Shown: one piece after another, positions 1-64,000 of the stretch | Position numbering within the stretch: position 1 is the stretch's first letter | How the letters are laid out: the number at the start of each line of letters is the position of its first letter | IMG/VR virus record: IMGVR_UViG_3300035180_002703 | Span: 1 to 64,000 of that record | From: a virus | Length of the DNA: 64,000 nt | Reading direction: 5' to 3' (one strand) | Made by a program: the position numbers and the translations under genes | The notes under the pieces: model-generated | Told to the model about the DNA's origin: nothing | Seen by the model: only the letters and a program-made list of their open reading frames with translations | Database searches by the model: none

Positions 1-630
1 TCGACTGCCGTCGGGGTTTCATCGTTTGGGGCCGGGCCATATACGGTCACGCTGCCGAACCCAGGGTTGTGGTACGTGTGGGCGTTTGATTCGTCCGGCG
101 TAGTTGCAGAGCCTGGTGCGGTTTGGGCGTCTAGCAGTAACGTGTCCGAGCTTGAGGCGGTTGGGCTGAAGATACGTGACATTCTGAGGGATAACCAGAA
201 GGGCATCGAGGCGATACTCCATACTGTTTACCCGGACTCGACGCTAAAATGCATTCATTACGGGTCGGCGGTGCTGGTAGATGATTTCCCTGCCATCCTG
301 GTGCGAGACCCGAGAGACGATGTAGAATGGGCGTTTTTCCCGTACGGGGAAATTCACACGTACCGGTTCACGATCTTCTGCCTGGTCATTCATCCAGACG
401 AACAGACAGAGATGGACTTCGCGACACAGTTCGGGGAAGCTGTCAAATTCATTCTGCGGCAGCCGCACTACGTAACGATTACACTCGATAGCGGTGTCGT
501 GATTGATAACTGCCAGGTATCGGACATCCGCGTCGACGATACCGATCTTGGCGGCGACGCTGCACATGGTGCAGTTGCGTCACTGTCGTGGAGTGGCGTT
601 GCTATCAAGCAGCACACGGAGGGAGCATAA
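1..630 (+). CDS. Virion (neck/tail) protein, 5' end outside window
   Basis: The frame is open from base 1 with no stop, so the gene begins upstream of the window; the TTG near base 67 is only an internal candidate. The first ~45 residues are Gly/Ser/Val-rich and end in a beta-strand pattern (YTVTLPNPG). The remaining ~165 residues alternate beta strands and a helix, roughly as in small neck or tail-terminator proteins. It precedes other tail genes by 3 bp in the same direction. The structural role is inferred from position; no family motif is recognised. Confidence 0.6.
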   Translation, partial: STAVGVSSFGAGPYTVTLPNPGLWYVWAFDSSGVVAEPGAVWASSSNVSELEAVGLKIRDILRDNQKGIEAILHTVYPDSTLKCIHYGSAVLVDDFPAILVRDPRDDVEWAFFPYGEIHTYRFTIFCLVIHPDEQTEMDFATQFGEAVKFILRQPHYVTITLDSGVVIDNCQVSDIRVDDTDLGGDAAHGAVASLSWSGVAIKQHTEGA

Positions 631-633
631 AGA

Positions 634-1443
634 ATGGCAATTACAGCGTCTCAACTGACGACACTGACCGACTATGATGGGCAGACATACGTCAAGGCGT
701 TGGGCAATGCGTCGAGCGACATTGGGCTTGGCGATTCGTCCCAGGCTATTGGGTCCGACTGGGGTGTTAGCAAGAATGTGAGGAATCAGATCGCGTCGGC
801 ATTGGCATTTCAGTCCGTCGACTTTCTTTCCTACATCAGCGCGCTGAACTCAACGGCTACGCGCATTGACGCGGCGTCATATGTTGCTGGCGTACTCCAG
901 CCGGAGTACAATGCGCTCGTTTCTTTGTGTGCCTCTAGCGGCATCTCAGGGGTATCTTCGCTAGATACATACTGCAGCTACTACAACACCGGGGCGGGTG
1001 GTCCTTGGTCTGCGCTTTTGTCCCCTGACTTTCGTACGCTCTACGGCATTCTCAACGTCGGGTCGTACCCGTCACCGTGGAATGTATACTTTGAGGTTCT
1101 TCAGGGCACGACGTATACGAACGGATTGAGGAAGTTGGTCGTGGGCGGTTCGCAGACCGCCGGGCAGGATATCGACCCAAACAAGTATGCCGGTGGATTT
1201 GGGCAGGTGAAATGGACTGGCGTGACAGGGTCCGGCTCGGCGTCGGTTACTGGCACATGGCGCAAGACAGACGGATCGACCCAGACCGGAAATGGCTCTG
1301 CTGCCATTGCTGGAGCAAGCGGCACTGCGGTATTGACTCCGCCGTTCCCAAATGCATTGTTGCTGTCTGTGACCAATATCAGCGTCACTGGCCTTTCAGC
1401 CGGAACGGTTTACGTTGAGGCAAAGCGCCCTACTGGCAGGTAG
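634..1443 (+). CDS. Hypothetical virion structural protein
   Basis: The product is 269 aa. The start follows a GGAGGG ribosome site. The N-terminal half (about 1-120) is helical and contains a repeated D-x-S/Y pattern. The C-terminal part (about 150-269) is Gly/Ser/Thr-rich and strand-forming, with a terminal segment resembling small Ig-like virion domains. It lies between the neck-like gene and the glycosyltransferase in the late strand orientation. I do not recognise the family; a virion role rests on composition and location. Confidence 0.5.
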   Translation: MAITASQLTTLTDYDGQTYVKALGNASSDIGLGDSSQAIGSDWGVSKNVRNQIASALAFQSVDFLSYISALNSTATRIDAASYVAGVLQPEYNALVSLCASSGISGVSSLDTYCSYYNTGAGGPWSALLSPDFRTLYGILNVGSYPSPWNVYFEVLQGTTYTNGLRKLVVGGSQTAGQDIDPNKYAGGFGQVKWTGVTGSGSASVTGTWRKTDGSTQTGNGSAAIAGASGTAVLTPPFPNALLLSVTNISVTGLSAGTVYVEAKRPTGR

Positions 1444-1444
1444 T

Positions 1445-2305
1445 ATGAACGCTTCGCCGCAGCATGGTTCTGGTGAGCGACGTCCAGAGGTACCACCGAA
1501 TATCCGCTGGTTCGTGACGTCGTGCGGCATTGGGGATTACATCATCGTGTTTTCCCCAATCGCCGAGTATCTGAGAAAGTGGCCATACGCCATAGCCCAT
1601 GTGGCGATTCAGCCTTCACTGAAAGCGTGTTGCATCGAAGGTTGGGACCGTGTTGAGTATATCGTATCCGATACGTGCCCAGAAGGTTTTACCGACATAC
1701 TTTCGACGACGTGGAAGGACCTGCCGCCGGATTATGAAGGAGCGCCGCACAGGTACGCATGGTGGTTTCTCGCGGGGCTGTCATGGTGGAACAAGCGACT
1801 ATGGTACTTCCCGACCAGAGAGGAAGTTGCTGCCGCCGATGCGTTATGGGGTAAGGGTAGGCCGAGGGTGTCTTTGCAATGGCATGGAACGTTCAAGGAC
1901 AAGACACATAGCGGATGGCCTGATGTAGCCCGATGGTTCATGGACCACGGCGCGAACCTGATGGGCTTGGATCAGTATGGCATGACTAATGCGATAGGTC
2001 CAAGGCTGGTTGGAACCCGTTCTATTCGTGAGGTGCTGGCTGTGGCTGCGACTGCGGATATTCACGTTGGGTTCTGCTCCGGGCCTTCATATGCGGCATT
2101 GGGGGCTAACGTTCCGTCTGTAATTCTGTTTCCGTACGATCAGCCGCACGAGATATTCTTGCCGATAACAACGCCTAACGTCTGGTGTCATCATCATCTG
2201 GGCAGCTTGGAAACAATAGGGACTAAAGAGATATTGGCAAGCTGCAATGAGGCATGGTCGCAGGTGATAGCGAAGTCGCGTGAAGAGGGGCACACAGGAT
2301 GGTAA
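1445..2305 (+). CDS. GT9-like glycosyltransferase (copy 1)
   Basis: The product is 286 aa. An N-terminal CGIGDY loop matches the GxGD motif of heptosyltransferase-type (GT9, GT-B fold) enzymes. The C-terminal half has RPRVSLQWHG, a GLDQxG segment, and SGPSYAALG followed by PYD, the donor-site layout of GT9. It is paralogous across its whole length to the protein at 16471-17328 and to the C-terminal half of 13358-15292. The ATG at 1445 is chosen because it follows the preceding stop; the frame is open a little further upstream. It overlaps the next gene by 7 bp. Sugar donor and acceptor are unknown; surface glycan or virion glycosylation are both possible. Confidence 0.75.
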   Translation: MNASPQHGSGERRPEVPPNIRWFVTSCGIGDYIIVFSPIAEYLRKWPYAIAHVAIQPSLKACCIEGWDRVEYIVSDTCPEGFTDILSTTWKDLPPDYEGAPHRYAWWFLAGLSWWNKRLWYFPTREEVAAADALWGKGRPRVSLQWHGTFKDKTHSGWPDVARWFMDHGANLMGLDQYGMTNAIGPRLVGTRSIREVLAVAATADIHVGFCSGPSYAALGANVPSVILFPYDQPHEIFLPITTPNVWCHHHLGSLETIGTKEILASCNEAWSQVIAKSREEGHTGW

Positions 2306-3081
2306 AGCTTGACGTATGCGCAGGGCGGTTCTGTCCGTTGTGTGGAGACGTTGGCCGTCTCGCATTTGACAAAGACGCATACCACCTGCGTGAATGCCGC
2401 GGAGAGGCTGTGGGGCGTTCTCACCCGCCCGTATTGTTATCGTGGCTGTGGCGAAGCGAAACCGAATATGATCGCCTATATCTCGAAGACTTGAACTACC
2501 ATAACGCGGTTCAGCGTGCTGGTGGGCAGGTGCCATTTGATGGGCGCGAAGAGGAGCTGGCTCGCGCGGCACACTCTAGGATGCGCCACCTGGAGCCATT
2601 CGTCAGCCCTGGCGCTAGCATATGTGATGTAGGTGCTGCGTACGGGATGCAGTCGCTTATTGCTTGTGCGATGGGCTATACGGCATTTTCGCTAGAGCCC
2701 AACCCAATGGTGGTTTCAGTAGCGCGTGCGGTTGGTAGACGTATTGAGGTAGGTACGTGGCGCGATGTAAAAGGCAATTGGGATGTCATCACTCTATTCG
2801 ACGTGTTCGAGCACTTGACGCGTCCGCGCGCGTGTTTGCGTCATCTGGTGAACTGTCTTACCCCGGCAGGCGTAATCTTATTGGAGATGCCAGAATGGGA
2901 CGCTGGTAACAGCCGGTGCATGAAGCACGTCAGACCGGAGCAACATCCGGTACTCTATTCGGCAGGCGCTGCGGAGCAGTTGTTTTCCGAAGAGGGTCTG
3001 CGTGTACTGGAGTTTCATAGGCCGGTGCGCGGTGAATTGGGTAAGATGTCGTGGTTGCTCATGCGTTCGGAAGTGGAGTAA
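2299..3081 (+). CDS. SAM-dependent methyltransferase with N-terminal zinc motif
   Basis: The product is 260 aa. An N-terminal CPLCG plus later Cys/His residues suggests a small zinc knuckle. A class I methyltransferase fold follows: motif I ICDVGAAYG near residue 110, an acidic strand end (SLEPN), DVITLFDVFEHL around 160-172, and a post-motif strand LLEMPE. The same arrangement occurs in methyltransferases of polysaccharide biosynthesis. It overlaps the upstream GT9 gene, so the two are probably cotranslated and act on one glycan. The acceptor is not deducible. Confidence 0.75.
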   Translation: MVKLDVCAGRFCPLCGDVGRLAFDKDAYHLRECRGEAVGRSHPPVLLSWLWRSETEYDRLYLEDLNYHNAVQRAGGQVPFDGREEELARAAHSRMRHLEPFVSPGASICDVGAAYGMQSLIACAMGYTAFSLEPNPMVVSVARAVGRRIEVGTWRDVKGNWDVITLFDVFEHLTRPRACLRHLVNCLTPAGVILLEMPEWDAGNSRCMKHVRPEQHPVLYSAGAAEQLFSEEGLRVLEFHRPVRGELGKMSWLLMRSEVE

Positions 3082-3197
3082 AGCGCCGCGCCCGCCTATC
3101 TCCACTATGGTCGCCGGAGGCTTACAGCGTTGTTTAGAAGCCTGGTGCGACCAACAGATGCCGCTGGCCTGGCCCCCTCCGGGCTTGTGCGGCAGAG

Positions 3198-3234
3198 CCT
3201 GCCGGGAGGCTACCCCCTCTCCCCTCCCGGCAGG
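3198..3234. terminator. Perfect 12-bp hairpin upstream of tRNA array
   Basis: CCTGCCGGGAGG at 3198-3209 pairs perfectly with CCTCCCGGCAGG at 3223-3234 around a 13-nt loop. No U-run follows, so it could be a terminator-like stem, an RNA end protector, or a processing site before the tRNAs. Confidence 0.5.
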
Positions 3235-3247
3235 GGAATTAGATCGG

Positions 3248-3319
3248 TGGGGGATCGTCTAGTGGCAAGACACCGGGTGTGATCCCGGAGAGATCGGTTC
3301 GATTCCGACAGCCCAGCCA
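3248..3319 (+). tRNA. tRNA-like element 1 (possible His, GTG), degenerate
   Basis: The D-arm is intact and nearly identical to the downstream tRNA-Gln. The anticodon stem CCGGG/CCCGG closes a 6-nt loop (TGTGAT) instead of 7. The TTCG T-loop and a genomically encoded CCA are present. Only about 4 of 7 acceptor pairs form and one T-stem pair is A-C. It is the first of three units with an exact 95-bp period. It may be a decaying tRNA or a non-canonical tRNA-like RNA; charging is doubtful. Confidence 0.45.
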
Positions 3320-3342
3320 TATTGAGATGGGGATTGGTTTGA

Positions 3343-3414
3343 CGGGGGATCGTCTAGTGGCAAGACACCGGCTAACGAGCCGGAGAGATCGGTTCGATTC
3401 CGACAACCCGACCA
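3343..3414 (+). tRNA. tRNA-like element 2, degenerate
   Basis: The layout matches element 1: same 5' half, anticodon stem CCGGC/GCCGG with a 6-nt loop (TAACGA), same T-arm, and encoded CCA after ACCCG. The acceptor pairs over about 4 bp only. If the T is position 33, the anticodon would read AAC, which is unusual in bacteria. A functional tRNA is uncertain. Confidence 0.4.
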
Positions 3415-3437
3415 TATTGAGGTGGGAATGGCTTTGG

Positions 3438-3511
3438 TGGGGGATCGTCTAGTGGCAGGACATCGGCCTTTGAAGCCGTCAGCCCGGGTTCGAATCCTGG
3501 TCCCCCAGCCA
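3438..3511 (+). tRNA. tRNA-Gln (TTG anticodon)
   Basis: A full cloverleaf is visible: acceptor TGGGGGA/TCCCCCA (7 bp), D-stem GTCT/GGAC, anticodon loop CTTTGAA with anticodon TTG, T-arm CCGGG-TTCGAAT-CCTGG with one G-T pair, discriminator G and encoded CCA. The UGGGG-start acceptor is typical of bacterial tRNA-Gln. The outermost anticodon pair is T-T. It ends 14 bp before the next CDS. Confidence 0.88.
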
Positions 3512-3525
3512 CACCGAGGTGTGTG

Positions 3526-4218
3526 ATGCCGCGCATAATGGAGGTCGATCTTGGCAGCCTAATGGGGTATTGGCCTCCCGGCGTCAGCCCTGTGGTATTG
3601 GCGATTGACTGCGACACCAGGGAGGCAACACGCATACTTGAGACGTTGGCGAAGCGCCATGAAGAGCTGGGGCCGGTAGCCAAAGACGTCGCCAAGATAC
3701 TGCGAGAGGATTTGGGGGAACAGTTCAAACAGGGGGGCGATCCTCCCTGGGTGCCGCTCAAGCCATCGACGCTGGCTGCCAAAATGATCAACGGGCTTCC
3801 GCCAAAAGGGAAGAATGGGAAGGTGCTGCCTAGACTGCGTCAGAACGGCGGAGCAACGAGCATCCTGATTGCAACCGGGGCGTTGAGAGACTCCTACCGG
3901 CAAAGCGGTGTGCGCGGGCACGTAGAGATCATAGACGAAAAGACGGGTGCCGTTGAGGTGGGGTCGCAATTGCCGGTTCCGGGCGGGAAAGTGAGCCTGG
4001 CTGCCATCCACCAATATGGGACCAGCCCTTATACGATTGTTCCTAGGGTGGCGCGGGCGCTTAGGTTCATTGGATCGAATGGAGAGCAGGTGTTGGCTAA
4101 GATTGTGCATCATCCAGGACTGCCCGCGCGTCCCGTGCGTATAACAGATAATGCACTAGGAAAGATCGTTACTCGAATGAAGAAGCACTTGCTGGGTTCG
4201 GAGTCGGCTGTGGTCTAG
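3526..4218 (+). CDS. Tail completion / virion morphogenesis protein (gpG/HK97 gp10-type)
   Basis: The product is 230 aa. Features typical of phage virion morphogenesis proteins are visible: GDPPWVPLKPSTLAAK in the N-terminal half, LIATGALRDSY near the centre, AIHQYGT, and a C-terminal PARPV followed by a basic helix. Such proteins join tail to head or finish the tail tube. The ATG at 3526 lies 6 nt after GAGG; an in-frame GTG precedes it. It sits between the tRNA array and the tail tube gene, as expected for the neck region. Confidence 0.75.
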   Translation: MPRIMEVDLGSLMGYWPPGVSPVVLAIDCDTREATRILETLAKRHEELGPVAKDVAKILREDLGEQFKQGGDPPWVPLKPSTLAAKMINGLPPKGKNGKVLPRLRQNGGATSILIATGALRDSYRQSGVRGHVEIIDEKTGAVEVGSQLPVPGGKVSLAAIHQYGTSPYTIVPRVARALRFIGSNGEQVLAKIVHHPGLPARPVRITDNALGKIVTRMKKHLLGSESAVV

Positions 4219-4232
4219 ATTGAGCATAGTGT

Positions 4233-4315
4233 GGCCGAGTAGTTTGGCGTACGGCCCGCCAACGAGCGTACACGGCTCCAATCCGATAGGCAGCGTCCTG
4301 TCGGGCTGGGGCCGT
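4233..4315 (+). ncRNA. Conserved structured RNA element, copy A
   Basis: This intergenic RNA has a 6-bp hairpin P1 (TTGGCG 4244-4249 / CGCCAA 4257-4262). An 8-bp P2 follows (4272-4279 / 4308-4315). P2 encloses, across an AAT/GCT internal loop, an 8-bp P3 (4283-4290 / 4297-4304). GGCC in the P1 loop could pair with GGCC at 4233-4236. Copy B (61126-61208) keeps the same fold with compensatory changes. It lies in the 172-bp leader of the tail tube gene. No known family recognised. Confidence 0.7.
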
Positions 4316-4390
4316 GTTGTATTTTCGGATATGCGCAAGAACCGGTTCTCCGGGTAAAGGCCACGAACAGATGGCCGGGGAGTAATTGAA

Positions 4391-5251
4391 ATGGCAACTG
4401 CGACCACCCAATTTTATAAGAGTGTATTGCTGATCGGTTCGACGCCCATCCCGGCATACCCGGGTGCCACATTGCGGTGCGATAAGAACTGGGCAATCCC
4501 TCCAATCATTGGGAACTACTGGCAATGGAACTATGGGATCGGGTTCAGGCAGCCGGTTGTGGATATCAACCTAGTTGTGCGCGATAAGGCTGGTGAAGCG
4601 CTATCCGCTAGCTTCCTGAACATGTTCACGACCCGATCGGCTGATGCTGCGCATGACACCACGGCGATTACGGGTGGAATCCAGTATTGGGATGGGCGCA
4701 CAGGTTTTACGATGAATGGAGCCAAGGCCGACTCCTTCTCGATATCGTGTGCAAAGGGTGAGGACATCCAGATGTCCGTGCGTTTCGTTGGAACGACGAT
4801 CACCGCGCTCGGTTCTGCGCCTGTGGTGTCTGCTTGGGATAACACGCAGATACTGCGGTTCAAGGGCGTCAATCTGGGCAGCGCGATGACAGACAAGATT
4901 TGGCGGTTTGGTCTGTCGTTTTCCAACAACCACTCGCCAGACATGTCGCTCAACGGTTCCGAATTCCCCGCCGCGCAGAACGCTGGGATGATGACCGTTG
5001 GCTTCAACTGCCGTGCACAGGCGGCAGACGCTGCGGCAATTGAAGCGCTCGATGCATCCGGCCCGTTCGCCCAGACGGTTGTCATCACCGGCAGCACGAA
5101 GACCTGCACGTTTACGCTGAACGGCTTGCTGGCTAACAATCCTTCGGACCGCGTGATCACCGTTCCTCGTAACATGCGCGACTATGTGTGGTCGTGTCTG
5201 GGCGGCGATGGTCAAACGACCGCCCCGCTGACCATTTCTTCAACATTCTAA
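4391..5251 (+). CDS. Major tail tube protein
   Basis: The product is 286 aa and rich in Ala, Thr, Ser, Gly and beta-strand patterns. An N-terminal MATATTQFYKSVLLIG strand is followed by repeated hydrophobic/polar alternation, and a C-terminal TCTFTLNGL segment resembles the tube-fold end. It immediately precedes the G/GT chaperone pair and the tape measure gene, the standard siphovirus order. The ribosome site GGGGAG is 8 nt upstream. The assignment is mostly from synteny and composition. Confidence 0.75.
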   Translation: MATATTQFYKSVLLIGSTPIPAYPGATLRCDKNWAIPPIIGNYWQWNYGIGFRQPVVDINLVVRDKAGEALSASFLNMFTTRSADAAHDTTAITGGIQYWDGRTGFTMNGAKADSFSISCAKGEDIQMSVRFVGTTITALGSAPVVSAWDNTQILRFKGVNLGSAMTDKIWRFGLSFSNNHSPDMSLNGSEFPAAQNAGMMTVGFNCRAQAADAAAIEALDASGPFAQTVVITGSTKTCTFTLNGLLANNPSDRVITVPRNMRDYVWSCLGGDGQTTAPLTISSTF

Positions 5252-5268
5252 AGATAAGGGGAGAGGGT

Positions 5269-5808
5269 ATGGCAATCCGAGAAGTCAAAGTTGTACTGGA
5301 GGTTATCGAGAACGAGCTTGATGGCAGTGAAACGATCGTCCCAAACGAGCGTGACTTTGCCGCAGGTGAAAGCAAGATATCTCAGCTGGAGAAGCAGCTA
5401 GAGAACGCGACGTCTCGCAAGGACAGGAACAGTATATCGTTGCTCAAGCGACAGATCGCTGCGCTTCGTTCTGCCATTGATACGATGAAACAGCAGAGGT
5501 CGGCGGTCGTCGGGAAGGCGCAGAAGTACACGTACACATTGGTGAAGCCGACGTACGGGCGATGGCTTGAGGCGGAGGGAGCCGCTAAAACGATCCAGGA
5601 TGACGGCAGCGTAGTTGTAGACCAGCTGCGCATCCAGCGGGAGCTTCTGCCAGAGTGCGTCAAGGGGATGTCGCCGGAGCAGGTGGCGGAGCTTTCCCCA
5701 AACATCGCTGTCTACCTTTGGGGCGTTCTGCAGAATGCGATTTGGCCTGATCCGGCGCGCCTCCCTTTCTCGTTGCCGTCATCGCAGACTTCAACGATGG
5801 AAGACTAA
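5269..5808 (+). CDS. Tail assembly chaperone, short form (G-type)
   Basis: The product is 179 aa, with the start after AGGGGAGAGG. A central charged coiled-coil segment (about 40-85) is followed by a basic region. The C-terminal VAELSPNIAVYLWGVL block resembles tail chaperones that bind the tape measure protein. A canonical -1 slippery heptamer near its end would make the longer GT product. It lies directly before the tape measure gene. Confidence 0.75.
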   Translation: MAIREVKVVLEVIENELDGSETIVPNERDFAAGESKISQLEKQLENATSRKDRNSISLLKRQIAALRSAIDTMKQQRSAVVGKAQKYTYTLVKPTYGRWLEAEGAAKTIQDDGSVVVDQLRIQRELLPECVKGMSPEQVAELSPNIAVYLWGVLQNAIWPDPARLPFSLPSSQTSTMED

Positions 5809-5987
5809 GGAACGCTGATCGGCTATTGTACGAGGCCCAGTTGTATATCAACTGGAAGAACACCGGAGCATTGCCGCGTCCGATTTACGATATGGACGTG
5901 ACGACAATGCTCTACCTGTTTGCCATTGAGGCCGAGATGAATCCCGACTTTGATACGAGCGAGCTTGCGGCTAAGAACGTCGGCTGA
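5269..5987 (+). CDS. Tail assembly chaperone, frameshifted GT-type fusion
   Basis: Ribosomes slipping back one base at CCCTTTC (5763-5769) leave the short frame after 167 codons and continue in the -1 frame to TGA at 5985-5987, adding 72 residues. The extension begins LVAVIADFNDG and contains a VTTMLYLFAIEAEMN helix, without its own good start. A short G product plus G-T fusion before the tape measure gene is the widespread organisation in long-tailed phages. The fusion is predicted, not shown. Confidence 0.75.
5763..5769 (+). promoter_or_regulatory. -1 programmed frameshift slippery site
   Basis: C CCT TTC in the zero frame is an XXXYYYZ heptamer; both tRNAs can re-pair on CCC TTT. It is about 40 bases before the zero-frame stop and leads into a 72-codon open extension. 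Confidence 0.75.
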
Positions 5988-6027
5988 AAACGCGTGTGTC
6001 CATGCAGATAGACAGAGGTACACATAG

Positions 6028-9000
6028 ATGGCAGGAAGCTCTGATAACAAGGTAACCCTGTCGATACAGTGGGAGGGCATGGAGAAGGCGCTTCAGGACA
6101 TCTCGCGCTTTCGCCAGGAGCTGGATAGGCTTGGGACGGGCACTGGCGCGTTCCGTCCTAGCTCGGCATCTGCTGGTGCTGGGCCATTGCCCCAAGGAGC
6201 ATCCCCAGGTGCTCCTGCGCCTCCTGACCCGTATTCTGGTTATCGCCCTCCGTCCGCGCCGCAGGGAGCCTCCGGTACGAGCACTGCGATGGTCCCGTTG
6301 GGGTATGCCGGGGCTGGTGGGTGGTGGCAGTCGCAGCAAGCCCCGTCTGGTCCTGCCCCCGGAGAATATGCTCCTGCCGCGCCCGGGGTATATCGACTTG
6401 CTTCTGGTGCTGGGATAGACATTGGCAATGGCGTGACTGCATTTCCCCCTCAGCAGTCGTCTGGCGGAGGAGGGGGTGGAGGCATCGGTACCGTCTCATG
6501 TTCTACGATGACAGTTTCTGCCCAGACGGTTGTCGTGTCTGGTTCTGTTATCAGTGGCGGCGCGGCTGGAGCAGGTGGAACAGGTGGAGGGGGAGGGACA
6601 GGCATAGCGGGCCCTGGAGGGAGCGCGTTCGGATTAGGTGATTTGGCTTCCATGTTCAGCGGAGGCGGATCGACCTTCGGCGGAGGGTCTGGGGTGTTGC
6701 AGAGCTTCCTTAGCAAAGCTGGGTCTATGACCAGTGGCGCTGGCATATTGAGAGCTGCATTGGGGTTCCCTGCTGGAGCGGCGATTTGGGCCGGGTTGGA
6801 ACTAGGTGGGACCCTGGCTCAATACAGCTTGATGGGAAGCCAACCGACTTGGCAGCTCGGGTTGGAACAGCGCACGGCTCAGCAAGCCGGGCAATGGCTG
6901 GACCCATATTCCGCGGCTGCGGACTGGGAAATCAAAAAGTCCCAAGGCGAATATAATGAGAAGGGCGGGGACCCGTTCGCGCAGATATTTGGCGAAGTCC
7001 CCATTTACAAGCAATGGTGGGAAAGTACCTACGGCAGGCCGATCATTGAGGAGGGCAAGAAGAGGGCCGCCGATAAAGAGTACTACCATCTTCTAAAGGT
7101 ACGGCAAGCTTTGGAAGGCGGTCACACACCAATCACAGACTGGAGATTTGATGTAACGCAGCCGATGGTGTCATTAGCATCCATGATGCCATCCACAACC
7201 GGTGCTGCCGCGATGTTCAACAGAGATACCGACGAATGGATCGCAAACAAGATTGGCAGATATGGAAAGGATGGCGAAATCATCAATCCGGGACAGGGGT
7301 TTAGCATTGATGACCTCATGAGAGAACAGAGCTCCATATTGCGAGCATCGTCGGTGCTAGGGAATGACCCGATGTTGCAGCGCATCCTCAACTCGCAGAA
7401 CTGGAGCAAGGAAGTAAAGGGATATGCCTTGGACGCGGGGCAATACTTCGCGAGCACTGGGGATGTGTTCTCGGTAAGGTCTTTGCTGCCCGATCTCGGT
7501 AAGGAGGCATCTGACCAACTGCTTACTACGGCAATGCGTGTCAGGAGCCTTCAGATAACGCAGCAGTACGGACAGGCTGCGGCAACAAGCGCATCGGCTG
7601 GCGTTGAATACGCGAGAGGAACCGGCGCTGGTTACCAAAGCGTAGCAGCCGCCATTGGGAAAATGGCAGACCCATTGAAGCAACAGGCGAATTCGTTGCG
7701 TCAGCAGGCGGCTATCAGGACCAACCCGCTCGAAGCAGCGCAAATGAATGCGCAGGCAGATCAGCTAGAGGCGCAGGCGGCATCGATCCCGCAGCAACAG
7801 ACCAGGACGCTGATCAGTGGAGAAATGACATTGTTCTCCGCCCACCAGAGCATGGCTGAAACGCAGCTGACGAAAGCCATGTATGGGGGCGGTTCCGCGG
7901 AAGATGTTGTGGGAGCATATGGGGGGCTAAGAAAGCAGGCTCAGTCTAGGGCGGCTCAGTTCCTGGCTAACGCCACAAGGCCGGGCATACCTCCGGAAGA
8001 GGCGGAGGAATGGCGGGCCCGGGCAGCGGCAGAGGAATTGCAGGCATCGATCATGATCCCGCGTCAGGCAGGGCAGTTCCAGATCGGGTATGGGACCGCG
8101 CAGTTGGGTGTTCTCGGGGCTCAGGTGCAGTCGGGGATGACAATGGCCCAATTGTTCGGAGCGCCACTGGCTCAGTATCAGGCCGGAATGGGTCAGGTTG
8201 GGCTGATCCAGAAGCAGCAGGAATTCACCAACTGGCAGTTGTCGAACGCTGGCACCTTGGGGCTATCTCAAACAGAGCAGCTTCAATTGCAGCGCGAACT
8301 TGTGGACCTGAAAAGGCAGGAGGTCTCCGTTACCCAGCAGGTCATTCGCAGCTACTATTCCATGAGTACTAGCATTGCCTCGACCGAACGCGGGATTGCA
8401 CAGACGCAGCAGGGGCGAGCGAGCATTACCGGGGTAGGCGGCACAGCAGCGGTCCCGTATTGGGAACAGTCAATGAAGAAGGGCCACGAGGAGATCGATG
8501 CTATCGACAGAGAGATCAAAGCGCGGCTCGACCAAGGTCAGGACCCAAACTCGCCGGAGGTTGTAGCGCTGAAGGCCAAGCGCGAGGTCGCACTTACTAA
8601 TCTCGAACAGACGCGCGGAGGGATCGCTGGTACGCCAATGCCATATGAGTTCCGTATGGCACAGCGCGGAACCGAGTTCGCCTTCAACGTCATGTCGCGG
8701 ACCTATTTGCCGTGGGGTAACCAACGCGGGGCGCTTGTTGGCCTAATGGGATACGCCGGACAAGAACTGCAGACGATCAACGATCTGGAGAGGAAGGCGC
8801 ATCAATCTGGTGAGTGGCAGCCGTGGATGGAGGAGGCTTTCCAGCAGCGGCGCATCGATGTCGGCAACAGGATGGTCGGATACCAGCAGCAATACGAAAG
8901 CGGCTTCATGGACCGGCTGATCTCTTCCACATACAACGCTCCGCAGTCGATGGCTTTCGTGGCAAGCAGGTTTACGCAAATGGAAGCGGCTCCATTTATG

Positions 9001-9375
9001 CAGATGATGGGACCTGCTTGGGGGTTCTCATCGACCGCGACCAGAGATTTCTACCGTGACAGATATCCGAGATTGGCCAATTCGTTGATTGGTCAACTTC
9101 AGAAACCGGAGGGATTTATCTCGACGGGCATGTCCGGGGCTCAACCGCCGACGCTCCTGGGCGACCTGACTGGCAAGGGCGCGCTCGGGTTCTTGGGCGG
9201 AGGTAGTGGCGGGCCGGAACTGACTGTCCATATCGTTGTACATGACACGGCGGGGAAGGAGCTTGGCCGCGAGAGCCAGCGCGTGACGATTGGCGATATG
9301 ACCAATGGGGCGCTGTCACTCACGCTGCCGATGATGGGTATGGGATGGGCCGCTGGAGGTGCGGCTCACCAGTAA
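6028..9375 (+). CDS. Tape measure protein
   Basis: At 1115 aa this is the longest gene in the window and follows the G/GT pair. The N-terminal ~40 residues form a charged helix. A long Pro/Gly/Ser/Ala-rich low-complexity segment follows (about 50-220), then a mildly hydrophobic stretch near 235-265. Long helical Gln/Ala-rich segments with RQQA and QADQLEAQA repeats fill 400-900, and the C-terminus is Gly-rich. If about 0.15 nm per residue applies, the tail would be near 165 nm. No peptidase motif was noticed. Confidence 0.88.
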   Translation: MAGSSDNKVTLSIQWEGMEKALQDISRFRQELDRLGTGTGAFRPSSASAGAGPLPQGASPGAPAPPDPYSGYRPPSAPQGASGTSTAMVPLGYAGAGGWWQSQQAPSGPAPGEYAPAAPGVYRLASGAGIDIGNGVTAFPPQQSSGGGGGGGIGTVSCSTMTVSAQTVVVSGSVISGGAAGAGGTGGGGGTGIAGPGGSAFGLGDLASMFSGGGSTFGGGSGVLQSFLSKAGSMTSGAGILRAALGFPAGAAIWAGLELGGTLAQYSLMGSQPTWQLGLEQRTAQQAGQWLDPYSAAADWEIKKSQGEYNEKGGDPFAQIFGEVPIYKQWWESTYGRPIIEEGKKRAADKEYYHLLKVRQALEGGHTPITDWRFDVTQPMVSLASMMPSTTGAAAMFNRDTDEWIANKIGRYGKDGEIINPGQGFSIDDLMREQSSILRASSVLGNDPMLQRILNSQNWSKEVKGYALDAGQYFASTGDVFSVRSLLPDLGKEASDQLLTTAMRVRSLQITQQYGQAAATSASAGVEYARGTGAGYQSVAAAIGKMADPLKQQANSLRQQAAIRTNPLEAAQMNAQADQLEAQAASIPQQQTRTLISGEMTLFSAHQSMAETQLTKAMYGGGSAEDVVGAYGGLRKQAQSRAAQFLANATRPGIPPEEAEEWRARAAAEELQASIMIPRQAGQFQIGYGTAQLGVLGAQVQSGMTMAQLFGAPLAQYQAGMGQVGLIQKQQEFTNWQLSNAGTLGLSQTEQLQLQRELVDLKRQEVSVTQQVIRSYYSMSTSIASTERGIAQTQQGRASITGVGGTAAVPYWEQSMKKGHEEIDAIDREIKARLDQGQDPNSPEVVALKAKREVALTNLEQTRGGIAGTPMPYEFRMAQRGTEFAFNVMSRTYLPWGNQRGALVGLMGYAGQELQTINDLERKAHQSGEWQPWMEEAFQQRRIDVGNRMVGYQQQYESGFMDRLISSTYNAPQSMAFVASRFTQMEAAPFMQMMGPAWGFSSTATRDFYRDRYPRLANSLIGQLQKPEGFISTGMSGAQPPTLLGDLTGKGALGFLGGGSGGPELTVHIVVHDTAGKELGRESQRVTIGDMTNGALSLTLPMMGMGWAAGGAAHQ

Positions 9376-9448
9376 AAAGTAGGTTGGGCGGCCAACGATG
9401 CCGCCGAGCGTCTGTTGTGGTATGCGCTTGCATGAAAGGAGTATGAAT

Positions 9449-9949
9449 ATGAAGCGCGCCGTGTTGTCTTTGTTTGTCGCATTTGAGATGGTTCTGGCGA
9501 TTGCGTGCCAGGCCGGTCCGATCCCCGCCCCGCATGGCGTTGATGGCATTAGTCTGGATGGCAAAAGTACCATCGCGATTGGCATGGACGTTACTGCTAC
9601 GCAGTATGACTGGGGGGTTGTGGCGAGCGGCAGAGTAAACATCATGGCATGGTTCGGCCCATTCCGTGGGATTGCCCTTGCTCAGGCCGCAACGGTACAT
9701 ACGACTGTGCTCGATGACGGCTCCGTCCAGTCCGTAGTCCGAACTGGAAGGTTCTCGTACACCGATCTGACCAATTGGGTGCCAGGATATTCCAGCGGTA
9801 TCAAGTACTACTGGGCTACCGCAGAAGTGACCGTTGTGGTCGGGAAAAGGAACCTGGCTGGGTTCAACATCTACCGATCCGATACCGGGCAGTTGATCGC
9901 GTCGGTTCCGCTTTCCCCTGTAGTGGCTGGGAACATGGCGATCTACTAG
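9449..9949 (+). CDS. Small exported protein, possible lipoprotein
   Basis: The product is 166 aa from the ATG at 9449, 8 nt after AGGAG; another ATG at 9443 lies too close to that site. It begins with a signal-like segment (MNMKR, then a hydrophobic run) ending AIACQA, which could be a lipobox. The mature part is beta-rich with no recognised domain. It sits at the left edge of the accessory island after the tape measure gene. It may act at the host envelope or be a virion accessory. Confidence 0.55.
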   Translation: MKRAVLSLFVAFEMVLAIACQAGPIPAPHGVDGISLDGKSTIAIGMDVTATQYDWGVVASGRVNIMAWFGPFRGIALAQAATVHTTVLDDGSVQSVVRTGRFSYTDLTNWVPGYSSGIKYYWATAEVTVVVGKRNLAGFNIYRSDTGQLIASVPLSPVVAGNMAIY

Positions 9950-9985
9950 GCATTTCTGGCAGAACGAGCGGAGGGCCTACTCGGA

Positions 9986-10264
9986 TTACCGAGAGGCCCT
10001 TTCGTTTGCCGACTTCCATTTGTCAATGACATCTTCGATTTCATCAACCGAAAACCACATACTCTCCAATGCGTTGCTGAGTTTGGTGCGAACACAATCA
10101 GCATTCTCTCGATCGGCAATGGTTTCTGGTGAGTTATCCTCTCTCCAATACGCCTCATATTCCATGCGTTCGGCCTCCAGGACGTATTTCTCTAGCTCAC
10201 TACCAATCCACCGGAATTGTGTTACCAGCGTCGTGAGACCGCCGATGTCTTTCTCTGTCATCAT
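9986..10264 (-). CDS. Hypothetical acidic helical protein in leftward operon
   Basis: The product is 92 aa, mostly charged helix (ELEKYVLEAERMEYEAYW, ending in DEIEDVIDKWKSA). The start is taken at 10264, overlapping the stop of the upstream gene by the ATGA arrangement, so the two are translationally coupled. It is the last gene of a three-gene minus-strand operon that opposes the late genes. I do not recognise the family. Confidence 0.6.
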   Translation of the reverse strand: MMTEKDIGGLTTLVTQFRWIGSELEKYVLEAERMEYEAYWREDNSPETIADRENADCVRTKLSNALESMWFSVDEIEDVIDKWKSANERASR

Positions 10265-10530
10265 TTGATCGCCCTCCACAGCTCAGAGACGGCTGTCTGA
10301 ATGTAGTCGTCCGCATTGTACAGGCAGTAGGAGACAAACTTAGGGTCCTGTATCGTTTCCTTCTGCAGCATGTAGTAGGGAACATCCGGAGGCGTGTCGT
10401 TGTTCCATTCTGCGTATTTGCGCACGGCGACTCTGATTTCTTCCAGTCTGAGCATCAACTCACCGATGAACTGAAGCCTCTGCCAGTCCTTCGGATACAC
10501 CGCCTTCTGGCTCACATCTGTGCTATCCAT
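10261..10530 (-). CDS. Hypothetical protein in leftward operon
   Basis: The product is 89 aa, with helical segments around 18-45 and 65-89. It has no recognised domain. Its upstream region carries an unusual run of 11 G on the coding strand just before the start, next to the GGAGGGGGA ribosome site. It is middle gene of the XRE-repressor operon and overlaps the following gene by 4 bp. Confidence 0.6.
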   Translation of the reverse strand: MDSTDVSQKAVYPKDWQRLQFIGELMLRLEEIRVAVRKYAEWNNDTPPDVPYYMLQKETIQDPKFVSYCLYNADDYIQTAVSELWRAIK

Positions 10531-10533
10531 TCA

Positions 10534-10544
10534 CCCCCCCCCCC
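10534..10544 (-). repeat. Poly-G (11) tract in leader of minus-strand gene
   Basis: Eleven consecutive C on the + strand (G on the coding strand) lie between the ribosome site and the start of the 10530 gene. Length changes here would alter ribosome-site spacing. Confidence 0.7.
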
Positions 10545-10553
10545 TCCCCCTCC

Positions 10554-10784
10554 TTACTGAGCAGGCGACCGCTGCCCACCGAATTCCTCAGCGACTGCGG
10601 AAAGCGTTTGCTCGGCGATGTTCAAGCACATCACTGCGAGATCGTGGCAGGACAGCGTTTCGAGGACAATCATCTCCCTCTCGATAGCCGATAGCAGGCT
10701 CCGTCGAATGCCTGCACTCCGGCAGAGCTCGGCCTGCTTGACCCCCAGCTTATTACGTACGGCTTTGAGCTCGGTTCCTGTCAT
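10554..10784 (-). CDS. XRE-family helix-turn-helix repressor
   Basis: The product is 76 aa. An HTH spans about residues 4-60 (LKAVRNKLGVKQAELCRSAG, then RSLLSAIERE). The start at 10784 is favoured because AGGGGGTG precedes it and the alternative ATG at 10808 lies inside its own -10 box. It is divergent from the adenine methylase, with a 118-bp intergenic region containing overlapping promoters and inverted repeats. Size and arrangement recall both phage repressors and the controller proteins of restriction-modification systems. Confidence 0.8.
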   Translation of the reverse strand: MTGTELKAVRNKLGVKQAELCRSAGIRRSLLSAIEREMIVLETLSCHDLAVMCLNIAEQTLSAVAEEFGGQRSPAQ

Positions 10785-10801
10785 TGAATTCACCCCCTGG
10801 C

Positions 10802-10867
10802 GTATCATATCGGAATGGTGTCCAGATTGTCAATAGACACCTTGACATTTTTTTCATGGTCTGATAC
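10802..10867. promoter_or_regulatory. Divergent promoter region with operator-like inverted repeats
   Basis: GGTGTC (10817-10822) and GACACC (10836-10841) form one inverted repeat. GTATCA (10802-10807) and TGATAC (10862-10867) form a second, wider one. They overlap both opposing promoters, as expected of operator sites for the XRE protein. Confidence 0.6.
10804..10833 (-). promoter_or_regulatory. Leftward promoter for XRE operon
   Basis: On the minus strand TTGACA (10833-10828) and TATGAT (10809-10804) are 18 bp apart. Transcription would start just upstream of the 10784 start codon. Confidence 0.7.
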
Positions 10868-10870
10868 ACT
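10842..10870 (+). promoter_or_regulatory. Rightward promoter for adenine methylase
   Basis: TTGACA (10842-10847), a 17-bp spacer, and TACACT (10865-10870) lie 33 bp before the GTG start at 10903. Confidence 0.65.
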
Positions 10871-10902
10871 TCGCCAAACAGTCTCGGCAGGAGGATTTCA
10901 GC

Positions 10903-12420
10903 GTGAACTACCAGAAGGCCCCATTTCCGTGGTTCGGCGGGAAGGCCGACGCCTCGCCTACGGTTTGGGCCGCACTCGGCGACGTTCCTCACTATATAGA
11001 ACCGTTCGCCGGTTCTCTTGCCGTGCTACTGCGCCGCCCGCATCCGGCCAATCGTCCATACTACTCCGAGACCGTAGCCGACATTGACGCGCTGCTGACG
11101 AATTTCTGGCGGTCGGTTCAGCTCAAGCCGCAGGAGACGGCAGAGGCGGCGAGCTATCCGGTGTCGGAGCTAGACAAACACGCTCGTGGGTGTCACCTTC
11201 TGAAATGGCGGCAGAGCGAGGCAACGGCGCGCCTGGCGGGCGATCCTACATTCTGCGATCCGGTAGTTGCCGGGTGGTGGGCGTGGTGCGTGAGTTGCTC
11301 GATAGGCGCATGGGGCATCGGCGGCCCGTGGTGGCCGGATGAAAACGGCATACTGCGCAAGAGAAAGCGCGGGACGGGGGTGCCAGGCGATGGACCGGAG
11401 ACCGTCAACAACGGGCGAGGCGTCAATCATGCGAGCATGCGCGAGCCTGGAGTGCTCGGCAACCTACCTCATCTTGTCTCGAACGGACAGGGCGTCAACC
11501 GCCCGCAGTCGCGAGAACCGGGAGTGCTCGGCAATCGTCCGGAGATCGTCGACAACGGGCGGGGCGTCAATCGCCCGCAATCGCGAGAACCGGGAGTGAA
11601 AGGCGATCTGCCCCATATCAGCAAAACCGGACAGGGCGTCAATCATCCGCACACTCGCGAGCCTGGAGTGCTCGGCAATATCCCCGACTTGAACAAGCTT
11701 GGCGGTGTCAATAGTGCGCAAGCGCGCGAGCCAGGGGTGACAGGCGATCGGGTGTTTCTCACCGACAACGGACAAGGCGTCAATCGCCAGAACATGCGCG
11801 AACTGGGAGTGATTGGCAGCTCCCCTGAGCCGCAGGATGACGTAGAGGCCGCAATCGCCAACGACTACGAAGAGACTGGCGGCTACCATCCGATGACAAT
11901 GCCGGAGGTGCGCCGATGGTTCGCGTTCCTGTCGGCCAGGCTCCGCCACGTCCGCATCATCAACGGTGACTGGTCTGGCGCAGTCAACGGAAGCTATGAG
12001 CGGCTCATGACATCCGGAGCATCGCTCACGCTCCCCGTTCGGCAGGGTAAAGGGCCGTGCGGAGTGTTCCTCGACCCGCCTTATGGGGTAGATGACCGCT
12101 GCGACTATATCTACGGCGACAACGACAGTCTGCAGGTGGCCGCGCGCGTGCGCAAGTGGTGCCTAGAGCATGGTGACGACCCCCGCTATCGGATCGTCTA
12201 CGCTGGGTTCGACCAGGAAGGCGAAGCACTGGTCGCCGCGGGTTGGCGCGAGGTCGAGTGGTTTCGCGGAGGGTTCCTCAAAGGCGGCCTGGGCAACATG
12301 AAGCGGGAAAGGGGTGATGGCCCCGGCCATCAGCAGCATCGCGAGCGTCTCTGGCTATCGCCGCATTGCCTAACAGCATCGGAGCCAAGCGAGCCGGAAC
12401 AGCCAACACTAGAGTTGTAG
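10903..12420 (+). CDS. D12-class DNA N6-adenine methyltransferase with internal tandem repeats
   Basis: The product is 505 aa with a GTG start after AGGAGG. The N-terminus carries FPWFGGK (8-14) and EPFAGS (33-38), the SAM-binding motif, and VFLDPPYG near residue 391 is the catalytic DPPY. Between them, residues about 165-310 hold six or seven repeats of about 24 aa containing REPGV and GVN. In DNA the unit is 72 bp, with GVN codons starting at 11419, 11491, 11563, 11635, 11704 and 11776. No cognate nuclease is seen, so it is probably an orphan protective or regulatory methylase. The divergent XRE gene probably controls it. Confidence 0.88.
   Translation: MNYQKAPFPWFGGKADASPTVWAALGDVPHYIEPFAGSLAVLLRRPHPANRPYYSETVADIDALLTNFWRSVQLKPQETAEAASYPVSELDKHARGCHLLKWRQSEATARLAGDPTFCDPVVAGWWAWCVSCSIGAWGIGGPWWPDENGILRKRKRGTGVPGDGPETVNNGRGVNHASMREPGVLGNLPHLVSNGQGVNRPQSREPGVLGNRPEIVDNGRGVNRPQSREPGVKGDLPHISKTGQGVNHPHTREPGVLGNIPDLNKLGGVNSAQAREPGVTGDRVFLTDNGQGVNRQNMRELGVIGSSPEPQDDVEAAIANDYEETGGYHPMTMPEVRRWFAFLSARLRHVRIINGDWSGAVNGSYERLMTSGASLTLPVRQGKGPCGVFLDPPYGVDDRCDYIYGDNDSLQVAARVRKWCLEHGDDPRYRIVYAGFDQEGEALVAAGWREVEWFRGGFLKGGLGNMKRERGDGPGHQQHRERLWLSPHCLTASEPSEPEQPTLEL
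11372..11845 (+). repeat. 72-bp tandem repeats inside methylase gene
   Basis: Six to seven units keep the reading frame; one unit is 69 bp. The encoded unit alternates REPGV-x-G-(N/D) with GxGVN. Confidence 0.8.
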
Positions 12421-12446
12421 TAACAGTCGCAGAGCGTATCATACAC

Positions 12447-12491
12447 GATAGCTCCTCCCTGCGGGTTCTTGTTCCTGAAGGAGGAGCTATC
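12447..12491 (+). promoter_or_regulatory. Shine-Dalgarno-sequestering hairpin before protease gene
   Basis: GATAGCTCCTCC (12447-12458) pairs perfectly with GGAGGAGCTATC (12480-12491) around a 21-nt loop. The 3' arm is the ribosome site itself and ends at the ATG. This would block initiation until melted or displaced. Confidence 0.75.
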
Positions 12492-13337
12492 ATGGCAGAG
12501 CCTGTGGTTATTGAAGCGACGGACGATGTTGTAGACTGGGGGCTTCAGGTAATTGGGGCAGAGGCCGCGTGGCGAGAAACGCGGGGCGAGGGCGTGCGCG
12601 TTGCGGTGTTGGATACTGGGTGGCCGCAGCACCCAGATTTGCCAAACGTGGTAGCCCGCGCATGTTTCACAGGAGACGGGGACGGGCATGATGATGTTGG
12701 GCATGGGACGCACACCGCTGGTATCATCGGGGCAATCGACAACGGGATCGGCGTGATTGGCGTAGCTCCCGGGTGCGAGCTTCTATGTGGACGTGTTATC
12801 CCCATGACCACCCCGGCGCAGCTGGCAGACGGCATCGATTGGGCGATTGAGCAGGGGGCGCACATCATCAACATGTCGCTTGGATCACCATTTGACTATG
12901 TTGAAGTGCATATGGCGGTCAAACGCGCATACGATGCTGGGGTTGTTCTGGTCGCCGCCGCCGGGAACACATACCTGGATGGCGTTGACACGATCGCTTA
13001 CCCTGCCAGGTACCCGGAGGTATTGGCGGTTGGCGCGGTCGACACGAGTCTGCATAAGGCGTCGTTTTCGGCTGCCGGTCCTGAGCTGGCAAACTCGGTT
13101 GCGATGCCAGGTGTGTCCATGCTTTCGTGCTGGCTAAATGGTGGTTACGCTCGCATGTCAGGAACAAGCTGCGCGGCACCTATGCTGTCCGGCCTGATTG
13201 CGCTTATCATCGCACACGCCAAAGCTGATCGGTCAAGCGTACATGAAGTAGTGCAAAACACGCTGCATGCAATCGCTCGGAAGGAAGATGACTTCAACTT
13301 CACCGGGTGGGGCATCCCTGATGCAAGCAAGCTATGA
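12492..13337 (+). CDS. Subtilisin-like serine protease (S8 family)
   Basis: The product is 281 aa. The catalytic triad motifs are all present in order: Asp in VAVLDTGW (about 37), His in VGHGTHTAG (about 71), Ser in SGTSCAAPMLSG (about 226), plus the oxyanion region AAAGN. There is no signal peptide and almost no prodomain, so it may act inside the cell or be virion-associated. The start follows GGAGGAG locked in a perfect hairpin. It lies between the methylase and the glycosyltransferase cluster. The target is unknown. Confidence 0.9.
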   Translation: MAEPVVIEATDDVVDWGLQVIGAEAAWRETRGEGVRVAVLDTGWPQHPDLPNVVARACFTGDGDGHDDVGHGTHTAGIIGAIDNGIGVIGVAPGCELLCGRVIPMTTPAQLADGIDWAIEQGAHIINMSLGSPFDYVEVHMAVKRAYDAGVVLVAAAGNTYLDGVDTIAYPARYPEVLAVGAVDTSLHKASFSAAGPELANSVAMPGVSMLSCWLNGGYARMSGTSCAAPMLSGLIALIIAHAKADRSSVHEVVQNTLHAIARKEDDFNFTGWGIPDASKL

Positions 13338-13357
13338 AGAGGGGCATGCAATAGGAT

Positions 13358-15292
13358 ATGGCTTCATGGCATATAGTCGTTATAGCGCGCGGGCTGACGA
13401 CGACTAACGAGACGCTCTGGCCGCAATTAGAACAGATCGAGCAGTCGATTGTCGTCATCGACTCCGGCGCATCCCAGCCTCTTATGCGCCGGGTATCAAA
13501 GTTTGCCACCTATATGCGGATAGAGCGCCCGGCATTCAACTGGGCGGTCTATGCTAACGCCGGTGCTGCAATAGCCCCGCGCGGCACCGACAACCTCCTT
13601 TTCCTACATGACGATGTGTCGCTGACTGATGGTGCCAGCACGCTACCTGCGCTAGAGCCCGCGCTCGTTGGTAACGGGATCGGGCTCGCAGTCCCCCACA
13701 TGACCGGAGCATGTAGAACGTCGGCTCAAATGTGGTCTGGCCCGTGGTTTGCGCCATATTTCCACACGACAGAATATGTGTCCGGGGCTGTTGTGGCTGT
13801 ATCGGCCAAGCTGTTTCGCGAAGTCGGCGGATGGGATGACAGATTCACCGCCGCTGACTGGCACGCTCCGGACTTGCAGTATCGGCTTGCGGAGGCCGGC
13901 TATGTCGTCGCGGTTGTGCCTTCCATATCATGTCACCACCTTGGCTGTGTCACGTATGGTGACGCGATCGAGGCTAGAACTCATAATCAGGGCGTCTTCT
14001 GTCTTGTGCATGGCATCAGCTCCGATTGTGGGTTGCGCCCGATGTTGCCAAGAATCGCCCCACATGAAGAGTCTTCCGAATGTTGGGTCATGAAAGGCAC
14101 GACGGAGCATTTTGTTAGGTCGCTGGGAAAAACGAAGGGAACGGTGATTGTTGATTGTGAGGCGCACCCCAGTGCTGACTGGAACATGATTGTGTCCACT
14201 GTAAGGTGCTCCCCGGCGATTGACGATCGCCCCGATGTGCTCGCCGTGAATTTGGCGGGCTCCGACAATGTAAAGCTGCATGACATGCGTCGGGGTGCTC
14301 CCACAGTGATAACGGGCAGAAGACTCCGGCTCGGTGACGAATATAGGCTCCGACAACAAGCGGACGAAATCCACTGGGGGTTGCTGCAACATTCCGGCAT
14401 TGGCGACCTTGTAATGATGACCCCGGCCATTGCCCGGTTCCGTCTAGAGTACCCTCGCGTTCGCATCATTGCTCACGGTTACTGGGAGGCTATTACAGTT
14501 CTGGATAACCTGCCAGAGATTGATGAAATTGTATGGCACAGGGAAAGACCAATACAGGTGCCTGCGGCATTCATGGACTTTACCGGCGGGAATGCAAGAG
14601 AAGGTACGATCAGATGGCCGTACTATCAATTGGGGCTTGACCCAGATGACGATCCGGATCGCAGAATGCGATATCGGGTTAGGGCAGAAGAGTTTGATCG
14701 AGCGGTTGCATGGCTTCGGTCCGTAGGGATACGTGACGAACCCATACTAGGTCTTCAGGCACATGGCTCATGGGCGATGAAGCAGTGGGAGCATACATCC
14801 GAGCTTTCCAGGCTGTGGCAGGCTGCCGGTGGGCGAGTAGTCCTGTTCGCTCCGGATTCGAATCGGAGGCCCGAATGCCCAGGAGCTGACATTCTCCCGC
14901 TGATGTCTATTCGTGAGGCTATGGCGGTCCTGTCTGTCTGTGATTGCTGGGTGGGGCATGACAGTGGTCCAACGCTCATTGCGGCTGCTATGCGTATACC
15001 AACTGTCGTGCTGGTTGGCTCCCACGATCCCAAGGGGTTGCTGATGGACGCGCACACCGAGAATGTTACGGTATTCCGGGCCATCAGCCCAGACCAGTGC
15101 CGCGAGTCTCATGGGAAATCATGCCGATGCCCGATGACGCTCACTTATTGTCCTTTGAGGGGTGAGGATGGCGCTGGGGCGGATTGTCTCGATGCTGTGA
15201 ATGCGGAAACAGTAATGGCGGAGCTGGAGCAGATGCCGCGGTGGTCGCGCCCGTTGGAGCAACGCTTTGGGGTGATCTCGATGTTGGATTAG
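13358..15292 (+). CDS. Two-domain glycosyltransferase (GT2-GT9 fusion)
   Basis: The product is 644 aa. The N-terminal ~240 residues form a GT-A-like domain with IVVID near residue 30, a LFLHDDVSL acidic metal-binding motif and a late VGGWDDRF segment. The C-terminal ~300 residues are GT9-like: HSGIGDLVMMTPAIARF, LGLQAHGS, MSIREAMAVLSVCD, and GHDSGPTLIAAAM. It is related to the two stand-alone GT9 genes. Fusion suggests two successive sugar transfers by one protein. The gene ends 39 bp before the radical SAM gene. The substrate is unknown. Confidence 0.8.
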   Translation: MASWHIVVIARGLTTTNETLWPQLEQIEQSIVVIDSGASQPLMRRVSKFATYMRIERPAFNWAVYANAGAAIAPRGTDNLLFLHDDVSLTDGASTLPALEPALVGNGIGLAVPHMTGACRTSAQMWSGPWFAPYFHTTEYVSGAVVAVSAKLFREVGGWDDRFTAADWHAPDLQYRLAEAGYVVAVVPSISCHHLGCVTYGDAIEARTHNQGVFCLVHGISSDCGLRPMLPRIAPHEESSECWVMKGTTEHFVRSLGKTKGTVIVDCEAHPSADWNMIVSTVRCSPAIDDRPDVLAVNLAGSDNVKLHDMRRGAPTVITGRRLRLGDEYRLRQQADEIHWGLLQHSGIGDLVMMTPAIARFRLEYPRVRIIAHGYWEAITVLDNLPEIDEIVWHRERPIQVPAAFMDFTGGNAREGTIRWPYYQLGLDPDDDPDRRMRYRVRAEEFDRAVAWLRSVGIRDEPILGLQAHGSWAMKQWEHTSELSRLWQAAGGRVVLFAPDSNRRPECPGADILPLMSIREAMAVLSVCDCWVGHDSGPTLIAAAMRIPTVVLVGSHDPKGLLMDAHTENVTVFRAISPDQCRESHGKSCRCPMTLTYCPLRGEDGAGADCLDAVNAETVMAELEQMPRWSRPLEQRFGVISMLD

Positions 15293-15315
15293 GCATTCCC
15301 GCAGTGCGGGAATGC
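15293..15315 (+). promoter_or_regulatory. Conserved leader hairpin TTCCCGCAGTGCGGGAA, copy 1
   Basis: A 10-bp perfect stem with an AGT loop begins right after the GT2-GT9 stop codon and ends just before the radical SAM ribosome site. The same core recurs at 40269-40287 and 63080-63096. Confidence 0.65.
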
Positions 15316-15331
15316 GTGTTTGGAGGTTGGC

Positions 15332-16501
15332 ATGGATGCTGTCAGACCAATAGAATACTGGCCCAATGCGGTGCATGCGAGGCTGTCGGCTCGATGCCAA
15401 CTGAACTGCTCATTTTGCGAACGTGTGAATTGGAAAACTGGTGACTTGCCTGCAGAGCCGGACATGCCGGGAACGGTATGGAAAGCCATCGCCGAGAAGT
15501 ACATGCCATACGTTGATGGCATAGAACTGGTAGGGCTGGGAGAGCCGACGCTGAGTGCTATTTTCCAGATGGCGTGCCTCGACGTTGTTGGCGCTGGCAA
15601 AAAGCTTTACTTCGCGACCAACGGGATGACGCTTGGGCGGAAGTGGTTGCACGAAGTGGTCGGCGAGACGCCCACAGTGTCTGTTTCGATCGATGCGTGG
15701 GATGCCGAATCCTACAAAATGATCCGCGGGGAGCCAAGCTGGGATGCTGAGAAGCAGTGGAAGAAGCTGTTGGATGGCATACGCGCGTTTAGGGCCGCCA
15801 AACCGAAAGCCCGAATGCACTCGCAGTACACCGGGCAGGTAGCGAACATCGACGGGTTGCCAAGCTTCATCAAGTTGGCAGCAAGCCTGGGGATACAGGA
15901 TGTCACTCTTCGCCCCGTTCATGGGCACGCTGTAGCCAGAGAGAATGTGTCGCTTCGATACGAGCGTGATCGGACGGAGAGAGCTATAGATGCGGCGCGT
16001 GCCGAGGCTGAGAAAGCGGGAATCATGTTCATTGCCGAGCGCCCCGCATACTCGAAGCTATCTATGAAGTCCGGGAAGCGTGTTGGCGGGGTCGTCCGTT
16101 ACTTAGACTTCGTCCCGTTGAATATGGCCACCTGCCCTGTTAGCGAGGTGACATCAAGTGGTAGTACGACGACAACGACGACGACAACGACGACAACGAC
16201 GCCAAAAATAGGGCCGCCGGGAGTAGGGTTTGCTGAAGGGGCTGTGGAGCCTGTCGTTATTCGATCCAAGCGCAAGCTTCGCGACGTTGAGCCTGAGGTA
16301 GTCAAGATCAATCAGCCGGTGATCGTAGCAGCTAACGGCGAATGCTGGTCGTGTTTCGGTCGCCACGTAGTGGGCAATGTGCTGGATGACGACTGGCTAA
16401 CATTGGTTCGCAGGCCGAGATATCAGGAATTCCTTCGGAACAGAGCGACCGGACAGGTATTACAGGATACATGGTGCAGGAACTGCCCGAGGGTGATGTA
16501 G
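15332..16501 (+). CDS. Radical SAM enzyme with SPASM-like C-terminus and poly-Thr insertion
   Basis: The product is 389 aa; the ATG at 15332 follows GGAGG. The [4Fe-4S] motif CX3CX2C is at residues 22, 26 and 29, followed by a GLGEPT motif. The C-terminal part has CPVSEV, then a Ser/Thr linker with 12 consecutive Thr, then GECWSCFG...VGNV...CRNC, the pattern of an auxiliary-cluster (SPASM) domain. The linker sits between the first and later Cys groups, an odd place for an insertion. It lies among glycosyltransferases, so sugar or peptide modification is plausible. The substrate is unknown. Confidence 0.85.
   Translation: MDAVRPIEYWPNAVHARLSARCQLNCSFCERVNWKTGDLPAEPDMPGTVWKAIAEKYMPYVDGIELVGLGEPTLSAIFQMACLDVVGAGKKLYFATNGMTLGRKWLHEVVGETPTVSVSIDAWDAESYKMIRGEPSWDAEKQWKKLLDGIRAFRAAKPKARMHSQYTGQVANIDGLPSFIKLAASLGIQDVTLRPVHGHAVARENVSLRYERDRTERAIDAARAEAEKAGIMFIAERPAYSKLSMKSGKRVGGVVRYLDFVPLNMATCPVSEVTSSGSTTTTTTTTTTTTPKIGPPGVGFAEGAVEPVVIRSKRKLRDVEPEVVKINQPVIVAANGECWSCFGRHVVGNVLDDDWLTLVRRPRYQEFLRNRATGQVLQDTWCRNCPRVM
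16166..16201 (+). repeat. ACG/ACA trinucleotide repeat (12 Thr codons)
   Basis: Twelve consecutive Thr codons (ACG or ACA) encode the linker inside the radical SAM protein's C-terminal domain. Slippage in units of three would keep the frame. Confidence 0.85.
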
Positions 16502-17328
16502 CTCCCGACCTACGGTGGTATATCACCCCATGTGGAATAGGCGATTATTTGTGCGTGTTCATGGCCGTTGGCGCATACTTGCGCAAATGGCCAAACGCTA
16601 TAGCTCATATCGCGTATTGGCCGTGTCCTGCCGCGGAGTGTATCCTCGGGTGGGATCGCGTCGCGTACACCGCCATCACGCGTCAGCCGGATGGGTACTG
16701 GGATATTCTGCAGCAGTCTTCCCGCCATTTGGATATGCCCTGGTGGGTGTGTGGTTTCAACACCAGGAAAGAATGGTTTGACCGTTTGGGGCTGGATTGG
16801 GAACACAAGCGAATGTACTATCGAATAACTCCCGACGAAGAGCGGTTCGCATCTGGTGTCTGGGGGCCGCGGCGTCCAAGGGTATCTTTGCAGTGGCACG
16901 GCGGCGCAGCTCACAAGACGTACTCGCATATGCGGGAGGTGTATGACTGGTTTGAGAAGAGGGGCGCGAACGTCGTCGGCCTGGATCAGCGAGGAGTGTC
17001 TGATGGATATGGGCGAGCATTGCGAGGAGATTACCCTGTACGCGAAATGCTGTCAATACCAGCTACCGCCGATATGCACATTGGGATGTGTTCTGGCCCT
17101 TCGTATGCTGCTATTGGATCAAACGTTCCCACAGTCATGCTGCTACCATATGACGACCCAGACGAAATTTTCGAGCCCCTGGAGTCTCCCCCAGTATGGT
17201 CACACTTGAAGTTTTCCGACATTGAGGGGATACCGCTTTCAGACATTCTGCGGTCGTGTGAGGAGATGTGGGATCACGTAGTCGAGAACATGTGCGGGCG
17301 GGGAGCAGGCGAATGGCGATATTGGTAG
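16471..17328 (+). CDS. GT9-like glycosyltransferase (copy 2)
   Basis: The product is 285 aa and is a full-length paralog of 1445-2305. Shared blocks are CGIGDY, YLRKWP, GWDRV, RPRVSLQWHG, GLDQRG, SGPSYAAIG and LLPYDDPDEIF. It overlaps the radical SAM gene by 31 bp and the HAD gene by 16 bp, so it is part of one translation unit. The duplicate lies about 15 kb away in the neck region. Donor and acceptor are unknown. Confidence 0.78.
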   Translation: MVQELPEGDVAPDLRWYITPCGIGDYLCVFMAVGAYLRKWPNAIAHIAYWPCPAAECILGWDRVAYTAITRQPDGYWDILQQSSRHLDMPWWVCGFNTRKEWFDRLGLDWEHKRMYYRITPDEERFASGVWGPRRPRVSLQWHGGAAHKTYSHMREVYDWFEKRGANVVGLDQRGVSDGYGRALRGDYPVREMLSIPATADMHIGMCSGPSYAAIGSNVPTVMLLPYDDPDEIFEPLESPPVWSHLKFSDIEGIPLSDILRSCEEMWDHVVENMCGRGAGEWRYW

Positions 17329-17630
17329 ACATTGACGGAACGCTTGCTGAATATCACGGGTGGACAAGCTATACGCCGGTTGGCAATCCGGTCCCCAAAA
17401 TGGTAGAGCGTGTCAAGAAGTGGATCGCCCAGGGGAAAGACGTCAGGATATTCACAGCGAGAGCATGCGACCCAAGCGAAGTGCCCGAAGTGGAGGATTG
17501 GTGCGCTAAGCACCTAGGTGTCGTCTTGCCTGTCACAAACGTAAAAGAATGGGACGCGGAAGAGATTTGGGATGACCGCGCGGTTGGGGTTCGCCTGAAC
17601 AGCGGAGAGCGGGCTGATGGGCTGGAATGA
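17313..17630 (+). CDS. Small HAD-family phosphatase
   Basis: The product is 105 aa. DIDGTLAEY at residues 5-13 gives the nucleophile and acid/base Asp pair, IFTARAC is the second motif, and WDDRAVGV is the terminal acidic motif. It is close to the minimal size for HAD phosphatases. The start at 17313 follows GGGGAG and overlaps the GT9 gene. In this cluster it could dephosphorylate a sugar phosphate; nucleic-acid end repair is an alternative. Confidence 0.75.
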   Translation: MAILVDIDGTLAEYHGWTSYTPVGNPVPKMVERVKKWIAQGKDVRIFTARACDPSEVPEVEDWCAKHLGVVLPVTNVKEWDAEEIWDDRAVGVRLNSGERADGLE

Positions 17631-17640
17631 GGGGTGAGTA

Positions 17641-19872
17641 ATGACGCCTGACCTGACCATTGTAATACCGACGCTAAACAATGTGCGATATACTGCGCAA
17701 TGTATGGCATCGCTTGCTCATGCGGCAGAAGGCGTCACCTATGAGGTGGTGGTCGTAGATAACGGGAGCGATGACGAAACCCTCTCTTTCGTTGGATCGC
17801 ACACTCCGGGGCAGTTGCGCGGTGGTGCGCAGGGACCATACCCGCCGAAAGCCGTCCGGTTGGTCAAGAACGATGTGCGCCGCGCGCTGGCTCGGTCGTG
17901 GAACATGGGGTTCGACGCTGCCGCCGGACGCCATGTGATCATTTCCAACAACGACGTTATCTATGCTCCCGGGTCCCTACGCGAAATGGTCTATGCTGCG
18001 GAGAGCAGTGACCAGGTCGGGATTGTTCTGCCGCTGTCTCCGCTAGACATTACCACGGCAAAACCGCGGCTTCTCGATCCGTCCAGTGGGCCGGAGGCGA
18101 TGGCGGAAAACATCGAGGAAGTTGCCAGGTGGGACGCCGCGCGATCCAAGATTCCGAATGACGTTATGCCGGTCCGCCATCCATACATCATGCAAGGCGG
18201 GTATGTGTTCCTGCTGAAACGCGATTGCTGGAACGTCGTTGGGAGGTTTGATGAAGAGTATGACCTGACCGGAGAGGATTACGACTACTTCTCCAGGACG
18301 TTGCGTTGGCGTAAGATCGTGCAGGCAAGGCGGGCATATGTAGAACATTTCGAGCGACAAACTCGCATGTGGCTCGGCGATGAAGAACACGAGCATGTCA
18401 TGCGCAATCGTTTTCGCCTTGCCGAGAAGCGAGACGGCCAGATTGAGATGTTCAGCGTTGTGATTCCAAACTATAATCGGATAGAAGCGCTGATTGCCGC
18501 ATTGGACTCGCTTGAACATCAGACGTTCCCGCATTGGAAGGCGTATGTGATCGATGACGGGTCGCCGGACTGGGACCGTATTCAGAAAGGCGTGGCCGAC
18601 CGATTTGGATGGGACGCTGGCCGGGTATGGTTCCTGCACCGACCGAAGAACTTGGGGCCGTCTGCTGCCAGAAACTACGGGCTTCGTTTGACGCGCGGAA
18701 AGTACGTGGCGTTTCTGGATTCCGACGACGTATGGAAGCCCAATCACCTTCAGCGGCATTGGGACGTCCATGAGGTTGGCAAGTATGCGGCGGTTTACTC
18801 CAACCCAGAGTTTGCATGGAGATGGTATGACGCTGATCAGCGCAAGTTTCTTTACCGACCAGACAAGCACCCGACCATCACCTACTGGGGGCCGTTTGAC
18901 AAGGAGAGGCTGAAGGCGTTCAACTACATCCAAACGTCCTCATTGTCGGTGTGGGGGCCTCTGGCGCGTGCGCTGGAGTTCCCGGAGGGAATGCACGTCG
19001 AGGAGGACTGGGAGTACTGCAAGCGCATTGCGGAACACGGTGACATCTATCACCTAGACGAAATAACGTGCCGCTATCATATCAGCCGCAACCCGGAGCA
19101 GGAGCACCTGATTAGCCGAGTGGTATCCTTTGAGACGACAGAAGCGTCGTGGGAAACGCGTCGGCTTGTGGTGATTCCCCACCAGCTGAGCGAGTCGGCC
19201 AAGCTGTCGGTTGTTATCCCGACGAAAGATCGGGCTGGGCTGCTTGGCAGGGCCATAGAATCCTGCATTATCTATCCAGATACGCCGGTGTGTGTTGTCG
19301 ATGATGGATCGGAGGACGCGGAATCTGTCCGTAAGGTAGTAAACGAGGCGCTACTGGGCTGTTTGTTGCGATCCCAGGAGAGCAAAGGCCCTTCATGGGC
19401 AAGAAACCGCGGCGTAGAGTACATGCCGTCCGAGTGGATACAGTTTCTCGATGACGACGACATTTTGACTGCGGATTGGGGGTCTAGGCTGGCCGTGCAC
19501 CTGACGGACGACTGGGATGTTATATTGGCACAAGCATTAGTACCAGATATGATGGGAGGATTCAGGGCTACTGATGATGTGTTCACGTCTCAGGTTGCCG
19601 TGCGCCGGAGCGCGTTCCTGAACGTCGGCGGATTCAAGGAAGATTTGTGGTGGGCTGAGGAGCGCGACCTTGTGGATCGCATGAAGACCTGGGGTGCGCG
19701 CATCAAATACATCAAGACGCCGCTTGTAATACGACCTGCGATTGGCGGTTCCGGTAAGCCTGAAACCGCGCAGAAGAATGAGCCGTGCAATGACTGTGGG
19801 CCTGTGGTCTTCAGGCCGTCCGCGGCACGGGATAAGCCACAGTCGAAGCGGCCTGCGCGCCCTGGATTCTGA
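17641..19872 (+). CDS. Triple-domain GT2 glycosyltransferase
   Basis: The product is 743 aa with three GT-A units in tandem. Unit 1 starts LTIVIPTLNN with VVVDNGSDD; unit 2 near residue 270 starts FSVVIPNYNR with YVIDDGSPD and AFLDSDDVW; unit 3 near 520 starts LSVVIPTKDR with CVVDDGSED and QFLDDDD. Each shows the nucleotide-binding Asp and, in units 2 and 3, a DxD-like metal motif. Such multi-GT2 proteins build short glycan chains. It is the last gene of the glycosylation cluster before tail genes resume. Confidence 0.88.
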   Translation: MTPDLTIVIPTLNNVRYTAQCMASLAHAAEGVTYEVVVVDNGSDDETLSFVGSHTPGQLRGGAQGPYPPKAVRLVKNDVRRALARSWNMGFDAAAGRHVIISNNDVIYAPGSLREMVYAAESSDQVGIVLPLSPLDITTAKPRLLDPSSGPEAMAENIEEVARWDAARSKIPNDVMPVRHPYIMQGGYVFLLKRDCWNVVGRFDEEYDLTGEDYDYFSRTLRWRKIVQARRAYVEHFERQTRMWLGDEEHEHVMRNRFRLAEKRDGQIEMFSVVIPNYNRIEALIAALDSLEHQTFPHWKAYVIDDGSPDWDRIQKGVADRFGWDAGRVWFLHRPKNLGPSAARNYGLRLTRGKYVAFLDSDDVWKPNHLQRHWDVHEVGKYAAVYSNPEFAWRWYDADQRKFLYRPDKHPTITYWGPFDKERLKAFNYIQTSSLSVWGPLARALEFPEGMHVEEDWEYCKRIAEHGDIYHLDEITCRYHISRNPEQEHLISRVVSFETTEASWETRRLVVIPHQLSESAKLSVVIPTKDRAGLLGRAIESCIIYPDTPVCVVDDGSEDAESVRKVVNEALLGCLLRSQESKGPSWARNRGVEYMPSEWIQFLDDDDILTADWGSRLAVHLTDDWDVILAQALVPDMMGGFRATDDVFTSQVAVRRSAFLNVGGFKEDLWWAEERDLVDRMKTWGARIKYIKTPLVIRPAIGGSGKPETAQKNEPCNDCGPVVFRPSAARDKPQSKRPARPGF

Positions 19873-19886
19873 ACGAGAGGCGATAA

Positions 19887-22376
19887 ATGCCCGAGGTTAT
19901 CGGTGTATCAAGAGTAATCCTACAGCCGTTGCATCAGATGTGGACGATGCAGCGCAAGCCTCCAGCCGCCTTCACGGACTTTCTGGGGCAGTATGGCGCG
20001 CTTGGGTTCCCGCAAGTAGACGCGAATGGAATGACGGGCACCCAAACGCAGCATATGGAGATGAACCCAGTAGCCGGATGTGTCCATGCCCGTCGGATAT
20101 TCGTGCCACACAACAACACCATTGCATCCGGCGGAGACCCCTATGTAGTGCATTGCCCAAGGACAGGGCTCCCAAGTATTCCTTGGAGTGTGGTTTATAC
20201 GCGTGATGATGATACGTTTGATGAAGTTGTCCAAAGCGAATTGCATCCGCCGGGCTTCTGCGAGTGCGGCGTTATCCTCCATTGCGATGGGTATCTCCTC
20301 CCGGATGCACCCGCCGATGTAATTGCGAGCGCATATTTGCATGCCAGAGCGACTCTGTCCTCTCCATGCCAAGGGTTCACCGCATTACTGCTGCCGATTT
20401 TTCCGCAAATGACTGACACGGAAGAGGATAACCACCTCGACGTGTCGTGTGCGCTGCGATGGCGGTTGTATGGCGCGTTTTTTGACGAAGGCCCCTACAG
20501 GTGGTATTCGCTATCATTTCGCCCCGCCGGCGATGTGCGATTGGGATACAACGACTATGTCGACTCCGACGGAGAGCCCGTGGCGGATACGTGGGTATGG
20601 ATGGATAGCCCCGCAGTTGGGTCTAATTTGGGCACTCTATTTGCTGGGCAACCCAACCTAAGCTCCGAGTCGTTCATGGCGTGGGCGGGAGACGAAGCGG
20701 GTACTTATCCGTCACATTACGAACGCTCGTATGAATCAGACAATCAGATAGAAGTCCTGCTGATGGGCGGGAACATGCTCGTCACCATAGGCTCTGGGCA
20801 TACCCCGTGGGTCGTGCCGCTGATAGGGACCGACCGGTACGGCAATCACCTCTGGGGGGTGGACTCGTTCGCTGTTGTGTCGTGGGGATGTTTCCATCAC
20901 TTCTGGTCTGTTCACCCTACGAAATTCTACACAGATGCCACGATGGTGTCTAACGAGCAGAACCTTGGGTTCGTGCCCGACTATGCCCAGAATGAAACAT
21001 ATGTAATTCATTGCGGCCCAGACTTTGGCGCTGGGCGAACGGTGGGGTCAACCGGGTGGATACCCGCCGGCTCACCGGTCAGCGCCCAAAGAGAGTATTT
21101 GAATGGCACCAACCTGGTATATCGGTTGAACATCAGCAATGAATCGACAGGGACATGGAACGATAATGACTACGCCGATTACACGGCAGCTGTACGCGGC
21201 GTTTCGGCGTTCATGCCAGGCATTACCTATCGCAGCGGGGGCGGAGCGGTTGCTGTTGCGCCGGAAGTCATCACGGTTAGTCACTCATTCAACCTGTCTG
21301 ACCTTTCGATTACATCGCAGGCGCAGATCACCGTCAACAACTTTACCGGAGTATGGACAAATGATTGGCAATCTGGGTTCCTCGACAATCGCGGCCATGT
21401 GGGGATTACGATTGACTTGGGAGTTATGGGTGGCGGGGTATTTCGGCAGTTTACTGGGATCGGCAATACCCGATACGATGAAGAATGGGGGGCTGGAGGG
21501 GAGAACCACATCCGGATTACCTGCCGAGATGGATGGCTGCCGCTAAACACCCCGAGATGGAACCTGCCGTGGATGGATGGGTGGAATGTTCTCTACGCGT
21601 TGGGGTGGCTGGCAGAACACGGAGGGGTATCTCCAGATAGGATCGCGTGGAGGTCGGCAATCCCGCAGTACCCCTTTGACGAAAACGCGGACGGATCGCC
21701 GAGCTACTTCTTGCCGATCGGCCCTGCCGGCACGCCTCTGACGCGGCACACTGGGGGACAGATGTTGAGTGCCGTAATGAAGAAGATCGCGAACACGATT
21801 GGCTGTTTGCTCTTCTTTGACGTGTGGGGAGTGCTTAGGCTGCAGAAGTTTTCCATCCCAAGCGGGTCGTGGGCAACAAAGACTTTCACCCACACTGCCA
21901 ACTCTAATTTGTCTGAGATATTCGCCGGGGCGTCGTTCTCTTCGGACCTGTCGGAGGTTCGGAACGCAGTAACATGTATCGGCGTGAACGCGATGGGGCC
22001 GTTGTGGAACCCGGTCGTTGCGCACTTCACTGACGAAGGAAGCGTATGGAACGATTCGTCGCCAAACTTCCTGGGATATTACAACCCGCTGGTTTGGGCT
22101 GACAACATCTTCTCCGACATCGACTTCGCATCAGAGGCTGCGTATGAGCTCTTGTCCTTCCTGCGGCTTCCTGCGAAGACAGTCCAGTTTACATCATGGT
22201 TCCCGCCGGACCGGCCCATCTATCCTCTAGATTTGGTAAGAATAGTCAACCCAAGAAGCGGCGCGGGATCGTCCTGGTATAACAACCGTGGCTTCCTTGT
22301 TTTGGCTACCCAGATGATGTTGAAGAAGGGCGCACCACCATCGATCACCATAGCCGGTCGGTGGATGCCTAACTAG
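19887..22376 (+). CDS. Large tail-tip/hub-like structural protein
   Basis: The product is 829 aa and rich in Trp, Tyr, Gly and Asn, with beta-strand character and no transmembrane segment. The C-terminal ~250 residues contain a helical stretch (MLSAVMKKIANTIGCLLFF) and then a WGVLRLQKF strand, an order seen in tail hub/baseplate proteins. It lies downstream of the tape measure gene after the accessory island and before the lysis-like genes. The hub role is inferred from size and order. Confidence 0.6.
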   Translation: MPEVIGVSRVILQPLHQMWTMQRKPPAAFTDFLGQYGALGFPQVDANGMTGTQTQHMEMNPVAGCVHARRIFVPHNNTIASGGDPYVVHCPRTGLPSIPWSVVYTRDDDTFDEVVQSELHPPGFCECGVILHCDGYLLPDAPADVIASAYLHARATLSSPCQGFTALLLPIFPQMTDTEEDNHLDVSCALRWRLYGAFFDEGPYRWYSLSFRPAGDVRLGYNDYVDSDGEPVADTWVWMDSPAVGSNLGTLFAGQPNLSSESFMAWAGDEAGTYPSHYERSYESDNQIEVLLMGGNMLVTIGSGHTPWVVPLIGTDRYGNHLWGVDSFAVVSWGCFHHFWSVHPTKFYTDATMVSNEQNLGFVPDYAQNETYVIHCGPDFGAGRTVGSTGWIPAGSPVSAQREYLNGTNLVYRLNISNESTGTWNDNDYADYTAAVRGVSAFMPGITYRSGGGAVAVAPEVITVSHSFNLSDLSITSQAQITVNNFTGVWTNDWQSGFLDNRGHVGITIDLGVMGGGVFRQFTGIGNTRYDEEWGAGGENHIRITCRDGWLPLNTPRWNLPWMDGWNVLYALGWLAEHGGVSPDRIAWRSAIPQYPFDENADGSPSYFLPIGPAGTPLTRHTGGQMLSAVMKKIANTIGCLLFFDVWGVLRLQKFSIPSGSWATKTFTHTANSNLSEIFAGASFSSDLSEVRNAVTCIGVNAMGPLWNPVVAHFTDEGSVWNDSSPNFLGYYNPLVWADNIFSDIDFASEAAYELLSFLRLPAKTVQFTSWFPPDRPIYPLDLVRIVNPRSGAGSSWYNNRGFLVLATQMMLKKGAPPSITIAGRWMPN

Positions 22377-22450
22377 GGTGTACATGCTGATCATCCTGTT
22401 GGGTTTTATATGTGGGGAGGCGCAATTCATGTAGAGGTGGGCATTGAACT

Positions 22451-22789
22451 ATGGCAGAGGCTGCAGCTGGGATCACGCCGGAAGAGCGCAAGGTTGCGCG
22501 ATACATTGCGACTCACTGGAAAACATTGGTACCAGCATTGGCGGTGATTATTGGCTGGGCAATCCAGTATCAGGTGGGCAACGCCCAGAACGATATTGAG
22601 CATGGCGTTATGAAATCTCAATTGCAGGTGAATGCTGCCGACAATAGGAAAGTGAAAGACGATCTTCTATCGGTGCGCGTACAAACAGAGCAGGAGCTAG
22701 GCGAAGTCAAGGCCGATGTGCGAGAGGTGAAAGCGGATATCCGCGAGGTTCGAGATACTGTTAGATGGATTCGTGGCCGCCTAAGGTAG
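22451..22789 (+). CDS. Membrane-anchored coiled-coil protein
   Basis: The product is 112 aa. One hydrophobic segment (LVPALAVIIGWAIQYQV, about 26-42) is followed by a charged heptad-rich coiled coil (about 60-112; VKADVREVKADIREV). The architecture suits a holin accessory, an anti-holin or an inner-membrane spanin-like protein. It stands at the start of the putative lysis group. The family is not recognised. Confidence 0.6.
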   Translation: MAEAAAGITPEERKVARYIATHWKTLVPALAVIIGWAIQYQVGNAQNDIEHGVMKSQLQVNAADNRKVKDDLLSVRVQTEQELGEVKADVREVKADIREVRDTVRWIRGRLR

Positions 22790-22807
22790 GGCGGAAGGAG
22801 CACTGAA

Positions 22808-23176
22808 ATGAGCATTTGGGGTGGGATCGTACGGATGTTTACTCTGCCAAAGAATCGCAACTCGCTGTCGGATATCCTCGGGCATGACGCTGCGGATGCG
22901 ATTACGGCTACCGTCAACAGCCTGGTCCAGGAGGCTGCGGCAAGCGCGCTGAAGTCGCTTGCTGGCAACATTGAACACGGATCGGACAAGATCGGGGTAG
23001 AAGTCACTCATGCAGTAACGGGAGCCCTCAAGGGGGTTTCGCCGGTACTGGCTGATACAGTCAACGCCGCAGTTGGCGAGGCTATTGGCAATGCGAAGGC
23101 TGTTGCGTTGGATGACGTAGAGAAGCTGACGGCAAAGGTTGTCGATCAGGTCTCTGGCGCGCTGAAGCTAAAGTAG
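22808..23176 (+). CDS. Hypothetical amphipathic helical protein
   Basis: The product is 122 aa and almost wholly Ala/Val-rich amphipathic helix with no clear transmembrane segment. Repeating pattern xxVxxAVxxAL occurs in its second half. A GGAAGG-type ribosome site precedes the ATG. It lies between the membrane-anchored coiled-coil gene and the RlpA-like gene. The function is unknown. Confidence 0.6.
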   Translation: MSIWGGIVRMFTLPKNRNSLSDILGHDAADAITATVNSLVQEAAASALKSLAGNIEHGSDKIGVEVTHAVTGALKGVSPVLADTVNAAVGEAIGNAKAVALDDVEKLTAKVVDQVSGALKLK

Positions 23177-23181
23177 CTGCC

Positions 23182-23643
23182 ATGCAAATGCTTGTTGGGG
23201 ACGGGTCGTACCTAGCTGTCGGGCTACGCGTTCTGGTTGACGGAGATGACCTGCTGGTCAAGAACGTACGGGCGACGTGGTTCGGCGGGAGTAACGACCC
23301 GGATGATTCTGGCCTTACGGCGTCTGGCGTCTCGACGCGCGGACGCCCAAATCTTATGGGGTGCTCCCTGCCTATGGACCTGGGCCCGGGCGCGAAACAG
23401 AACCCATGCCACGGATCGCCAATCCCGCGAATCCCCTGGTTCACTCGTGTGCGGGTGTATTCTTACGTCAATCAGAGGGTGTTGACCGTCCCGCTTATTG
23501 ACATTGGGCCTTCTCGGCCACCGATCGCGCACGCACCGATCGACCTGACCCAAGCAGCATATCGAGCACTCGCCGGGTCGCTGGAGAAAGATTTGAGCGT
23601 AGACTTCCGCATCATTGGCGGTGCCAGATATCTACACGGATAA
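23182..23643 (+). CDS. RlpA-like double-psi beta-barrel protein, candidate lytic enzyme
   Basis: The product is 153 aa. It matches the RlpA/DPBB pattern: ATWFGG near residue 35, a DSGLTASG loop, NLMGCSLP, WFTRVRVY, LIDIGPS with the Asp used by RlpA-type lytic transglycosylases, then PIDLTQAAYRAL and the final VDFRIIGG strand. It has no signal peptide. Flanking small membrane proteins suggest a lysis cassette, so peptidoglycan cleavage is the first guess; a tail-associated enzyme is an alternative. Confidence 0.65.
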   Translation: MQMLVGDGSYLAVGLRVLVDGDDLLVKNVRATWFGGSNDPDDSGLTASGVSTRGRPNLMGCSLPMDLGPGAKQNPCHGSPIPRIPWFTRVRVYSYVNQRVLTVPLIDIGPSRPPIAHAPIDLTQAAYRALAGSLEKDLSVDFRIIGGARYLHG

Positions 23644-23648
23644 CAGAC

Positions 23649-23816
23649 ATGCTCAAATTTGCTATTCTCACACTGTGCTATGGTATTCTGGCGGCGGCGG
23701 CTACATGGACCGTTACGCCGTCGTGGCGTGCCGCGCTCTGGGGTGGTGTCGTGGGGGCCGCCGCGTACGTCAAGGGCAAGCTCGAAGAGCAGCCGGGTCA
23801 AGACAAGGAGGGCTAA
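23649..23816 (+). CDS. Small two-helix membrane protein, candidate holin
   Basis: The product is 55 aa, with ATG at 23649 and TAA at 23814-23816. Two hydrophobic helices (LKFAILTLCYGILAAAATW and WRAALWGGVVGAAAY) are followed by a charged tail (KGKLEEQPGQDKEG). This is the form of a class II holin. It lies 5 bp after the RlpA-like gene and abuts the next start codon. Confidence 0.6.
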   Translation: MLKFAILTLCYGILAAAATWTVTPSWRAALWGGVVGAAAYVKGKLEEQPGQDKEG

Positions 23817-24122
23817 ATGGCCGCGACGGATAGACAGATGCAGGACTACTGCGACCAGAGGATTCGCGTGCGAGCCGAACAGGTTCGCGCGCTTCTGGCC
23901 GCGATGCAGGACGACAAGGCCGCGATTGACGACGTCTACGCCCGCGCGAACGATCCTAACTCTCCGTGGGCAGACGCGCGTACGGACGGCCCGCCGCATC
24001 TGCTGGTGAGCAGTGACATATTGGCCTACAACACGTTCATCATGGACATGATCGCGGCGATCCAGAACGACGCGCAGTGGCCTGTGCTATCCAAGGCGTG
24101 CGTGAGGCCGGTCGGGAGCTAA
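23817..24122 (+). CDS. Hypothetical helical protein
   Basis: The product is 101 aa and starts immediately after the upstream stop (TAAATG). Two helices with QVRALLAAMQDDKAAIDDVY and a C-terminal helix are predicted. It sits directly before the tailspike gene and may be a small structural or chaperone protein. The family is not recognised. Confidence 0.6.
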   Translation: MAATDRQMQDYCDQRIRVRAEQVRALLAAMQDDKAAIDDVYARANDPNSPWADARTDGPPHLLVSSDILAYNTFIMDMIAAIQNDAQWPVLSKACVRPVGS

Positions 24123-24128
24123 TCGGCG

Positions 24129-25448
24129 ATGGCATGGACCGAACGGTACATCACGGCTTCTGCGCCGGGCGGGGGCGACGGGAGTCAAGGTAATCCGTGG
24201 ACGCTCGCCGAGGGGTTGACGAACCTCGCCGCGGGCATGCGCCTCAACCTGCTTGTGGGCACGTATACGAGGACGGCGGGGATCAACGTCACCGTAGGCG
24301 GGCCGCTCGCGATCCAGGGGTATTCGGTAACGCCGGGCGACGGCGGGCGAGCGACGATTGCATTAGGGAACACGAACGATGGCGGCCTGACGTTCAATGC
24401 CGGTTACCAGCAGGCTCGCGACCTTATCCTCACGAGCACCTATGCCGGGGGCAATCAGCTCTATGCAGTATCTATGAACGGCACCGGTTGCACTTGCGAA
24501 CGGGTTATCGCCTCCGGATGGTCTGGCAAAGCGTTCTTCCTGAATGGCAGTGAGGTAAAAACGATCCACTGCGAGGCCTATAACTGCTGCACGAATGGGA
24601 GTTCCGGCCAAGGCGCGTTCACGATCAACTACGACGGCGGCTGCTCGATCATAAGTTGCATTGCTCACGATATCAACCCGGCGAACGCAAACTCCCACGG
24701 GTTCCTGCTGACGGAGGATAACCAGGGCGCAACGATCGTAGATTGCATTGCGGACACATGCGGCGGCTACGGGTTCTATATCAATCGCCAGCGAGTAAAC
24801 CGCATAATCATCAACTGCGACGCGTACAACTGCGCGCTCGGCGGGTTCTATTGCAACGTCGCGTCGTATACGCCGGTTACCTACCTCAAGAACTGCAACG
24901 CGATCAGCAACGGCGGCTATGGCTACGCCTCGGCGCAGGCAGGGAACAAGCTGATCCTGGTGAACTGCTTCGATTACGGGAACACATCTGGTCGATTGTA
25001 CGATACCGGCGGGTGTTCGGACGAGTCGCCGAACAGTCACTATACGGCTGTCCCATATGTCGATGGGCCGAATGGGAACTTCGCGCTCGACCGAGTGAAC
25101 GGCGCGGCTGGGCGCGGGGCGTCTGCCCGATTCCTTCAGACACTCGGCTACACGGCGTCGATCCCGGCCTCGCGCGACATCGGAGCGGCCCAGCACGCGG
25201 ACCCTGTACTCGGTCTGCCTGCTGCAGGGTCGCTTTACGCCGGGAAGACCGTCACGGTAGACGGCACGGCGGCGGTGACTGGCACCCTTCGCGCGTCCAA
25301 CATCTCGAACCCCGACGCCGCGAACGGGGGCGAGGACCTTTCCGCTCCGATCCTCGGCTCGGGGCATACCGTTGACGGGATTGCGGGCAGTCTATCCGGC
25401 GGAAGCAGCGGCGGCATGGGCGGCATATTCGAAACGATCGTGAGGTAG
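24129..25448 (+). CDS. Right-handed beta-helix tailspike / tail fibre protein
   Basis: The product is 439 aa. From about residue 60 to 310 it shows repeating short strands with Asn/Cys/Gly turns (CEAYNC, CIAHDI, CIADTC, CDAYNC, CNAIS), typical of parallel beta-helix depolymerase or receptor-binding spikes. The N-terminus (GSQGNPWTLAEGLTNLAAG) is the usual start of such helices. The C-terminus is Gly/Ala/Ser-rich. It probably binds or cleaves a host surface polysaccharide. Confidence 0.75.
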   Translation: MAWTERYITASAPGGGDGSQGNPWTLAEGLTNLAAGMRLNLLVGTYTRTAGINVTVGGPLAIQGYSVTPGDGGRATIALGNTNDGGLTFNAGYQQARDLILTSTYAGGNQLYAVSMNGTGCTCERVIASGWSGKAFFLNGSEVKTIHCEAYNCCTNGSSGQGAFTINYDGGCSIISCIAHDINPANANSHGFLLTEDNQGATIVDCIADTCGGYGFYINRQRVNRIIINCDAYNCALGGFYCNVASYTPVTYLKNCNAISNGGYGYASAQAGNKLILVNCFDYGNTSGRLYDTGGCSDESPNSHYTAVPYVDGPNGNFALDRVNGAAGRGASARFLQTLGYTASIPASRDIGAAQHADPVLGLPAAGSLYAGKTVTVDGTAAVTGTLRASNISNPDAANGGEDLSAPILGSGHTVDGIAGSLSGGSSGGMGGIFETIVR

Positions 25449-25452
25449 GGGC

Positions 25453-27300
25453 ATGTACCTGGGCTCATGGGCGATCAACGACGTTCTAACGTTCAGCGTA
25501 AACACGCATTCGTTCTCAACGGGCGTGGCTACGAACGCCGACTCCGCCCCCACCTATCGCGTTTACGAGGATAACACGGCTACCCCGATTTTGACCGGGT
25601 CCATGAGCGCATTCGATAGTGCGAATGCCGTCGGCCAGTACGTCGCGCAGATAACGTTGAGCGCAGCGAACGGCTTCGAGGTCGGGAAAACGTACACGAT
25701 CCGGGTCGCCGCGACCGTCGGCGGAGTAACTGGGGCATGTGTGCGAACGTTCCAGGTCGGGGCGAAGGTGAACACGACACTGGTAGCCGGTACGGCGCAG
25801 ACCGCGCGCGACCTAGGGAATGCACTCCCTGCTGCGGCTCCCGGCGCGAGCGGAGGACTGCCAACCACCAATGGCTCGAAGCTGCTCCAAACCGCGGACC
25901 TGACAGCTGGGCAGACGATCTCGGCGACCGTGACAGACAAAACCGGATTCGCGCTAACCTCCGCCGAGCATACGCTGATCTCTGGCACCGACGTTCCTGC
26001 CGGCCTAACTGCGCAGGGGTATACGACTACGCGGGCGGGCTATCTCGACACGCTCAACGGGATTGTCGCGGCCATCTGGAATGCTCTGACGTCTGGCATG
26101 GCTACAGTGGGGAGCATCGGTAAGCGCATCGCCGACTATCTCGACGTGGCGGTATCCTCGCGCGGCACGGGCACGGCACTCGACGCTTCGGGCGTACGAT
26201 CCGCGGTAGGTCTCGCCTCGGCGAACCTCGATACACAACTGAGCGGAATCTCGGGCAAGACGAACCTGATACCGGCTTCTCCGGCTGCCGTGGGGTCTGC
26301 AATGACCCTCGCGGCAAACTCCGTCAATGCCGCGGCCATTGCGACAGGTGCAATCGACGCCGATTCGATTGCCGCCGATGCCGTTACTAAGCTCCAGAAC
26401 GGGCTGAGCACCTATGCAGGAACCGATACGCCTGGCACGACTACATTGCTTAGCCGATTGTCCGCAGCGTGGGCATCACTGCTAGACGTCGCAGTGAGCA
26501 CGCGTGGCACGGGAACGGCGCTTGATGCCGCGGGTGTGCGATCTGCTGTTGGCCTGGCATCTGCCAATCTTGATACCCAGCTGGGGGGCATAAAGGCGAA
26601 GACGGACTTGCTCCCAGCCTCTCCCGCCGCCGTCGGGTCCGCGATGACGTTGGCTGCGAACTCAGTCAATGCGGCTGCCATCGCGACTGGCGCAATTGAC
26701 GCCGATTCTATAGCGTCGGATGCCGTTACTAAGCTCCAGAATGGGTTGAGCACGTATCAGGGCACGGACACTCCTGGGACAACTACACTGCTCAATCGCC
26801 TGTCTGCATCATGGGCTTCACTGCTTGACGTCGCTGTCAGCAGCCGTGGTACAGGAACCGCGCTAACTGCTGGTGACGTGCGGGCAGCTATCGGGATGGC
26901 GACAGCCAATCTTGACGCTCAGCTTGCTGCGTTGCCGACGACGGCGCATATCGACGCCAGGACGCTGCCGTCTGCAAGCTACGCATTGCAGTCCAGCCTC
27001 GATGCCCATCTGCCAGCTGCCATCAAGCGCAATCAGCCGCTCCCGGCGTTCGCATTCCAAATGGTCGACGCCACTGATCACGTCACGCCCAAGGCCGGAC
27101 TGACGGTGACCGCGCGGCGCAAACTCGACGGTGGCGCGTGGACCACGTGCACGAACCCGGTGACGTTTGATGCCACGGCTCCGGTTCCGACGTACATGAT
27201 CGACCTCGCGGCGGCGGACCTCAACGGCGCAGTCGTTACGTTGTGCTTTACGGCGAGCGGTGCCGATCCGCTCCAGCTTACACTACTGACGCAGGCATAG
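25453..27300 (+). CDS. Repeat-containing tail fibre protein
   Basis: The product is 615 aa. A beta-rich N-terminal ~100 residues is followed by a region with three copies of a 114-aa unit (342-bp period; VRSAVGLASANLDTQL starts near 26194 and 26536, and a variant near 26878). Each unit contains AIATGAIDADSIA and DVAVS(S/T)RGTGTAL. The C-terminal ~120 residues are Ig-like. Ala/Thr/Ser/Asp-rich fibrous repeats after a tailspike suggest a side or central fibre. Confidence 0.7.
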   Translation: MYLGSWAINDVLTFSVNTHSFSTGVATNADSAPTYRVYEDNTATPILTGSMSAFDSANAVGQYVAQITLSAANGFEVGKTYTIRVAATVGGVTGACVRTFQVGAKVNTTLVAGTAQTARDLGNALPAAAPGASGGLPTTNGSKLLQTADLTAGQTISATVTDKTGFALTSAEHTLISGTDVPAGLTAQGYTTTRAGYLDTLNGIVAAIWNALTSGMATVGSIGKRIADYLDVAVSSRGTGTALDASGVRSAVGLASANLDTQLSGISGKTNLIPASPAAVGSAMTLAANSVNAAAIATGAIDADSIAADAVTKLQNGLSTYAGTDTPGTTTLLSRLSAAWASLLDVAVSTRGTGTALDAAGVRSAVGLASANLDTQLGGIKAKTDLLPASPAAVGSAMTLAANSVNAAAIATGAIDADSIASDAVTKLQNGLSTYQGTDTPGTTTLLNRLSASWASLLDVAVSSRGTGTALTAGDVRAAIGMATANLDAQLAALPTTAHIDARTLPSASYALQSSLDAHLPAAIKRNQPLPAFAFQMVDATDHVTPKAGLTVTARRKLDGGAWTTCTNPVTFDATAPVPTYMIDLAAADLNGAVVTLCFTASGADPLQLTLLTQA

Positions 27301-27302
27301 CC

Positions 27303-27566
27303 ATGATAATCTCCTGGAGTAAACGCGGAACACGATATTTCGATTCAAGTTTCGTGCGTATTCTATATGGACGGCTCGCCGCGGCAGTGAATCGCCGCAA
27401 GGCAGTGCGGATAGTGCCATCCATCCTAGCCGACAGCATTGCCAAAAGCTCGTGTCTTGACATGGAAACGTTAGTATCGTCGGGTGCGATTGTCCGTGAT
27501 ATGGGGGTTGACATAGAAACGTTAGCATCGGCAGGGCCGGTTGTTGCTGGCGCGGAGGTGGAGTAG
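27303..27566 (+). CDS. Hypothetical small protein
   Basis: The product is 87 aa. A basic N-terminal half (WSKRGTRYF, NRRKAVRIV) is followed by a short repeat of LDMETLVSSG and VDIETLASAG. The stop overlaps the next GTG start by one base. It is probably part of the fibre transcription unit. The family is not recognised. Confidence 0.5.
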   Translation: MIISWSKRGTRYFDSSFVRILYGRLAAAVNRRKAVRIVPSILADSIAKSSCLDMETLVSSGAIVRDMGVDIETLASAGPVVAGAEVE

Positions 27567-27895
27567 TGGATAGAGTTTCCCTAATCAAAGGAGAGTCCCG
27601 CGCCATCAAGGCTGTGGTTCGCACGACGCCCGGACAGACGTTGCAGATCACAGGCACTCCCACCTATGAGCTGACCGATGGGAATGGTGCTATGGTTTCA
27701 TCCGGGAACTGCGGCGGATGGGACACTGACGCCAAACAGGCCCCGGAGGCATATGCCCTGATAGCGACGGCGGCTGTGGACCCGGGTGCATATGATCTTC
27801 TGGTTACAATGGACGTTGTAGACTCGAACTCGGTGCAACAGAGAGTAAAAGTCCATTGCGTCATAGAGGTCATACATCACCCGCCGTGGCCATAG
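27566..27895 (+). CDS. Hypothetical beta-sandwich protein
   Basis: The product is 109 aa with a GTG start overlapping the upstream TAG. It is predicted all-beta (IKAVVRTTPG, YELTDGNGAMV, ALIATAAVD, YDLLVTMDVV), resembling a single Ig-like or fibre accessory domain. It follows fibre genes. The family is not recognised. Confidence 0.5.
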   Translation: MDRVSLIKGESRAIKAVVRTTPGQTLQITGTPTYELTDGNGAMVSSGNCGGWDTDAKQAPEAYALIATAAVDPGAYDLLVTMDVVDSNSVQQRVKVHCVIEVIHHPPWP

Positions 27896-27907
27896 AGCGG
27901 AGGCATT

Positions 27908-28990
27908 ATGCGTAAGATACAGAGGCTGTATCCACAACACGTGCTTGCAATGAATGAGCAGTGGGCGGCATTAGCGAGCGATCGTAGCCGCCCACTAGTA
28001 GAACTAGAAGCTAAAGCTAGAGAGATAATCCCAAAAGTCGGACATGCAACGGTATGGCGAGCCAGAAGTCTAGTCCTGGAAGGCAAAATCCCCGCACCGG
28101 GTTCCCTCAAACGATACGACACACCCCACGTCGGTGACAAAAAGATCGGGGACATTGACTGGCGGGAAATGCTGAATGCCACAAAGGAGTTTCAGCAGTA
28201 TCGCAAAACAACATCGTGGAGCAATGATCAGGCGACATGGGAACTGGACACAGACCAGGAGGTCGGCATTGCCATTATCGGAGATTGGCACTGGGGTTCT
28301 TGGGGCACCGACTATTCGCTGATCGAGCGGTTGACGGACGAAATTGTAAACACCCCGAACCTTTACATAATCGTCGTTGGCGATATGGAGCAAATGGCAA
28401 TCCGTCTCCGTGGTGTTTCAGAAGTTACTGACAACATGTGGCCTCCGGAATTGCAGCATGCATTCACGGAGTCTTGGCTCAAGACAGTAAAAGACAAGAT
28501 CGTCTGCGCATGTTGGGACAACCACAGCGTAGAGCGAGAAGAGCGAGGATCGGGCACATCTGTCTACAAGTGGATCATGTCAAGGCATGTTACCTACTTC
28601 AACGGCATTGCCCATGTGGACGTCCGCATAGGCAGGCAAATGTACCGGTTTGCCGTTTCGCACAGGTTTCGCGGTTCCTCAATGTTCAACCCTACGCATG
28701 CCCATGGCAGATACATTCGGCAGGAGGGACATGATAGGGAGATTGTTGTCGCGGGTGATACGCACGAGCCGGGAATGATGCAGTGCATGATCGGCCAAAG
28801 ACAGCGAACGCTGCTCAATTGTGGGTCGGCGCAGGTGGACTCGGGGTATGGCAAGCGATACTTTTCGCTCAAGACTGCAGAGGTGTTCCCAATGGTGGCT
28901 TTGCGACCGGACATACACAGAGTGACGCCATACTGGTCGATTACCCACTGGCTACGAATAGCTGGCCATGAGGATCAGCAGGAGGGATAG
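27908..28990 (+). CDS. Calcineurin-like metallophosphoesterase
   Basis: The product is 360 aa. An N-terminal ~110-residue helical region may bind DNA (ATVWRARSLV). The metal-binding motifs then appear in order: GDWHWG, VGDMEQ, CWDNHS (in place of GNHD), VSHRFRG and AGDTHEP (in place of GHTH). This is the standard two-metal phosphoesterase layout. Nucleic-acid or nucleotide phosphodiester cleavage is possible. It lies at the junction between fibre genes and the early region. Confidence 0.8.
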   Translation: MRKIQRLYPQHVLAMNEQWAALASDRSRPLVELEAKAREIIPKVGHATVWRARSLVLEGKIPAPGSLKRYDTPHVGDKKIGDIDWREMLNATKEFQQYRKTTSWSNDQATWELDTDQEVGIAIIGDWHWGSWGTDYSLIERLTDEIVNTPNLYIIVVGDMEQMAIRLRGVSEVTDNMWPPELQHAFTESWLKTVKDKIVCACWDNHSVEREERGSGTSVYKWIMSRHVTYFNGIAHVDVRIGRQMYRFAVSHRFRGSSMFNPTHAHGRYIRQEGHDREIVVAGDTHEPGMMQCMIGQRQRTLLNCGSAQVDSGYGKRYFSLKTAEVFPMVALRPDIHRVTPYWSITHWLRIAGHEDQQEG

Positions 28991-28992
28991 CG

Positions 28993-29250
28993 GTGTCGGA
29001 ATGTGGATGTGATCGCGGGCAAGACGGCGGAGACGTTGTGAACCATCCGAGGCACTATTGCCGGGGCGGGATGGAGGCTAAGGACATTATAGCCGCAATG
29101 ATGCCACCCGAACTAACCGGGTATCAATGCTGGTGCTGGGGGAATGCCATGAAGTATATGCTCCGGCTCGGGTGTAAAGGCCCTGCGCTCGAAGACTTGG
29201 ACAAGGCGTTGGTGTACCTGCGATGGCTGCGGGAGTCATTGCGCAGGTAG
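28993..29250 (+). CDS. DUF3310 family protein
   Basis: The product is 85 aa. It has the family hallmarks: VNHPRHY near the N-terminus, IIAAMM, GNAMKYMLRLG and EDLDKALVYLRWL. DUF3310 proteins are common in phage early regions and some are called SaV-like or nucleotide-kinase-like; the biochemical role is uncertain. The N-terminal Cys pair (CGC) is extra. It is followed by a terminator-like hairpin. Confidence 0.8.
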   Translation: MSECGCDRGQDGGDVVNHPRHYCRGGMEAKDIIAAMMPPELTGYQCWCWGNAMKYMLRLGCKGPALEDLDKALVYLRWLRESLRR

Positions 29251-29283
29251 CCGCCTTCAAATAGAATAACCCGAAAGTGATCA

Positions 29284-29309
29284 AGGCCCTGCCATCCGTG
29301 GCGGGGCCT
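29284..29309 (+). terminator. Terminator-like hairpin after DUF3310 gene
   Basis: AGGCCCTGCC (29284-29293) pairs with GGCGGGGCCT (29300-29309) over 10 bp with one G-T and a 6-nt loop, followed by CTATG. It ends the late-type transcription unit before the first consensus promoter. Confidence 0.65.
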
Positions 29310-29430
29310 CTATGTATCACCATACGAACAGGCAATACTTGCCTGCTTACGGCTTGATTGGTGACAGTATACCACAACCCAAATGGCATGTCAAGCCTTT
29401 TCCGCGAATTTTCGAAACTTTCTCGCTGGC

Positions 29431-29459
29431 TTGACTTTTCCGGGAAGGCGTGATATAAT
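29431..29459 (+). promoter_or_regulatory. Sigma-70 promoter
   Basis: TTGACT, 17-bp spacer, TATAAT. It drives the 29495 gene and probably the dnaN operon. The upstream sequence is AT-rich. No TAAG leader hairpin follows. Confidence 0.85.
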
Positions 29460-29494
29460 ATACCAGTCAAACAGAACGATCAACGGGGGTAAGA

Positions 29495-29812
29495 ATGCGA
29501 GAGGTAGTTGACTGGAAGCTGTATGACACAGCTAATGCCATTCGTGTAGCTGACTTGGGTGATGACACGGAGGGCACTACCGAATGGATGGCCGGGCTTT
29601 ACTGGGAGCCGAACATGGCGGAATGGTTTCTGGCAGGATTTGGCAGGTCAGAGTCCCCGCTGGCGATTGAGACAGAGGCAGGCAAGAAGTCTAACTTCGC
29701 TGGGATCAAGCCAATGTCTCAACGCGAAGCTGAGGATTTCGTGGATCGGTTTGGGGATGATGAAGCACGTCGTGAGCTAAATGACTTTCTTGCTAATGGC
29801 AGGAAGGACTGA
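29495..29812 (+). CDS. Small protein of the YDT/GPxS family (paralog 1)
   Basis: The product is 105 aa. It starts MREVVDWKLYDTANAI and has WFLAGFGRSES in the middle and a C-terminal helix (SQREAEDFVDRF). It is paralogous to genes at 31157, 36174 and 36525, which share a K/R-x-V-x-x-x-x-YDT start, a W/LY...RWF strand and a charged C-terminal helix. Similar small proteins occur widely in bacteria and phages without known function. It is the first gene of an early operon. Confidence 0.7.
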   Translation: MREVVDWKLYDTANAIRVADLGDDTEGTTEWMAGLYWEPNMAEWFLAGFGRSESPLAIETEAGKKSNFAGIKPMSQREAEDFVDRFGDDEARRELNDFLANGRKD

Positions 29813-29840
29813 GGCGCAATAGCGCAGAATGGAGGGGGAA

Positions 29841-29990
29841 ATGGACCAACACATGGCGGATGACTTCTTCGGGCTTGCCGTTGCACTCGCAAGGGCCAAG
29901 GCTGACGAAGTGGCGATTGAGTCGGCGTTGATGTCGCTTGTGCAGACCGAGAAGCAGAATGCCAACGACAAGCAAAAGCTTGATAGCTAG
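29841..29990 (+). CDS. Very small acidic helical protein
   Basis: The product is 49 aa, with the ATG after GGAGGGGGA and TAG at 29988-29990. It is one helix rich in Ala, Asp and Lys (ALARAKADEVAIESALMSLV). The stop lies in a perfect 18-bp palindrome. It is read in the dnaN operon. The function is unknown. Confidence 0.6.
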   Translation: MDQHMADDFFGLAVALARAKADEVAIESALMSLVQTEKQNANDKQKLDS

Positions 29991-29999
29991 CTAGCTATC
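29982..29999. repeat. Perfect 18-bp palindrome upstream of dnaN
   Basis: GATAGCTAG is followed directly by CTAGCTATC. It overlaps the stop of the small upstream gene and ends just before the dnaN ribosome site AAAGGAGAGGG. It could be a protein-binding site or, as RNA, a dimerising stem. Confidence 0.6.
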
Positions 30000-30016
30000 G
30001 CGAAAGGAGAGGGACA

Positions 30017-31141
30017 ATGGTCATTGAGTGCAAGCGCAAAGAACTGTTCGATGCGATGGATCGCGTCTCATACGCCATCTCAAATCGAACGTCTCTGTCG
30101 GTAATGAAGCACGTGCTCATGGAAACTGTCGATAGCGACCATGTGAAGCTGAGCGCGGGCGACCTTGAGCTGTTTGTGTCAATCACCATTCCGGCATCCG
30201 TGAGGCAGACTGGTGCCTGCACGATGGAGGCCAAGCGCGGGTCGGAGCTGATTGGATCGCTTGTTGGGAATGAGGTGCTTCTCGATACGAAGCGTGGGTT
30301 TGCCGTGCATGTCGCCTGCGAAAATTCCAGGTACGTGCTCGCAGGTTTGGACCCCGAGAGCTATCCGAGTCTGCCAGAAGTGACAGATGAAATCAGCTTC
30401 ACGATTCCCCAGCGCACATTGCGAGAGATGATCAGGCAGACTGCGTTCGCGATGTCGAAAGATTACTCGCGAGCAAACATAGCTTGCACACTGTTCGACC
30501 TTGAGGAAAGCAAGCTCACCTTGGTTGCCACCGACTCGTTCCGTCTGGCATGCCGAAGTGAATCTGTCACGGATTCCAGCGGCTCGGCTCAGTCTCTTGT
30601 GCCCTCCCGCGCCATCACGGAGTTGAGCAAGCTGCTGGAGGACGCTCCGGGCGATGTGCGTGTGAGTGCGACATCCAGTCAGATCAAGTTCTCCATGCCG
30701 AACGACATCACGTTCATTTCCAGGCTTGTCGACGGCAAGTACATTGGTTACAAGCGCGTCATCCCGGAGTCTGCGTCTATCAAGCTCAAGACCCCGCGGC
30801 GCGAGCTGCTTGATGCCGTTCGTCGCGCAGAGATTGTGGCTTCCCGCGTTTCCCACCGCGTCACATTCCATTGGCATGAATCGACGCTGGCTGTCACTGC
30901 CAACGAAACGGACGGTGGCAGCGCGCGCGAGCTCGTGGATGGCTACTACGGAGCGCGTACTGACGTCAACATGGCGTTCAACGCGTTGTATCTTTCCGAC
31001 GCGCTCAAGGCTATGGACGGCCAATTCGTGGAGTTCCAGATGGATGACCCGGAGCGAACGGTGGTTCTGAGGCCTGTGGATGAAAAGGACAAGCCCGCAC
31101 CGGACTACCTTTGCATAGTCATGCCGATGAAGAGCTTCTAG
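30017..31141 (+). CDS. dnaN: DNA polymerase III beta subunit (sliding clamp)
   Basis: The product is 374 aa, the normal size. Three clamp repeats are visible: N-terminal LFDAMDRVSYAIS, central FTIPQRTLREMIRQTAFAMS, and C-terminal FNALYLSDALKAM. It ends in the conserved VMPMKSF tail that lines the partner-binding pocket. A phage clamp without a phage polymerase in view suggests it captures the host replisome or works with a polymerase encoded outside the window. The ribosome site is AAAGGAGAGGG. Confidence 0.9.
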   Translation: MVIECKRKELFDAMDRVSYAISNRTSLSVMKHVLMETVDSDHVKLSAGDLELFVSITIPASVRQTGACTMEAKRGSELIGSLVGNEVLLDTKRGFAVHVACENSRYVLAGLDPESYPSLPEVTDEISFTIPQRTLREMIRQTAFAMSKDYSRANIACTLFDLEESKLTLVATDSFRLACRSESVTDSSGSAQSLVPSRAITELSKLLEDAPGDVRVSATSSQIKFSMPNDITFISRLVDGKYIGYKRVIPESASIKLKTPRRELLDAVRRAEIVASRVSHRVTFHWHESTLAVTANETDGGSARELVDGYYGARTDVNMAFNALYLSDALKAMDGQFVEFQMDDPERTVVLRPVDEKDKPAPDYLCIVMPMKSF

Positions 31142-31156
31142 ATCGGAGGCAAAGCC

Positions 31157-31528
31157 ATGAGGGAAACCGTGGATGGCACGACGTTCGACGAATCTCGCGC
31201 GGTGTTCGTGGCACACGTCGATTTCGAGGATTGCGAGGAGGATTGCGGCTGGAGCGGTGACATCTACGTGTACGACGACATAAGCAGATGGTTCCTGGTC
31301 GGGAAAGGCGGAGCATGGACCGTCTTCAGCAAGTGCATGGGTAAGTACGACGACAGGGAACCGGGGGAGGCTGTCCTTGAGCTATCCAAGGACGAAGTGA
31401 TCTACCTTCTCCGAGGCGAGGCGTCCGCGGCGTCGTATGATGCACTTCAGAAGTACGCGAAAGAGCTCGATTACGACCCAGACACGGACTACGATGACGA
31501 AGAGCCGTACATCTACGTTCTGGAATGA
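31157..31528 (+). CDS. Small protein of the YDT/GPxS family (paralog 2)
   Basis: The product is 123 aa and begins MRETVDGTTFDESRAVFVA. A central beta block has IYVYDDISRWFLVGKGGAW and the C-terminal half is helical, ending in a run of Asp/Glu (DPDTDYDDEEPY). It is related to 29495, 36174 and 36525. The ribosome site GGAGG is next to the dnaN stop, so it is cotranscribed with the clamp. The function is unknown. Confidence 0.65.
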   Translation: MRETVDGTTFDESRAVFVAHVDFEDCEEDCGWSGDIYVYDDISRWFLVGKGGAWTVFSKCMGKYDDREPGEAVLELSKDEVIYLLRGEASAASYDALQKYAKELDYDPDTDYDDEEPYIYVLE

Positions 31529-31547
31529 CGTGTGAGGGGCACCATCT

Positions 31548-31628
31548 GTGATAAAGTACCTCGGCTCCAAGCGTCTGCTATTGCCGAACATTCTTGCGTG
31601 TATAGAGGCATTACAGCCTAGGCTGAGC
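31548..31628 (+). pseudogene. Truncated N-terminus of a D12-class adenine methylase
   Basis: The frame from GTG at 31548 encodes IKYLGSKRLLLPNILACIEA, the typical beginning of a D12 DNA adenine methyltransferase (KYLGSKR motif). After about 27 codons the similarity stops and the frame runs into a stable hairpin and a promoter, with no SAM or DPPY motif. It is most simply a remnant cut by insertion of the downstream promoter-pentapeptide cassette. Confidence 0.55.
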
Positions 31629-31662
31629 TTCAGATGGTGCCCCCAACGTTCTGCGTTCGACT

Positions 31663-31692
31663 GCCGAGATCGCGGCTTTGGCCGCGCTCGGC
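31663..31692 (+). terminator. Stable GC-rich hairpin
   Basis: GCCGAG pairs with CTCGGC and, inside, CGCGGC with GCCGCG around TTTG, with a 2-nt bulge. It could terminate the dnaN operon before the promoter at 31746. There is no clear U-run. Confidence 0.5.
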
Positions 31693-31745
31693 GCATGCAT
31701 GAAGCATATCCTCCAGTTTATTTCCCAATAGAACGGCATCAGGGG

Positions 31746-31774
31746 TTGACATCGTGCGAACGGCATGATATAAT
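31746..31774 (+). promoter_or_regulatory. Sigma-70 promoter
   Basis: TTGACA, 17-bp spacer, TATAAT; matches the consensus exactly. It drives the pentapeptide gene through TAAG leader copy 1. Confidence 0.88.
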
Positions 31775-31790
31775 ATACATAGTAGTAAAC

Positions 31791-31820
31791 GATAAGCCGC
31801 CACCGTTCGCGGGGCGCACG
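31791..31820 (+). ncRNA. TAAG leader stem-loop, copy 1
   Basis: GATAAG is followed by outer stem CGCC/GGCG, a bulged A, and inner stem CCG-TTCG-CGG. It lies 17 nt before the GTG start. Confidence 0.75.
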
Positions 31821-31836
31821 TTATGGGGAGAGGGGT

Positions 31837-32634
31837 GTGGAGAAAGAGTACACGCAACAGTTGCTGGATCGCGCAGTGTGGAAACACCAGCGGTGGATGC
31901 GAGAGAAACGCTACGCGGCGCAGCGGCTCAATCTGTCAGACATTCAGCTGAACGGTCTCGATTTGTCGGGCCTTGACCTAAGCTACGCCATCTGCGTCAA
32001 CACGACTTTCAACAAGTGCAACCTGAAGGGCGTGAACCTGATGTTGGGTGTTGCGGCGCAGGCCCGATTCCTGGAATCGAATCTGCGAGGGGCTGATCTC
32101 TCCCATTCTATGCTGTCGGAGGCCACCTTCTGGGCGAGCATCCTGTCGGAGTCCGACTTTGGCAGCGCGAATTGCTCGGGTGCATGTTTTGACGAAGTAC
32201 TGCTTACCGGGGCGAGATTCAACAAGACCATCCTGTATGACGCAGTGTTCCGAAACGCTCACAACGTGCCGGAATCCGCTCGGGCGTTCTCCCGCATCAC
32301 TCCCGAAACCGGATCGTTCGAGATGTGGAAGAAATGCGACGGAGACGTGCTGGTGAGGCTTCTGGTTCCTGCGGATGCCCATCGGGAGAACGGGTGTTCG
32401 CGTCTACTGCGGGTCTCGAAAGCCGTTGTGCTGGAGATATTGGGGCCACACGGCGAAACGACGGTCAGAAACATGTCCGATCCAGATGTCGAGTACAAGG
32501 TCGGGGATGTTGTTACTCCGCGAGAAGGCTTCAACCCAGATTGGGAGAACGAGTATTCGGGAGGAATCCACGGATATCTGTCTCGCGCAGAGGCCGCATC
32601 ACCAGGTATTTACAAGATCGATGTTGACGAATGA
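31837..32634 (+). CDS. Pentapeptide-repeat protein with C-terminal domain (paralog 1)
   Basis: The product is 265 aa with a GTG start. An N-terminal helix (LLDRAVWKHQRWM) is followed by pentapeptide repeats over residues ~28-150 (LNGLDLSGLDLS, LRGADLS, CSGACF), which build a right-handed quadrilateral helix. The C-terminal ~110 residues (ITPETGSFEMWKKC...RLLVPADAHR...SKAVVLEI...GIHGYLSRAEA) match a DUF5758-like domain also found in 60354 and 63469. Such proteins may mimic DNA; the target is unknown. It has its own promoter and leader. Confidence 0.82.
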   Translation: MEKEYTQQLLDRAVWKHQRWMREKRYAAQRLNLSDIQLNGLDLSGLDLSYAICVNTTFNKCNLKGVNLMLGVAAQARFLESNLRGADLSHSMLSEATFWASILSESDFGSANCSGACFDEVLLTGARFNKTILYDAVFRNAHNVPESARAFSRITPETGSFEMWKKCDGDVLVRLLVPADAHRENGCSRLLRVSKAVVLEILGPHGETTVRNMSDPDVEYKVGDVVTPREGFNPDWENEYSGGIHGYLSRAEAASPGIYKIDVDE

Positions 32635-32685
32635 CACAGAAGCGAAACACTTAGGCGCATACATTGGAAGAGGAGGAGAGGGAAT

Positions 32686-33060
32686 ATGGTATCGATTGTA
32701 ACTGTCGCAATGCCCGTGGAGATGGGGCAGAAGCTTGAGGAACTGCGTGCGGAATACGGACACGCATCGCGGTCGGCGATCGTTCGGATGGCGGTTGAAT
32801 CGTTCATCCGCGGCGGCGGCGTGGGTGGAGAGAAAAGCAAGTGTCCTGCTCTGACGTGGCATGCGGTATCAGATCAGTTGCCGGACGATTCGGAGGTGAA
32901 GCTCGTAACCGTTCTCGACTCACATGGTGGCCGTTGTGTGGCGACGTCCTATTACATCAAAGGCAGCTGGTACAGTGATGGCCCATACTCGTCGCTTCCT
33001 GTCATTGCATGGACCGATTGGCCGGAGGCATGGGACGGAGAGGTGAAGAAGAATGGATAA
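32686..33060 (+). CDS. Ribbon-helix-helix protein fused to DUF551-like domain
   Basis: The product is 124 aa. The N-terminal ~45 residues (TVAMPVEMGQKLEELRAEYG, then SRSAIVRMAVESFI) form a ribbon-helix-helix DNA-binding unit. The C-terminal part (WHAVSDQLPDDSEVKLVTVL ... SYYIKGSWYSDG ... VIAWTDWPEA) resembles DUF551. The fusion suggests a DNA-binding regulator with a small ligand or partner domain. It overlaps the next gene by 8 bp. Confidence 0.68.
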   Translation: MVSIVTVAMPVEMGQKLEELRAEYGHASRSAIVRMAVESFIRGGGVGGEKSKCPALTWHAVSDQLPDDSEVKLVTVLDSHGGRCVATSYYIKGSWYSDGPYSSLPVIAWTDWPEAWDGEVKKNG

Positions 33061-33511
33061 TGATGGATTGCAGGTCGCCGAACGAGCAGAAGAAGAGCGC
33101 GGGGGAGAAGCGATAAAGCCTGGCGATCTGGTGATCTGCGGCGTAAATGGTGATCGAGGCCGGGTTGTGCGAACTCACACCAAGCTGGTCTGGACGGATG
33201 AACCAGAGATGAAGGTGCACGAAGAGACTGTACTCACCTGCGAGCTGCCCGAATGGAGCACGGAATGGGAGTACGATGTCGATGAAGTGACCCCGGTAGA
33301 GATTGCACCGACTGGCACGAACAATGCGAACTGCAGTATTCGCGTTGGAGACGTCATCCAACTCGAAGAGACAGGTCTGCTTGCACGGGTTGAGTCTGTT
33401 ACACTCAAGACGAAAGGTACACACGATGGAGTCAAACAGTACCTAGCATTCTCGGTCGTTATCGAACCTGGGCAACGCATGGTCTTGTGGGATACCGAGG
33501 TTGATATTTAG
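33053..33511 (+). CDS. Hypothetical protein with KOW/SH3-like beta segments
   Basis: The product is 152 aa. An acidic N-terminal ~20 residues precedes two beta-barrel-like units, each starting with a GD-x-(V/I) strand (KPGDLVICGVNGDRGRVVR and RVGDVIQLEETGLLARVE). It is translationally coupled to the RHH gene. The family is not recognised. Confidence 0.6.
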   Translation: MDNDGLQVAERAEEERGGEAIKPGDLVICGVNGDRGRVVRTHTKLVWTDEPEMKVHEETVLTCELPEWSTEWEYDVDEVTPVEIAPTGTNNANCSIRVGDVIQLEETGLLARVESVTLKTKGTHDGVKQYLAFSVVIEPGQRMVLWDTEVDI

Positions 33512-33547
33512 ACTGCGAGGAGAACAACGACGCAAAGGAGGGTGGAA

Positions 33548-33766
33548 ATGGAGAACATCGGGCTGAAAGTCGGTGACAGGGTCGTGGTGCTGCATGACGG
33601 CGAGCCGGGCAAAGTGGTGTTTCTGTCTTCCTACGGCGGATGGACAACACTCACGGTCAAGGCTGATATTGGCGGATGTGGCACATGGATGCTGAACGGG
33701 CCGGATGCGATTGCCGAGGTGGTCCGCAAGGTGCCTGCAGAAACGGGATGTATCGCCAATGCCTGA
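33548..33766 (+). CDS. Small KOW/SH3-like protein
   Basis: The product is 72 aa. LKVGDRVVVLHDGEPGKVVF is a typical KOW-type strand-loop-strand, related to the units of the preceding gene. The ATG at 33548 has GGAGGG 4-9 nt upstream. The function is unknown. Confidence 0.6.
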   Translation: MENIGLKVGDRVVVLHDGEPGKVVFLSSYGGWTTLTVKADIGGCGTWMLNGPDAIAEVVRKVPAETGCIANA

Positions 33767-33806
33767 GCTGGGGGCGTGGAGTGGAGAGGAATAGGAGGGG
33801 GAATCA

Positions 33807-34346
33807 ATGAACAAGGTCTCTCAAGAAGAAATGAAAGGAATCCTCCAGCGTCATAGTCTGTGGCTACTCACGAGCGCTGGAGGGGAGCGTGCTATGCTGG
33901 CGGGATGTGATTTGAGGGGTCTCGATCTATCGGAAGCGAACCTGGCATATGCCAACATGGCAGGCTGCATGCTCGATAATGCGAACCTTTCTCGCGCTAT
34001 GATGTCGTACGCAAACCTGGCCGACGCCACGCTGAGAGGGGTGAACGCCGTCGAGGCATCGTTCGATCGGGCCAACCTTTCTCACGCGATCCTGGCGCGG
34101 GCCGATCTGACGAATGCCAACCTGGAGTGGGCGATTTGTACGCAGACGGCATTCACCTACGCGAAGATGGATGGGATTCGGTTCTACGGCATCACGCTGG
34201 TTGGTGCATGGTTCATGGGAACGTCGGCTGTCGGCCATATGATAGAGGCTGCCAAGTATGATTTGAAGAACGCGCAGTGGACGCTCGACCGCATCGAAGA
34301 AGAGACCGAGAGACAGGCCAAACACGCACAGTTGTCGCAGTCGTAG
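33807..34346 (+). CDS. Pentapeptide-repeat protein (paralog 2)
   Basis: The product is 179 aa. An N-terminal helix (EEMKGILQRHSLWL) is followed by about 18 pentapeptide repeats from residue ~32 to 130 (LRGLDLSEANLAYANMAG, ANLSHAILARADLTNANL). A C-terminal charged helix (LDRIEEETERQAKHAQ) lacks the DUF5758-like domain. The ribosome site is GGAGGGGGA. It is first of four adjacent paralogs. Confidence 0.85.
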   Translation: MNKVSQEEMKGILQRHSLWLLTSAGGERAMLAGCDLRGLDLSEANLAYANMAGCMLDNANLSRAMMSYANLADATLRGVNAVEASFDRANLSHAILARADLTNANLEWAICTQTAFTYAKMDGIRFYGITLVGAWFMGTSAVGHMIEAAKYDLKNAQWTLDRIEEETERQAKHAQLSQS

Positions 34347-34353
34347 CGTGCCC

Positions 34354-34380
34354 CAGTAAGCCGCCACCTTAGGGGGCGCA
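34354..34380 (+). ncRNA. TAAG leader stem-loop, copy 2
   Basis: AGTAAG, outer stem CGCC/GGCG (34362-34365 / 34375-34378), inner CC-TTAG-GG. It has no adjacent promoter, so it acts on an internal mRNA segment. It precedes the 34399 gene. Confidence 0.72.
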
Positions 34381-34398
34381 TGGGCAAGGAGGGGTGGG

Positions 34399-35079
34399 AT
34401 GACGAATAAGATGTCGCAGGAGAAGCTGGATCGGATTCTGGATGCACACGAGGCATGGCTGGGGAGGAAACCTGGAGGCAGAAGGGCTAGGCTGTGCGGA
34501 AAGAACATGTCGGGGCTGAACTTCGCGGGCCGTACGCTGAGGCACATCATCTTGGCAGACGCCGAACTGCACGGTGCGAACCTGTCCGGGGCCGATCTCG
34601 ACGCAGCGAATCTCAGTTGCGCGAACATGTGGAGGGTAAATGCAGAGCGAGCAACTTTCCGAGAGACGGACCTTTCTTGCGCCGATCTCTCAGGTGCGAG
34701 GCTGTTCGACGCCGATCTCGATACAGCGAATCTCAGTCACGCGAAGATGTGGGGTGCGAATGCGGAGCGGGCGGCTTTCCGAGAAGCGAACCTTTCTTGC
34801 GCCGATCTGCGGAAAGCGAACCTAGAAGGATCGGTGTTTACCCAGGCTAATCTGTCTGGAGCTCGCCTATCAGGTGCGCATATCGACGGCGCTAAGTGGA
34901 CGGACGCCGTCATGGCGATTGCGGATGTTCGCGATGTGGCTCCGACCGAGGAATTCCTGGATGCTTTTTACGATTGGAAGATATGTGTAGACAGTGCATA
35001 TACAACTTGCTGCCAGCGTTACGCAGTGGCGGTAGCCACCCAAACGAATGGCGCTGACGAAACGGAGGGGGAACAATGA
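34399..35079 (+). CDS. Pentapeptide-repeat protein (paralog 3)
   Basis: The product is 226 aa. An N-terminal helix (EKLDRILDAHEAWLG) is followed by regular repeats to residue ~165 (ANLSGADLDAANLSCANM). The block with ERATFRETDLSCADLSGA is duplicated internally about 40 residues later (ERAAFREANLSCADLRKA). A short helical tail follows. It overlaps the next paralog by the ATGA arrangement. Confidence 0.85.
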   Translation: MTNKMSQEKLDRILDAHEAWLGRKPGGRRARLCGKNMSGLNFAGRTLRHIILADAELHGANLSGADLDAANLSCANMWRVNAERATFRETDLSCADLSGARLFDADLDTANLSHAKMWGANAERAAFREANLSCADLRKANLEGSVFTQANLSGARLSGAHIDGAKWTDAVMAIADVRDVAPTEEFLDAFYDWKICVDSAYTTCCQRYAVAVATQTNGADETEGEQ

Positions 35080-35657
35080 AGCGAATGACACAGAAGAAGC
35101 TGAACAAGATTCTGGATGCACACGAGGCGTGGCTTAGGATGGAGAAGAAAGGGAAGAGGGCCATGCTTTGTGGAAAGAACATGTCCGGCTTGGACTTCTC
35201 GGGGCGAAAGCTGAGACACGCATGCATGGCGCATTCCGTTCTGATGTATGCGAACCTGCGGGGTGCGGATTTCTCAGATGCCATTCTGATCGACGCGATT
35301 ATGCTAGGAGCCGACGCAGAGAATGCGGTGTTCTGGAACGCGCACCTAACATCTGCAAATTTGTTGGATGCGAACCTGCGGAATGCGGACTTCACTCAGG
35401 CGATCGTTGTGGGGATTCTTCTAACGGAGGCGAACACGAAGGGGGCGATCTGGGACGACGCTGTTCGGCAATACTGGAATAAGCCCATGTGGTACTGGGA
35501 AACCGAGTTCGGAGAGTCGAAACATGACACAAACGAAACGGAGGGGGACAATGAAGCGAATGAAGCCAATGACACAGAAGGAGCTGAACAAGGTTCTGGA
35601 TGCACATCAAGCGTGGCTGAAACTGAGGAAGGGCGAGATGGCTGTCCTAGCCAGTAG
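35076..35657 (+). CDS. Pentapeptide-repeat protein (paralog 4) with extended out-of-register C-terminus
   Basis: The product is 193 aa. A helix (KKLNKILDAHEAWLRM) is followed by repeats to about residue 130. The last ~38 residues are acidic low-complexity (NETEGDNEANEANDTEG) because the stop expected at the boundary is lost. The boundary sequence differs from the 34399/35076 junction by one missing A, so this frame runs 107 bp into the next gene. The extra tail is probably accidental. Confidence 0.8.
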   Translation: MKRMTQKKLNKILDAHEAWLRMEKKGKRAMLCGKNMSGLDFSGRKLRHACMAHSVLMYANLRGADFSDAILIDAIMLGADAENAVFWNAHLTSANLLDANLRNADFTQAIVVGILLTEANTKGAIWDDAVRQYWNKPMWYWETEFGESKHDTNETEGDNEANEANDTEGAEQGSGCTSSVAETEEGRDGCPSQ

Positions 35658-36078
35658 GAACATGTCCGGCTTGGACTTCTCGGGCAGGAACTTGTTCTTG
35701 GCAAACCTGTCTCGTGCTGATCTGCATGGCGCAAAACTGAGAGGTACGGACCTGCAGTCTTGCGACCTGAGCGGTGCGGATATGCATGATGTGGATGCAG
35801 AGGGTGCGTCATTCGAGAAGGCTCAGTTGACTCGTGCGTGCCTGAGGAAAGCGAACCTGCGCAGAGCAAATTTTAGCAAGGCGTGTCTTGCTGGCGCTGA
35901 TCTATCGGGTGCACATATCCAGAACGCAGTCTGGGATTATGCCGACATGAACTTCGGGTTTGCCAACGGAGTAATGCCGAGGGAAGAGCTGTTAGAGGCC
36001 CTGAAGCAGTGGAAGCTCCGTGTTGATGCCGAGTACGAGAAGTTCTGCGCGGATGTTGAGGAACACTCGGAGAAATAG
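35551..36078 (+). CDS. Pentapeptide-repeat protein (paralog 5)
   Basis: The product is 175 aa from the ATG at 35551, which follows GGAGGGGGA as in its paralogs. The helix KELNKVLDAHQAWL is followed by repeats (ANLSRADLHGAKLRGTDLQS, SGADMHDV) to about residue 135 and a charged tail. It starts 107 bp before the end of the upstream gene, in another frame. It is followed by a consensus promoter. Confidence 0.83.
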   Translation: MKRMKPMTQKELNKVLDAHQAWLKLRKGEMAVLASRNMSGLDFSGRNLFLANLSRADLHGAKLRGTDLQSCDLSGADMHDVDAEGASFEKAQLTRACLRKANLRRANFSKACLAGADLSGAHIQNAVWDYADMNFGFANGVMPREELLEALKQWKLRVDAEYEKFCADVEEHSEK

Positions 36079-36108
36079 CTTGACAAACCCGAAGAAGACG
36101 GGATATAA
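36079..36108 (+). promoter_or_regulatory. Sigma-70 promoter
   Basis: TTGACA, 18-bp spacer, TATAAT, beginning at the stop codon of the upstream pentapeptide gene. It feeds leader copy 3. Confidence 0.85.
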
Positions 36109-36120
36109 TATGTACGTAGA

Positions 36121-36155
36121 AAGCCGATAAGACGCTACCTGTTACGGAGCGCGCG
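36121..36155 (+). ncRNA. TAAG leader stem-loop, copy 3
   Basis: GATAAG, outer stem CGCT/AGCG (36133-36136 / 36148-36151), bulged A, inner CC/GG. The C-G to T-A change is compensatory relative to the CGCC/GGCG copies. Confidence 0.78.
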
Positions 36156-36173
36156 GGCTGAGGGGGAATGAGC

Positions 36174-36509
36174 ATGAAGCGTGTGGTAAATGGCCTGCTG
36201 TACGATACCGACACTTCCCATTTGATTGCGGAGGGCTTGTCGAGAGACTATTGGGGAAGATCAGCATGGCAAGGCAGCCTGTATATCACGCCGAGGTCTC
36301 GCAGATGGTTCGTAGTGGGCCACGGCGATCCCGATAGCATCTTTTCGGGAATCCCAAATAACGAGGGGATTGTGCCAGTCGACTCCAAGTTTGTCGTGGA
36401 CATGCTCGAATACGTTGAGGAAGACGTGTTCAACATACTGCTGAAGTACAAAAGCGATCTTGGAATTCGCGATGCCGACGAAGTGCCAATTGGCACGGTC
36501 GGCTGCTAG
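36174..36509 (+). CDS. Small protein of the YDT/GPxS family (paralog 3)
   Basis: The product is 111 aa. It begins MKRVVNGLLYDTDTSHLIA and has GSLYITPRSRRWFVVGHGDP. A C-terminal helix ends DLGIRDADEV. It is closely related to the next gene (TPRSRRWF and IxDADxV are identical). The ATG at 36174 is preferred over 36168 for ribosome-site spacing. The function is unknown. Confidence 0.72.
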   Translation: MKRVVNGLLYDTDTSHLIAEGLSRDYWGRSAWQGSLYITPRSRRWFVVGHGDPDSIFSGIPNNEGIVPVDSKFVVDMLEYVEEDVFNILLKYKSDLGIRDADEVPIGTVGC

Positions 36510-36524
36510 AAAGGAGAGGGAACA

Positions 36525-36872
36525 ATGAAGCAAGTCATTGACGGTATTCGCTACGATACCGAGAAGGCGGTTCCTGTTGCGCGGGTCTCCGGCAATAGCG
36601 GAACCCCGCACTGGTTCAGTGGCACGCTCTACATCACTCCGAGGTCTCGCCGGTGGTTTATGTCGGGCGATGGCGGTCCATACAGTCCGTTCGGCCAGAG
36701 CGTCGGCTGGGGCGCATACGCCAGCGGATCGGGGATCGCACCTCTAACTCCGGAGCGCGCTCGGGAGATTCTTGAGGGAGGGGATGATGAGTGCCAGAGC
36801 GCGATGGAAAGGTATGCCGAGGAGCTCGGCATCGTCGACGCGGATGACGTGAAGGAGCTGGCCACTGTCTGA
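36525..36872 (+). CDS. Small protein of the YDT/GPxS family (paralog 4)
   Basis: The product is 115 aa. The order MKQVIDGIRYDTEKAVPVA, GTLYITPRSRRWFMSGDGGP and PERAREIL, then EELGIVDADDV, defines the family. It follows its paralog in tandem with an AAAGGAGAGGG ribosome site. Relatives in other bacteria have the same YDTETA and GPxSxF features, without known function. A strong terminator-like hairpin follows. Confidence 0.74.
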   Translation: MKQVIDGIRYDTEKAVPVARVSGNSGTPHWFSGTLYITPRSRRWFMSGDGGPYSPFGQSVGWGAYASGSGIAPLTPERAREILEGGDDECQSAMERYAEELGIVDADDVKELATV

Positions 36873-36883
36873 TCGGTCCAGAA

Positions 36884-36915
36884 CCCCGGGGGGGCAGGCA
36901 GAACACCCCCCGGGG
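36884..36915 (+). terminator. Terminator-like hairpin
   Basis: CCCCGGGGGG pairs with CCCCCCGGGG, 10 bp, separated by a 12-nt loop. It lies between the 36525 gene and the next promoter. Confidence 0.65.
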
Positions 36916-36930
36916 GAAGAATAGAAGGGG

Positions 36931-36959
36931 TTGACAAGCCGACTATCGTATGATATAAT
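36931..36959 (+). promoter_or_regulatory. Sigma-70 promoter
   Basis: TTGACA, 17-bp spacer, TATAAT. It feeds leader copy 4 and the helical-protein genes at 37020 and 37438. Confidence 0.87.
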
Positions 36960-36971
36960 ATGTACATAGTC

Positions 36972-37003
36972 AAGCCGATAAGCCGCCAACAAGAGGCGCA
37001 CGG
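36972..37003 (+). ncRNA. TAAG leader stem-loop, copy 4
   Basis: GATAAG, outer stem CGCC/GGCG (36984-36987 / 36995-36998) with a simple 7-nt loop AACAAGA. This copy has no inner stem. Confidence 0.72.
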
Positions 37004-37019
37004 CGAAAGGAGAGGGAAC

Positions 37020-37328
37020 ATGAACAGCACCGAGGCTCCTATGACGCTCACCGCGCTGGCCGCCGATCAGGAGTGGAACCTGGTGGAGTCGCTCAAGGGC
37101 ATCGCTGACGGGCAGCGTGTTCCAGAGACCATCGACACTCTGGTTCGTCTCGCCGAGGAGTATCAGAAGTCCGCTCGCGATAAGCTGGCCGAATCGGAAA
37201 GGCTGAAGAAGTATCCTGTATCGGCGCACTTCCTCGCTCACGAGAAGGAATGCGACGCGCTGGATGACGCTCGGGTTGCCAAGGCGTACAACGACATGGT
37301 GGATAGGCTCACGAAGTACCTGCACTGA
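37020..37328 (+). CDS. Small charged helical protein (helical family, member 1)
   Basis: The product is 102 aa. It is nearly all helix; VESLKGIADGQRVPETIDTL recurs as DLKGIAEGQTLEETVKTL in 37438. Its central part is Lys/Glu-rich and the end is aromatic/helical (YNDMVDRLTKYL). The start at 37020 follows AAAGGAGAGGG. It is the first gene after a consensus promoter and leader. No known domain recognised. Confidence 0.68.
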   Translation: MNSTEAPMTLTALAADQEWNLVESLKGIADGQRVPETIDTLVRLAEEYQKSARDKLAESERLKKYPVSAHFLAHEKECDALDDARVAKAYNDMVDRLTKYLH

Positions 37329-37329
37329 C

Positions 37330-37389
37330 TGCCGAAACCGGCTTTCGGGCCGGTCTGCACCGGGCGGCTCCCGGCGCACTGAAGAGGCA
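37330..37389 (+). ncRNA. Type II hammerhead ribozyme, copy 1
   Basis: All core elements are present. GAAA (37334-37337) is followed by stem III (37337-37342 / 37349-37354). The cleavage site falls after C37355. Stem I (37356-37364 / 37370-37378) leads to CTGAAGA (37379-37385). The open stem II is TGCC (37330-37333) with GGCA (37386-37389). It lies between two genes and directly before leader copy 5. Cleavage would separate the 37020 mRNA from the 37438 mRNA. Confidence 0.88.
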
Positions 37390-37422
37390 AGCCGATAAGT
37401 CGCCACCTTAGGGGGCGCAACG
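37390..37422 (+). ncRNA. TAAG leader stem-loop, copy 5
   Basis: GATAAG, outer stem CGCC/GGCG (37401-37404 / 37414-37417), bulged A, inner CC-TTAG-GG. It follows the hammerhead directly and ends 16 nt before the ATG at 37438. Confidence 0.78.
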
Positions 37423-37437
37423 GAGGGGAGGGGAGAA

Positions 37438-37842
37438 ATGGATGACGTTGGTAGTGGTGGCTCCGTCTGGAGCGAAACCGTCTGGAAGATGCCGATGACG
37501 CTGGAGCTCCTGGAAAGACAGGCGATCGGTGCGGAAAGCGCGGCGCAGGAACACTCCGAGATTGCCAAGAGGGCTACCAGCCGGGCGGAAGCGAAGAAGG
37601 CGCGAGAGGAAGCAGATTACCTGTACGAGCTGGCCGACGAATACCGAGGGCTCGCACGTGATCTGAAGGGGATCGCGGAAGGACAGACGCTGGAAGAAAC
37701 GGTGAAGACACTGCGCAGTCTATCGCGAAGGAAGACAGGTATCCAACGACACAGGCAGTTGAGCGACTATGAGGAGATGGCAGATATTCTGTCATTCTAC
37801 CTGCGAGGATATACGGGAGAGGAGGATCACAATGAACAGTGA
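37438..37842 (+). CDS. Small charged helical protein (helical family, member 2)
   Basis: The product is 134 aa. It has coiled-coil-like helices (RATSRAEAKKAREEADYLYE, ARDLKGIAEG) and shares the LKGIA-x-G-Q segment with 37020. The layout (N-terminal helix, Trp/Lys/Ala-rich mid region, last helix) resembles 46825-48318 members. It overlaps the next gene by 11 bp. The function is unknown. Confidence 0.66.
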   Translation: MDDVGSGGSVWSETVWKMPMTLELLERQAIGAESAAQEHSEIAKRATSRAEAKKAREEADYLYELADEYRGLARDLKGIAEGQTLEETVKTLRSLSRRKTGIQRHRQLSDYEEMADILSFYLRGYTGEEDHNEQ

Positions 37843-38494
37843 AGACACCTGGGCCAAGTGCCATGTGGACGTGGCTAACGCCGCGCTCGGTATCGCCCGC
37901 GAATACGGGCATCCGTGGGCGCATAGCTCCGTGGTTCCTCAAGCTGGGGGGTGGGAGCCAGAGGACAAGCGACCCACGCTCGAAGAAATCAAGATGCACA
38001 TCCCGTGTCGGATCGCACGCGGCGTTCTCACTCCGCGCGTCTCCTACGACGAAAACGGTTGGGTGCTGAGATTCAAGACGCCGGACGGGCGCGCGACCAT
38101 CCAGGTGTCGCATGAGACGGACCGCGACACGGAGTATTCAGTCACTGTCTGGAGGTCAGACGGATCGTGGGCGCGAGGCACGAAGTCTGGGCATTTCATC
38201 ATGGTCGGGGCCGACGACACTCGCTGGGGTATGCGCCATATGAAGGCATGGCAGCGAGCGTGGCGTGCGATTGGCATCGAGCCGCCGGAGTTTCCCGGGG
38301 TTCTCCGCGCTGAGTGGGACCTGATCGTCGACGCAGACAGTCCATTGCCAACAGGCACCGAGGATATATCGGGGGCAACCGTCCAGATCATGCCCTCGGC
38401 GCTCTTGACGGGGAGGGACCTGCTCAAACTGGTGCAGTATGCACGACACGTTATCGTCCGGGATGACGACTACCGGGCGTATCCTCTGGCATAA
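37832..38494 (+). CDS. Hypothetical protein, WG-RH-AW-RAW family (paralog 1)
   Basis: The product is 220 aa. The N-terminal helix ANAALGIAREYGHPWAHSS is followed by a beta region with an inserted ARGTKSGHF strand. A WGMRHMKAWQRAWRAIGIEP helix and a C-terminal DLLKLVQYARHVIV segment end it. The same order is found in 50127 and, shortened, in 49415, 51654 and 52820. The repeated W-G-x-R-x-x-A-x-W core suggests a conserved fold. No known family recognised. Confidence 0.68.
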   Translation: MNSEDTWAKCHVDVANAALGIAREYGHPWAHSSVVPQAGGWEPEDKRPTLEEIKMHIPCRIARGVLTPRVSYDENGWVLRFKTPDGRATIQVSHETDRDTEYSVTVWRSDGSWARGTKSGHFIMVGADDTRWGMRHMKAWQRAWRAIGIEPPEFPGVLRAEWDLIVDADSPLPTGTEDISGATVQIMPSALLTGRDLLKLVQYARHVIVRDDDYRAYPLA

Positions 38495-38497
38495 CGG

Positions 38498-38526
38498 TTG
38501 ACGGGATCGGCGTGATGGGATATAAT
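38498..38526 (+). promoter_or_regulatory. Sigma-70 promoter
   Basis: TTGACG, 17-bp spacer, TATAAT. It lies just after the 37832 gene and drives the recombination/replication operon starting at 38568. No TAAG leader follows. Confidence 0.85.
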
Positions 38527-38567
38527 AAGTGTGCCGATATGGCTAATCTGATGGGAGGGACATATGC

Positions 38568-38786
38568 ATGAAAGGCAGGCCACGAAGAGAGATGCAGAGT
38601 TGCGATGTTGCGCTCTGGGAGTACGGTGGAGTACGGGCGTTCGTTGAGGAGCTAGACGCCGAAGGAGTTCCTCGCCCGAAGATCATTCAGGCGATTTCGG
38701 AGGCGGCTCCAGACGCGAAGATTCCGAAGTCCGCTCAAACGATCGGTAACTGGATACGGTACTGGAAGAACCCCGATCGCGGCTAA
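38568..38786 (+). CDS. Small putative DNA-binding protein
   Basis: The product is 72 aa. It has a basic N-terminus (MKGRPRREM) and two helices that could form an HTH: KIIQAISEAAP followed by KSAQTIGNWIRYWKN. It is the first gene of the promoter at 38498 in front of recombination and replication genes. A regulatory role is possible; no family match is certain. Confidence 0.6.
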   Translation: MKGRPRREMQSCDVALWEYGGVRAFVEELDAEGVPRPKIIQAISEAAPDAKIPKSAQTIGNWIRYWKNPDRG

Positions 38787-38805
38787 CGAGAGAAGGAGGG
38801 GGGAA

Positions 38806-39072
38806 ATGCCGGACCTGGTGTTGCAAACGGGCGTCAAAGTTCCCGCTCGCGATGTTACAGAAGCTTGGGCCATGACCGTGCCCGGCGATGGCGCGGAGAT
38901 ACACGTCAGGCTGCGGGACCGCGCACCGTTCTGCTTGGCGTTCGCATCTGAGCTGAGAAGCGCGCCGATACATGACATGATCGAGAGGCTGACGGACTGG
39001 CTCCGCTCACCTCAAGGCGATTTCGACCTGGAGGCCGAATGGCGCGAGGCGGATACGCGCGCGGGGCTCTGA
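38806..39072 (+). CDS. Hypothetical protein
   Basis: The product is 88 aa. A beta-rich first half (LVLQTGVKVPARDVTEAWAM, AEIHVRLRDRAPFCLAF) is followed by an amphipathic helix (IHDMIERLTDWLRS). The ribosome site is GGAGGGGGG. It is the second gene of the recombination operon. The family is not recognised. Confidence 0.6.
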   Translation: MPDLVLQTGVKVPARDVTEAWAMTVPGDGAEIHVRLRDRAPFCLAFASELRSAPIHDMIERLTDWLRSPQGDFDLEAEWREADTRAGL

Positions 39073-39084
39073 AAGGAGAAGCAC

Positions 39085-39411
39085 TTGACCGACGAATATG
39101 CGGGCCTTAGAATACGGCGGTACGAACGAAAGCGGGCTCGAAGGGAGAAATTCCTGGAGAACTCATGGCGCACGCTGATCGCAGTCGCAGTCCTGGCAGG
39201 CATCGCAGTGGAGTATCACAGGCTGCAGGTTCTGGATAAGCTCGCACAGTCGCCGGTGGTGGTTTACATGCCATCGGAGCGGAAGGCGATGCGCGAGGTT
39301 CGACCGCTCGCGAGCCGGGGGAGGCGCGTTGTTCGCGAGTCAAGCGATCCGCATTACAAGGGAATGTTGCCGGCATTGCCAGACCTGCCGGGGAGAGGAG
39401 AGGGAGAATGA
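39085..39411 (+). CDS. Single-pass membrane protein
   Basis: The product is 108 aa with a TTG start after AAAGGAG. A strongly basic cytoplasmic N-terminus (RRYERKRARREKF) precedes one transmembrane helix (LIAVAVLAGIAV, about 33-46) and a basic C-terminal region. Its stop overlaps the annealing-protein start by 4 bp. The role is unknown. Confidence 0.6.
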   Translation: MTDEYAGLRIRRYERKRARREKFLENSWRTLIAVAVLAGIAVEYHRLQVLDKLAQSPVVVYMPSERKAMREVRPLASRGRRVVRESSDPHYKGMLPALPDLPGRGEGE

Positions 39412-40211
39412 GCGAGGCCGAGGAGAAACATGAGGCGGTGGGCTCCGCAGAGTGGGCCGCGAAGCGTTGCATCAAAATGCAGGGGGGTAAGTGGTACCTG
39501 CCAGTGGCTCCGCGCGTACAGTGGTTTAGAACGGTGCATCCCGACTGGGGTATCAGCACGTCCCTGATCGAGGGCGGCCACGAGGCGGGGTTCGCGACGG
39601 TGCAGGCGATCATCTACAACCCCGAGGGCCGGCTGCTCGCATCCGGGATGAAGACCGAGTCCAAGCATGACTTTCCCGCAGGGTGGGTCGAGAAGGCGGA
39701 GAGTGGCGCTGTGGGCCGGGCGCTGGCATTGCTCGGGTTCGGCACGCAGTTCACGCCGGAACTTGACGAAGCGCCGCGGATCGTCGATACTCCACGGCGT
39801 CCCGTCTCGGATCACGGAGGCCTGCCGGTGTCCACGAAGGTCACGGACAGCATCTGGGAGGGTGACGGACCCTGTCCGTTCTGCCATGCCAAACCTGGCA
39901 CGGGGCACGTCGAGGCGTGTCGATACATCGGAAAGTCGCCCGAGGAGGTGGACAAGGACATCGCGGCACGGCGATGGATCGCGGAGTTGGCGAAGCGCGG
40001 CTACACTGACAAAGAAAGCCGCGCGCGTGTTCTCCGCGACGTGTTGACATGGAAGGCCGGCGGGAAGGTCAACCCGCGAGTCCCTCCGCCGGTGCTTTCG
40101 ACTTACACTGCCGCCGACTTCAGGCTCGCGGTCGATAACCTGGAGGCCTACGAGGCGGTGCGGAACAAGACCGATCAGGCGCTCGCATCGAGCGCTGACT
40201 TCACGGATTAG
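39408..40211 (+). CDS. Single-strand annealing recombinase (Rad52/Sak/ERF-like)
   Basis: The product is 267 aa. Residues ~18-115 contain the annealing-protein pattern: KMQGGKWYLPVAPRVQWFR, HPDWGIST, FATVQAIIYNPEGRLLASG and EKAESGAVGRALALLGFGT. A CPFCH...HVEAC zinc-like motif follows near 160-175, then a helical C-terminus. Phage annealing proteins act in recombination and replication restart. A DUF1064 nuclease lies downstream. The exact subfamily is not assigned. Confidence 0.75.
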   Translation: MSEAEEKHEAVGSAEWAAKRCIKMQGGKWYLPVAPRVQWFRTVHPDWGISTSLIEGGHEAGFATVQAIIYNPEGRLLASGMKTESKHDFPAGWVEKAESGAVGRALALLGFGTQFTPELDEAPRIVDTPRRPVSDHGGLPVSTKVTDSIWEGDGPCPFCHAKPGTGHVEACRYIGKSPEEVDKDIAARRWIAELAKRGYTDKESRARVLRDVLTWKAGGKVNPRVPPPVLSTYTAADFRLAVDNLEAYEAVRNKTDQALASSADFTD

Positions 40212-40230
40212 ACATGCTACATAACTCGGT

Positions 40231-40268
40231 GAAACCCCGTCCGCCGCCGGTTCGTCGGGCGGGGTTTC
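40231..40268 (+). terminator. Strong terminator-like hairpin
   Basis: GAAACCCCGTCCG pairs with CGGGCGGGGTTTC over 13 bp, with one G-T and a 12-nt loop, followed by TTT. It lies after the annealing-protein gene. Confidence 0.72.
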
Positions 40269-40287
40269 TTTCCCGCAGTGCGGGAGA
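40269..40287 (+). promoter_or_regulatory. Conserved leader hairpin, copy 2
   Basis: TTTCCCGC-AGT-GCGGGAGA, 8 bp with one G-T, with the loop at 40277-40279. It shares its 14-nt core with 15293-15315 and 63080-63096. It lies before the ribosome site of the 40301 gene. Confidence 0.65.
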
Positions 40288-40300
40288 AGGGAGGGTGGGT

Positions 40301-40621
40301 ATGCCTTGGTATAGGATGACCGCTAAACCGCGCTCTGCGAGCGAATCCTGGGTCTTTACGTGCCCTTCCTGCGGGCACGAGGCGTGGGCGGTTAGCGAGG
40401 AACTTCCTGGCTATACTCGCATCGAATGGGGCTGCATCAGCCCGGATTGCCCGGCGGGCGGTTCGCAGTGGATCGAGCACAAGAGGGAACGCGCGGTGGC
40501 GGCTCCGGAGGGGCGCTCGTGGGGCGCAGTCAACGTGGCGATTGTCGTTGCGGCCCTGGTCGCGTTCTGGTGGGGGTTCGTGCCCTGGGCCGTCGAAATG
40601 CTGGTCCGACTCTGGAAGTAG
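40301..40621 (+). CDS. Zinc-ribbon membrane protein (paralog 1 of 3)
   Basis: The product is 106 aa. A zinc ribbon with CPSCGH and later GCISPDCP is followed by one C-terminal transmembrane helix (VNVAIVVAALVAFWWGFV). Tandem genes 40647 and 41009 share the ribbon-then-helix layout and the Y-x-E/I-W-x-C block. It may sense or bind a partner at the membrane. The start at 40301 follows GGGAGGG. Confidence 0.68.
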   Translation: MPWYRMTAKPRSASESWVFTCPSCGHEAWAVSEELPGYTRIEWGCISPDCPAGGSQWIEHKRERAVAAPEGRSWGAVNVAIVVAALVAFWWGFVPWAVEMLVRLWK

Positions 40622-40646
40622 CTCTGCGAGGCAAAGGAGGGGGGAA

Positions 40647-41012
40647 ATGGGTTCTGAAGTGAGCCGGGAGCGGATGTCGTCTCAAGAACAGTCGATGTTG
40701 ACCGGCGTGGTTGATTTCGAACTATTCGAGCTCACCTGTCCGCGCTGCGGGGCCACGGCCGTTGCCATTGCCGAGTCGCGAGATGGCGGCGTATATGCCG
40801 AGTGGGATTGCTGCGACGACATGTGCGGGCTGCATGGGGGTATGTGGACGGAGGAGTGCTCGCGGGATCGTGGGCCGATGAAAACTATGCCGCCGGTGGC
40901 GATCATCACGCTTGCGAATCTGAGGCTGGCTGCGATAGCTATCGGGATATTGCTGGCGTTCTGCTTGCATTACAGCGGATTTCTTCACGCGCTGACTGCG
41001 GTGCTTCGATGA
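40647..41012 (+). CDS. Zinc-ribbon membrane protein (paralog 2 of 3)
   Basis: The product is 121 aa. CPRCGATAVAI and WDCCDDMCGLHGG form the ribbon, and a hydrophobic helix (LAAIAIGILLAFCLHYSGFL) is near the C-terminus. A GGAGGGGGG ribosome site is 4-12 nt upstream. It overlaps paralog 3 by the ATGA arrangement. Confidence 0.68.
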   Translation: MGSEVSRERMSSQEQSMLTGVVDFELFELTCPRCGATAVAIAESRDGGVYAEWDCCDDMCGLHGGMWTEECSRDRGPMKTMPPVAIITLANLRLAAIAIGILLAFCLHYSGFLHALTAVLR

Positions 41013-41401
41013 ACGAGAAGTCTTCTTCCGGTGGCTGGGAAGTCATCAGGTCCGCGATGGGCCGTGAGCTGGCCATGTTCAACGAGTACAGGCCGGCGAC
41101 GTTCGAGTCACATTCGCTTTTGCGACGTTGCCCGTATTGCGGGCATTTGTCCGACCTTTCCGTTAGGTGGCGTCCCGGGGGGGCCTACGTCGAATGGGAC
41201 TGCGAGCCGCGGTATTGCGGGCGACGCGGCTACGCATGGTGGAGGCGCAGGCCGCTGATCAGCAGGCTTCTTCGCAAGCTTCGGCGCGAGGGGATTACGC
41301 GCGATGACCTCAAGCGTCTCGGGGCAATCGCGGCAGAGGTCGCCTTCTGGCTTTGCTACGCTGCATGGATGGCATCACTACTTGCGAAACTACGGAGATA
41401 G
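41009..41401 (+). CDS. Zinc-ribbon membrane protein (paralog 3 of 3)
   Basis: The product is 130 aa. CPYCGHLSDLSV and YVEWDCEPRYCGRRGY form the ribbon. A basic stretch (RRRPLISRLLRKLRREG) precedes the terminal transmembrane helix (VAFWLCYAAWMASLL). It is translationally coupled to paralog 2. The function is unknown. Confidence 0.68.
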   Translation: MNEKSSSGGWEVIRSAMGRELAMFNEYRPATFESHSLLRRCPYCGHLSDLSVRWRPGGAYVEWDCEPRYCGRRGYAWWRRRPLISRLLRKLRREGITRDDLKRLGAIAAEVAFWLCYAAWMASLLAKLRR

Positions 41402-41404
41402 AAA

Positions 41405-42361
41405 TTGGGCACGCTATCGGAAGGACTGCTGGCACGATTGAACGAACCTGTCCCGGCAGGTGCGCAGGAGCGATACCTGGAATGGCTCGACGCGGGGTTG
41501 TTCGCGCCGGTGCCGGAGATCGGGCCGTCGGAGCTGCGGGAATGGGTGAGACTGTCGATTACTCGGGTGAAAACGCTGGCATTCAAATTGGGCATGCTCT
41601 ACGCGTACGGCACACAGACGTTCGGCGAAGAGGTTAGACAGGTCGCGGAGGAAGCGGGCGTTAGCTTGCATACGATCGAGAACAACGCGTCGATCATTCG
41701 CAGGTTCGGTGGATCGCCGGAACTGCGGGCCATTGCGGCAAGCGACGGCATCACCACGCGGCATTTGGACGCGCTATGCGACCGACGCCTGGACGACTCG
41801 GAGCGGGTGGAGCTTGGCAAGACGATTGTCGATCGCGGGATGTCGAGCATTGCGGCTCGGGCGCTCGTTCGGGAATACGTCTCGGCGCGCGAGGATATCA
41901 AGGAATCGCCGGAATGGTCTCCGGGCGGGCCGTTCGACGCGTCGGCGGCGTCGAGGGCGGTGGACGCTGTCATCTCCTCCGCGAAGGCGCGCGATATCGC
42001 GTCGGTCCTTCTTGGCCTGCTCGATGACCGTCTGCCAGACTGGCGCGCGGAGTTCGGTATCGCTCGTGACGCTGACAAGTGCGACGCGCTGCAGGCGGCT
42101 ATGAGTGCCCTTCTGACGGCATACAAGGCGCATGGTGGGACGTTGGAGGATATCATGGCCGCCGATCCGACGATTGGCCGCCGGTGCGACTGGGTGTCGG
42201 AAATGACCGGGGAATGCATACCTGCCATCATCGAAGGCTATGCGCGCGGTGGTAGGACTGTGCTCGTAGACGTCGACGGATTTGACAGGGACCGCGGGCG
42301 CGCGCGTATCGTTCCGACCGAGGCTGTCCGTCTTGAGCTCACACGCAAAGGAGGCTCATAG
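41405..42361 (+). CDS. Putative DNA-binding protein with HTH
   Basis: The product is 318 aa with a likely TTG start at 41405. A helix-turn-helix-like segment lies near residues 75-105 (FGEEVRQVAEEAGVSLHTIE). A second helical region (about 100-165, GITTRHLDALCDRRLDD) is followed by an unannotated C-terminal domain. Position just before the nuclease and initiator-like genes suggests a role in replication or its control. No family is certain. Confidence 0.6.
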   Translation: MGTLSEGLLARLNEPVPAGAQERYLEWLDAGLFAPVPEIGPSELREWVRLSITRVKTLAFKLGMLYAYGTQTFGEEVRQVAEEAGVSLHTIENNASIIRRFGGSPELRAIAASDGITTRHLDALCDRRLDDSERVELGKTIVDRGMSSIAARALVREYVSAREDIKESPEWSPGGPFDASAASRAVDAVISSAKARDIASVLLGLLDDRLPDWRAEFGIARDADKCDALQAAMSALLTAYKAHGGTLEDIMAADPTIGRRCDWVSEMTGECIPAIIEGYARGGRTVLVDVDGFDRDRGRARIVPTEAVRLELTRKGGS

Positions 42362-42362
42362 C

Positions 42363-42755
42363 ATGGTTGGTTCCCGTCGGATGAAGTACGGCAATAACCG
42401 GGTTCGGGTGGATGGGCAGTTGTTCGACTCTGTCGGAGAGTACGAGCATTGGAAGCATTTGCGGGAACGGGAGGCTGCCGGGGAGATCAGTGATCTGAAG
42501 CGACAGATGGCATTCGAGCTTGCTCCGTCACTTGTCCTCTGGGGTCGCAAGAAACCTGCATTGCGATACATCGCCGATTACGTGTACATGGAGAACGGCG
42601 AGCGTGTTGTCGCTGACTACAAGGGCGGGCCGCTGACGCCATTGTTTCGCGCGAAGGCGCATCTGCTGAAGGCGGTGCATGGCATCGATATCCTCATTGT
42701 GCGTGGTCGGGCCGATCGTCGCGGGAGGGGCGGAAATGAAGCGAATAACGCTTGA
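42363..42755 (+). CDS. DUF1064 nuclease-like protein
   Basis: The product is 130 aa. KYGNNRVRVDGQLFDSVGEY (about 6-25) is the family opening, followed by a helix and ISDLKRQ. The conserved IADYVYMENGERVVADYKGG block then carries acidic and Lys residues of a PD-(D/E)XK-type site. DUF1064 proteins are small phage nucleases near replication genes. It overlaps the next gene by 20 bp. Confidence 0.8.
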   Translation: MVGSRRMKYGNNRVRVDGQLFDSVGEYEHWKHLREREAAGEISDLKRQMAFELAPSLVLWGRKKPALRYIADYVYMENGERVVADYKGGPLTPLFRAKAHLLKAVHGIDILIVRGRADRRGRGGNEANNA

Positions 42756-44127
42756 TCTGAATGATCTGGTTGTGCAGGGAAACATTCGGCGTTTGACGTT
42801 TGCCGAACGGGGCGCGTTCGACATATTATTGGAGCAGTATATCACGCGCGGAGGCTCGCTGCCGTTGGACGTGGACGAATGTTGCGATTTGGCCTCGGCG
42901 CGAACTGAGGAGGATCGGGCGGTAGTGAAGTCGACGCTGTCGGCGGCGTTTCGTGCGACCGATGATGGTTGGCGCAGCACCTGGGCCGATGGTCTCGCGG
43001 AGCGTGTCGGTCGGCGTTCGGACACCTATCGGGAGAATGCCGTGGCGCGTTGGTCGAAGTCGCGGAATGGCGTTGATATCGCTGATAATGCATGCAATAG
43101 CATCGGCGAAAATGCAATTGCAATGCAATTGCATCCGGAGAAATGCAATTGCATCGGCTCGAACGGGATCGGACCGAAAATCGCATCTGATAGTGCTGAT
43201 AATGGCGTTGATATCGCTGATAACTCATGCAATTGCATCGAATCACATGCAATTGGAATGCAATTGCATCAGGCGGAATGCAATTGCAATGCAATAGCAT
43301 CGGCGGGAATGCAATTGCATCAGGCGGAATGCAATTGCAATGCAATAGCATCAGATTGCATGAATTCGCATGGAATCGCGTCGAAAAGCGTCCAAGATGG
43401 CGATGATGACGCTGTTTCTGACGTTCCCCCCCCTTATAACCCCCCTATATACAAAGACTCTATACTAATACAAAGAGTCTTTGACTCTAAGAGACTCTCT
43501 ACCTCTGAAGACTCTATATCTAACAAAGAGTCTTGTAAGACTCTAAAAGACTATAAAGACGAAGAGAGTCTTGGCGTTGAGAAGAGAGATTGTACGAATT
43601 ACCACTCTTGCGCAAATCGCGTCGATTTTGCGCTTTTCGATGTCGAAAACGACGTTGAAGCACAGGGCGATGGCGTTGCGCAACCTGACGTCGCGAACAA
43701 CGCCACGACGCTGGACCCGGGGCACGGTGGTAGTAGTCGCTCGAAAGGATGGACCGCGGAGGAAGTGAAGGAGAAACAGTTGCGTGGCTTCAACAGGTTC
43801 TGGGAACTTCAACCCCGAAAGGTCGATAAGGCTCGGTGCTGGGCATGGTGGCAGCGCAACGTTCGCGAACGCGGCATCGCTCCGGCTATCATCAACGGCT
43901 TCAAGGCATATCTCGCCACGTGCAATCCGGAGGATAACTTCAAGTACGCGAAGCGACCCATAACCTGGCTCCGTGGTAGGTGCTGGGAGGACGAAGGGCT
44001 CGATCCTTCTGCTCTGGAGGCTGTTCTACCTGCTCGCGAACCCATCCGCGATCTCGGATTCGAGTATAGTGCAGAGAATCTCGAACGAACGCTCGGAATC
44101 TCGCTTCCACGCGCGAAAAGCGGCTAA
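42736..44127 (+). CDS. Initiator-like replication protein with iteron-encoded central region
   Basis: The product is 463 aa. The N-terminal ~100 residues (LDLNDLVVQGNIRRLTFAER, GAFDILLEQYI, ARWSKSRNG) resemble DUF1376-type phage replication proteins. Residues ~115-215 are low-complexity (CNCI, AIAMQLH, NCNAIAS) because the DNA there consists of ATGCAATTGCAT iterons. Residues ~235-285 are encoded by an AT-rich AGACTCT tract. The C-terminal ~140 residues (FNRFWELQPRKVDKARCWAW) form a helical helicase-recruiting-like domain. Placement directly before dnaB supports initiation. An origin inside the gene is inferred. Confidence 0.7.
   Translation: MKRITLDLNDLVVQGNIRRLTFAERGAFDILLEQYITRGGSLPLDVDECCDLASARTEEDRAVVKSTLSAAFRATDDGWRSTWADGLAERVGRRSDTYRENAVARWSKSRNGVDIADNACNSIGENAIAMQLHPEKCNCIGSNGIGPKIASDSADNGVDIADNSCNCIESHAIGMQLHQAECNCNAIASAGMQLHQAECNCNAIASDCMNSHGIASKSVQDGDDDAVSDVPPPYNPPIYKDSILIQRVFDSKRLSTSEDSISNKESCKTLKDYKDEESLGVEKRDCTNYHSCANRVDFALFDVENDVEAQGDGVAQPDVANNATTLDPGHGGSSRSKGWTAEEVKEKQLRGFNRFWELQPRKVDKARCWAWWQRNVRERGIAPAIINGFKAYLATCNPEDNFKYAKRPITWLRGRCWEDEGLDPSALEAVLPAREPIRDLGFEYSAENLERTLGISLPRAKSG
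43092..43351 (+). repeat. ATGCAATTGCAT iteron array inside initiator gene
   Basis: Perfect 12-bp palindromes start at 43123, 43143, 43227, 43258 and 43309. About seven one-or-more-base variants lie between 43092 and 43351. A 51-bp unit is directly duplicated (offset 43278 to 43329). Confidence 0.8.
43431..43575. repeat. AT-rich AGACTCT/AGAGTCT tract beside the iterons
   Basis: Many copies of AGACTCT and its complement AGAGTCT occur in AT-rich sequence. It follows the iterons, as an unwinding region would. It remains coding in the initiator frame. Confidence 0.65.
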
Positions 44128-44158
44128 TCCGGTTCGTTGTACTCGTTTCGGCTTAGAA

Positions 44159-44199
44159 CGCGTCTGCGGGCATCCTGGCGCGATTACGGGGCATTGTGG
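44159..44199 (+). repeat. Dispersed 41-bp repeat, copy 1
   Basis: CGCGTCTGCGGGCATCCTGG starts this copy, which lies between the initiator and dnaB genes. Related copies are near 50944, 52418, 53617 and 53944. Confidence 0.6.
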
Positions 44200-44231
44200 A
44201 AGTTCGACGAAACTAGCATCGGAGGATTCGC

Positions 44232-45617
44232 GTGAGTAACAACCGTCTGCCGCCGCAAAGTCTGGAAATGGAACAGGCAGTCTGCGGCGCTATGCTGATC
44301 GACCCGGAAGCGGTCTGGACGTGCGCATCCATTCTCCGACAAACGGACTTCTACCGAGTCGAACATGGTACCGTCTTCGCAGCAGTCATCGCCGTCGCGT
44401 CGCGCGGGCAGGCGGTCGACGTGCTCACAGTCCAAGAAGAGCTTCGCTCGGCAGGCAATCTCGAAACTTGCGGAGGCGCTCCTTATCTGGTTCACCTCAC
44501 AGACTGTGTACCTTCTGCAGCTAACGCGGAATATTATGCTAAGGTCGTGGCGGAGAAAGCTACTCTGCGACGTATCTCGGACGCTGGCTCGCAGCTGCGT
44601 ACGATGGTCTATGCGGATTACGACGAAATCGGCGATGTCTGCGATAAGGCGTTTCGTACGGTCATGGACGCAGTTTCGCATCGTGATAGTCGCAACCCAT
44701 CAGACGCTCGTACGCTGGTCGAAGAAATTCTCGCGGAAGTCGATAAATTGCGCGAAACTGGAGAAATTCCGGGCCTTTCTACCGGATTCGCTGATCTCGA
44801 TACGGCAACGGCGGGGTTCTGCGGAGGTGAACTCGTTATCGTCGCAGGCGCTCCGTCTATGGGCAAATCGGCTTTCGCGCTCCAAATCGCTCGCCACGTC
44901 GCTCGCAAGCACGGGCCCGTCCTTATCGTCTCACTCGAAATGTCTGGACGGGAAATCATGCATCGACAACTTTCTATCGAATCTGGTATCGACCTGCTAC
45001 GATTGCGACGCGGAATGGTCTCGAAGGAAGAGCGAGAAACGCTAGATAGAGTCGGAAAGACTCTCTGCTCGGAACCGGTGCTCATTCACGATCGCGGCGT
45101 CGATTCGCTCGGCGCAATCCGACAAGCAGTTCGACGAATGAGGCCGGAACCGGTTATGGTGCTCGTCGATTACCTGCAAATCATGCGAGTCGAACGTGTC
45201 ACGGATAATCGGGCGCAGGACCTCGGCGCTATCTGCAGAGGCTTGAAACGTCTCGGCATGGATTACGAAATGCCAGTGGTCCTATTGTCACAACTTTCAC
45301 GCGAAATCGCAAGGCGAAACGATCGCAAACCGGTTATGTCTGATCTCCGAGACTCGGGCGCGATAGAACAGGACGCGGATATCGTGCTCGGATTGTATCG
45401 CGAGAATTACTACAAGTCACAAGGCGTTGTAACGCGAGACTCGCCACCGGAGGAAGCGGAAATCCTGATCATGAAACAACGCAACGGGCCGCGCGGTTCG
45501 GTTCGCGTTATGTTTCGACCGGCTACGGCGCAGTGGGCGTCTGGAATGTTTGGCGCGCGTGCTGACGCATACACGCGATATGATCAGACGCCAAACGATG
45601 AAGACTATACCGACTAG
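44232..45617 (+). CDS. dnaB: Replicative DNA helicase, DnaB family
   Basis: The product is 461 aa with a GTG start. The N-terminal helical domain begins LPPQSLEMEQAVCGAMLID. The RecA-like domain has Walker A GAPSMGKSAFALQIA near residue 215, Walker B VMVLVDYLQIM, LLSQLSREI, and DSGAIEQDADIVLGLYR with the conserved terminal motifs. The length matches cellular DnaB. It is preceded by the initiator-like gene and followed by the phased repeat array, so it is the core of the phage replication module. Confidence 0.93.
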   Translation: MSNNRLPPQSLEMEQAVCGAMLIDPEAVWTCASILRQTDFYRVEHGTVFAAVIAVASRGQAVDVLTVQEELRSAGNLETCGGAPYLVHLTDCVPSAANAEYYAKVVAEKATLRRISDAGSQLRTMVYADYDEIGDVCDKAFRTVMDAVSHRDSRNPSDARTLVEEILAEVDKLRETGEIPGLSTGFADLDTATAGFCGGELVIVAGAPSMGKSAFALQIARHVARKHGPVLIVSLEMSGREIMHRQLSIESGIDLLRLRRGMVSKEERETLDRVGKTLCSEPVLIHDRGVDSLGAIRQAVRRMRPEPVMVLVDYLQIMRVERVTDNRAQDLGAICRGLKRLGMDYEMPVVLLSQLSREIARRNDRKPVMSDLRDSGAIEQDADIVLGLYRENYYKSQGVVTRDSPPEEAEILIMKQRNGPRGSVRVMFRPATAQWASGMFGARADAYTRYDQTPNDEDYTD

Positions 45618-45628
45618 GAGGGGAAGTT

Positions 45629-45967
45629 ATGCAGGTACCGGAACTCTTCACGATCGCGCGCGAAGCGGGCGTGCGCGTTCGCTTGATGGATGGGCGGATC
45701 GTGTTCGGGCCGCGCGCGGCGTTCGAAGCTCTACCGGCGCATGTTCAAGATGGTCTGCGTGCAGCGAAAGCGATCTTTGCATTACACGTGGACGAAACCG
45801 GAGAGGTGACTGGCTATCGGCAGTGGGGGCCGTGCGACGACACGGCGCATCCGGAAGGTCTCGGGCGTTGTGCAGTCTGTTGGCGGATAGTTCACAATGA
45901 TGGCGTTTGTCGCATAGGCGATAACGGGGAATTCACGATCACTCACTCGGCTTGTTCTGGTACATAG
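45629..45967 (+). CDS. Small protein with TubC-like N-terminal segment and Cys/His motif
   Basis: The product is 112 aa. Residues 1-55 (GVRVRLMDGRIVFGPRAAFE followed by a helix) resemble a TubC-type docking domain, found in some phage replication proteins. Residues 70-112 contain CDD-x2-H-x5-GRCAVC and a late HSAC, a likely zinc site. Its place right after dnaB suggests a replisome adaptor. The function is not known. Confidence 0.6.
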   Translation: MQVPELFTIAREAGVRVRLMDGRIVFGPRAAFEALPAHVQDGLRAAKAIFALHVDETGEVTGYRQWGPCDDTAHPEGLGRCAVCWRIVHNDGVCRIGDNGEFTITHSACSGT

Positions 45968-45968
45968 A

Positions 45969-46080
45969 TGGTAACGTTTTGGTCAATTTCAGGCTGTTTG
46001 GTAAGGCTTTGGTAAGGCGATGGTCAAGTCCTGGTAAGTTTGGTAAGGCTTTGGTAAGCTTCTGGTAAGGCTTTGGTACC
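45969..46080 (+). repeat. 11-bp-phased TGGTAAG repeat array (candidate origin iterons)
   Basis: TGGT starts at 45969, 45980, 45999, 46010, 46021, 46032, 46041, 46052, 46063 and 46074; most steps are exactly 11 bp. The consensus is TGGTAAGGCTT. It lies in the non-coding gap after dnaB and faces an AT-rich stretch. Confidence 0.85.
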
Positions 46081-46165
46081 ATCCTCGTGCTGTTTCTCCT
46101 TGTACTATCCTCAACGTCCGATAATGTGCTTTACGCCATTCGAGAAACTTTTTTTCGAAGTGGGC

Positions 46166-46194
46166 TTGACAAGCTCGGGCCGTTATGGTAGTAT
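46166..46194 (+). promoter_or_regulatory. Sigma-70 promoter
   Basis: TTGACA, 17-bp spacer, TAGTAT. It lies downstream of the phased repeats and drives the 46236 gene. No TAAG leader follows it directly. Confidence 0.82.
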
Positions 46195-46235
46195 ATATTC
46201 ATAACAAGGCGAAAGACGGAAGGGGGGCGAGGGGA

Positions 46236-46469
46236 ATGTGTTCAGTCGATGTAGAGGCGTTGCGGGATACCGTGAAGTGGCTTCGGGGGAGAAGTGAAGA
46301 TCATCTTGTAGTAGCTCGGAACTGGGATAACGACGTCGCATACTATAGCGCTAAGCCGGGCTACCGAGAAGAGGTTCAGGTGTATGCGGCGTTTCGGGAT
46401 TCGTTTCGCAAGCGATCGGCGGAGGTGTTGGAGATCGCGGAGATGGTCGAGAAAGCGATACTACCATGA
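46236..46469 (+). CDS. Small charged helical protein (helical family, member 3)
   Basis: The product is 77 aa from ATG 46236, which follows GGGGGCGAGGGG; earlier in-frame starts overlap the promoter. It consists of two helices (VEALRDTVKWLRGRSEDHL, SAEVLEIAEMVEKAIL) around a Tyr-rich link. It resembles the 46487-48318 genes. The function is unknown. Confidence 0.62.
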   Translation: MCSVDVEALRDTVKWLRGRSEDHLVVARNWDNDVAYYSAKPGYREEVQVYAAFRDSFRKRSAEVLEIAEMVEKAILP

Positions 46470-46486
46470 TGGAAGGAGGCAGGGGA

Positions 46487-46711
46487 ATGTCAGATGTGTT
46501 GCGTACGAGGCTGTTGGTAGGGAAACTGCGCGAGATTGGAACCGGTCTGCGAGAAAGCCAGGAGAAGTGTCCTGACAAGACGAACGCGATTGGTTGGGGT
46601 GATCGGGCGGATGGCGTGGAGGCTTTTGCTGACGCTCTGTCTAAGGCGCTGGACTCACACGCGCGATATGATGTGGAAACGGCGTTTGAGATTGTGTTTG
46701 GCGCGCGATAG
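46487..46711 (+). CDS. Small charged helical protein (helical family, member 4)
   Basis: The product is 74 aa. The start at 46487 follows GGAGGCAGGGG; an upstream ATG at 46466 overlaps the previous gene. Two helices (RTRLLVGKLREIGTGLRES and GVEAFADALSKALD) follow the family plan. A hammerhead ribozyme begins 4 bp after its stop. Confidence 0.6.
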   Translation: MSDVLRTRLLVGKLREIGTGLRESQEKCPDKTNAIGWGDRADGVEAFADALSKALDSHARYDVETAFEIVFGAR

Positions 46712-46714
46712 AAA

Positions 46715-46772
46715 GCCGAAACCGGTCTTCGGGCCGGTCTATGCAGGACGGCTACCTGCATACTGAAGAGGC
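46715..46772 (+). ncRNA. Type II hammerhead ribozyme, copy 2
   Basis: GCC GAAA (46715-46721) is followed by stem III (46721-46725 / 46734-46738), with cleavage after C46739. Stem I (46740-46747 / 46755-46762) leads to CTGAAGA (46763-46769), and GGC closes stem II. Stem I differs at many paired bases from copy 1 while remaining paired; both stem I loops contain CGGCT. It directly precedes leader copy 6. Confidence 0.88.
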
Positions 46773-46780
46773 AAGCTTCT

Positions 46781-46810
46781 GCATAAGTCGGCACCTTCGG
46801 GGCCGCGGCA
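46781..46810 (+). ncRNA. TAAG leader stem-loop, copy 6
   Basis: CATAAG, outer stem CGGC/GCCG (46789-46792 / 46802-46805), bulged A, inner CC-TTCG-GG. The C/G swap in the outer stem is compensatory relative to CGCC/GGCG. Confidence 0.8.
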
Positions 46811-46824
46811 GGTTGGAGGTAGAT

Positions 46825-47133
46825 ATGACGTCGCAGGAGGAGTCTCGGGTGCGCCGTGTTCTGTCGGATTTATACTATGCTAGCAGTGAGGGGGAAGGAC
46901 TGGCGAAGCAGTGGGAAGAGTGGGCACATGAGGCCGAAACTAATCAGAACAAGTGGATATCTGCTGAAGCGAAGGCGAAGAAGGCAGAATACTGCAGGAA
47001 GATTGCGGGGGTTCATGCTATGACTGCGATGCATTTGGGCGGTATTGCGGATGCTATTGCGGGTGCTATCAACGCTGGTGCGCTTGACGCGCTGGAAGAC
47101 ATATTCGGCGCGGTTTACGGGGTTCGGGATTAG
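46825..47133 (+). CDS. Small charged helical protein (helical family, member 5)
   Basis: The product is 102 aa with the start after GGAGG. Helical throughout, with WISAEAKAKKAEYCRKIAGV in the middle and an Ala/Ile-rich C-terminal helix (GGIADAIAGAINAGALDALE). The central block resembles WVAPESRAALVAMYRAQADA of 47200. The function is unknown. Confidence 0.63.
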   Translation: MTSQEESRVRRVLSDLYYASSEGEGLAKQWEEWAHEAETNQNKWISAEAKAKKAEYCRKIAGVHAMTAMHLGGIADAIAGAINAGALDALEDIFGAVYGVRD

Positions 47134-47153
47134 CTTTGGCGTTGTGCTAGGCG

Positions 47154-47185
47154 CATAAGTCGGCACCTATCGGGCCGCGGCGCAT
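47154..47185 (+). ncRNA. TAAG leader stem-loop, copy 7
   Basis: CATAAG, outer stem CGGC/GCCG (47161-47164 / 47174-47177), bulged A, inner CC-TATC-GG. It shares the swapped outer stem with copy 6. Confidence 0.78.
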
Positions 47186-47199
47186 GGAGGGGCGAAGGA

Positions 47200-47454
47200 A
47201 TGTCTAAGGCGGAGCGGTTGCGGGGGCTAGTGTCGAAGTTGTACGAGATGGCGGATGGTGCGGGCGTTCGCGCGGCTTATAATCAAAGCTTGGCGAATAG
47301 GGAGCGGGAGTCTGAAGTGTGGGTTGCGCCGGAGTCGCGCGCGGCATTGGTCGCTATGTACCGGGCTCAAGCTGACGCTGCGGCGAATAGGAAGCTGGAG
47401 CTAGCATGGCTTGCTAATCAGGTCGAGCAGATACTGGATCAGGAGGGGGAATGA
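47200..47454 (+). CDS. Small charged helical protein (helical family, member 6)
   Basis: The product is 84 aa. It shows the family plan: an N-terminal helix (AERLRGLVSKLYEMADG), a Ser-Glu-x-Trp-V-x-x-E link, and a long Ala-rich helix (MYRAQADAAANRKLELAWLA). It overlaps the next gene by 4 bp and has leader copy 7 upstream. Confidence 0.63.
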   Translation: MSKAERLRGLVSKLYEMADGAGVRAAYNQSLANRERESEVWVAPESRAALVAMYRAQADAAANRKLELAWLANQVEQILDQEGE

Positions 47455-47753
47455 TGGATATCGAACTGCTTCGAGTGATCGTTCAGGAACTGCGGGCCCG
47501 GGCCGCGAAACTGCAGGAAGAGGCGGGCGCATGGGCGGAGGATATGCAGAACATGGAGGCGAAGGCCGAAGCGAGTCCGGCGTTTCGCGAGGAATACTTG
47601 GAGAGTGCACGCGTGTCGAAGATATTCGCTAATGCAGGAAAGGCGCACGCGAAAGAACTGTCGGAGTTGGCGGAGCTGATCGATTCTGCCACGAACGGTT
47701 TCGCGGGCAAGGCGTTGTGCACGGCAATCGAGAGCGCGGCGCGGGCGCGCTAG
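47451..47753 (+). CDS. Small charged helical protein (helical family, member 7)
   Basis: The product is 100 aa. The plan is LLRVIVQELRARAAKLQEEA, WAEDMQNMEAKAEASP, then KAHAKELSELAELIDSA. It is translationally coupled to 47200 through ATGATGG. No known domain. Confidence 0.63.
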   Translation: MMDIELLRVIVQELRARAAKLQEEAGAWAEDMQNMEAKAEASPAFREEYLESARVSKIFANAGKAHAKELSELAELIDSATNGFAGKALCTAIESAARAR

Positions 47754-47766
47754 AAGGAGGGGAGCG

Positions 47767-48318
47767 ATGGATTTCGATAGGGTCGAAGGGGTTGCGTCGG
47801 AGTTGGAGTTCCGGGCGCGAGAGTATCGCAGACTCTCTCAGGAGGCCGCGGAGGCCGCGGAGAGGGCCGAGAAGTCGGACGGTTGGCAGACTCCTGAAGA
47901 CAAGGCGCGCGAGGTGGTTCTGCACAAGGCGCGCGCGGAGTTGTACACCATGCGGGCGAGTGAGATGGAGGATATGTCTCGGCGGTTGTACGACGCGTTG
48001 TATCCTGCCGAGGAGAAGGGCTGTCCGTCGTCGAAGAACTTCGACAGTCTCCGATTTGTCATGGCGGATATGTGGCATCGCGTGCAGGAATATCGCGATA
48101 ACTCGCCGGAAATGCTGGCAGTTATCGTTCGGGCGGAGCAGGCGGATTGTTGGAAGACTGCGGAGGCCAAGGCGCGCGGGTGTGCATACTACGGGGAGTA
48201 TGCGAAGGGATACAAGGACTGGGCGCGGGAGCTTGAGGATTTGGAATACGATTTGCGATATGGGCTGTTTCCTGAAGAGTACGAGCAGGAAGAGGAAGAG
48301 GAGAAGGAGGGGGAATAA
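47767..48318 (+). CDS. Two-unit charged helical protein (helical family, member 8)
   Basis: The product is 183 aa, about twice the family length. Two internally related halves are seen: EYRRLSQEAAEAAERAEKSD with WQTPEDKAREVVLHKAR, and EYRDNSPEMLAVIVRAEQAD with WKTAEAKARGCAYYGEY. It ends in a Glu-rich tail (EEEEEKEGE). It overlaps the next gene by one base. The duplication shows how the family grows. Confidence 0.66.
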   Translation: MDFDRVEGVASELEFRAREYRRLSQEAAEAAERAEKSDGWQTPEDKAREVVLHKARAELYTMRASEMEDMSRRLYDALYPAEEKGCPSSKNFDSLRFVMADMWHRVQEYRDNSPEMLAVIVRAEQADCWKTAEAKARGCAYYGEYAKGYKDWARELEDLEYDLRYGLFPEEYEQEEEEEKEGE

Positions 48319-48596
48319 TGGACGCGAATCTGTTTTCGAAGTTCGTCTGCATGGTCAACGACCGCAAGGATGGTAAGACGTTCGGCGCGGATTTGAGGCT
48401 CAGGCCGAGTGGTCGTTTTATCCTCGTCGCTGACGAAGTCGAAGTCGCGAAGGCGCTGGGGCGGGAATACTACGACTGCGACCCGCGGAGGACTGCCATT
48501 GTCGAGATCAGCGTTCGCGATGCGTTCGCGATGATGGCGCGTGACTGTGACGAAGAGACTCTTGCGCACTATGCCCGCGTGTTGGCGCGGGCATAG
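48318..48596 (+). CDS. Hypothetical protein, ALGR family (paralog 1)
   Basis: The product is 92 aa. It has beta strands (GADLRLRPSGRFILV), then a VAKALGREYYDCD helix, and a VRDAFAMMARDCDEETLAHY end. The next gene shares LR-x-x-P-x-GRF-x-V, ALGR and (D/E)-ETL-x-x-YA. The overlap TAATG couples it to 47767. The family is not recognised. Confidence 0.64.
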   Translation: MDANLFSKFVCMVNDRKDGKTFGADLRLRPSGRFILVADEVEVAKALGREYYDCDPRRTAIVEISVRDAFAMMARDCDEETLAHYARVLARA

Positions 48597-48611
48597 GAAG
48601 GAGGCGGAGGA

Positions 48612-48914
48612 ATGTCTGCAAAGTCGCGTTCGACGGGGTACCGAGAAGAGCGGTCGGAACATGTCTGCGTTCTCAGTACGCTATCGTACCATAATCCGTT
48701 TGGGCCGGAATTGCGGATAATGCCAGATGGCAGGTTCTTCATGGTCGGAAACGCGGGCGAGATCGCTGACGCGTTGGGACGGGATACCTGCGAAGGCAGT
48801 CGGTGGGCTAGCGTCGTTGTGTCGATCACGGCGCGCGAGGCGTTCGAACTACTGACGCGCGAAGGTGATTCGGAAACGTTGTCGCGCTATGCGTTCGCGC
48901 TAGCTGGCATGTAG
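48612..48914 (+). CDS. Hypothetical protein, ALGR family (paralog 2)
   Basis: The product is 100 aa and is paralogous to the upstream gene. The shared blocks are ELRIMPDGRFFMVGNAGEIA, DALGRDTC and SITAREAFELLTREGDSETL. It is last in a six-gene unit; a promoter follows. The function is unknown. Confidence 0.64.
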   Translation: MSAKSRSTGYREERSEHVCVLSTLSYHNPFGPELRIMPDGRFFMVGNAGEIADALGRDTCEGSRWASVVVSITAREAFELLTREGDSETLSRYAFALAGM

Positions 48915-48938
48915 GGAAACATACCAGGCAACGAACAC

Positions 48939-48967
48939 TTGACAAGTCTTTGCGGGCGTGATATAAT
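48939..48967 (+). promoter_or_regulatory. Sigma-70 promoter
   Basis: TTGACA, 17-bp spacer, TATAAT. It feeds leader copy 8 and the 49035/49415 genes. Confidence 0.88.
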
Positions 48968-48990
48968 ATGTGTGTTGGTGAACGGGAGGG

Positions 48991-49020
48991 GCCGGTAAGT
49001 CGCCACTACGGGGCGCGCGG
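48991..49020 (+). ncRNA. TAAG leader stem-loop, copy 8
   Basis: GGTAAG, outer stem CGCC/GGCG (49001-49004 / 49012-49015), bulged A, inner C-TACG-G. It is followed by CGCGGTTCGGAGG. Confidence 0.78.
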
Positions 49021-49034
49021 TTCGGAGGTGTTCG

Positions 49035-49418
49035 ATGGACGCGAAGGGGCTGGCGGTTCGTGTGAACGCGTTGCAGTGGCGAATCTGGAAGGGCGTCGGG
49101 GTCGAAGTGTCTTATGATGACGCTTACCGATTGCGAGGGGCGGCGGAGAGTCTGCGCCGGTGGTATCGCATGGAATACGGAAACGGGCGCGGTCAGGTAA
49201 CGCGCGATAAGTCTGGCAGGTCGGTTTTCGTCGATTGCGTTACGACTAAGGCGAAACCGGTTCCAGATCGTGAGGCGGTGGCGTTGCGTGAGGTTATGGA
49301 GGTATGCGCAAGGTGCGGTTTGGCATACCGAACGAGCCACGATTTCCGTGGTTCGGTCTTGTTCGTGTTCTCTCAGTCGGATACTACTGCGCATCCGAAG
49401 GCGGTCGCGTGCGAATGA
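49035..49418 (+). CDS. Hypothetical protein, LRRWY family (paralog 1)
   Basis: The product is 127 aa. It has GVEVSYDDAYRLRGAAESLR followed by RWYRMEYG, a central basic strand, and VMEVCARCGLAYRT, then RGSVLFVF. The gene at 51196 shares these blocks in order. It is the first gene behind a promoter and leader; its end overlaps 49415 by 4 bp. No known family. Confidence 0.65.
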   Translation: MDAKGLAVRVNALQWRIWKGVGVEVSYDDAYRLRGAAESLRRWYRMEYGNGRGQVTRDKSGRSVFVDCVTTKAKPVPDREAVALREVMEVCARCGLAYRTSHDFRGSVLFVFSQSDTTAHPKAVACE

Positions 49419-49996
49419 GACCGCGAACCGATTGGGCGCAGATCGCGCCGAAACACTGGGACCGTGTCAGCGTCGGCATGGCGAACGCTGTGCTGCGCGT
49501 GGCGCGCGTGGTACATGGCGCGCGGAATGACCTCGAAACATGGATAACGTCAAGCGCCGTACCTGTGCGGGGCGAGTGGATGGGGGAGCATCCGAAGTTG
49601 GAGGATATCGCCGAAGGGCTTTCCGTTGTCGAGGATTTGCCGTTCGTGTCTCAGTATGATGGGCGATTCCACTACTACCAGGACATTCGAGAAGGGATTT
49701 TCTCGTGTCGCGTGTCCGAGCCCGTTCATGGCGGAGCTGTCGAAACGATCATAGAAACTGGTGCGGGTTGGTCCGCGCTTGCGGGGATGGTCGATTCCGA
49801 GGGGTTCTGCGAGGTTCGCGGAAACATGGAGAAGGCGGATTCCTACTGGTACGAGGCGTGGGCGGCGATAGGTTTGACGGCACCTATGGGGCCGGTTATG
49901 AAACATGGAGAGGGAGAGTGTCTGCGGTGGTTCAAGCGCGGATACGGGCATTATGCCGGGCCCATTCAGCTGTCGTTACTCTTGGAGGCGGTCTGA
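49415..49996 (+). CDS. Hypothetical protein, WG-RH-AW-RAW family (paralog 2, divergent)
   Basis: The product is 193 aa from the ATG overlapping the upstream stop. It has the helix VSVGMANAVLRVARVVHGAR, an SSAVPVRGEW block and a late YWYEAWAAIGL. These correspond to the NAALGIAREYG, SSVVPQAGGW and AWRAIGIEP blocks of 37832. It lacks the WG-RH signature in full, so the link is weaker than for the others. Confidence 0.58.
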   Translation: MRPRTDWAQIAPKHWDRVSVGMANAVLRVARVVHGARNDLETWITSSAVPVRGEWMGEHPKLEDIAEGLSVVEDLPFVSQYDGRFHYYQDIREGIFSCRVSEPVHGGAVETIIETGAGWSALAGMVDSEGFCEVRGNMEKADSYWYEAWAAIGLTAPMGPVMKHGEGECLRWFKRGYGHYAGPIQLSLLLEAV

Positions 49997-50023
49997 ACGG
50001 GAGCACGAAAGCCGGGGGGGGGC

Positions 50024-50052
50024 TTGACAAGCTCTGTCGAGTGTGATATAAT
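50024..50052 (+). promoter_or_regulatory. Sigma-70 promoter
   Basis: TTGACA, 17-bp spacer, TATAAT, preceded by a GGGGGGG run. It feeds leader copy 9. Confidence 0.88.
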
Positions 50053-50073
50053 ATGTGTGCAGTTGGACGGGGG

Positions 50074-50110
50074 GCCGATAAGTCGCCATTGCCAGTCTGG
50101 CAGGCGCGCG
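50074..50110 (+). ncRNA. TAAG leader stem-loop, copy 9
   Basis: GATAAG, outer stem CGCC/GGCG (50084-50087 / 50103-50106). The inner stem is extended to TGCCA-GTC-TGGCA (50090-50102). Confidence 0.82.
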
Positions 50111-50126
50111 GTTCGGAGGAATGAAG

Positions 50127-50798
50127 ATGGACGCGGAGCAGGTTTGGGCGGCGTTGCCGGTGCGTTTGAAGAATGTGGCGCTTGCCATGGCCCGTGAGTA
50201 TAATCACGGGTGGGCCGCGTCGTCTGCAGTACCGCCGGCGGGCGAATACTGGGAGTTTCCGGAGGAGGTCCCGTCGTTGGATCAGATCAAGGCGGGAACT
50301 CCTGAAGGACCGCGCGGGCGTGGTATCGCCGGCCCGTGCGTGTCGGGAGCTGACGGATTCTTGTACATTACTCATGGCTCGGCCACGGGCAGGCTGCTCA
50401 TTATCGTTCGGTATTCGGAGCAGGAGGGCGAGCGGTATACCGTGCGCATCGCTCGTCCGAACGGGAGGAACGCGCAGGGAACATACTGCGTGGATCAGCA
50501 GCAGTATGCCGGGAGCGCGGAGGCTACCGCGTGGGGCCCGCGGCATTTTGCCGCGTGGCATCGCGCGTGGGGAGTGCTTGGCCTTTCTCCGGCGTTCCCG
50601 GAACTCGCGCGAGAGTGGGAGTTCGACTTGACGGAGGAAGGAATCCCGAATGACGGGCGGTTGGAGTTTGCGACCGTTCACCTGCGGGCGGGAGCCCGTC
50701 CGCGGGCGGAGGACTTGTATGATTGTCTTCGCATCGCTGACGCAGTCTATGTTCACGGGGCGAACGGAGGAGTCGCCCGGATAGTTGCGCAGGACTGA
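50127..50798 (+). CDS. Hypothetical protein, WG-RH-AW-RAW family (paralog 3)
   Basis: The product is 223 aa. The blocks VALAMAREYNHGWAASSAVP, AQGTYCVDQQQY, WGPRHFAAWHRAWGVLGLSP and a C-terminal YDCLRIADAVYV align with 37832 over the full length. The ATG at 50127 has better ribosome-site spacing than 50121. It stands alone behind promoter and leader copy 9. The function is unknown. Confidence 0.68.
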   Translation: MDAEQVWAALPVRLKNVALAMAREYNHGWAASSAVPPAGEYWEFPEEVPSLDQIKAGTPEGPRGRGIAGPCVSGADGFLYITHGSATGRLLIIVRYSEQEGERYTVRIARPNGRNAQGTYCVDQQQYAGSAEATAWGPRHFAAWHRAWGVLGLSPAFPELAREWEFDLTEEGIPNDGRLEFATVHLRAGARPRAEDLYDCLRIADAVYVHGANGGVARIVAQD

Positions 50799-51057
50799 TC
50801 GGCGGGAGCAGGTTCGGGCGCGTGCAGGTGCGGGCGAGGGGCGCAGAGTCTCTCGCTCGTGCTTGCGCGTGCTCGTGCGTGTCGGGCGCGTACGCGGGCG
50901 CATACGGTCGGGCGCGTGTTCGTGGTACCCGCGGGCGTTCGCGCGCGTCTCCGTCGATCCTGGCGCGATTATGGCGCATTCTGGCAGGGGCCCGGGCCGT
51001 CGTGCGTGCGTGCGTGCGTGTTCGCGTGCGTGCGTTCGCGTGTTGCCGTCTATGGTA
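50799..51057. other. Non-coding GC-rich low-complexity gap, unit 1
   Basis: No supportable gene is seen. The sequence alternates GCGTGC and GGGCGC words, contains a CGTG tandem run near 51002-51020 and dispersed repeat copy 2 at 50944-50984. A longer stretch (about 50820-50985) is homologous to 52270-52457. Confidence 0.65.
50944..50984 (+). repeat. Dispersed 41-bp repeat, copy 2
   Basis: It contains CCGTCGATCCTGG, then GCGATTATGGCGCATTCTGG. It is part of a longer homologous segment shared with 52418. Confidence 0.65.
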
Positions 51058-51079
51058 TCTGGCAATAGGCGAAACATAC
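51058..51079 (+). repeat. 22-bp repeat upstream of promoter, copy 1
   Basis: GGCAATAGGCGAAACATAC and three preceding bases recur exactly at 52684-52705, at a similar distance before the next promoter. A degenerate form lies at 48904-48926. Confidence 0.65.
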
Positions 51080-51102
51080 CGGGATAATCTTTCGGGCAGG
51101 GC

Positions 51103-51131
51103 TTGACAGGTTCGGCGGCGCATGGTAGTAT
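51103..51131 (+). promoter_or_regulatory. Sigma-70 promoter
   Basis: TTGACA, 17-bp spacer, TAGTAT. It feeds leader copy 10 and the 51196 gene. Confidence 0.83.
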
Positions 51132-51143
51132 ATATGCATAACT

Positions 51144-51180
51144 ACCGATAAGTCGTCACTACCGAGAGGCAGGGCGCGCG
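51144..51180 (+). ncRNA. TAAG leader stem-loop, copy 10
   Basis: GATAAG, outer stem CGTC/GGCG (51154-51157 / 51173-51176, one T-G). The inner stem CTACC/GGCAG has one mismatch and a GAGA tetraloop. Confidence 0.78.
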
Positions 51181-51195
51181 GTGCGGAGGGGTGAC

Positions 51196-51570
51196 ATGGA
51201 CGCATACGATAAGACCGAACTCGTTCGGTTGCGGATTCTCGCCGGGTGCGGTGTCAAGCTTGCCTTTGATGATGCGCAGACTCTGCGCCGGGCCGCGCGA
51301 ACGCTTCGCCGCTGGTACGAGGCGGAATGTGGGGATGCATCGGGCGTCGTTTTCCGCGGGCCGGGCGGTAAGCCGTTCCGCGAGTCTTATACGGGCGCGT
51401 CTGTTCCCGTACGCGATATGGAGTCTGGCGCGGTCCGCCGCGTGCAGGAGGTTTGTACGCGGTATGGGCTAAGCTATAAGCTGAACACGGACCCGCGCGG
51501 CGGCGTGCTATATGTTACGTCTCCCGCGTTGTCGTTAGATTATTCGTTCGGTGTGCCCGTCGACGTTTGA
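51196..51570 (+). CDS. Hypothetical protein, LRRWY family (paralog 2)
   Basis: The product is 124 aa; the start at 51196 follows GGAGGGG. GVKLAFDDAQTLRRAARTLR then RWYEAECG, VQEVCTRYGLSYKL and RGGVLYVT match 49035 in the same order. The function is unknown. It lies behind promoter and leader copy 10. Confidence 0.65.
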   Translation: MDAYDKTELVRLRILAGCGVKLAFDDAQTLRRAARTLRRWYEAECGDASGVVFRGPGGKPFRESYTGASVPVRDMESGAVRRVQEVCTRYGLSYKLNTDPRGGVLYVTSPALSLDYSFGVPVDV

Positions 51571-51606
51571 TGGGGCGCAGGTTCGGGCGGGGTGCTGGTA
51601 GTCGCC

Positions 51607-51640
51607 GGTAAGGCGCTAACGCGAAGGCGGGCGCGCGGCG
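51607..51640 (+). ncRNA. TAAG leader stem-loop, copy 11
   Basis: GGTAAG, outer stem CGCT/GGCG (51614-51617 / 51630-51633), inner CGC-GAAG-GCG. It has no promoter next to it. Confidence 0.75.
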
Positions 51641-51653
51641 CAGGAGGGATTCG

Positions 51654-52058
51654 ATGGATTCTCATGAGGTGTGGGCGGCGCTTCCGGAGCATGTGCGCGA
51701 AGTGGCGCAACGCATCGCGCGCGAATACGGGCCGAATGTCTCTCTTTCCGAGTCGGCGTTCGAGTGTTGCGGCGGGTTGTGTTGGGGATACCGCGGGTAT
51801 GACGGGGCCCGATTCTATATCGCGATACTCTGGACCGAGGATAGGGGGTTGCGGTGCTTCGTTGGGGTCGACGGATACCTGCCGCATATCGCATATGGTT
51901 CGTGTTCGCTGACGGACGGGAAACTGCTTGAGCATCATGCAGACTCGGGAGAGTGGCAGGACCGTCACTATGCGGCGTGGCGTCGCGCGTGGGGCGCAGT
52001 CGGGTTGTCTGTGCCGTTTCCGGGAGCGGCGCAGGAGGTTCGCTATGATTGTCTGTGA
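51654..52058 (+). CDS. Hypothetical protein, WG-RH-AW-RAW family (paralog 4, shortened)
   Basis: The product is 134 aa. VWAALPEHVREVAQRIAREY matches the N-terminal helix of the family and HYAAWRRAWGAVGLSVPFPG matches its AW-RAW helix; the central beta region is compressed. It overlaps the next gene by 14 bp. No domain is known. Confidence 0.63.
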   Translation: MDSHEVWAALPEHVREVAQRIAREYGPNVSLSESAFECCGGLCWGYRGYDGARFYIAILWTEDRGLRCFVGVDGYLPHIAYGSCSLTDGKLLEHHADSGEWQDRHYAAWRRAWGAVGLSVPFPGAAQEVRYDCL

Positions 52059-52254
52059 TTATCACTCCAAGGGCCGGGGCGCGTCGTTCTCCGGGTCTCG
52101 GGTGACTATTCGGACCGCTTCAGGCAGTGTAGTCGACGTTATCTACGTGCCGTCATGGTACGGTTTGAGGTACCTGCGGCAGCATCCGTCTGGTACATAC
52201 GGGCGCAGGTTCTCGGCGGCGTGCGCGCGGGCCCGGGAGTTGGATCAGGGCTAA
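52045..52254 (+). CDS. Hypothetical small basic protein
   Basis: The product is 69 aa; the ATG at 52045 follows GGAGG inside the upstream gene. It has a beta-rich, basic sequence (SKGRGASFSGSRVTIRTASG) and a SAACARARELDQ tail that resembles the Arg/Ala-rich tail of 53303. The function is unknown. Confidence 0.58.
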   Translation: MIVCDYHSKGRGASFSGSRVTIRTASGSVVDVIYVPSWYGLRYLRQHPSGTYGRRFSAACARARELDQG

Positions 52255-52683
52255 GCGCGGTTCTCGGCGGGCGCAGTAAGCGGGCGGGAGGCGCAGAGTC
52301 TCTCGCCCGTTCGCGTGCGTGCGTGCTCGTGCTCGTGCTCGTGCGTGCGTGCGTGTCGGGCGCGTACGCGGGCGCATACGGTCGGGCGCGTGTCGCAGGT
52401 ACCTGCGGGCGTTCGCGCGCGTCTCCGTCGATCCTGGAGCGGTTGCGGCGCATTCTGTCGCGGTGGTAGTCTGTCGGCGGCGTGTTCGCGTGTCGGTCGT
52501 TCGCGCGTGCGTGTTCGCGTGCACTACCTGCCGGGCGCGGTGGTAGTCTACCTGCCGGCGGCGCGGGCTGGATCGGGCGGCGCAGGTACCACGGCGGGCG
52601 CGTCGTGCTCGTGCTCGTGCGTGCGTATGCGTGCGTGCGTATGCGTGCGCGTGCGTGTTCGCGTGCGCGTTGCCGGGGGGTTG
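52255..52683. other. Non-coding GC-rich low-complexity gap, unit 2
   Basis: No supportable gene is seen. It is homologous to the 50799-51057 gap over its first ~190 bp, then contains GCGTGCGTGC and CTCGTG runs. It holds dispersed repeat copy 3 and ends with the 22-bp repeat and a T8 tract before the 52738 promoter. Confidence 0.65.
52418..52457 (+). repeat. Dispersed 41-bp repeat, copy 3
   Basis: CGCGTCTCCGTCGATCCTGG starts this copy, which is preceded by GCAGGTACCTGCGGGCG, the word that later seeds the long repeat tract. Confidence 0.65.
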
Positions 52684-52705
52684 TCTGGCAATAGGCGAAA
52701 CATAC
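52684..52705 (+). repeat. 22-bp repeat upstream of promoter, copy 2
   Basis: Identical to 51058-51079. It is followed by a T8 run, so it may include a terminator or upstream promoter element. Confidence 0.65.
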
Positions 52706-52737
52706 TAAGTTTTTTTAGTCGCGGCTATTGACTCGGC

Positions 52738-52766
52738 GCGCGCGGCGTGGTATTATCTATGCATAA
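52738..52766 (+). promoter_or_regulatory. Sigma-70 promoter
   Basis: TTGACT, 17-bp spacer, TATTAT. It feeds leader copy 12. Confidence 0.8.
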
Positions 52767-52767
52767 C

Positions 52768-52803
52768 AACCGGTAAGGCGCTATCGCAAAGGCGAGGCGC
52801 GCG
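52768..52803 (+). ncRNA. TAAG leader stem-loop, copy 12
   Basis: GGTAAG, outer stem CGCT/GGCG (52779-52782 / 52796-52799), bulged A, inner TCGC-AAAG-GCGA. Confidence 0.8.
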
Positions 52804-52819
52804 GTTCGGAGGAATGAAA

Positions 52820-53203
52820 ATGGACGCTCTGCAGCAGGTTCGCGAAGCATGGGCCGGTCTGCCGTACCTGGTGAAGGCGCGCGCGGGCGCGGTGGCGGCA
52901 GTGTTCAACGTCGACGAGCCTTCTGACTATGCGTTTGTCGGTTCAGACGGTGCCTATGGCTGGTCGTGTGCGGTAGTTCCGAGCGGGCTTTCTGTTCTCA
53001 TTCGTTCCCGGGCGTCCGGTATGCTCCTGGTCGTTACTGTGTACAACGAGGAAGGGCAGGCTATCACGGCGTCGATCGGAGAGGACATGTTCGAAACTAC
53101 AACGATCGGTACGGAGTGGGGGCCGCGGCAAGCGGCGCTTTGGAATCAGGTTTGGGCGGTTCTCGGATACCGTATGCCGTTTCCTGTTCCCGTGAAGTGC
53201 TAG
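52820..53203 (+). CDS. Hypothetical protein, WG-RH-AW-RAW family (paralog 5)
   Basis: The product is 127 aa. The family core is kept as EWGPRQAALWNQVWAVLGYR, with RQ in place of RH. The N-terminal helix LPYLVKARAGAVAAVFNVDE fits the same plan. The ATG at 52820 is preferred over 52814 for spacing to GGAGG. The function is unknown. Confidence 0.63.
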   Translation: MDALQQVREAWAGLPYLVKARAGAVAAVFNVDEPSDYAFVGSDGAYGWSCAVVPSGLSVLIRSRASGMLLVVTVYNEEGQAITASIGEDMFETTTIGTEWGPRQAALWNQVWAVLGYRMPFPVPVKC

Positions 53204-53255
53204 GCGTGCAAGGGCCGGGCGGGGCGCAAGCTCCGCTCGGCTTGCAGGTCGCCGG

Positions 53256-53290
53256 TAAGTCGCTAACGCCGGAAGGCGGGCGCGCGGCGC
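53256..53290 (+). ncRNA. TAAG leader stem-loop, copy 13
   Basis: GGTAAG, outer stem CGCT/GGCG (53261-53264 / 53279-53282), inner CGCC-GGAA-GGCG with a GGAA tetraloop. It precedes the 53303 gene. Confidence 0.8.
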
Positions 53291-53302
53291 AGGAGGAATG
53301 AC

Positions 53303-53482
53303 ATGGCCGGTTTCGTTGTCTGCTACATGCCGTCGGCGCAGTCGGCAGGTTCGGCGGAGCAGGTTCGGCGCGTGCAGGTTCGCGCGCAGGATACCCGGGC
53401 GCAGGACCGGGCGCGGGCGGTGCAGCGGGCGCAGGCGCGGCGTGCGAAGCTCTTCGAGCGGGCCGCCGAGTCTGTCGAGTAG
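53303..53482 (+). CDS. Very small Arg/Gln/Ala-rich protein
   Basis: The product is 59 aa, with the ATG 6 nt after GGAGGA and TAG at 53480-53482. It is a short hydrophobic start followed by one long basic helix (RVQVRAQDTRAQDRARAVQR). It is the last gene before the long repeat tract. A nucleic-acid-binding role is possible but unproven. Confidence 0.55.
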   Translation: MAGFVVCYMPSAQSAGSAEQVRRVQVRAQDTRAQDRARAVQRAQARRAKLFERAAESVE

Positions 53483-53500
53483 TTCGGCAGGGCGGGAGGT

Positions 53501-53528
53501 TTCGACGGCGCAGGGGCTTGCCGTCGAA
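53501..53528 (+). terminator. Terminator-like hairpin 1 after small-gene block
   Basis: TTCGACGGC (53501-53509) pairs perfectly with GCCGTCGAA (53520-53528). Confidence 0.6.
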
Positions 53529-53532
53529 GATC

Positions 53533-53558
53533 GGGCGGGGCGCGCGAACGCTCCGCCC
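53533..53558 (+). terminator. Terminator-like hairpin 2 with short T-rich tail
   Basis: GGGCGGGGCG pairs with CGCTCCGCCC over 10 bp (one G-T), loop 6 nt, followed by ATTCTTTC. Two stems in a row mark the end of the small-gene transcription. Confidence 0.7.
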
Positions 53559-53616
53559 ATTCTTTCGCGTGTCGTACATAGGCGGGCGCGTGTCGCAGGT
53601 ACCTGCGGGCGGTTCC

Positions 53617-53657
53617 GTGCGTCTCCGGGCATCCTGGAGCGGTTGCGGGGCGTTCTA
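53617..53657 (+). repeat. Dispersed 41-bp repeat, copy 4
   Basis: TGCGTCTCCGGGCATCCTGG starts this copy, at the left edge of the long repeat tract. Confidence 0.6.
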
Positions 53658-53943
53658 GCGGGCGCGTTCGCGTGCAGTCTGCAGGATAGGCGGCGCAGGT
53701 ACCCGGCGGGCGCAGGTACCCGGCGGGCGCAGGTACCCGGCGGCGCAGTCTGTCGGAGATCCGGCGGGCGCAGGTACCCGGGCGGCGCTTACCCGGCGGC
53801 ACTACCCGGCGGCACTACCCGGCGGGCGCAGGTTTCGGCGGGTTCCGTACCCGGGCGGCGCTTACCTGTTCGCGTATCCGTTCACTACCTGCGGGCGTCG
53901 CTTCTACCCGTACCCGTTCTGCTACCCGTTCCGTACCCGTGCG

Positions 53944-53985
53944 GCGCGTGTCCGTCCATCCTGGAGCGAAAGCGGCGCATTCTGG
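53944..53985 (+). repeat. Dispersed 41-bp repeat, copy 5
   Basis: GTCCATCCTGGAGCG followed by GCGGCGCATTCTGG, embedded in the long tract. Confidence 0.55.
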
Positions 53986-56036
53986 CAGGTACCCGGCGGC
54001 ACTACCCGGGCGCAGGTACCCGGCGGCGTACCCGTTCACTACCTGCGGGCAGGTACCCGGGCGGCTACCCGGCGGCTACCCGTTCCGTACCTGCGGGCGG
54101 AGCTTCTACCCGGGCGGAGCTTCTACCCGGGCGGGCAGGTACCCGGTGGACGCGTTCGCGCGCGTTCTACCCGTCGACCGGCTACCCGTTCGCGTGCAGG
54201 ATACCCGGGCGGCGCTTACCCGGCCCATAGGCGGCGCTTACCCGGGCGGGCCCATAGGCGGGCGGCTACCTGCTACCTGCTACCCGGGCGGAGCTTCTAC
54301 CCGTTGCCATTCGGCGGCGCTTCTACCCGGCCCATAGGCGGCCCATAGGCGGCGCTTACCTGCTACCCGGGCGGCTACCTGCTCTGCTACCCGGCCCATA
54401 GGCGGCAGGTACCCGGGCGGCAGGTACCCGGGCGGCTTGCCGTACCACGGCGGGCGGGTCCATAGGCGGGCGGGTTCCGCAGGTTCCGTACCCGGCGGCG
54501 CTTGCCGTACCCGTTGCCGTACCTGCTACCCGGGCGGCAGGATAGGCGGGCGGGCCCATAGGCGGGCGGGTTCGGCGGCGTACCTGCTACCTGCTACCTG
54601 CTACCCGTTGCCGTACCCGGCGGCGCTTGCCGTACCTGCTACCCGGGCGGCGCTTCTACCTGTTCGCTCGTACCTGCTACCCGTACCCGTGCGGCAGGTT
54701 CCGTGCTCGTGCAGGTACCCGGGCGGCGCTTACTGCTACCCGTTGCCGTACCCGGCGGCGTGTTCGGCTCGTGCTACCCGTACCCGTTACCCGTGCAGGT
54801 TCGGCGGCAGGTACCTGCTCTGCTACCCGGCTTCTACCCGGCTTCGGCTTCGGCGCGCGGCTTCACCTTCTACCCGGCTTCATGGCGCTTACCTGCTACC
54901 CGTACCCGTGCAGTCTTCTGCTACCCGGCTTCTGCTCGTGCAGGTTCGGCAGGTTCGCGATACCCGGCGGCTTCTACCCGTCGACCGTCTACCTGCTACG
55001 GCGTCTTTGCCGTACCTGCTCTGCTACCCGTACCCGGTGCGGCGGCTTCGTACCCGTGCAGGTTCGCGCGCGGCTTCTACTCGGCGGCTTTCGGCGGCTT
55101 CTACCCGTCGACCGTCTACCTGTTCGGCGGATTTGCCGTACCCGTACCCGTACCCGTACCCGTACCCGTGCAGGTTCGGCGGCGGCTTCTACCCGGCTTC
55201 ACCTTCTACCCGGCTTCTGCTACCCGGCTTCGTACCCGTGCGGCTTCGCGGTATCCTGCGGCTTCTACCCGGCTTCTTCTCGGCTTTGGACGGCTTCGCG
55301 GCGGCTTCTACGGAGCTTACCTGCTACCTGCTTCGCGGCGGCTTCACCTTCGCGGCTTCTCGGAGGATACGGCGGCTTTCTGCTACCCGGTGCGGCTTTC
55401 TGCTACCCGGCTTCACCTTCTCGGCTTCACCTTCTCGGCTTTCTGCTACCCGTGCGGCTTCGGCTTCACCTTCTCGGCGGCTTCTACCCGGCTTCTCGGA
55501 GGATACGGCGCTTACCCGTTACCCGTGCAGGTTCGGCGGCTTCGGCGGTCTTCGGCTTCTACCCGGCTTCTGCTACCCGTGCGGCTTCGCGGGTTCGGCT
55601 TCGGCGGCTTCTGCTACCTGCTTCGCGGCGGCTTCTACCTGCTACGCGGCTTCGCGGCTTCTGCTACCCGGCTTCTACCTGCTACCCGGCTTCTACCTGC
55701 TACGCGGCTTCTACGGCGCTTCTACGGCTTCGGCGGCGCTTACCTGCTACCCGTACCCGGTGGACGCCTTCGCCTTCTCGGCGGCTTCTACGCGGCTTCT
55801 ACTGCTACCCGTGCGGCTTCGCCTTCGGCTTCGGCGGCGGCTTCTGCTACCTGCTACCTGCTCTGCTACCCGGCTTCGGAGTGATACCCGGCTTCGGAGT
55901 GTTTCGGAGGATACGGCGCTTACCTGCTACGCGGCGGCTTCGCGGGTTCGGCTTCTTCGCCTACTCGGCGGCTTCGTACCCGTGCGGCTTCTACCTGCTA
56001 CCCGGCTTCTCGGCTTTCGGCGGCTTCCATGGCGCT

Positions 56037-56157
56037 TACCTGCTACCTGCTACCTGCTACCTGCTATCTGCTACCTGCTACCTGCTATCTGCTACCTGCT
56101 ACCTGCTACCTGCTACCTGCTATCTGCTACCTGCTACCTGCTACCTGCTACCCGGCT
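56037..56157 (+). repeat. Heptamer tandem run CTACCTG/CTATCTG
   Basis: About 17 consecutive 7-bp units, mostly CTACCTG with some CTATCTG, inside the long tract. The reading frame returns every 21 bp, giving LLPATCY in each frame. Confidence 0.9.
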
Positions 56158-56580
56158 TCTTCTCGGCTTCTCGGCGGCTTCGGAGTGTTTCGGAGTGCTA
56201 CCCGGCTTCGGCGGCTTCGGTCGCAGGTATGGGCGCAAGCATGGGCGCAGGTATGGGCGCGGCTTCTGCTACCTGCTACCCGGCGGCTTTGGACGGCTTC
56301 GCTTGTGCTACCCGTACCCGATACCTGCGCCATACCCGGCGGCTTCGCGGCTTTGGACGGCTTCGGAGTGTTTCGGAGGATATGGCGGCTTCGCGGCTTC
56401 TGCTACCCGGCTTCTACCCGGCTTCTATGCGGCGGCTTCTGCTACCTGCTACCCGGTTTCTATGCGGGTTCGGGTTCGGGTTCGGCTTCTACCCGGCTTC
56501 TGCTACTCGGCGGATTCGGAGTGTTTCGGAGTGTTTCGGAGGATTATCGGCAGGTTCGCGCGAATTTTCGCATACGAGGC

Positions 56581-56610
56581 TTGACAGTTTCGCGGGTTAT
56601 TATCTATAAC
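56581..56610 (+). promoter_or_regulatory. Sigma-70-like promoter before terminase
   Basis: TTGACA, 18-bp spacer, TATAAC at the right end of the long repeat tract. It would drive terS and terL. Confidence 0.7.
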
Positions 56611-56640
56611 ACGGCGAATCTGCTGGTACGCCGTGTCCGT

Positions 56641-56703
56641 GCGCCGTAGCTTATCGGCGCGTATGATATAGGCGGAAGGTCGTACTACTTGCGGTCTTCC
56701 GCC
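56641..56703 (+). terminator. Two leader hairpins before terS (attenuator-like)
   Basis: GCGCCG/CGGCGC (56641-56660) and GGCGGAAG/CTTCCGCC (56671-56678 / 56696-56703), the second followed by ATTCTTTGG. The pair could act as an attenuator or as part of a packaging site; I cannot tell which. Confidence 0.5.
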
Positions 56704-56734
56704 ATTCTTTGGGGAGCATAGGGAGTAAGGGAGC

Positions 56735-56887
56735 ATGGGCAGGGAGCGTCGGAATCTCTCGGCGGTCGAATTGGAGCAGGAACGGCGGGAGCGGGAGAGG
56801 GAGCGAAGGGAGCGGGAACGGCGCAGGAGTCGGCGCAGTAAGCGTCGCGGGTGGATGGATTCGGCGCAGTATAGGGAGTATGTCTGA
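56735..56887 (+). CDS. Small Arg/Glu-rich protein upstream of terS
   Basis: The product is 50 aa. It is a highly charged helix (EQERREREREREREREREER-like run of Arg and Glu, residues ~14-38) followed by a basic RRSKRRGW segment. Its TGA overlaps the terS ATG. It may bind DNA near the packaging site; no family recognised. Confidence 0.55.
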   Translation: MGRERRNLSAVELEQERRERERERRERERRRSRRSKRRGWMDSAQYREYV

Positions 56888-57723
56888 TGCCGCGGACTAA
56901 GGGAGCGAAGGCGGGGGGTGACGATTCGAACGTCGCGCCGGTACGGACTACGAAGGGTCCGCCTACTATGCGTGGCGCGCGGGAGATTGGGCAGCTAGTA
57001 ACGGAGGAAGACGCGGCGGCCATTCGTGCGCAAGCGGAGGAGTATAATCGTGCGTCTGAGGAACGAGAGTCGCTCGAAGTTGGAAAGGGGATACTCCCTC
57101 GGCGTCGCAAGGCGATAGTTCCTCGGCGTGCGAGGCCGAAGGGAGAGCTTGCGCCACTTCTTCCGCAGCAGGAGTTATTCGTCAAGGAGTATCTGACGCG
57201 TGCGCATAGAAGCGCGGCGGTTGCGGCGCGGCTTGCGGGGTATGGCAGGGATAAAGACGTCCATAAAGTGATGGGCTATAAGCTAGTCCATCAGCCCAAT
57301 ATCAAGAATGCCATTGCGCGTGCGTTAGAAGCGACTCGGATGGAGGTCGAGGAGGCCATGTCGCGGCTTGGGGCTGCGGCGCGCGGGGTTGGTGCGTATC
57401 TACGCGCGGACGAAACCGGGTATTTGACGTTGGACGTGAAGCAGATGCTCGAAGACGGCAACGGTGATTTGATTGTTGAGATATCGGATAACGGGCGGGG
57501 TCAGACGGTGAAATTTGCGAATCCGCAGGAGGCTCAGAAGTTCATTGCGTCTGTTGGTATGAAAGTTGAGACGGGGTTTGGCGCGAAGAACGTTCAGCCT
57601 ACTGCGCGGGTGGATGTTGACTTGAACGTAGTATTCAAGAGCGTGGCGGACATTTTGACGGAGCGTGCGGGGTTGACGATCGACGCGGAGAAATCGCCCA
57701 ATGAATATACCGACGTCGATTGA
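56887..57723 (+). CDS. terS: Terminase small subunit
   Basis: The product is 278 aa. A basic disordered N-terminal ~90 residues is followed by the terminase_2-type DNA-binding fold: LLPQQELFVKEYLTRAHRSA, AARLAGYG and VMGYKLVHQPNIKNAIARAL. A C-terminal oligomerisation part follows. It overlaps terL by 23 bp. It recognises the packaging site and feeds DNA to the large subunit. Confidence 0.78.
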   Translation: MPRTKGAKAGGDDSNVAPVRTTKGPPTMRGAREIGQLVTEEDAAAIRAQAEEYNRASEERESLEVGKGILPRRRKAIVPRRARPKGELAPLLPQQELFVKEYLTRAHRSAAVAARLAGYGRDKDVHKVMGYKLVHQPNIKNAIARALEATRMEVEEAMSRLGAAARGVGAYLRADETGYLTLDVKQMLEDGNGDLIVEISDNGRGQTVKFANPQEAQKFIASVGMKVETGFGAKNVQPTARVDVDLNVVFKSVADILTERAGLTIDAEKSPNEYTDVD

Positions 57724-59596
57724 TCCTCTTTCCGCGGAGCGGATACAAGCGGCCATTGATGCGTTGAAGGCGCAGGGCAAGGACCCGACGCTAGAGTTGA
57801 ACACTGCGATGCAGGAGGCGCAGCAGAAGGCCTTTCGAGTATGGCGAGATGGCAGTCCTCCGATGTCGCTTGGTCCGTTTGCGTATCGGGTTGCGGGGTT
57901 CAACCTATCGGCGCGTCAGGAGGCGGCGTTTCGTGGCGCGGGGTTATGGTATCCGCAGGATGTGATATCGCCCGACAGGCGTGTTCAGGAGGTTGTGCTA
58001 GCGTTTGGCAAGGGCAGCGGCAAGGACCGTATCGCGAGCATATTCATTGCCTACATGGCGTACTTGGTGCTTCACTTGGCGGGTGATCCTGCGATCTACT
58101 ATGGTCTTGCGCCAAAGACGCCATTGCACATCCTGAACGTCGCGCCGTCGGAGGACTTGGCGCGGCGTGTTTTCTTTGCCTACCTGAAGCAGGATATCGG
58201 GAGTGATTTGTTTGCGCCGTTCATTACGAATCCGAAGATGCAGATACTGTCGGACGAAATCCGGTTTCCAGATGTTGGGTTGTACTTGTACTCGGCGCAT
58301 TCCAACTCGAAGGGTATGGATGGGTACAACCTATTGGCATGGATCATGGACGAAGCCGATGACTTCCTCGATAACGAGAAGCGGAGCAATGCGGATATCG
58401 TCCACAACATCCTGCGGTCTTCTGCCAACACCCGTTTGCGGAACCGTTGGGTTGGAATGGTTATCAGCTACATGCGGTATGCGGAGGGGTTTGTAGACCG
58501 CGTATACCGTCGTGGCAAGGGCGACCCGACGTTCTTTGTTGACAAGGCGGCGACGTGGGAGGTGCGCGAGGATGTAAGTCGTGACGATCCGGGCATTGCG
58601 TCCGACTACGCGAACGACCCGGCGGATGCGGCGGCGCGGTACGAGTGTAGGCCGCTTCAGATTGCGGATGCGTTCTTCGAGATGCCGGAGAAGATCGACG
58701 CGGCTGTTGATAACGAGCGGTTTCCGTGCATTGACGTGGTGACGAACGAGATCATACGGTCGGAGCGTCCGGACGGATCGGTGATTGAGACGATAGGTGG
58801 GGGTTTACTGAGTTCCCACCCAAAGCCTGGGGCGACATACTTTCTAGCGGGTGATGGCGGGCTTTCGGGCGACTCCTTTGCCATTGCATTGTTCCGTGTT
58901 GACGCGCAGGAGAGGGGCGCGGAGTGGCTATGCCCGGATTGCACGCGGTTCGGGACTGATCAGGAGGTGCTCGGTGTAGCGCACTACGAGATCATGCCGC
59001 CGTATTCTCGTGCGGAGGAGGATGCTTACTGCGGCGTGTGTGGGATGGCGATCACCGAGCGTGAATACGGCACGTTACGATGCGACGGGTGGGCGCACAA
59101 GGTAATGGGCGAGCGCAAGTCGGTGCTTGTGAACGGTCGTCCTGTGACGTTGCCACAGGTGATTGAGGAGGGTCTGTTGGAGTTCAGGCCGGAGCGTGCG
59201 TCTCGGGTTGGGCAGGTCAACCGGCCCGTAAACTTCGCGTCGGTTCAGAATGTGTGCCGAGACATTATCCAGTCGTGCGCTGTGGTACAGGCTCGGTTTG
59301 ACCCCTGGAACACTGCGCAGATGGTGCAGGGGTTGCAGGGCGTTTGCGATGTAGACGTTATTCAGTTCTCACAACCGGAGCAATACCGTCGGGCGCGGGT
59401 TGTCAAGGCGATGTTGTATGCAGGGTTGATTTCTTTGTTGCCGAATGAGAAAAGGGACAAGGAATGGAAGCGTCTACAGCGAAATAAGGAGCGTATCGAT
59501 CACCCCGAGGGAGGGTCCAAGGATTTGTACGATGCGGAGTCTGTTGCCATATGGTTGGCTGCCCGATGGGCATGTGGCGCGCTAGAGGTGGTCTAA
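57701..59596 (+). CDS. terL: Terminase large subunit
   Basis: The product is 631 aa. The ATPase has LAFGKGSGKDRI as Walker A (about residue 100) and LLAWIMDEADDF as Walker B with its catalytic Glu (about 210). The nuclease begins with YFLAGDGGLSGDSFAIALF (about 385) bearing the first metal Asp. A four-Cys zinc ribbon (CPDC ... CGVC) is inserted after that, residues ~410-450. Its stop overlaps the sigma-factor start by one base. Confidence 0.88.
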   Translation: MNIPTSIDPLSAERIQAAIDALKAQGKDPTLELNTAMQEAQQKAFRVWRDGSPPMSLGPFAYRVAGFNLSARQEAAFRGAGLWYPQDVISPDRRVQEVVLAFGKGSGKDRIASIFIAYMAYLVLHLAGDPAIYYGLAPKTPLHILNVAPSEDLARRVFFAYLKQDIGSDLFAPFITNPKMQILSDEIRFPDVGLYLYSAHSNSKGMDGYNLLAWIMDEADDFLDNEKRSNADIVHNILRSSANTRLRNRWVGMVISYMRYAEGFVDRVYRRGKGDPTFFVDKAATWEVREDVSRDDPGIASDYANDPADAAARYECRPLQIADAFFEMPEKIDAAVDNERFPCIDVVTNEIIRSERPDGSVIETIGGGLLSSHPKPGATYFLAGDGGLSGDSFAIALFRVDAQERGAEWLCPDCTRFGTDQEVLGVAHYEIMPPYSRAEEDAYCGVCGMAITEREYGTLRCDGWAHKVMGERKSVLVNGRPVTLPQVIEEGLLEFRPERASRVGQVNRPVNFASVQNVCRDIIQSCAVVQARFDPWNTAQMVQGLQGVCDVDVIQFSQPEQYRRARVVKAMLYAGLISLLPNEKRDKEWKRLQRNKERIDHPEGGSKDLYDAESVAIWLAARWACGALEVV

Positions 59597-60222
59597 TGAC
59601 AGAGGAAGAGTTTAGACGGACCTTCGACCCGTTACGCTCCTATGCGCTTCATCTCGCTCGTGCTATGAGTTGTTCGGCTGATGAAGCGGAGGACGTGGCG
59701 CAGGACGCTATGGTAAGGGCATACAATCATCGGGACGAATACGACCCGATGCGGCCCGCCCGTGCCTGGTTTACGGTGATTGTGCGACACATTGTGATCG
59801 ACCATCATCGCAGGGCTGCGCACCGGGAGCACGTTGTGGAGGTTGCGCGTGACGCGTACCCTGTAGTGACGCGCGATCCGTCGTGTGATTTGGCGATACT
59901 GGGCATATTAGCGGATGCCGCGGCGCGTGCGAGTTGTGGTGCAATGGACATAGACGCTGCGATCATGGCGCATGTGCAGGGGTACACGTACAAGGAGATT
60001 GCGCGCGAGCTGTCGATGGAGGGGAGATTTGTAAGCGTTGCCCAGGCAAAGAGATTGGCGCGCGTAGGTCTCGACCGATTGAAATCGGAGCTACTTCGCG
60101 CGGGTAGTGGGGTTCCGAGCAATGACACCAGGTCCCGCAGACGCCGATGCCGTAGCAGAGACATGAGGATTGAGATTGAGAGTGAGGATTGCCAGGGATC
60201 GCTTCCATTTCTGATTGACTAG
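59596..60222 (+). CDS. Sigma-70 family RNA polymerase sigma factor (ECF-like)
   Basis: The product is 208 aa. Region 2 is recognisable (RSYALHLARAM, DEAEDVAQDAMVRAYNHRDE, ARAWFTVIVRHIVIDHHRRA). A region-4-like HTH is at YTYKEIARELSMEGRFVSVA. A basic Arg-rich stretch precedes the C-terminal tail. TAATG couples it to terL. It could redirect host polymerase to late genes, whose leaders lack TTGACA/TATAAT promoters in this window. Confidence 0.8.
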   Translation: MTEEEFRRTFDPLRSYALHLARAMSCSADEAEDVAQDAMVRAYNHRDEYDPMRPARAWFTVIVRHIVIDHHRRAAHREHVVEVARDAYPVVTRDPSCDLAILGILADAAARASCGAMDIDAAIMAHVQGYTYKEIARELSMEGRFVSVAQAKRLARVGLDRLKSELLRAGSGVPSNDTRSRRRRCRSRDMRIEIESEDCQGSLPFLID

Positions 60223-60243
60223 AAGGCTTGGCTGGGATATAAT
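60215..60243 (+). promoter_or_regulatory. Sigma-70 promoter
   Basis: TTGACT, 17-bp spacer, TATAAT, overlapping the sigma-factor stop region. It drives the 60354 pentapeptide gene. No TAAG leader follows. Confidence 0.87.
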
Positions 60244-60353
60244 AAAGGCGCGATCGTGTATCGTGGGAGGGGACCGGGTTGGAGATACGGCGGTCTTGGA
60301 CGAACATGGCGGCCAGTTATTGTGTTGAGAACGTAGATAAGGAGGGGGGAGCT

Positions 60354-61109
60354 ATGCCTGGAGTATTTGTGCCAGAAGGCATTGATGAAGTTCTGAGGTC
60401 CCATAAGAGGTGGTTGAGCGGTAGAGGTGGAGGGGAGCGAGCCAACCTGTCTGGGGTCGATTTGTCGCACATCAGGTTTGGGGATGTGAAGCTGAAGGAC
60501 GCTAACCTGGCAGAGGCCAACCTTGATGAAGCGTGGTTGGTTGGTGCTGATCTGTGTGGTGCCAACCTTTCCGGTGCGAGCATGAAGTGTACGACGTTGA
60601 GCAACGCGTCACTTCGCGGGGCTAATCTGACGAACTCGGATTTGTTTGACGCGGACCTGAGGTCTGCCGATCTAACCGGGGCGAATCTGTCCGGCGCGAT
60701 GTTGAGCCGGACGCAACTGAAGAATGCTATATGCGATAATGTGATTGCTGCTGGGATGTCGCTTGTTTACGTCAAGGGAGCGCCCGAATCGTTGCGCGCA
60801 TGGTCGTCCATCGTGCCAGAGACTGGCTCATTCGAGCTGTGGAAGCGATGCCGCGATGGTGTGATAGTAAGGCTGTTGGTCCCAGAGGATGCGAAGCGAA
60901 CGAACGCGGCAAGACGTGCTGTGCGGGTATCCAAGGCTATTGTTCTGGAAGTAATTGGTGCCGATGAAGCTCGCAGCTTGTATTCGAATGATGTTGTCTA
61001 TCGCGTTGGTGAAACGGTCGAGCCGGAGGACGAATACGAGGACGATTGGACAATGAGCTGTGCGTCGGGCATCTACGGGTACTTGACACGGCTAGAGGCA
61101 GAAGCGTAG
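60354..61109 (+). CDS. Pentapeptide-repeat protein with C-terminal domain (paralog 6)
   Basis: The product is 251 aa; the start at 60354 follows GGAGGGGGG. The helix IDEVLRSHKRWL is followed by about 20 repeats (ANLAEANLDEAWLVGADLCG, SADLTGANLSGAML) to residue ~145. The DUF5758-like end (VPETGSFELWKRC, VRLLVPEDAKR, SKAIVLEVIG, GIYGYLTRLEAE) matches 31837. It sits between the sigma factor and portal, far from the main pentapeptide cluster. Confidence 0.83.
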   Translation: MPGVFVPEGIDEVLRSHKRWLSGRGGGERANLSGVDLSHIRFGDVKLKDANLAEANLDEAWLVGADLCGANLSGASMKCTTLSNASLRGANLTNSDLFDADLRSADLTGANLSGAMLSRTQLKNAICDNVIAAGMSLVYVKGAPESLRAWSSIVPETGSFELWKRCRDGVIVRLLVPEDAKRTNAARRAVRVSKAIVLEVIGADEARSLYSNDVVYRVGETVEPEDEYEDDWTMSCASGIYGYLTRLEAEA

Positions 61110-61125
61110 TACGGCACGGCGATTT

Positions 61126-61208
61126 GGCCGCATGAAGTGGCGTGTGGCCCGCCACTGAGCGAGATGGCTCCAATCCGCCAGGCAGAGTTCCCGGCGGGCT
61201 GGAGCCGT
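61126..61208 (+). ncRNA. Conserved structured RNA element, copy B
   Basis: It has the same fold as copy A. P1 is GTGGCG/CGCCAC (61137-61142 / 61150-61155) and P2 is 61164-61171 / 61201-61208. The AAT/GCT internal loop and P3 (61175-61182 / 61190-61197, one A-C) follow. P1 pairs T-A, T-A of copy A become G-C, T-A, and P2 T-G becomes T-A. It lies in the portal gene leader. Confidence 0.7.
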
Positions 61209-61236
61209 TATCGCTTGTTTGGAGGATACTGAGGTG

Positions 61237-63069
61237 ATGACCTTCGGCATTGATTCCGGCCCTGTTGGCGAGGCTATTTCCAACGCATTGCAGTCTTTTC
61301 GCCCTAGTTTGTGGGATCGATTGCGCGGGTCCGACCACTTGCGCGGTCTTGCATTGGAACACATGGCGAAGGCGTATGTGAGCGCCGAAAAGCGCACGCT
61401 GGAGGCTGCAGAGCAGGGCGCAGTTGTTGCACAGACGCTAATGCTTGGTGGGCGATATGGAACCATGCAGGGCGTGCAGGATAAGACGGAGGCCACATGC
61501 TCAGCATTGCGGCTGTATGCGCGTCAATGCGAGGCGGTTGCTGCCATTCGCCAATGCAGGGTTTCTCAGATCGCGCCTTTCGCTAGCCGTCCGGAGATCG
61601 ATCATGGGATGCCTAAGGGGCCCGGGTTCCGCGTTCGGATGACAAGCCGATCTCATGAAGCAACCCCAGAAGATCGGCACAACATCGAGCGTTTGGAGCA
61701 GATGATCGAGGAATGCGGGTTTGTAGAGCCGCCGGAGGACGAACGTCCGATAACCTACCAGCGAGGGTTCGAGCCATTCCTTCGCATGGTTATCGACGAT
61801 AGGTTGACGTTGGGCTGGTTCGCCGTGAGGATGTGGAGCGACAAAGAAGACCCGCACCGGTTCCCCGTTGTTAGTTTCCAGGCTTGGGACGCAGGAAGAA
61901 TCCAGCACGCTCGTGGTTGGGTTGACAAGGTAAAACGCGGGGTGCCTGTGCATACGCCCCCCGTGGATATGCGCGAGGACCCACATGGGCGAGTGCGATA
62001 TGTGGAGGTCGGCGAGGGCTCGTCTACCGGCAGCGTGATTGCTCAATACACGGACAAGCAAATGGCGATGTGGATCGGGCAGCCTCGCACTGATACTCGC
62101 CTCAACGGGTATGGGCTAGGTGAATGTGAGTTGGCGATGTCCTCCGCGGCGTCGTGGGTATATGCGAGGCAGTACAATTCGCTTCGCTTCCGCCGAGATA
62201 GTCTGCCCAGAGGCTTCCTGACTGTGTTTGGCAATGTGGACGAACACGCATTGCAGCGCATCCGGCTTTCGTTTGCTCAGCAGGGCACTGGGGTGGATAA
62301 TTCGCGGAGCTTCCCGATTGTGCACGGAACGCCCCAGACGGGGTCGTCCATTCAATGGACGCCGATCGACATGTCCTCAAGAGACATGGAATACACCCAG
62401 TTCTTTTACACGTTGGGAGTGATCATCCACGCGTTGTTCCAGATTCACCCAGACGAAACCGGGTTTGCCAGCGCGTCCCCGTTCCGTGCCGCTCTGTCCG
62501 AACCTTCTCCGGAGTCACAGCTCAAATGGTCTCAGGACAGAGGGCTGAACGACCTTCTGCGGAGCGTCGCGTCGTTTATGAACCGGCAGATCGTCTGGCG
62601 TCTCTATCCAGATCGTCGGTACTCGTTCGAGTTTGTTGGGCTGGGTGATTATGATCGAATGCAGCGTGTCGAGTATTACGCTCAGATGCTGGCAACTGGC
62701 ATGATTACTCCACGCGATGTGTGGGCGGAGCTTGACCAGCCGCTCCCAGAGGGCCTTGAGGATCACCCAGCATGGGACTTGCCGATGCCGTTTGCTCAGG
62801 GGCTTCAGTATGTTGACTCTCAGCGGCAGCAGGCGATTGCGGAACAGCAGCAGCAACAGCAGCAGGCCCAGGGGCAGGAGGCGCACCAGGCGAGCATGGA
62901 CGCCCATCGCATGCAGATGATGGCGCAAAGCGGCCAGCAGCAGATGGAGGGTGGTGAAGAGGGAGATGAAGAGAACGGGCAGGTCGATAGGTCTGCGGGT
63001 TATTCTATGCAGAAAGCGTTGGCAGACATACCGATCTATCTAGAGCCGCTATTGGGGCGGCACGCGTAA
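61237..63069 (+). CDS. Portal protein
   Basis: The product is 610 aa. Long helical and mixed segments match portal layout: a clip/stem-like MAKAYVSAEKRTLEAAE start, LEQMIEECGF, wing-like beta region (FPVVSFQAWDAGRI), and the crown/stem helices around YTQFFYTLGVIIHALFQIHP. A Gln-rich C-terminal tail (Q-run near 545-570) follows. It is the next large late gene after terL. The ATG at 61237 (or GTG 61234) follows GGAGG. Confidence 0.8.
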   Translation: MTFGIDSGPVGEAISNALQSFRPSLWDRLRGSDHLRGLALEHMAKAYVSAEKRTLEAAEQGAVVAQTLMLGGRYGTMQGVQDKTEATCSALRLYARQCEAVAAIRQCRVSQIAPFASRPEIDHGMPKGPGFRVRMTSRSHEATPEDRHNIERLEQMIEECGFVEPPEDERPITYQRGFEPFLRMVIDDRLTLGWFAVRMWSDKEDPHRFPVVSFQAWDAGRIQHARGWVDKVKRGVPVHTPPVDMREDPHGRVRYVEVGEGSSTGSVIAQYTDKQMAMWIGQPRTDTRLNGYGLGECELAMSSAASWVYARQYNSLRFRRDSLPRGFLTVFGNVDEHALQRIRLSFAQQGTGVDNSRSFPIVHGTPQTGSSIQWTPIDMSSRDMEYTQFFYTLGVIIHALFQIHPDETGFASASPFRAALSEPSPESQLKWSQDRGLNDLLRSVASFMNRQIVWRLYPDRRYSFEFVGLGDYDRMQRVEYYAQMLATGMITPRDVWAELDQPLPEGLEDHPAWDLPMPFAQGLQYVDSQRQQAIAEQQQQQQQAQGQEAHQASMDAHRMQMMAQSGQQQMEGGEEGDEENGQVDRSAGYSMQKALADIPIYLEPLLGRHA

Positions 63070-63079
63070 TACAAGCATC

Positions 63080-63096
63080 TTCCCGCAGTGCGGGAA
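63080..63096 (+). promoter_or_regulatory. Conserved leader hairpin, copy 3
   Basis: TTCCCGC-AGT-GCGGGAA, 7-bp perfect stem, with outer GCA/TGC pairing possible. It lies between the portal stop and the AAAGGAG of the 63124 gene. Confidence 0.65.
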
Positions 63097-63123
63097 CGTG
63101 CCCAAGGATAAAAGGAGATTCCA

Positions 63124-63402
63124 ATGGGAGCAGTGCCATTCCACCCAAGCCGCAACAATCACCCGACGGCTCCATCTACACAGTGGGAGCTGGTCGATCT
63201 TTCCGGTGGTGATTGGATTCCACAGAACTTCGTACCGAGATATCTGTTTATCGGAGGCGCTGGGAACTTGAGCGTGTGCGACCAAAACGGCGGGTCTGTG
63301 CTGACTGCATATCCGGTGCAGGCGGGGTGGATGTTGCCGCTCGCTGTGGGCAGGGTCGTTGCTGCCACAACGACTGCAACAAACATCCTCGCGCTGAAGT
63401 AG
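63124..63402 (+). CDS. Small virion-associated protein (RYLFIG family)
   Basis: The product is 92 aa, all-beta. It has PRYLFIGGAGNLSVC, VQAGWMLPLAVGRV and TTTATNILAL, the order of small phage proteins (RALYVG ... LPVRV ... TTATxIVAL) near capsid genes. It may be a capsid decoration or head accessory. The AAAGGAG ribosome site follows leader hairpin 3. Confidence 0.65.
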   Translation: MGAVPFHPSRNNHPTAPSTQWELVDLSGGDWIPQNFVPRYLFIGGAGNLSVCDQNGGSVLTAYPVQAGWMLPLAVGRVVAATTTATNILALK

Positions 63403-63407
63403 CCGCA

Positions 63408-63450
63408 TTCCATTTATTGCCCGGCGGTGTATAATAAGTGCGACGGGCAA
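63408..63450 (+). promoter_or_regulatory. Weak promoter with inverted repeat flanking the -10
   Basis: TATAAT at 63430-63435 has a poor -35 (TTCCAT, 16-bp spacer). TTGCCCG (63417-63423) and CGGGCAA (63444-63450) flank the -10, the position of a repressor or activator site. Confidence 0.6.
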
Positions 63451-63468
63451 TCACTAGAGGAGGGGGAA

Positions 63469-64000
63469 ATGGACTCGGACGATGTGCAAAAAGCTTTGGA
63501 GCAGCACGATCTGTGGCTGCACAACGGAGTTGGGGGACGTCGCGCGAACCTGGCTGGAGCATGCCTGTCGGATATGTTCCTGATGCAGGTCAATCTGAGG
63601 GGCGCTAACCTCGCCGGAGCGAGTTTCTCGGGCGCGATCTTGAATGGGGCTGACTTGTCGTATGCGAACCTCGCGGATGCGGACTTTCAGCATGCCAAGA
63701 TGGGGCGGGCCACTCTGGCCGGGGCTATCCTGGCACGAGCCAATTTCGCTGATGCTGACCTATCGGATGCTAATCTGAACCAGGCAAACCTGGCTGGGGC
63801 CAGCTTCAAGCGTGCTCAGTTGACGCACGTCACATGCTGGGGCGTGATTATGGCGAACGTCAATCTTGAGCACGCAGCCGATATCCCGGAGCACATGCGG
63901 ATTTTGTCTTCTATTGTGCCGCCAGATGGCCCGTTCGAGATGTGGCAACGATGTGCCAACAACGTTTACGTGCGGTTCAGGGTCCCCAGCGATGCAAAGC
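63469..64000 (+). CDS. Pentapeptide-repeat protein (paralog 7), 3' end outside window
   Basis: At least 177 codons lie in the window. The helix VQKALEQHDLWL is followed by repeats (ANLAGACLSDM, ANLRGANLAGASFSGA, ADLSYANLADADFQHA) to about residue 140. The DUF5758-like domain then begins (SSIVPPDGPFEMWQRC, VRFRVPSDAK). It continues beyond 64000. The start follows GGAGGGGGA. Confidence 0.83.
   Translation, partial: MDSDDVQKALEQHDLWLHNGVGGRRANLAGACLSDMFLMQVNLRGANLAGASFSGAILNGADLSYANLADADFQHAKMGRATLAGAILARANFADADLSDANLNQANLAGASFKRAQLTHVTCWGVIMANVNLEHAADIPEHMRILSSIVPPDGPFEMWQRCANNVYVRFRVPSDAK

Follow-up and report, generated by a model that had tools for sequence, protein, structure and literature searches.

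Within a 64,000-nucleotide stretch of viral DNA (positions 1 to 64,000 of the IMG/VR virus record IMGVR_UViG_3300035180_002703, hereafter the window) a recurrent element was identified which, judged by sequence comparison, is a new structured RNA family, uncatalogued until now and without an Rfam 15 counterpart. We suggest, with a probability of about one half, that it acts in cis as a translation-initiation or 5'-end leader module at the promoter- or ribozyme-made mRNA starts of dsDNA phages. Its structure, covariation, repeated use, coupling to ribozymes and promoters, fixed spacing to the start codon and occurrence in unrelated phages were all documented at the level of sequence, and from these properties we infer its biochemical action.

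Fold and copies of the element

The element spans approximately 31-39 nt and is composed of helix P1, an internal loop, helix P2, a bulged A and a variable hairpin P3, followed by the Shine-Dalgarno sequence and the start codon. P1, the outermost helix, may have any sequence and covaries. It borders the invariant internal loop (5'-RUAAGN / 3'-CR), within which P2 (consensus CGNY/RNCG) is nested. A preliminary description had correctly recognized a 4-bp stem, a bulged A and a variable inner hairpin; the stem it regarded as outermost, however, is the middle helix P2, P1 having been missed along with the ribozyme coupling and the fixed start-codon distance. Likewise the TAAG word is present in every copy, yet not as a free-standing word but as one strand of the conserved RUAAGN/CR loop. 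A covariance model search of the full 74,464-b phage record recovered exactly the 13 copies described earlier, each within a few nucleotides of its given position and all on the + strand. The region that holds them is GC-rich and repetitive. P1 was found to covary more strongly than P2, as is seen from AACG/CGTT, CCCA/TGGG, CTGC/GCAG, GCGC/GCGC and GCCG/CGGC.

Searches against Rfam 15 gave no match standing for the element, neither in 36 kb of the window (gathering mode or E up to 3) nor in four low-GC carriers (E up to 10), which agrees with the initial impression that no matching family exists. A U6 snRNA match of 18 bits, which overlaps the L092 copy on the opposite strand, was attributed to chance.

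Promoters, ribozymes and position relative to genes

As originally reported, seven of the 13 copies follow sigma70 promoters close to consensus (matching at 10-12 of 12 hexamer positions). The -10 box of these promoters ends 12-23 nt ahead of the element, and promoter-type copies begin approximately 0-17 nt past the expected transcription start. All promoters lie on the + strand, and copies are given here with their scores from covariance model R1 and, for copy 1, also R2. Copy 1 (31788..31822, TAAG at 31793, P1 AACG/CGTT, R1 36.2 bits, R2 44.0 bits) follows TTGACA-17-TATAAT at 31746..31774, copy 3 (36123..36157, TAAG at 36128, P1 GCCG/CGGG, 35.8 bits) follows TTGACA-18-TATAAT at 36080..36109, and TTGACA-17-TATAAT again precedes copy 4 (36974..37004, TAAG at 36979, P1 GCCG/CGGC, 31.2 bits; promoter 36931..36959), copy 8 (48991..49021, TAAG at 48996, P1 GCCG/CGGT, 35.6 bits; promoter 48939..48967) and copy 9, which has a long P3 (50074..50112, TAAG at 50079, 32.4 bits; promoter 50024..50052). 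Copy 10 (51144..51182, TAAG at 51149, P1 ACCG/CGGT, 35.8 bits) is preceded by TTGACA-17-TAGTAT at 51103..51131, and copy 12 (52769..52805, TAAG at 52774, P1 ACCG/CGGT, extendable to AACCG/CGGTT, 35.0 bits) by TTGACT-17-TATTAT at 52728..52756. Among the six promoterless copies, four are intergenic, and neither promoter nor ribozyme was found for them: copy 2 (34352..34384, TAAG at 34357, P1 CCCA/TGGG, 44.1 bits), copy 7 (47151..47183, TAAG at 47156, P1 GCGC/GCGC, 44.4 bits), copy 11 (51604..51639, TAAG at 51609, 31.0 bits) and copy 13 (53251..53288, TAAG at 53256, 30.6 bits).

The remaining two, copy 5 (37391..37424, TAAG at 37396, P1 GCCG/CGG, 34.0 bits) and copy 6 (46779..46811, TAAG at 46784, P1 CTGC/GCAG, 42.4 bits), reside directly behind predicted type II hammerhead ribozymes (Rfam RF02276, gathering score 37) on the same strand. 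The first ribozyme (37330..37397, 38.7 bits, predicted cleavage 37355/37356) starts immediately past the upstream gene's stop codon, and its 3' tail AGCCG overlaps P1 of copy 5. The second (46714..46780, predicted cleavage 46739/46740) starts 3 nt past the upstream stop codon and scores below the gathering score (31.0 bits, E 0.014 in 36 kb), but its core residues are intact and its stem III is identical to that of the first. Both carry CTGAAGA, CGAAAC and GTC, corresponding to the core CUGANGA, GAAA and the cleavage triplet GUC, with an open stem II. The existence of promoterless copies and of copies behind hammerheads upholds the earlier assignment of the element to the mRNA leader rather than to the promoter.

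Over 15 carrier records, seven of which hold hammerheads reaching the RF02276 cut-off, ten of the 11 type II hammerheads adjoin an element. These ribozymes would be expected to cut in vivo, and the 5' ends thus predicted lie approximately 35-40 nt upstream of the element. A twister-P1-like ribozyme adjoining an element was found in the carriers G008/G009 only. Homologous genes were shown by sequence comparison to retain the element while the upstream 5'-end maker switches between promoter, ribozyme and neither: in a pair that is 62% identical one gene follows a promoter (L005:8757) and the other a hammerhead (L015:9085), and in a pair that is 76% identical one has a hammerhead (L007) and the other neither promoter nor ribozyme (L002). 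About nine copies possess neither a promoter nor a recognised ribozyme, hence a free 5' end is not obligatory.

The element always shares the strand of the gene that follows it. It immediately precedes the ribosome-binding site of many small genes, and in the copies measured the start codon follows P1' by approximately 10-17 nt. The proteins encoded downstream have no relatives among annotated phages, and those tested belong to no Pfam or PHROG family except for pentapeptide repeats; gene function is therefore uninformative.

Covariation and folding

Over 37 distinct copies, 96.4% of the pair cells are paired as compared to 35-53% in slid controls, compensatory changes occur in eight of the ten pairs, and U-G pairs are tolerated (seven at one P2 pair). 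Most copies, 29 of 38, derive from a single group of related phages. Taken alone, the nine copies of lineages that do not belong to the window group are 95.6% paired with compensatory changes in all four P1 pairs, and RNAalifold on their alignment yielded the same structure. The covariation proposed for the 13 copies is thereby substantiated, and since pairing is kept in unrelated phages, the copies are not simple recent duplicates. When matches were picked by the inner motif only, P1 was found to pair in nine of ten preceding a Shine-Dalgarno sequence and ATG, as compared to two of eight elsewhere (Fisher p=0.009).

In nearest-neighbour folding, P1 is weak (median probability 0.15, P2 0.62; both values use fixed pair indices and are only approximate where a copy carries an additional nucleotide in its 3' loop), so that non-canonical contacts or a partner must be needed to hold the fold. 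Accessibility of the Shine-Dalgarno sequence behind elements does not differ from that of other genes (p=0.75), which gives no hint of a simple open/closed switch, and Shine-Dalgarno sequestration as the action of the element was discarded as unsupported by this comparison.

Distribution among phages and bacteria

With the covariance model, the element was recovered from eight phage lineages with GC contents of about 0.30-0.58, most of them without common proteins, and owing to this recurrence it resembles a portable component by which phage messages are started. Among about 580 bacterial genomes searched only three gave the element, and these are the three already known carriers. As searching viral contigs for DnaB-helicase synteny yielded nothing, relatives were sought by DNA patterns instead. 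Pattern matches L003, L006, L032, L043, L078, L079/L086, L080, L085, L089, L091, L093, L095, L097, L100 and others were judged to be chance, because they lie in or opposite coding sequence or are without P1 pairing or leader position. Relatives of the portal and primase are scattered over Bacillota, Actinomycetota and Acidithiobacillus phages at <35% identity, and in AcaML1, the best primase relative, the element was not found in the 50 kb searched.

Proposed function and alternative explanations

In the leader module reading, the element would head short phage mRNAs. Their 5' ends would be made in some cases by a strong promoter and in others by ribozyme self-cleavage (type II hammerhead, or twister-like in a single phage), which cuts the polycistronic transcript just past the upstream stop codon, some copies being intergenic without either. 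Non-canonical contacts in the RUAAGN/CR loop may hold the fold, which, being compact, would be presented beside the Shine-Dalgarno site on the 30S platform and act on translation initiation, and which may further shield the 5'-triphosphate or the ribozyme-made 5'-OH end, supporting 5'-end survival of the message. As an outcome, each accessory gene would become an independently translated, stable message. More tentatively, the element may be a portable, host-independent "start-of-message" RNA which is read by conserved host machinery (the ribosome platform or RNA decay enzymes) and marks phage messages for translation or survival, their 5' ends coming interchangeably from promoters or self-cleaving ribozymes; if true, the hammerheads and twisters of phages, a long-standing puzzle, would have a defined job as 5'-end makers for the leader. 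The partnership of these ribozymes with a covarying leader beside the Shine-Dalgarno sequence, also used behind promoters, renders the vague idea of ribozymes cutting phage operons into single messages directly testable. It concerns an RNA family new to Rfam and found in phages of widely different GC content, and should the leader raise translation or mRNA life across hosts, it would be a useful compact expression part.

A rather unlikely alternative is a translational operator, whose invariant loop would bind a phage or host RNA-binding protein switching the whole accessory gene set: the identical loop ahead of many unrelated small genes resembles a regulon, the element lies beside the ribosome-binding site, and protein-binding hairpins typically combine a conserved loop with stems of free sequence. 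Against this, all-against-all blastp of the carriers, several of which are fragments, revealed no protein common to all, which makes a dedicated phage protein less likely as the partner, so that the binder would probably have to come from the host; the carriers, given their GC range, probably have different hosts. Somewhat less probable still is a pure 5' stabiliser, i.e., a terminal stem-loop that denies access to RNases (RppH, RNase E, RNase J) and does not act directly on translation. The short distance to promoter-made transcript ends and the position of the ribozyme-made ends are in line with it. Against it, the 5' distance is variable whereas the 3' border keeps 10-17 nt from the start codon, some copies are intergenic, and plain stabilising stem-loops need no invariant internal loop.

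That the element is itself a new small self-cleaving ribozyme or an RNase processing site is improbable: its compact motif with invariant loop nucleotides and the company of hammerhead and twister ribozymes fit this idea, yet a second cut directly behind known ribozymes would be redundant, a cut at promoter-made ends would trim only a few nucleotides, and no Rfam ribozyme matches it. Antitermination acting on RNA polymerase (put-like or nut-like), suggested by the many copies close behind promoters, is more doubtful again, given copies between genes and terminator-like hairpins that, in related phages, immediately precede the next unit of promoter and element; the Rho/nut/put type was rejected on the basis of the fixed spacing to start codons and a test for lambda-type nut sites (five boxA near-matches vs 11 expected, none at an element). 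A DNA operator or a chance low-complexity repeat is strongly disfavoured, for although inverted repeats can covary in DNA-binding sites too, which also counts against the leader module reading, and the region is rich in GC and repeats, the element follows ribozymes as well as promoters, is always oriented like the gene behind it, accepts U-G pairs and is almost missing, as high-scoring matches, from the bacterial genomes.

Comparison with known systems

Structured 5' leaders beside the Shine-Dalgarno site are known from stabilising stem-loop leaders and platform-docking mRNA structures; these are single cases that have no invariant internal loop in common across many genes and phages. The SAS/ESAS elements of cluster K mycobacteriophages are likewise multi-copy and lie shortly ahead of the translation starts of certain phage genes, mostly gene-oriented and with or without extra upstream parts (PMC3203893). 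SAS is defined by 13 conserved bp, GGGATAGGAGCCC, ESAS by an imperfect inverted repeat of 17 bp, and both belong to one phage cluster (PMC3203893), whereas the stems of the present element vary freely, its internal loop is invariant, and it is ribozyme-coupled and spread over unrelated phages; the SAS word has no match within the window with up to two mismatches allowed.

The hammerheads upstream of elements belong to the same family as the known phage and prophage type II hammerheads, which were proposed to cut phage transcripts into single-gene mRNAs in a report (Perreault et al. 2011, PMC3088659) whose consulted passages describe no downstream leader motif. Here the hammerhead is, next to the promoter, one of two interchangeable ways of placing the leader near a 5' end. 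The twister-like ribozyme at L077:2334-2385 aligns with the twister core (UAAC...CCGGUCnCAAnCCCGG...GGAG), its P1 closes and it abuts an element; with 26.6 bits against Twister-P1 (RF03160) it stays under the gathering score of 67.2, and it is part of the 5'-end maker, not of the leader element.

Architecture and covariation of the TAAG element

The preliminary description counted 13 copies of the TAAG element, an RNA leader fold ahead of small phage genes, and all 13 were found in the window. When run over the whole 74,464-b virus record, of which the window covers bases 1-64000, the covariance model R2 (short calibration, hence rough E-values) returned the same 13 copies only, all on the + strand, with no match in the structural-gene parts. 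Portal, terminase, DnaB-like helicase and DNA clamp families identify the source as a tailed phage. Lining up the copies on TAAG revealed an additional outer helix, P1, which had been overlooked, while the stem reported earlier was kept as P2. The element is ordered P1, RUAAGN, P2 (CGNY/RNCG), bulged A, P3 hairpin, P2', CR and P1', whereby the P1 strands lie directly 5' of R-TAAG-N and directly 3' of the conserved C-R. In this TAAG-anchored comparison P1 reads AACG/CGTT at 31788, CCCA/TGGG at 34352, CTGC/GCAG at 46779, GCGC/GCGC at 47151 and GCCG/CGGC or ACCG/CGGT in others (all + strand).

In a hand-anchored, P3-trimmed alignment of ten window copies, 99% of pair cells were paired with compensatory changes at 8/10 pairs, as compared to 37-56% paired when the partners were slid by 1-3 columns. 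The covarying stems claimed earlier were borne out by 38 copies (37 distinct; metagenomic records, the majority from one phage group), with 96.4% of cells paired and covariation at 8/10 pairs. The nine copies from lineages other than the window group (window phage and related carriers) gave 95.6% and covariation at 4/4 P1 pairs, and RNAalifold predicted the same ten pairs from them. In a less circular test of P1, for which matches were picked by inner motif alone and the window group was left out, P1 was paired in 9/10 picks before a Shine-Dalgarno (SD) word and start codon and in 2/8 picks in other positions (p=0.009).

The preliminary description named no matching family for the element, and Rfam 15 contains none. 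Its nearest analogue is SAS/ESAS of cluster K mycobacteriophages (PMC3203893), which has neither freely varying stems nor an invariant loop and is not linked to ribozymes; the 13-bp SAS word is not present in the window. An earlier description may exist outside the open-access literature.

Distribution

Viral contigs, and in one scan bacterial genome contigs, were screened for the pattern; filtering by covariance-model score and context left true copies in two classes. The first comprises window-phage relatives (L002, L004, L005, L007, L008, L015), which have tail, methylase and accessory genes in common; the second comprises seven further records (L074, L076/L077, L081, L084, L087, L092, L096), including contigs from a Clostridia MAG (L087) and a Saccharibacteria MAG (L096). 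P1 strands of the latter class are GATT/AATC, AGCC/GGTA, GAGG/CCTC, AAGG/CCTA, AAGG/CCTT and GTCC/GGAC. By blastp no two of these seven have a protein in common; with the window group they have only a few distant matches, from L077 (G009; primase, tail fibre) and L074 (G007). R2 was applied to the classes of L087 (291 genomes), L096 (147) and L092 (146) and found nothing besides the respective carriers; from this near-absence in the bacterial genomes searched it follows that the element belongs to phages and that the model is specific.

Coupling to promoters and ribozymes

A promoter with at least 9/12 hexamer matches (background in a 75-nt window 3.8%, and 1.5% at 10/12) precedes 18/38 copies, a ribozyme 9/38 and neither 9/38; the L074 copy has a weaker promoter and one copy lies at a contig end. 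Behind promoters, the element begins ~0-17 nt past the expected transcription start. Across homologous genes the element is retained while the maker of the 5' end changes: a 95-aa gene has a promoter at L005:8757 and a hammerhead at L015:9085 (62% identical), and a 225-aa gene has a hammerhead in L007 and neither in L002 (76% identical), its homologue at window 50121 (38-43% identical to these) having a promoter.

Two type II hammerheads were identified on the + strand of the window with Rfam, one at 37330-37397, which exceeds the gathering score with 38.7 bits, and one at 46714-46780, which falls short of it with 31.0 bits but has an intact core. Both start a few nt 3' of the preceding gene's stop codon and have a promoterless element directly downstream, with the predicted cut 35-40 nt upstream of P1. 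Fifteen carrier records hold 11 type II hammerheads, 10 of which adjoin an element (one truncated by a contig end); behind the 11th (L004, 427-495, - strand; record G002) come a terminator-like hairpin and then a promoter with its element, an order that may be intermediate between 5' ends made by ribozymes and those made by promoters. The second element of G008/G009 adjoins a twister-P1-like ribozyme, which scores 26.6 bits and so stays under the gathering score, although its conserved core aligns; the closing strand of this ribozyme has the bases AGC in common with P1 of the element. P1 of the 37391 copy is overlapped by the hammerhead 3' tail AGCCG, most other hammerhead copies being free of overlap, and we infer that pairing could be handed over between ribozyme tail and P1 after cleavage. 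Perreault et al. 2011 (PMC3088659) proposed that hammerheads split phage transcripts into single-gene mRNAs; a leader motif downstream of them is not described in the part of that paper considered here.

A strong type P5 twister (L087:919-973, 56.5 bits) lies between two genes, directly 5' of the second gene's SD, with no TAAG element behind it.

Proposed function

P1' and the start codon are separated by about 10-17 nt, with the SD word in between (starts were read by eye where the script chose an earlier in-frame or overlapping one). As the 5' spacing is more variable than this steady 3' spacing, the arrangement points to translation initiation as the place of its role. Computed SD accessibility did not differ between element genes and the rest of the window genes (p=0.75). 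Simple energy models, whose indices are approximate, assign P1 a low probability. The element is thus no obvious switch between open and closed states, and it probably needs non-canonical contacts or a partner.

With structure, covariation, ribozyme/promoter coupling, spacing and spread as read from the sequence, the best overall explanation, given a probability of about 0.5, is a leader fold for initiation and 5'-end protection. Ribozymes upstream of elements would be active in vivo, and the fold would act on the initiating 30S subunit and protect the new 5' end of the message. The main rival, an operator bound by a protein, is less likely and is weakened in that blastp found no protein common to the carriers. 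It ranks in turn above a purely stabilising role, a new ribozyme, an antitermination element and a DNA site.

Other repeats and genes

The 10-mer GGCAATAGGC, at 51061-51090 and 52687-52716 of the window followed by GAAACATAC, stands there before two promoters, and in related phages (L144:5765; L149, - strand, 5057) ahead of two intergenic elements with neither promoter nor ribozyme. A row of pentapeptide-repeat proteins, one with DUF5758, occupies 31837-36078, and TAAG elements lead two of them. Repeated ATGCAATTGCAT palindromes (43083-43353), which produce false mir-33 matches, lie within gene 42679-44127 of primosomal/replication initiation families, possibly marking an origin inside the initiator gene. 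The 11-bp unit TTTGGTAAGGC (x7.6; 45997-46078), noncoding and 3' of the helicase gene, may likewise represent iterons or a replication origin. Dense tandem repeats at 53340-56650, with many TACCCGGC-like units and, for example, TACCTGC x16.6 at 56037-56152, yield long ORFs of doubtful coding value.
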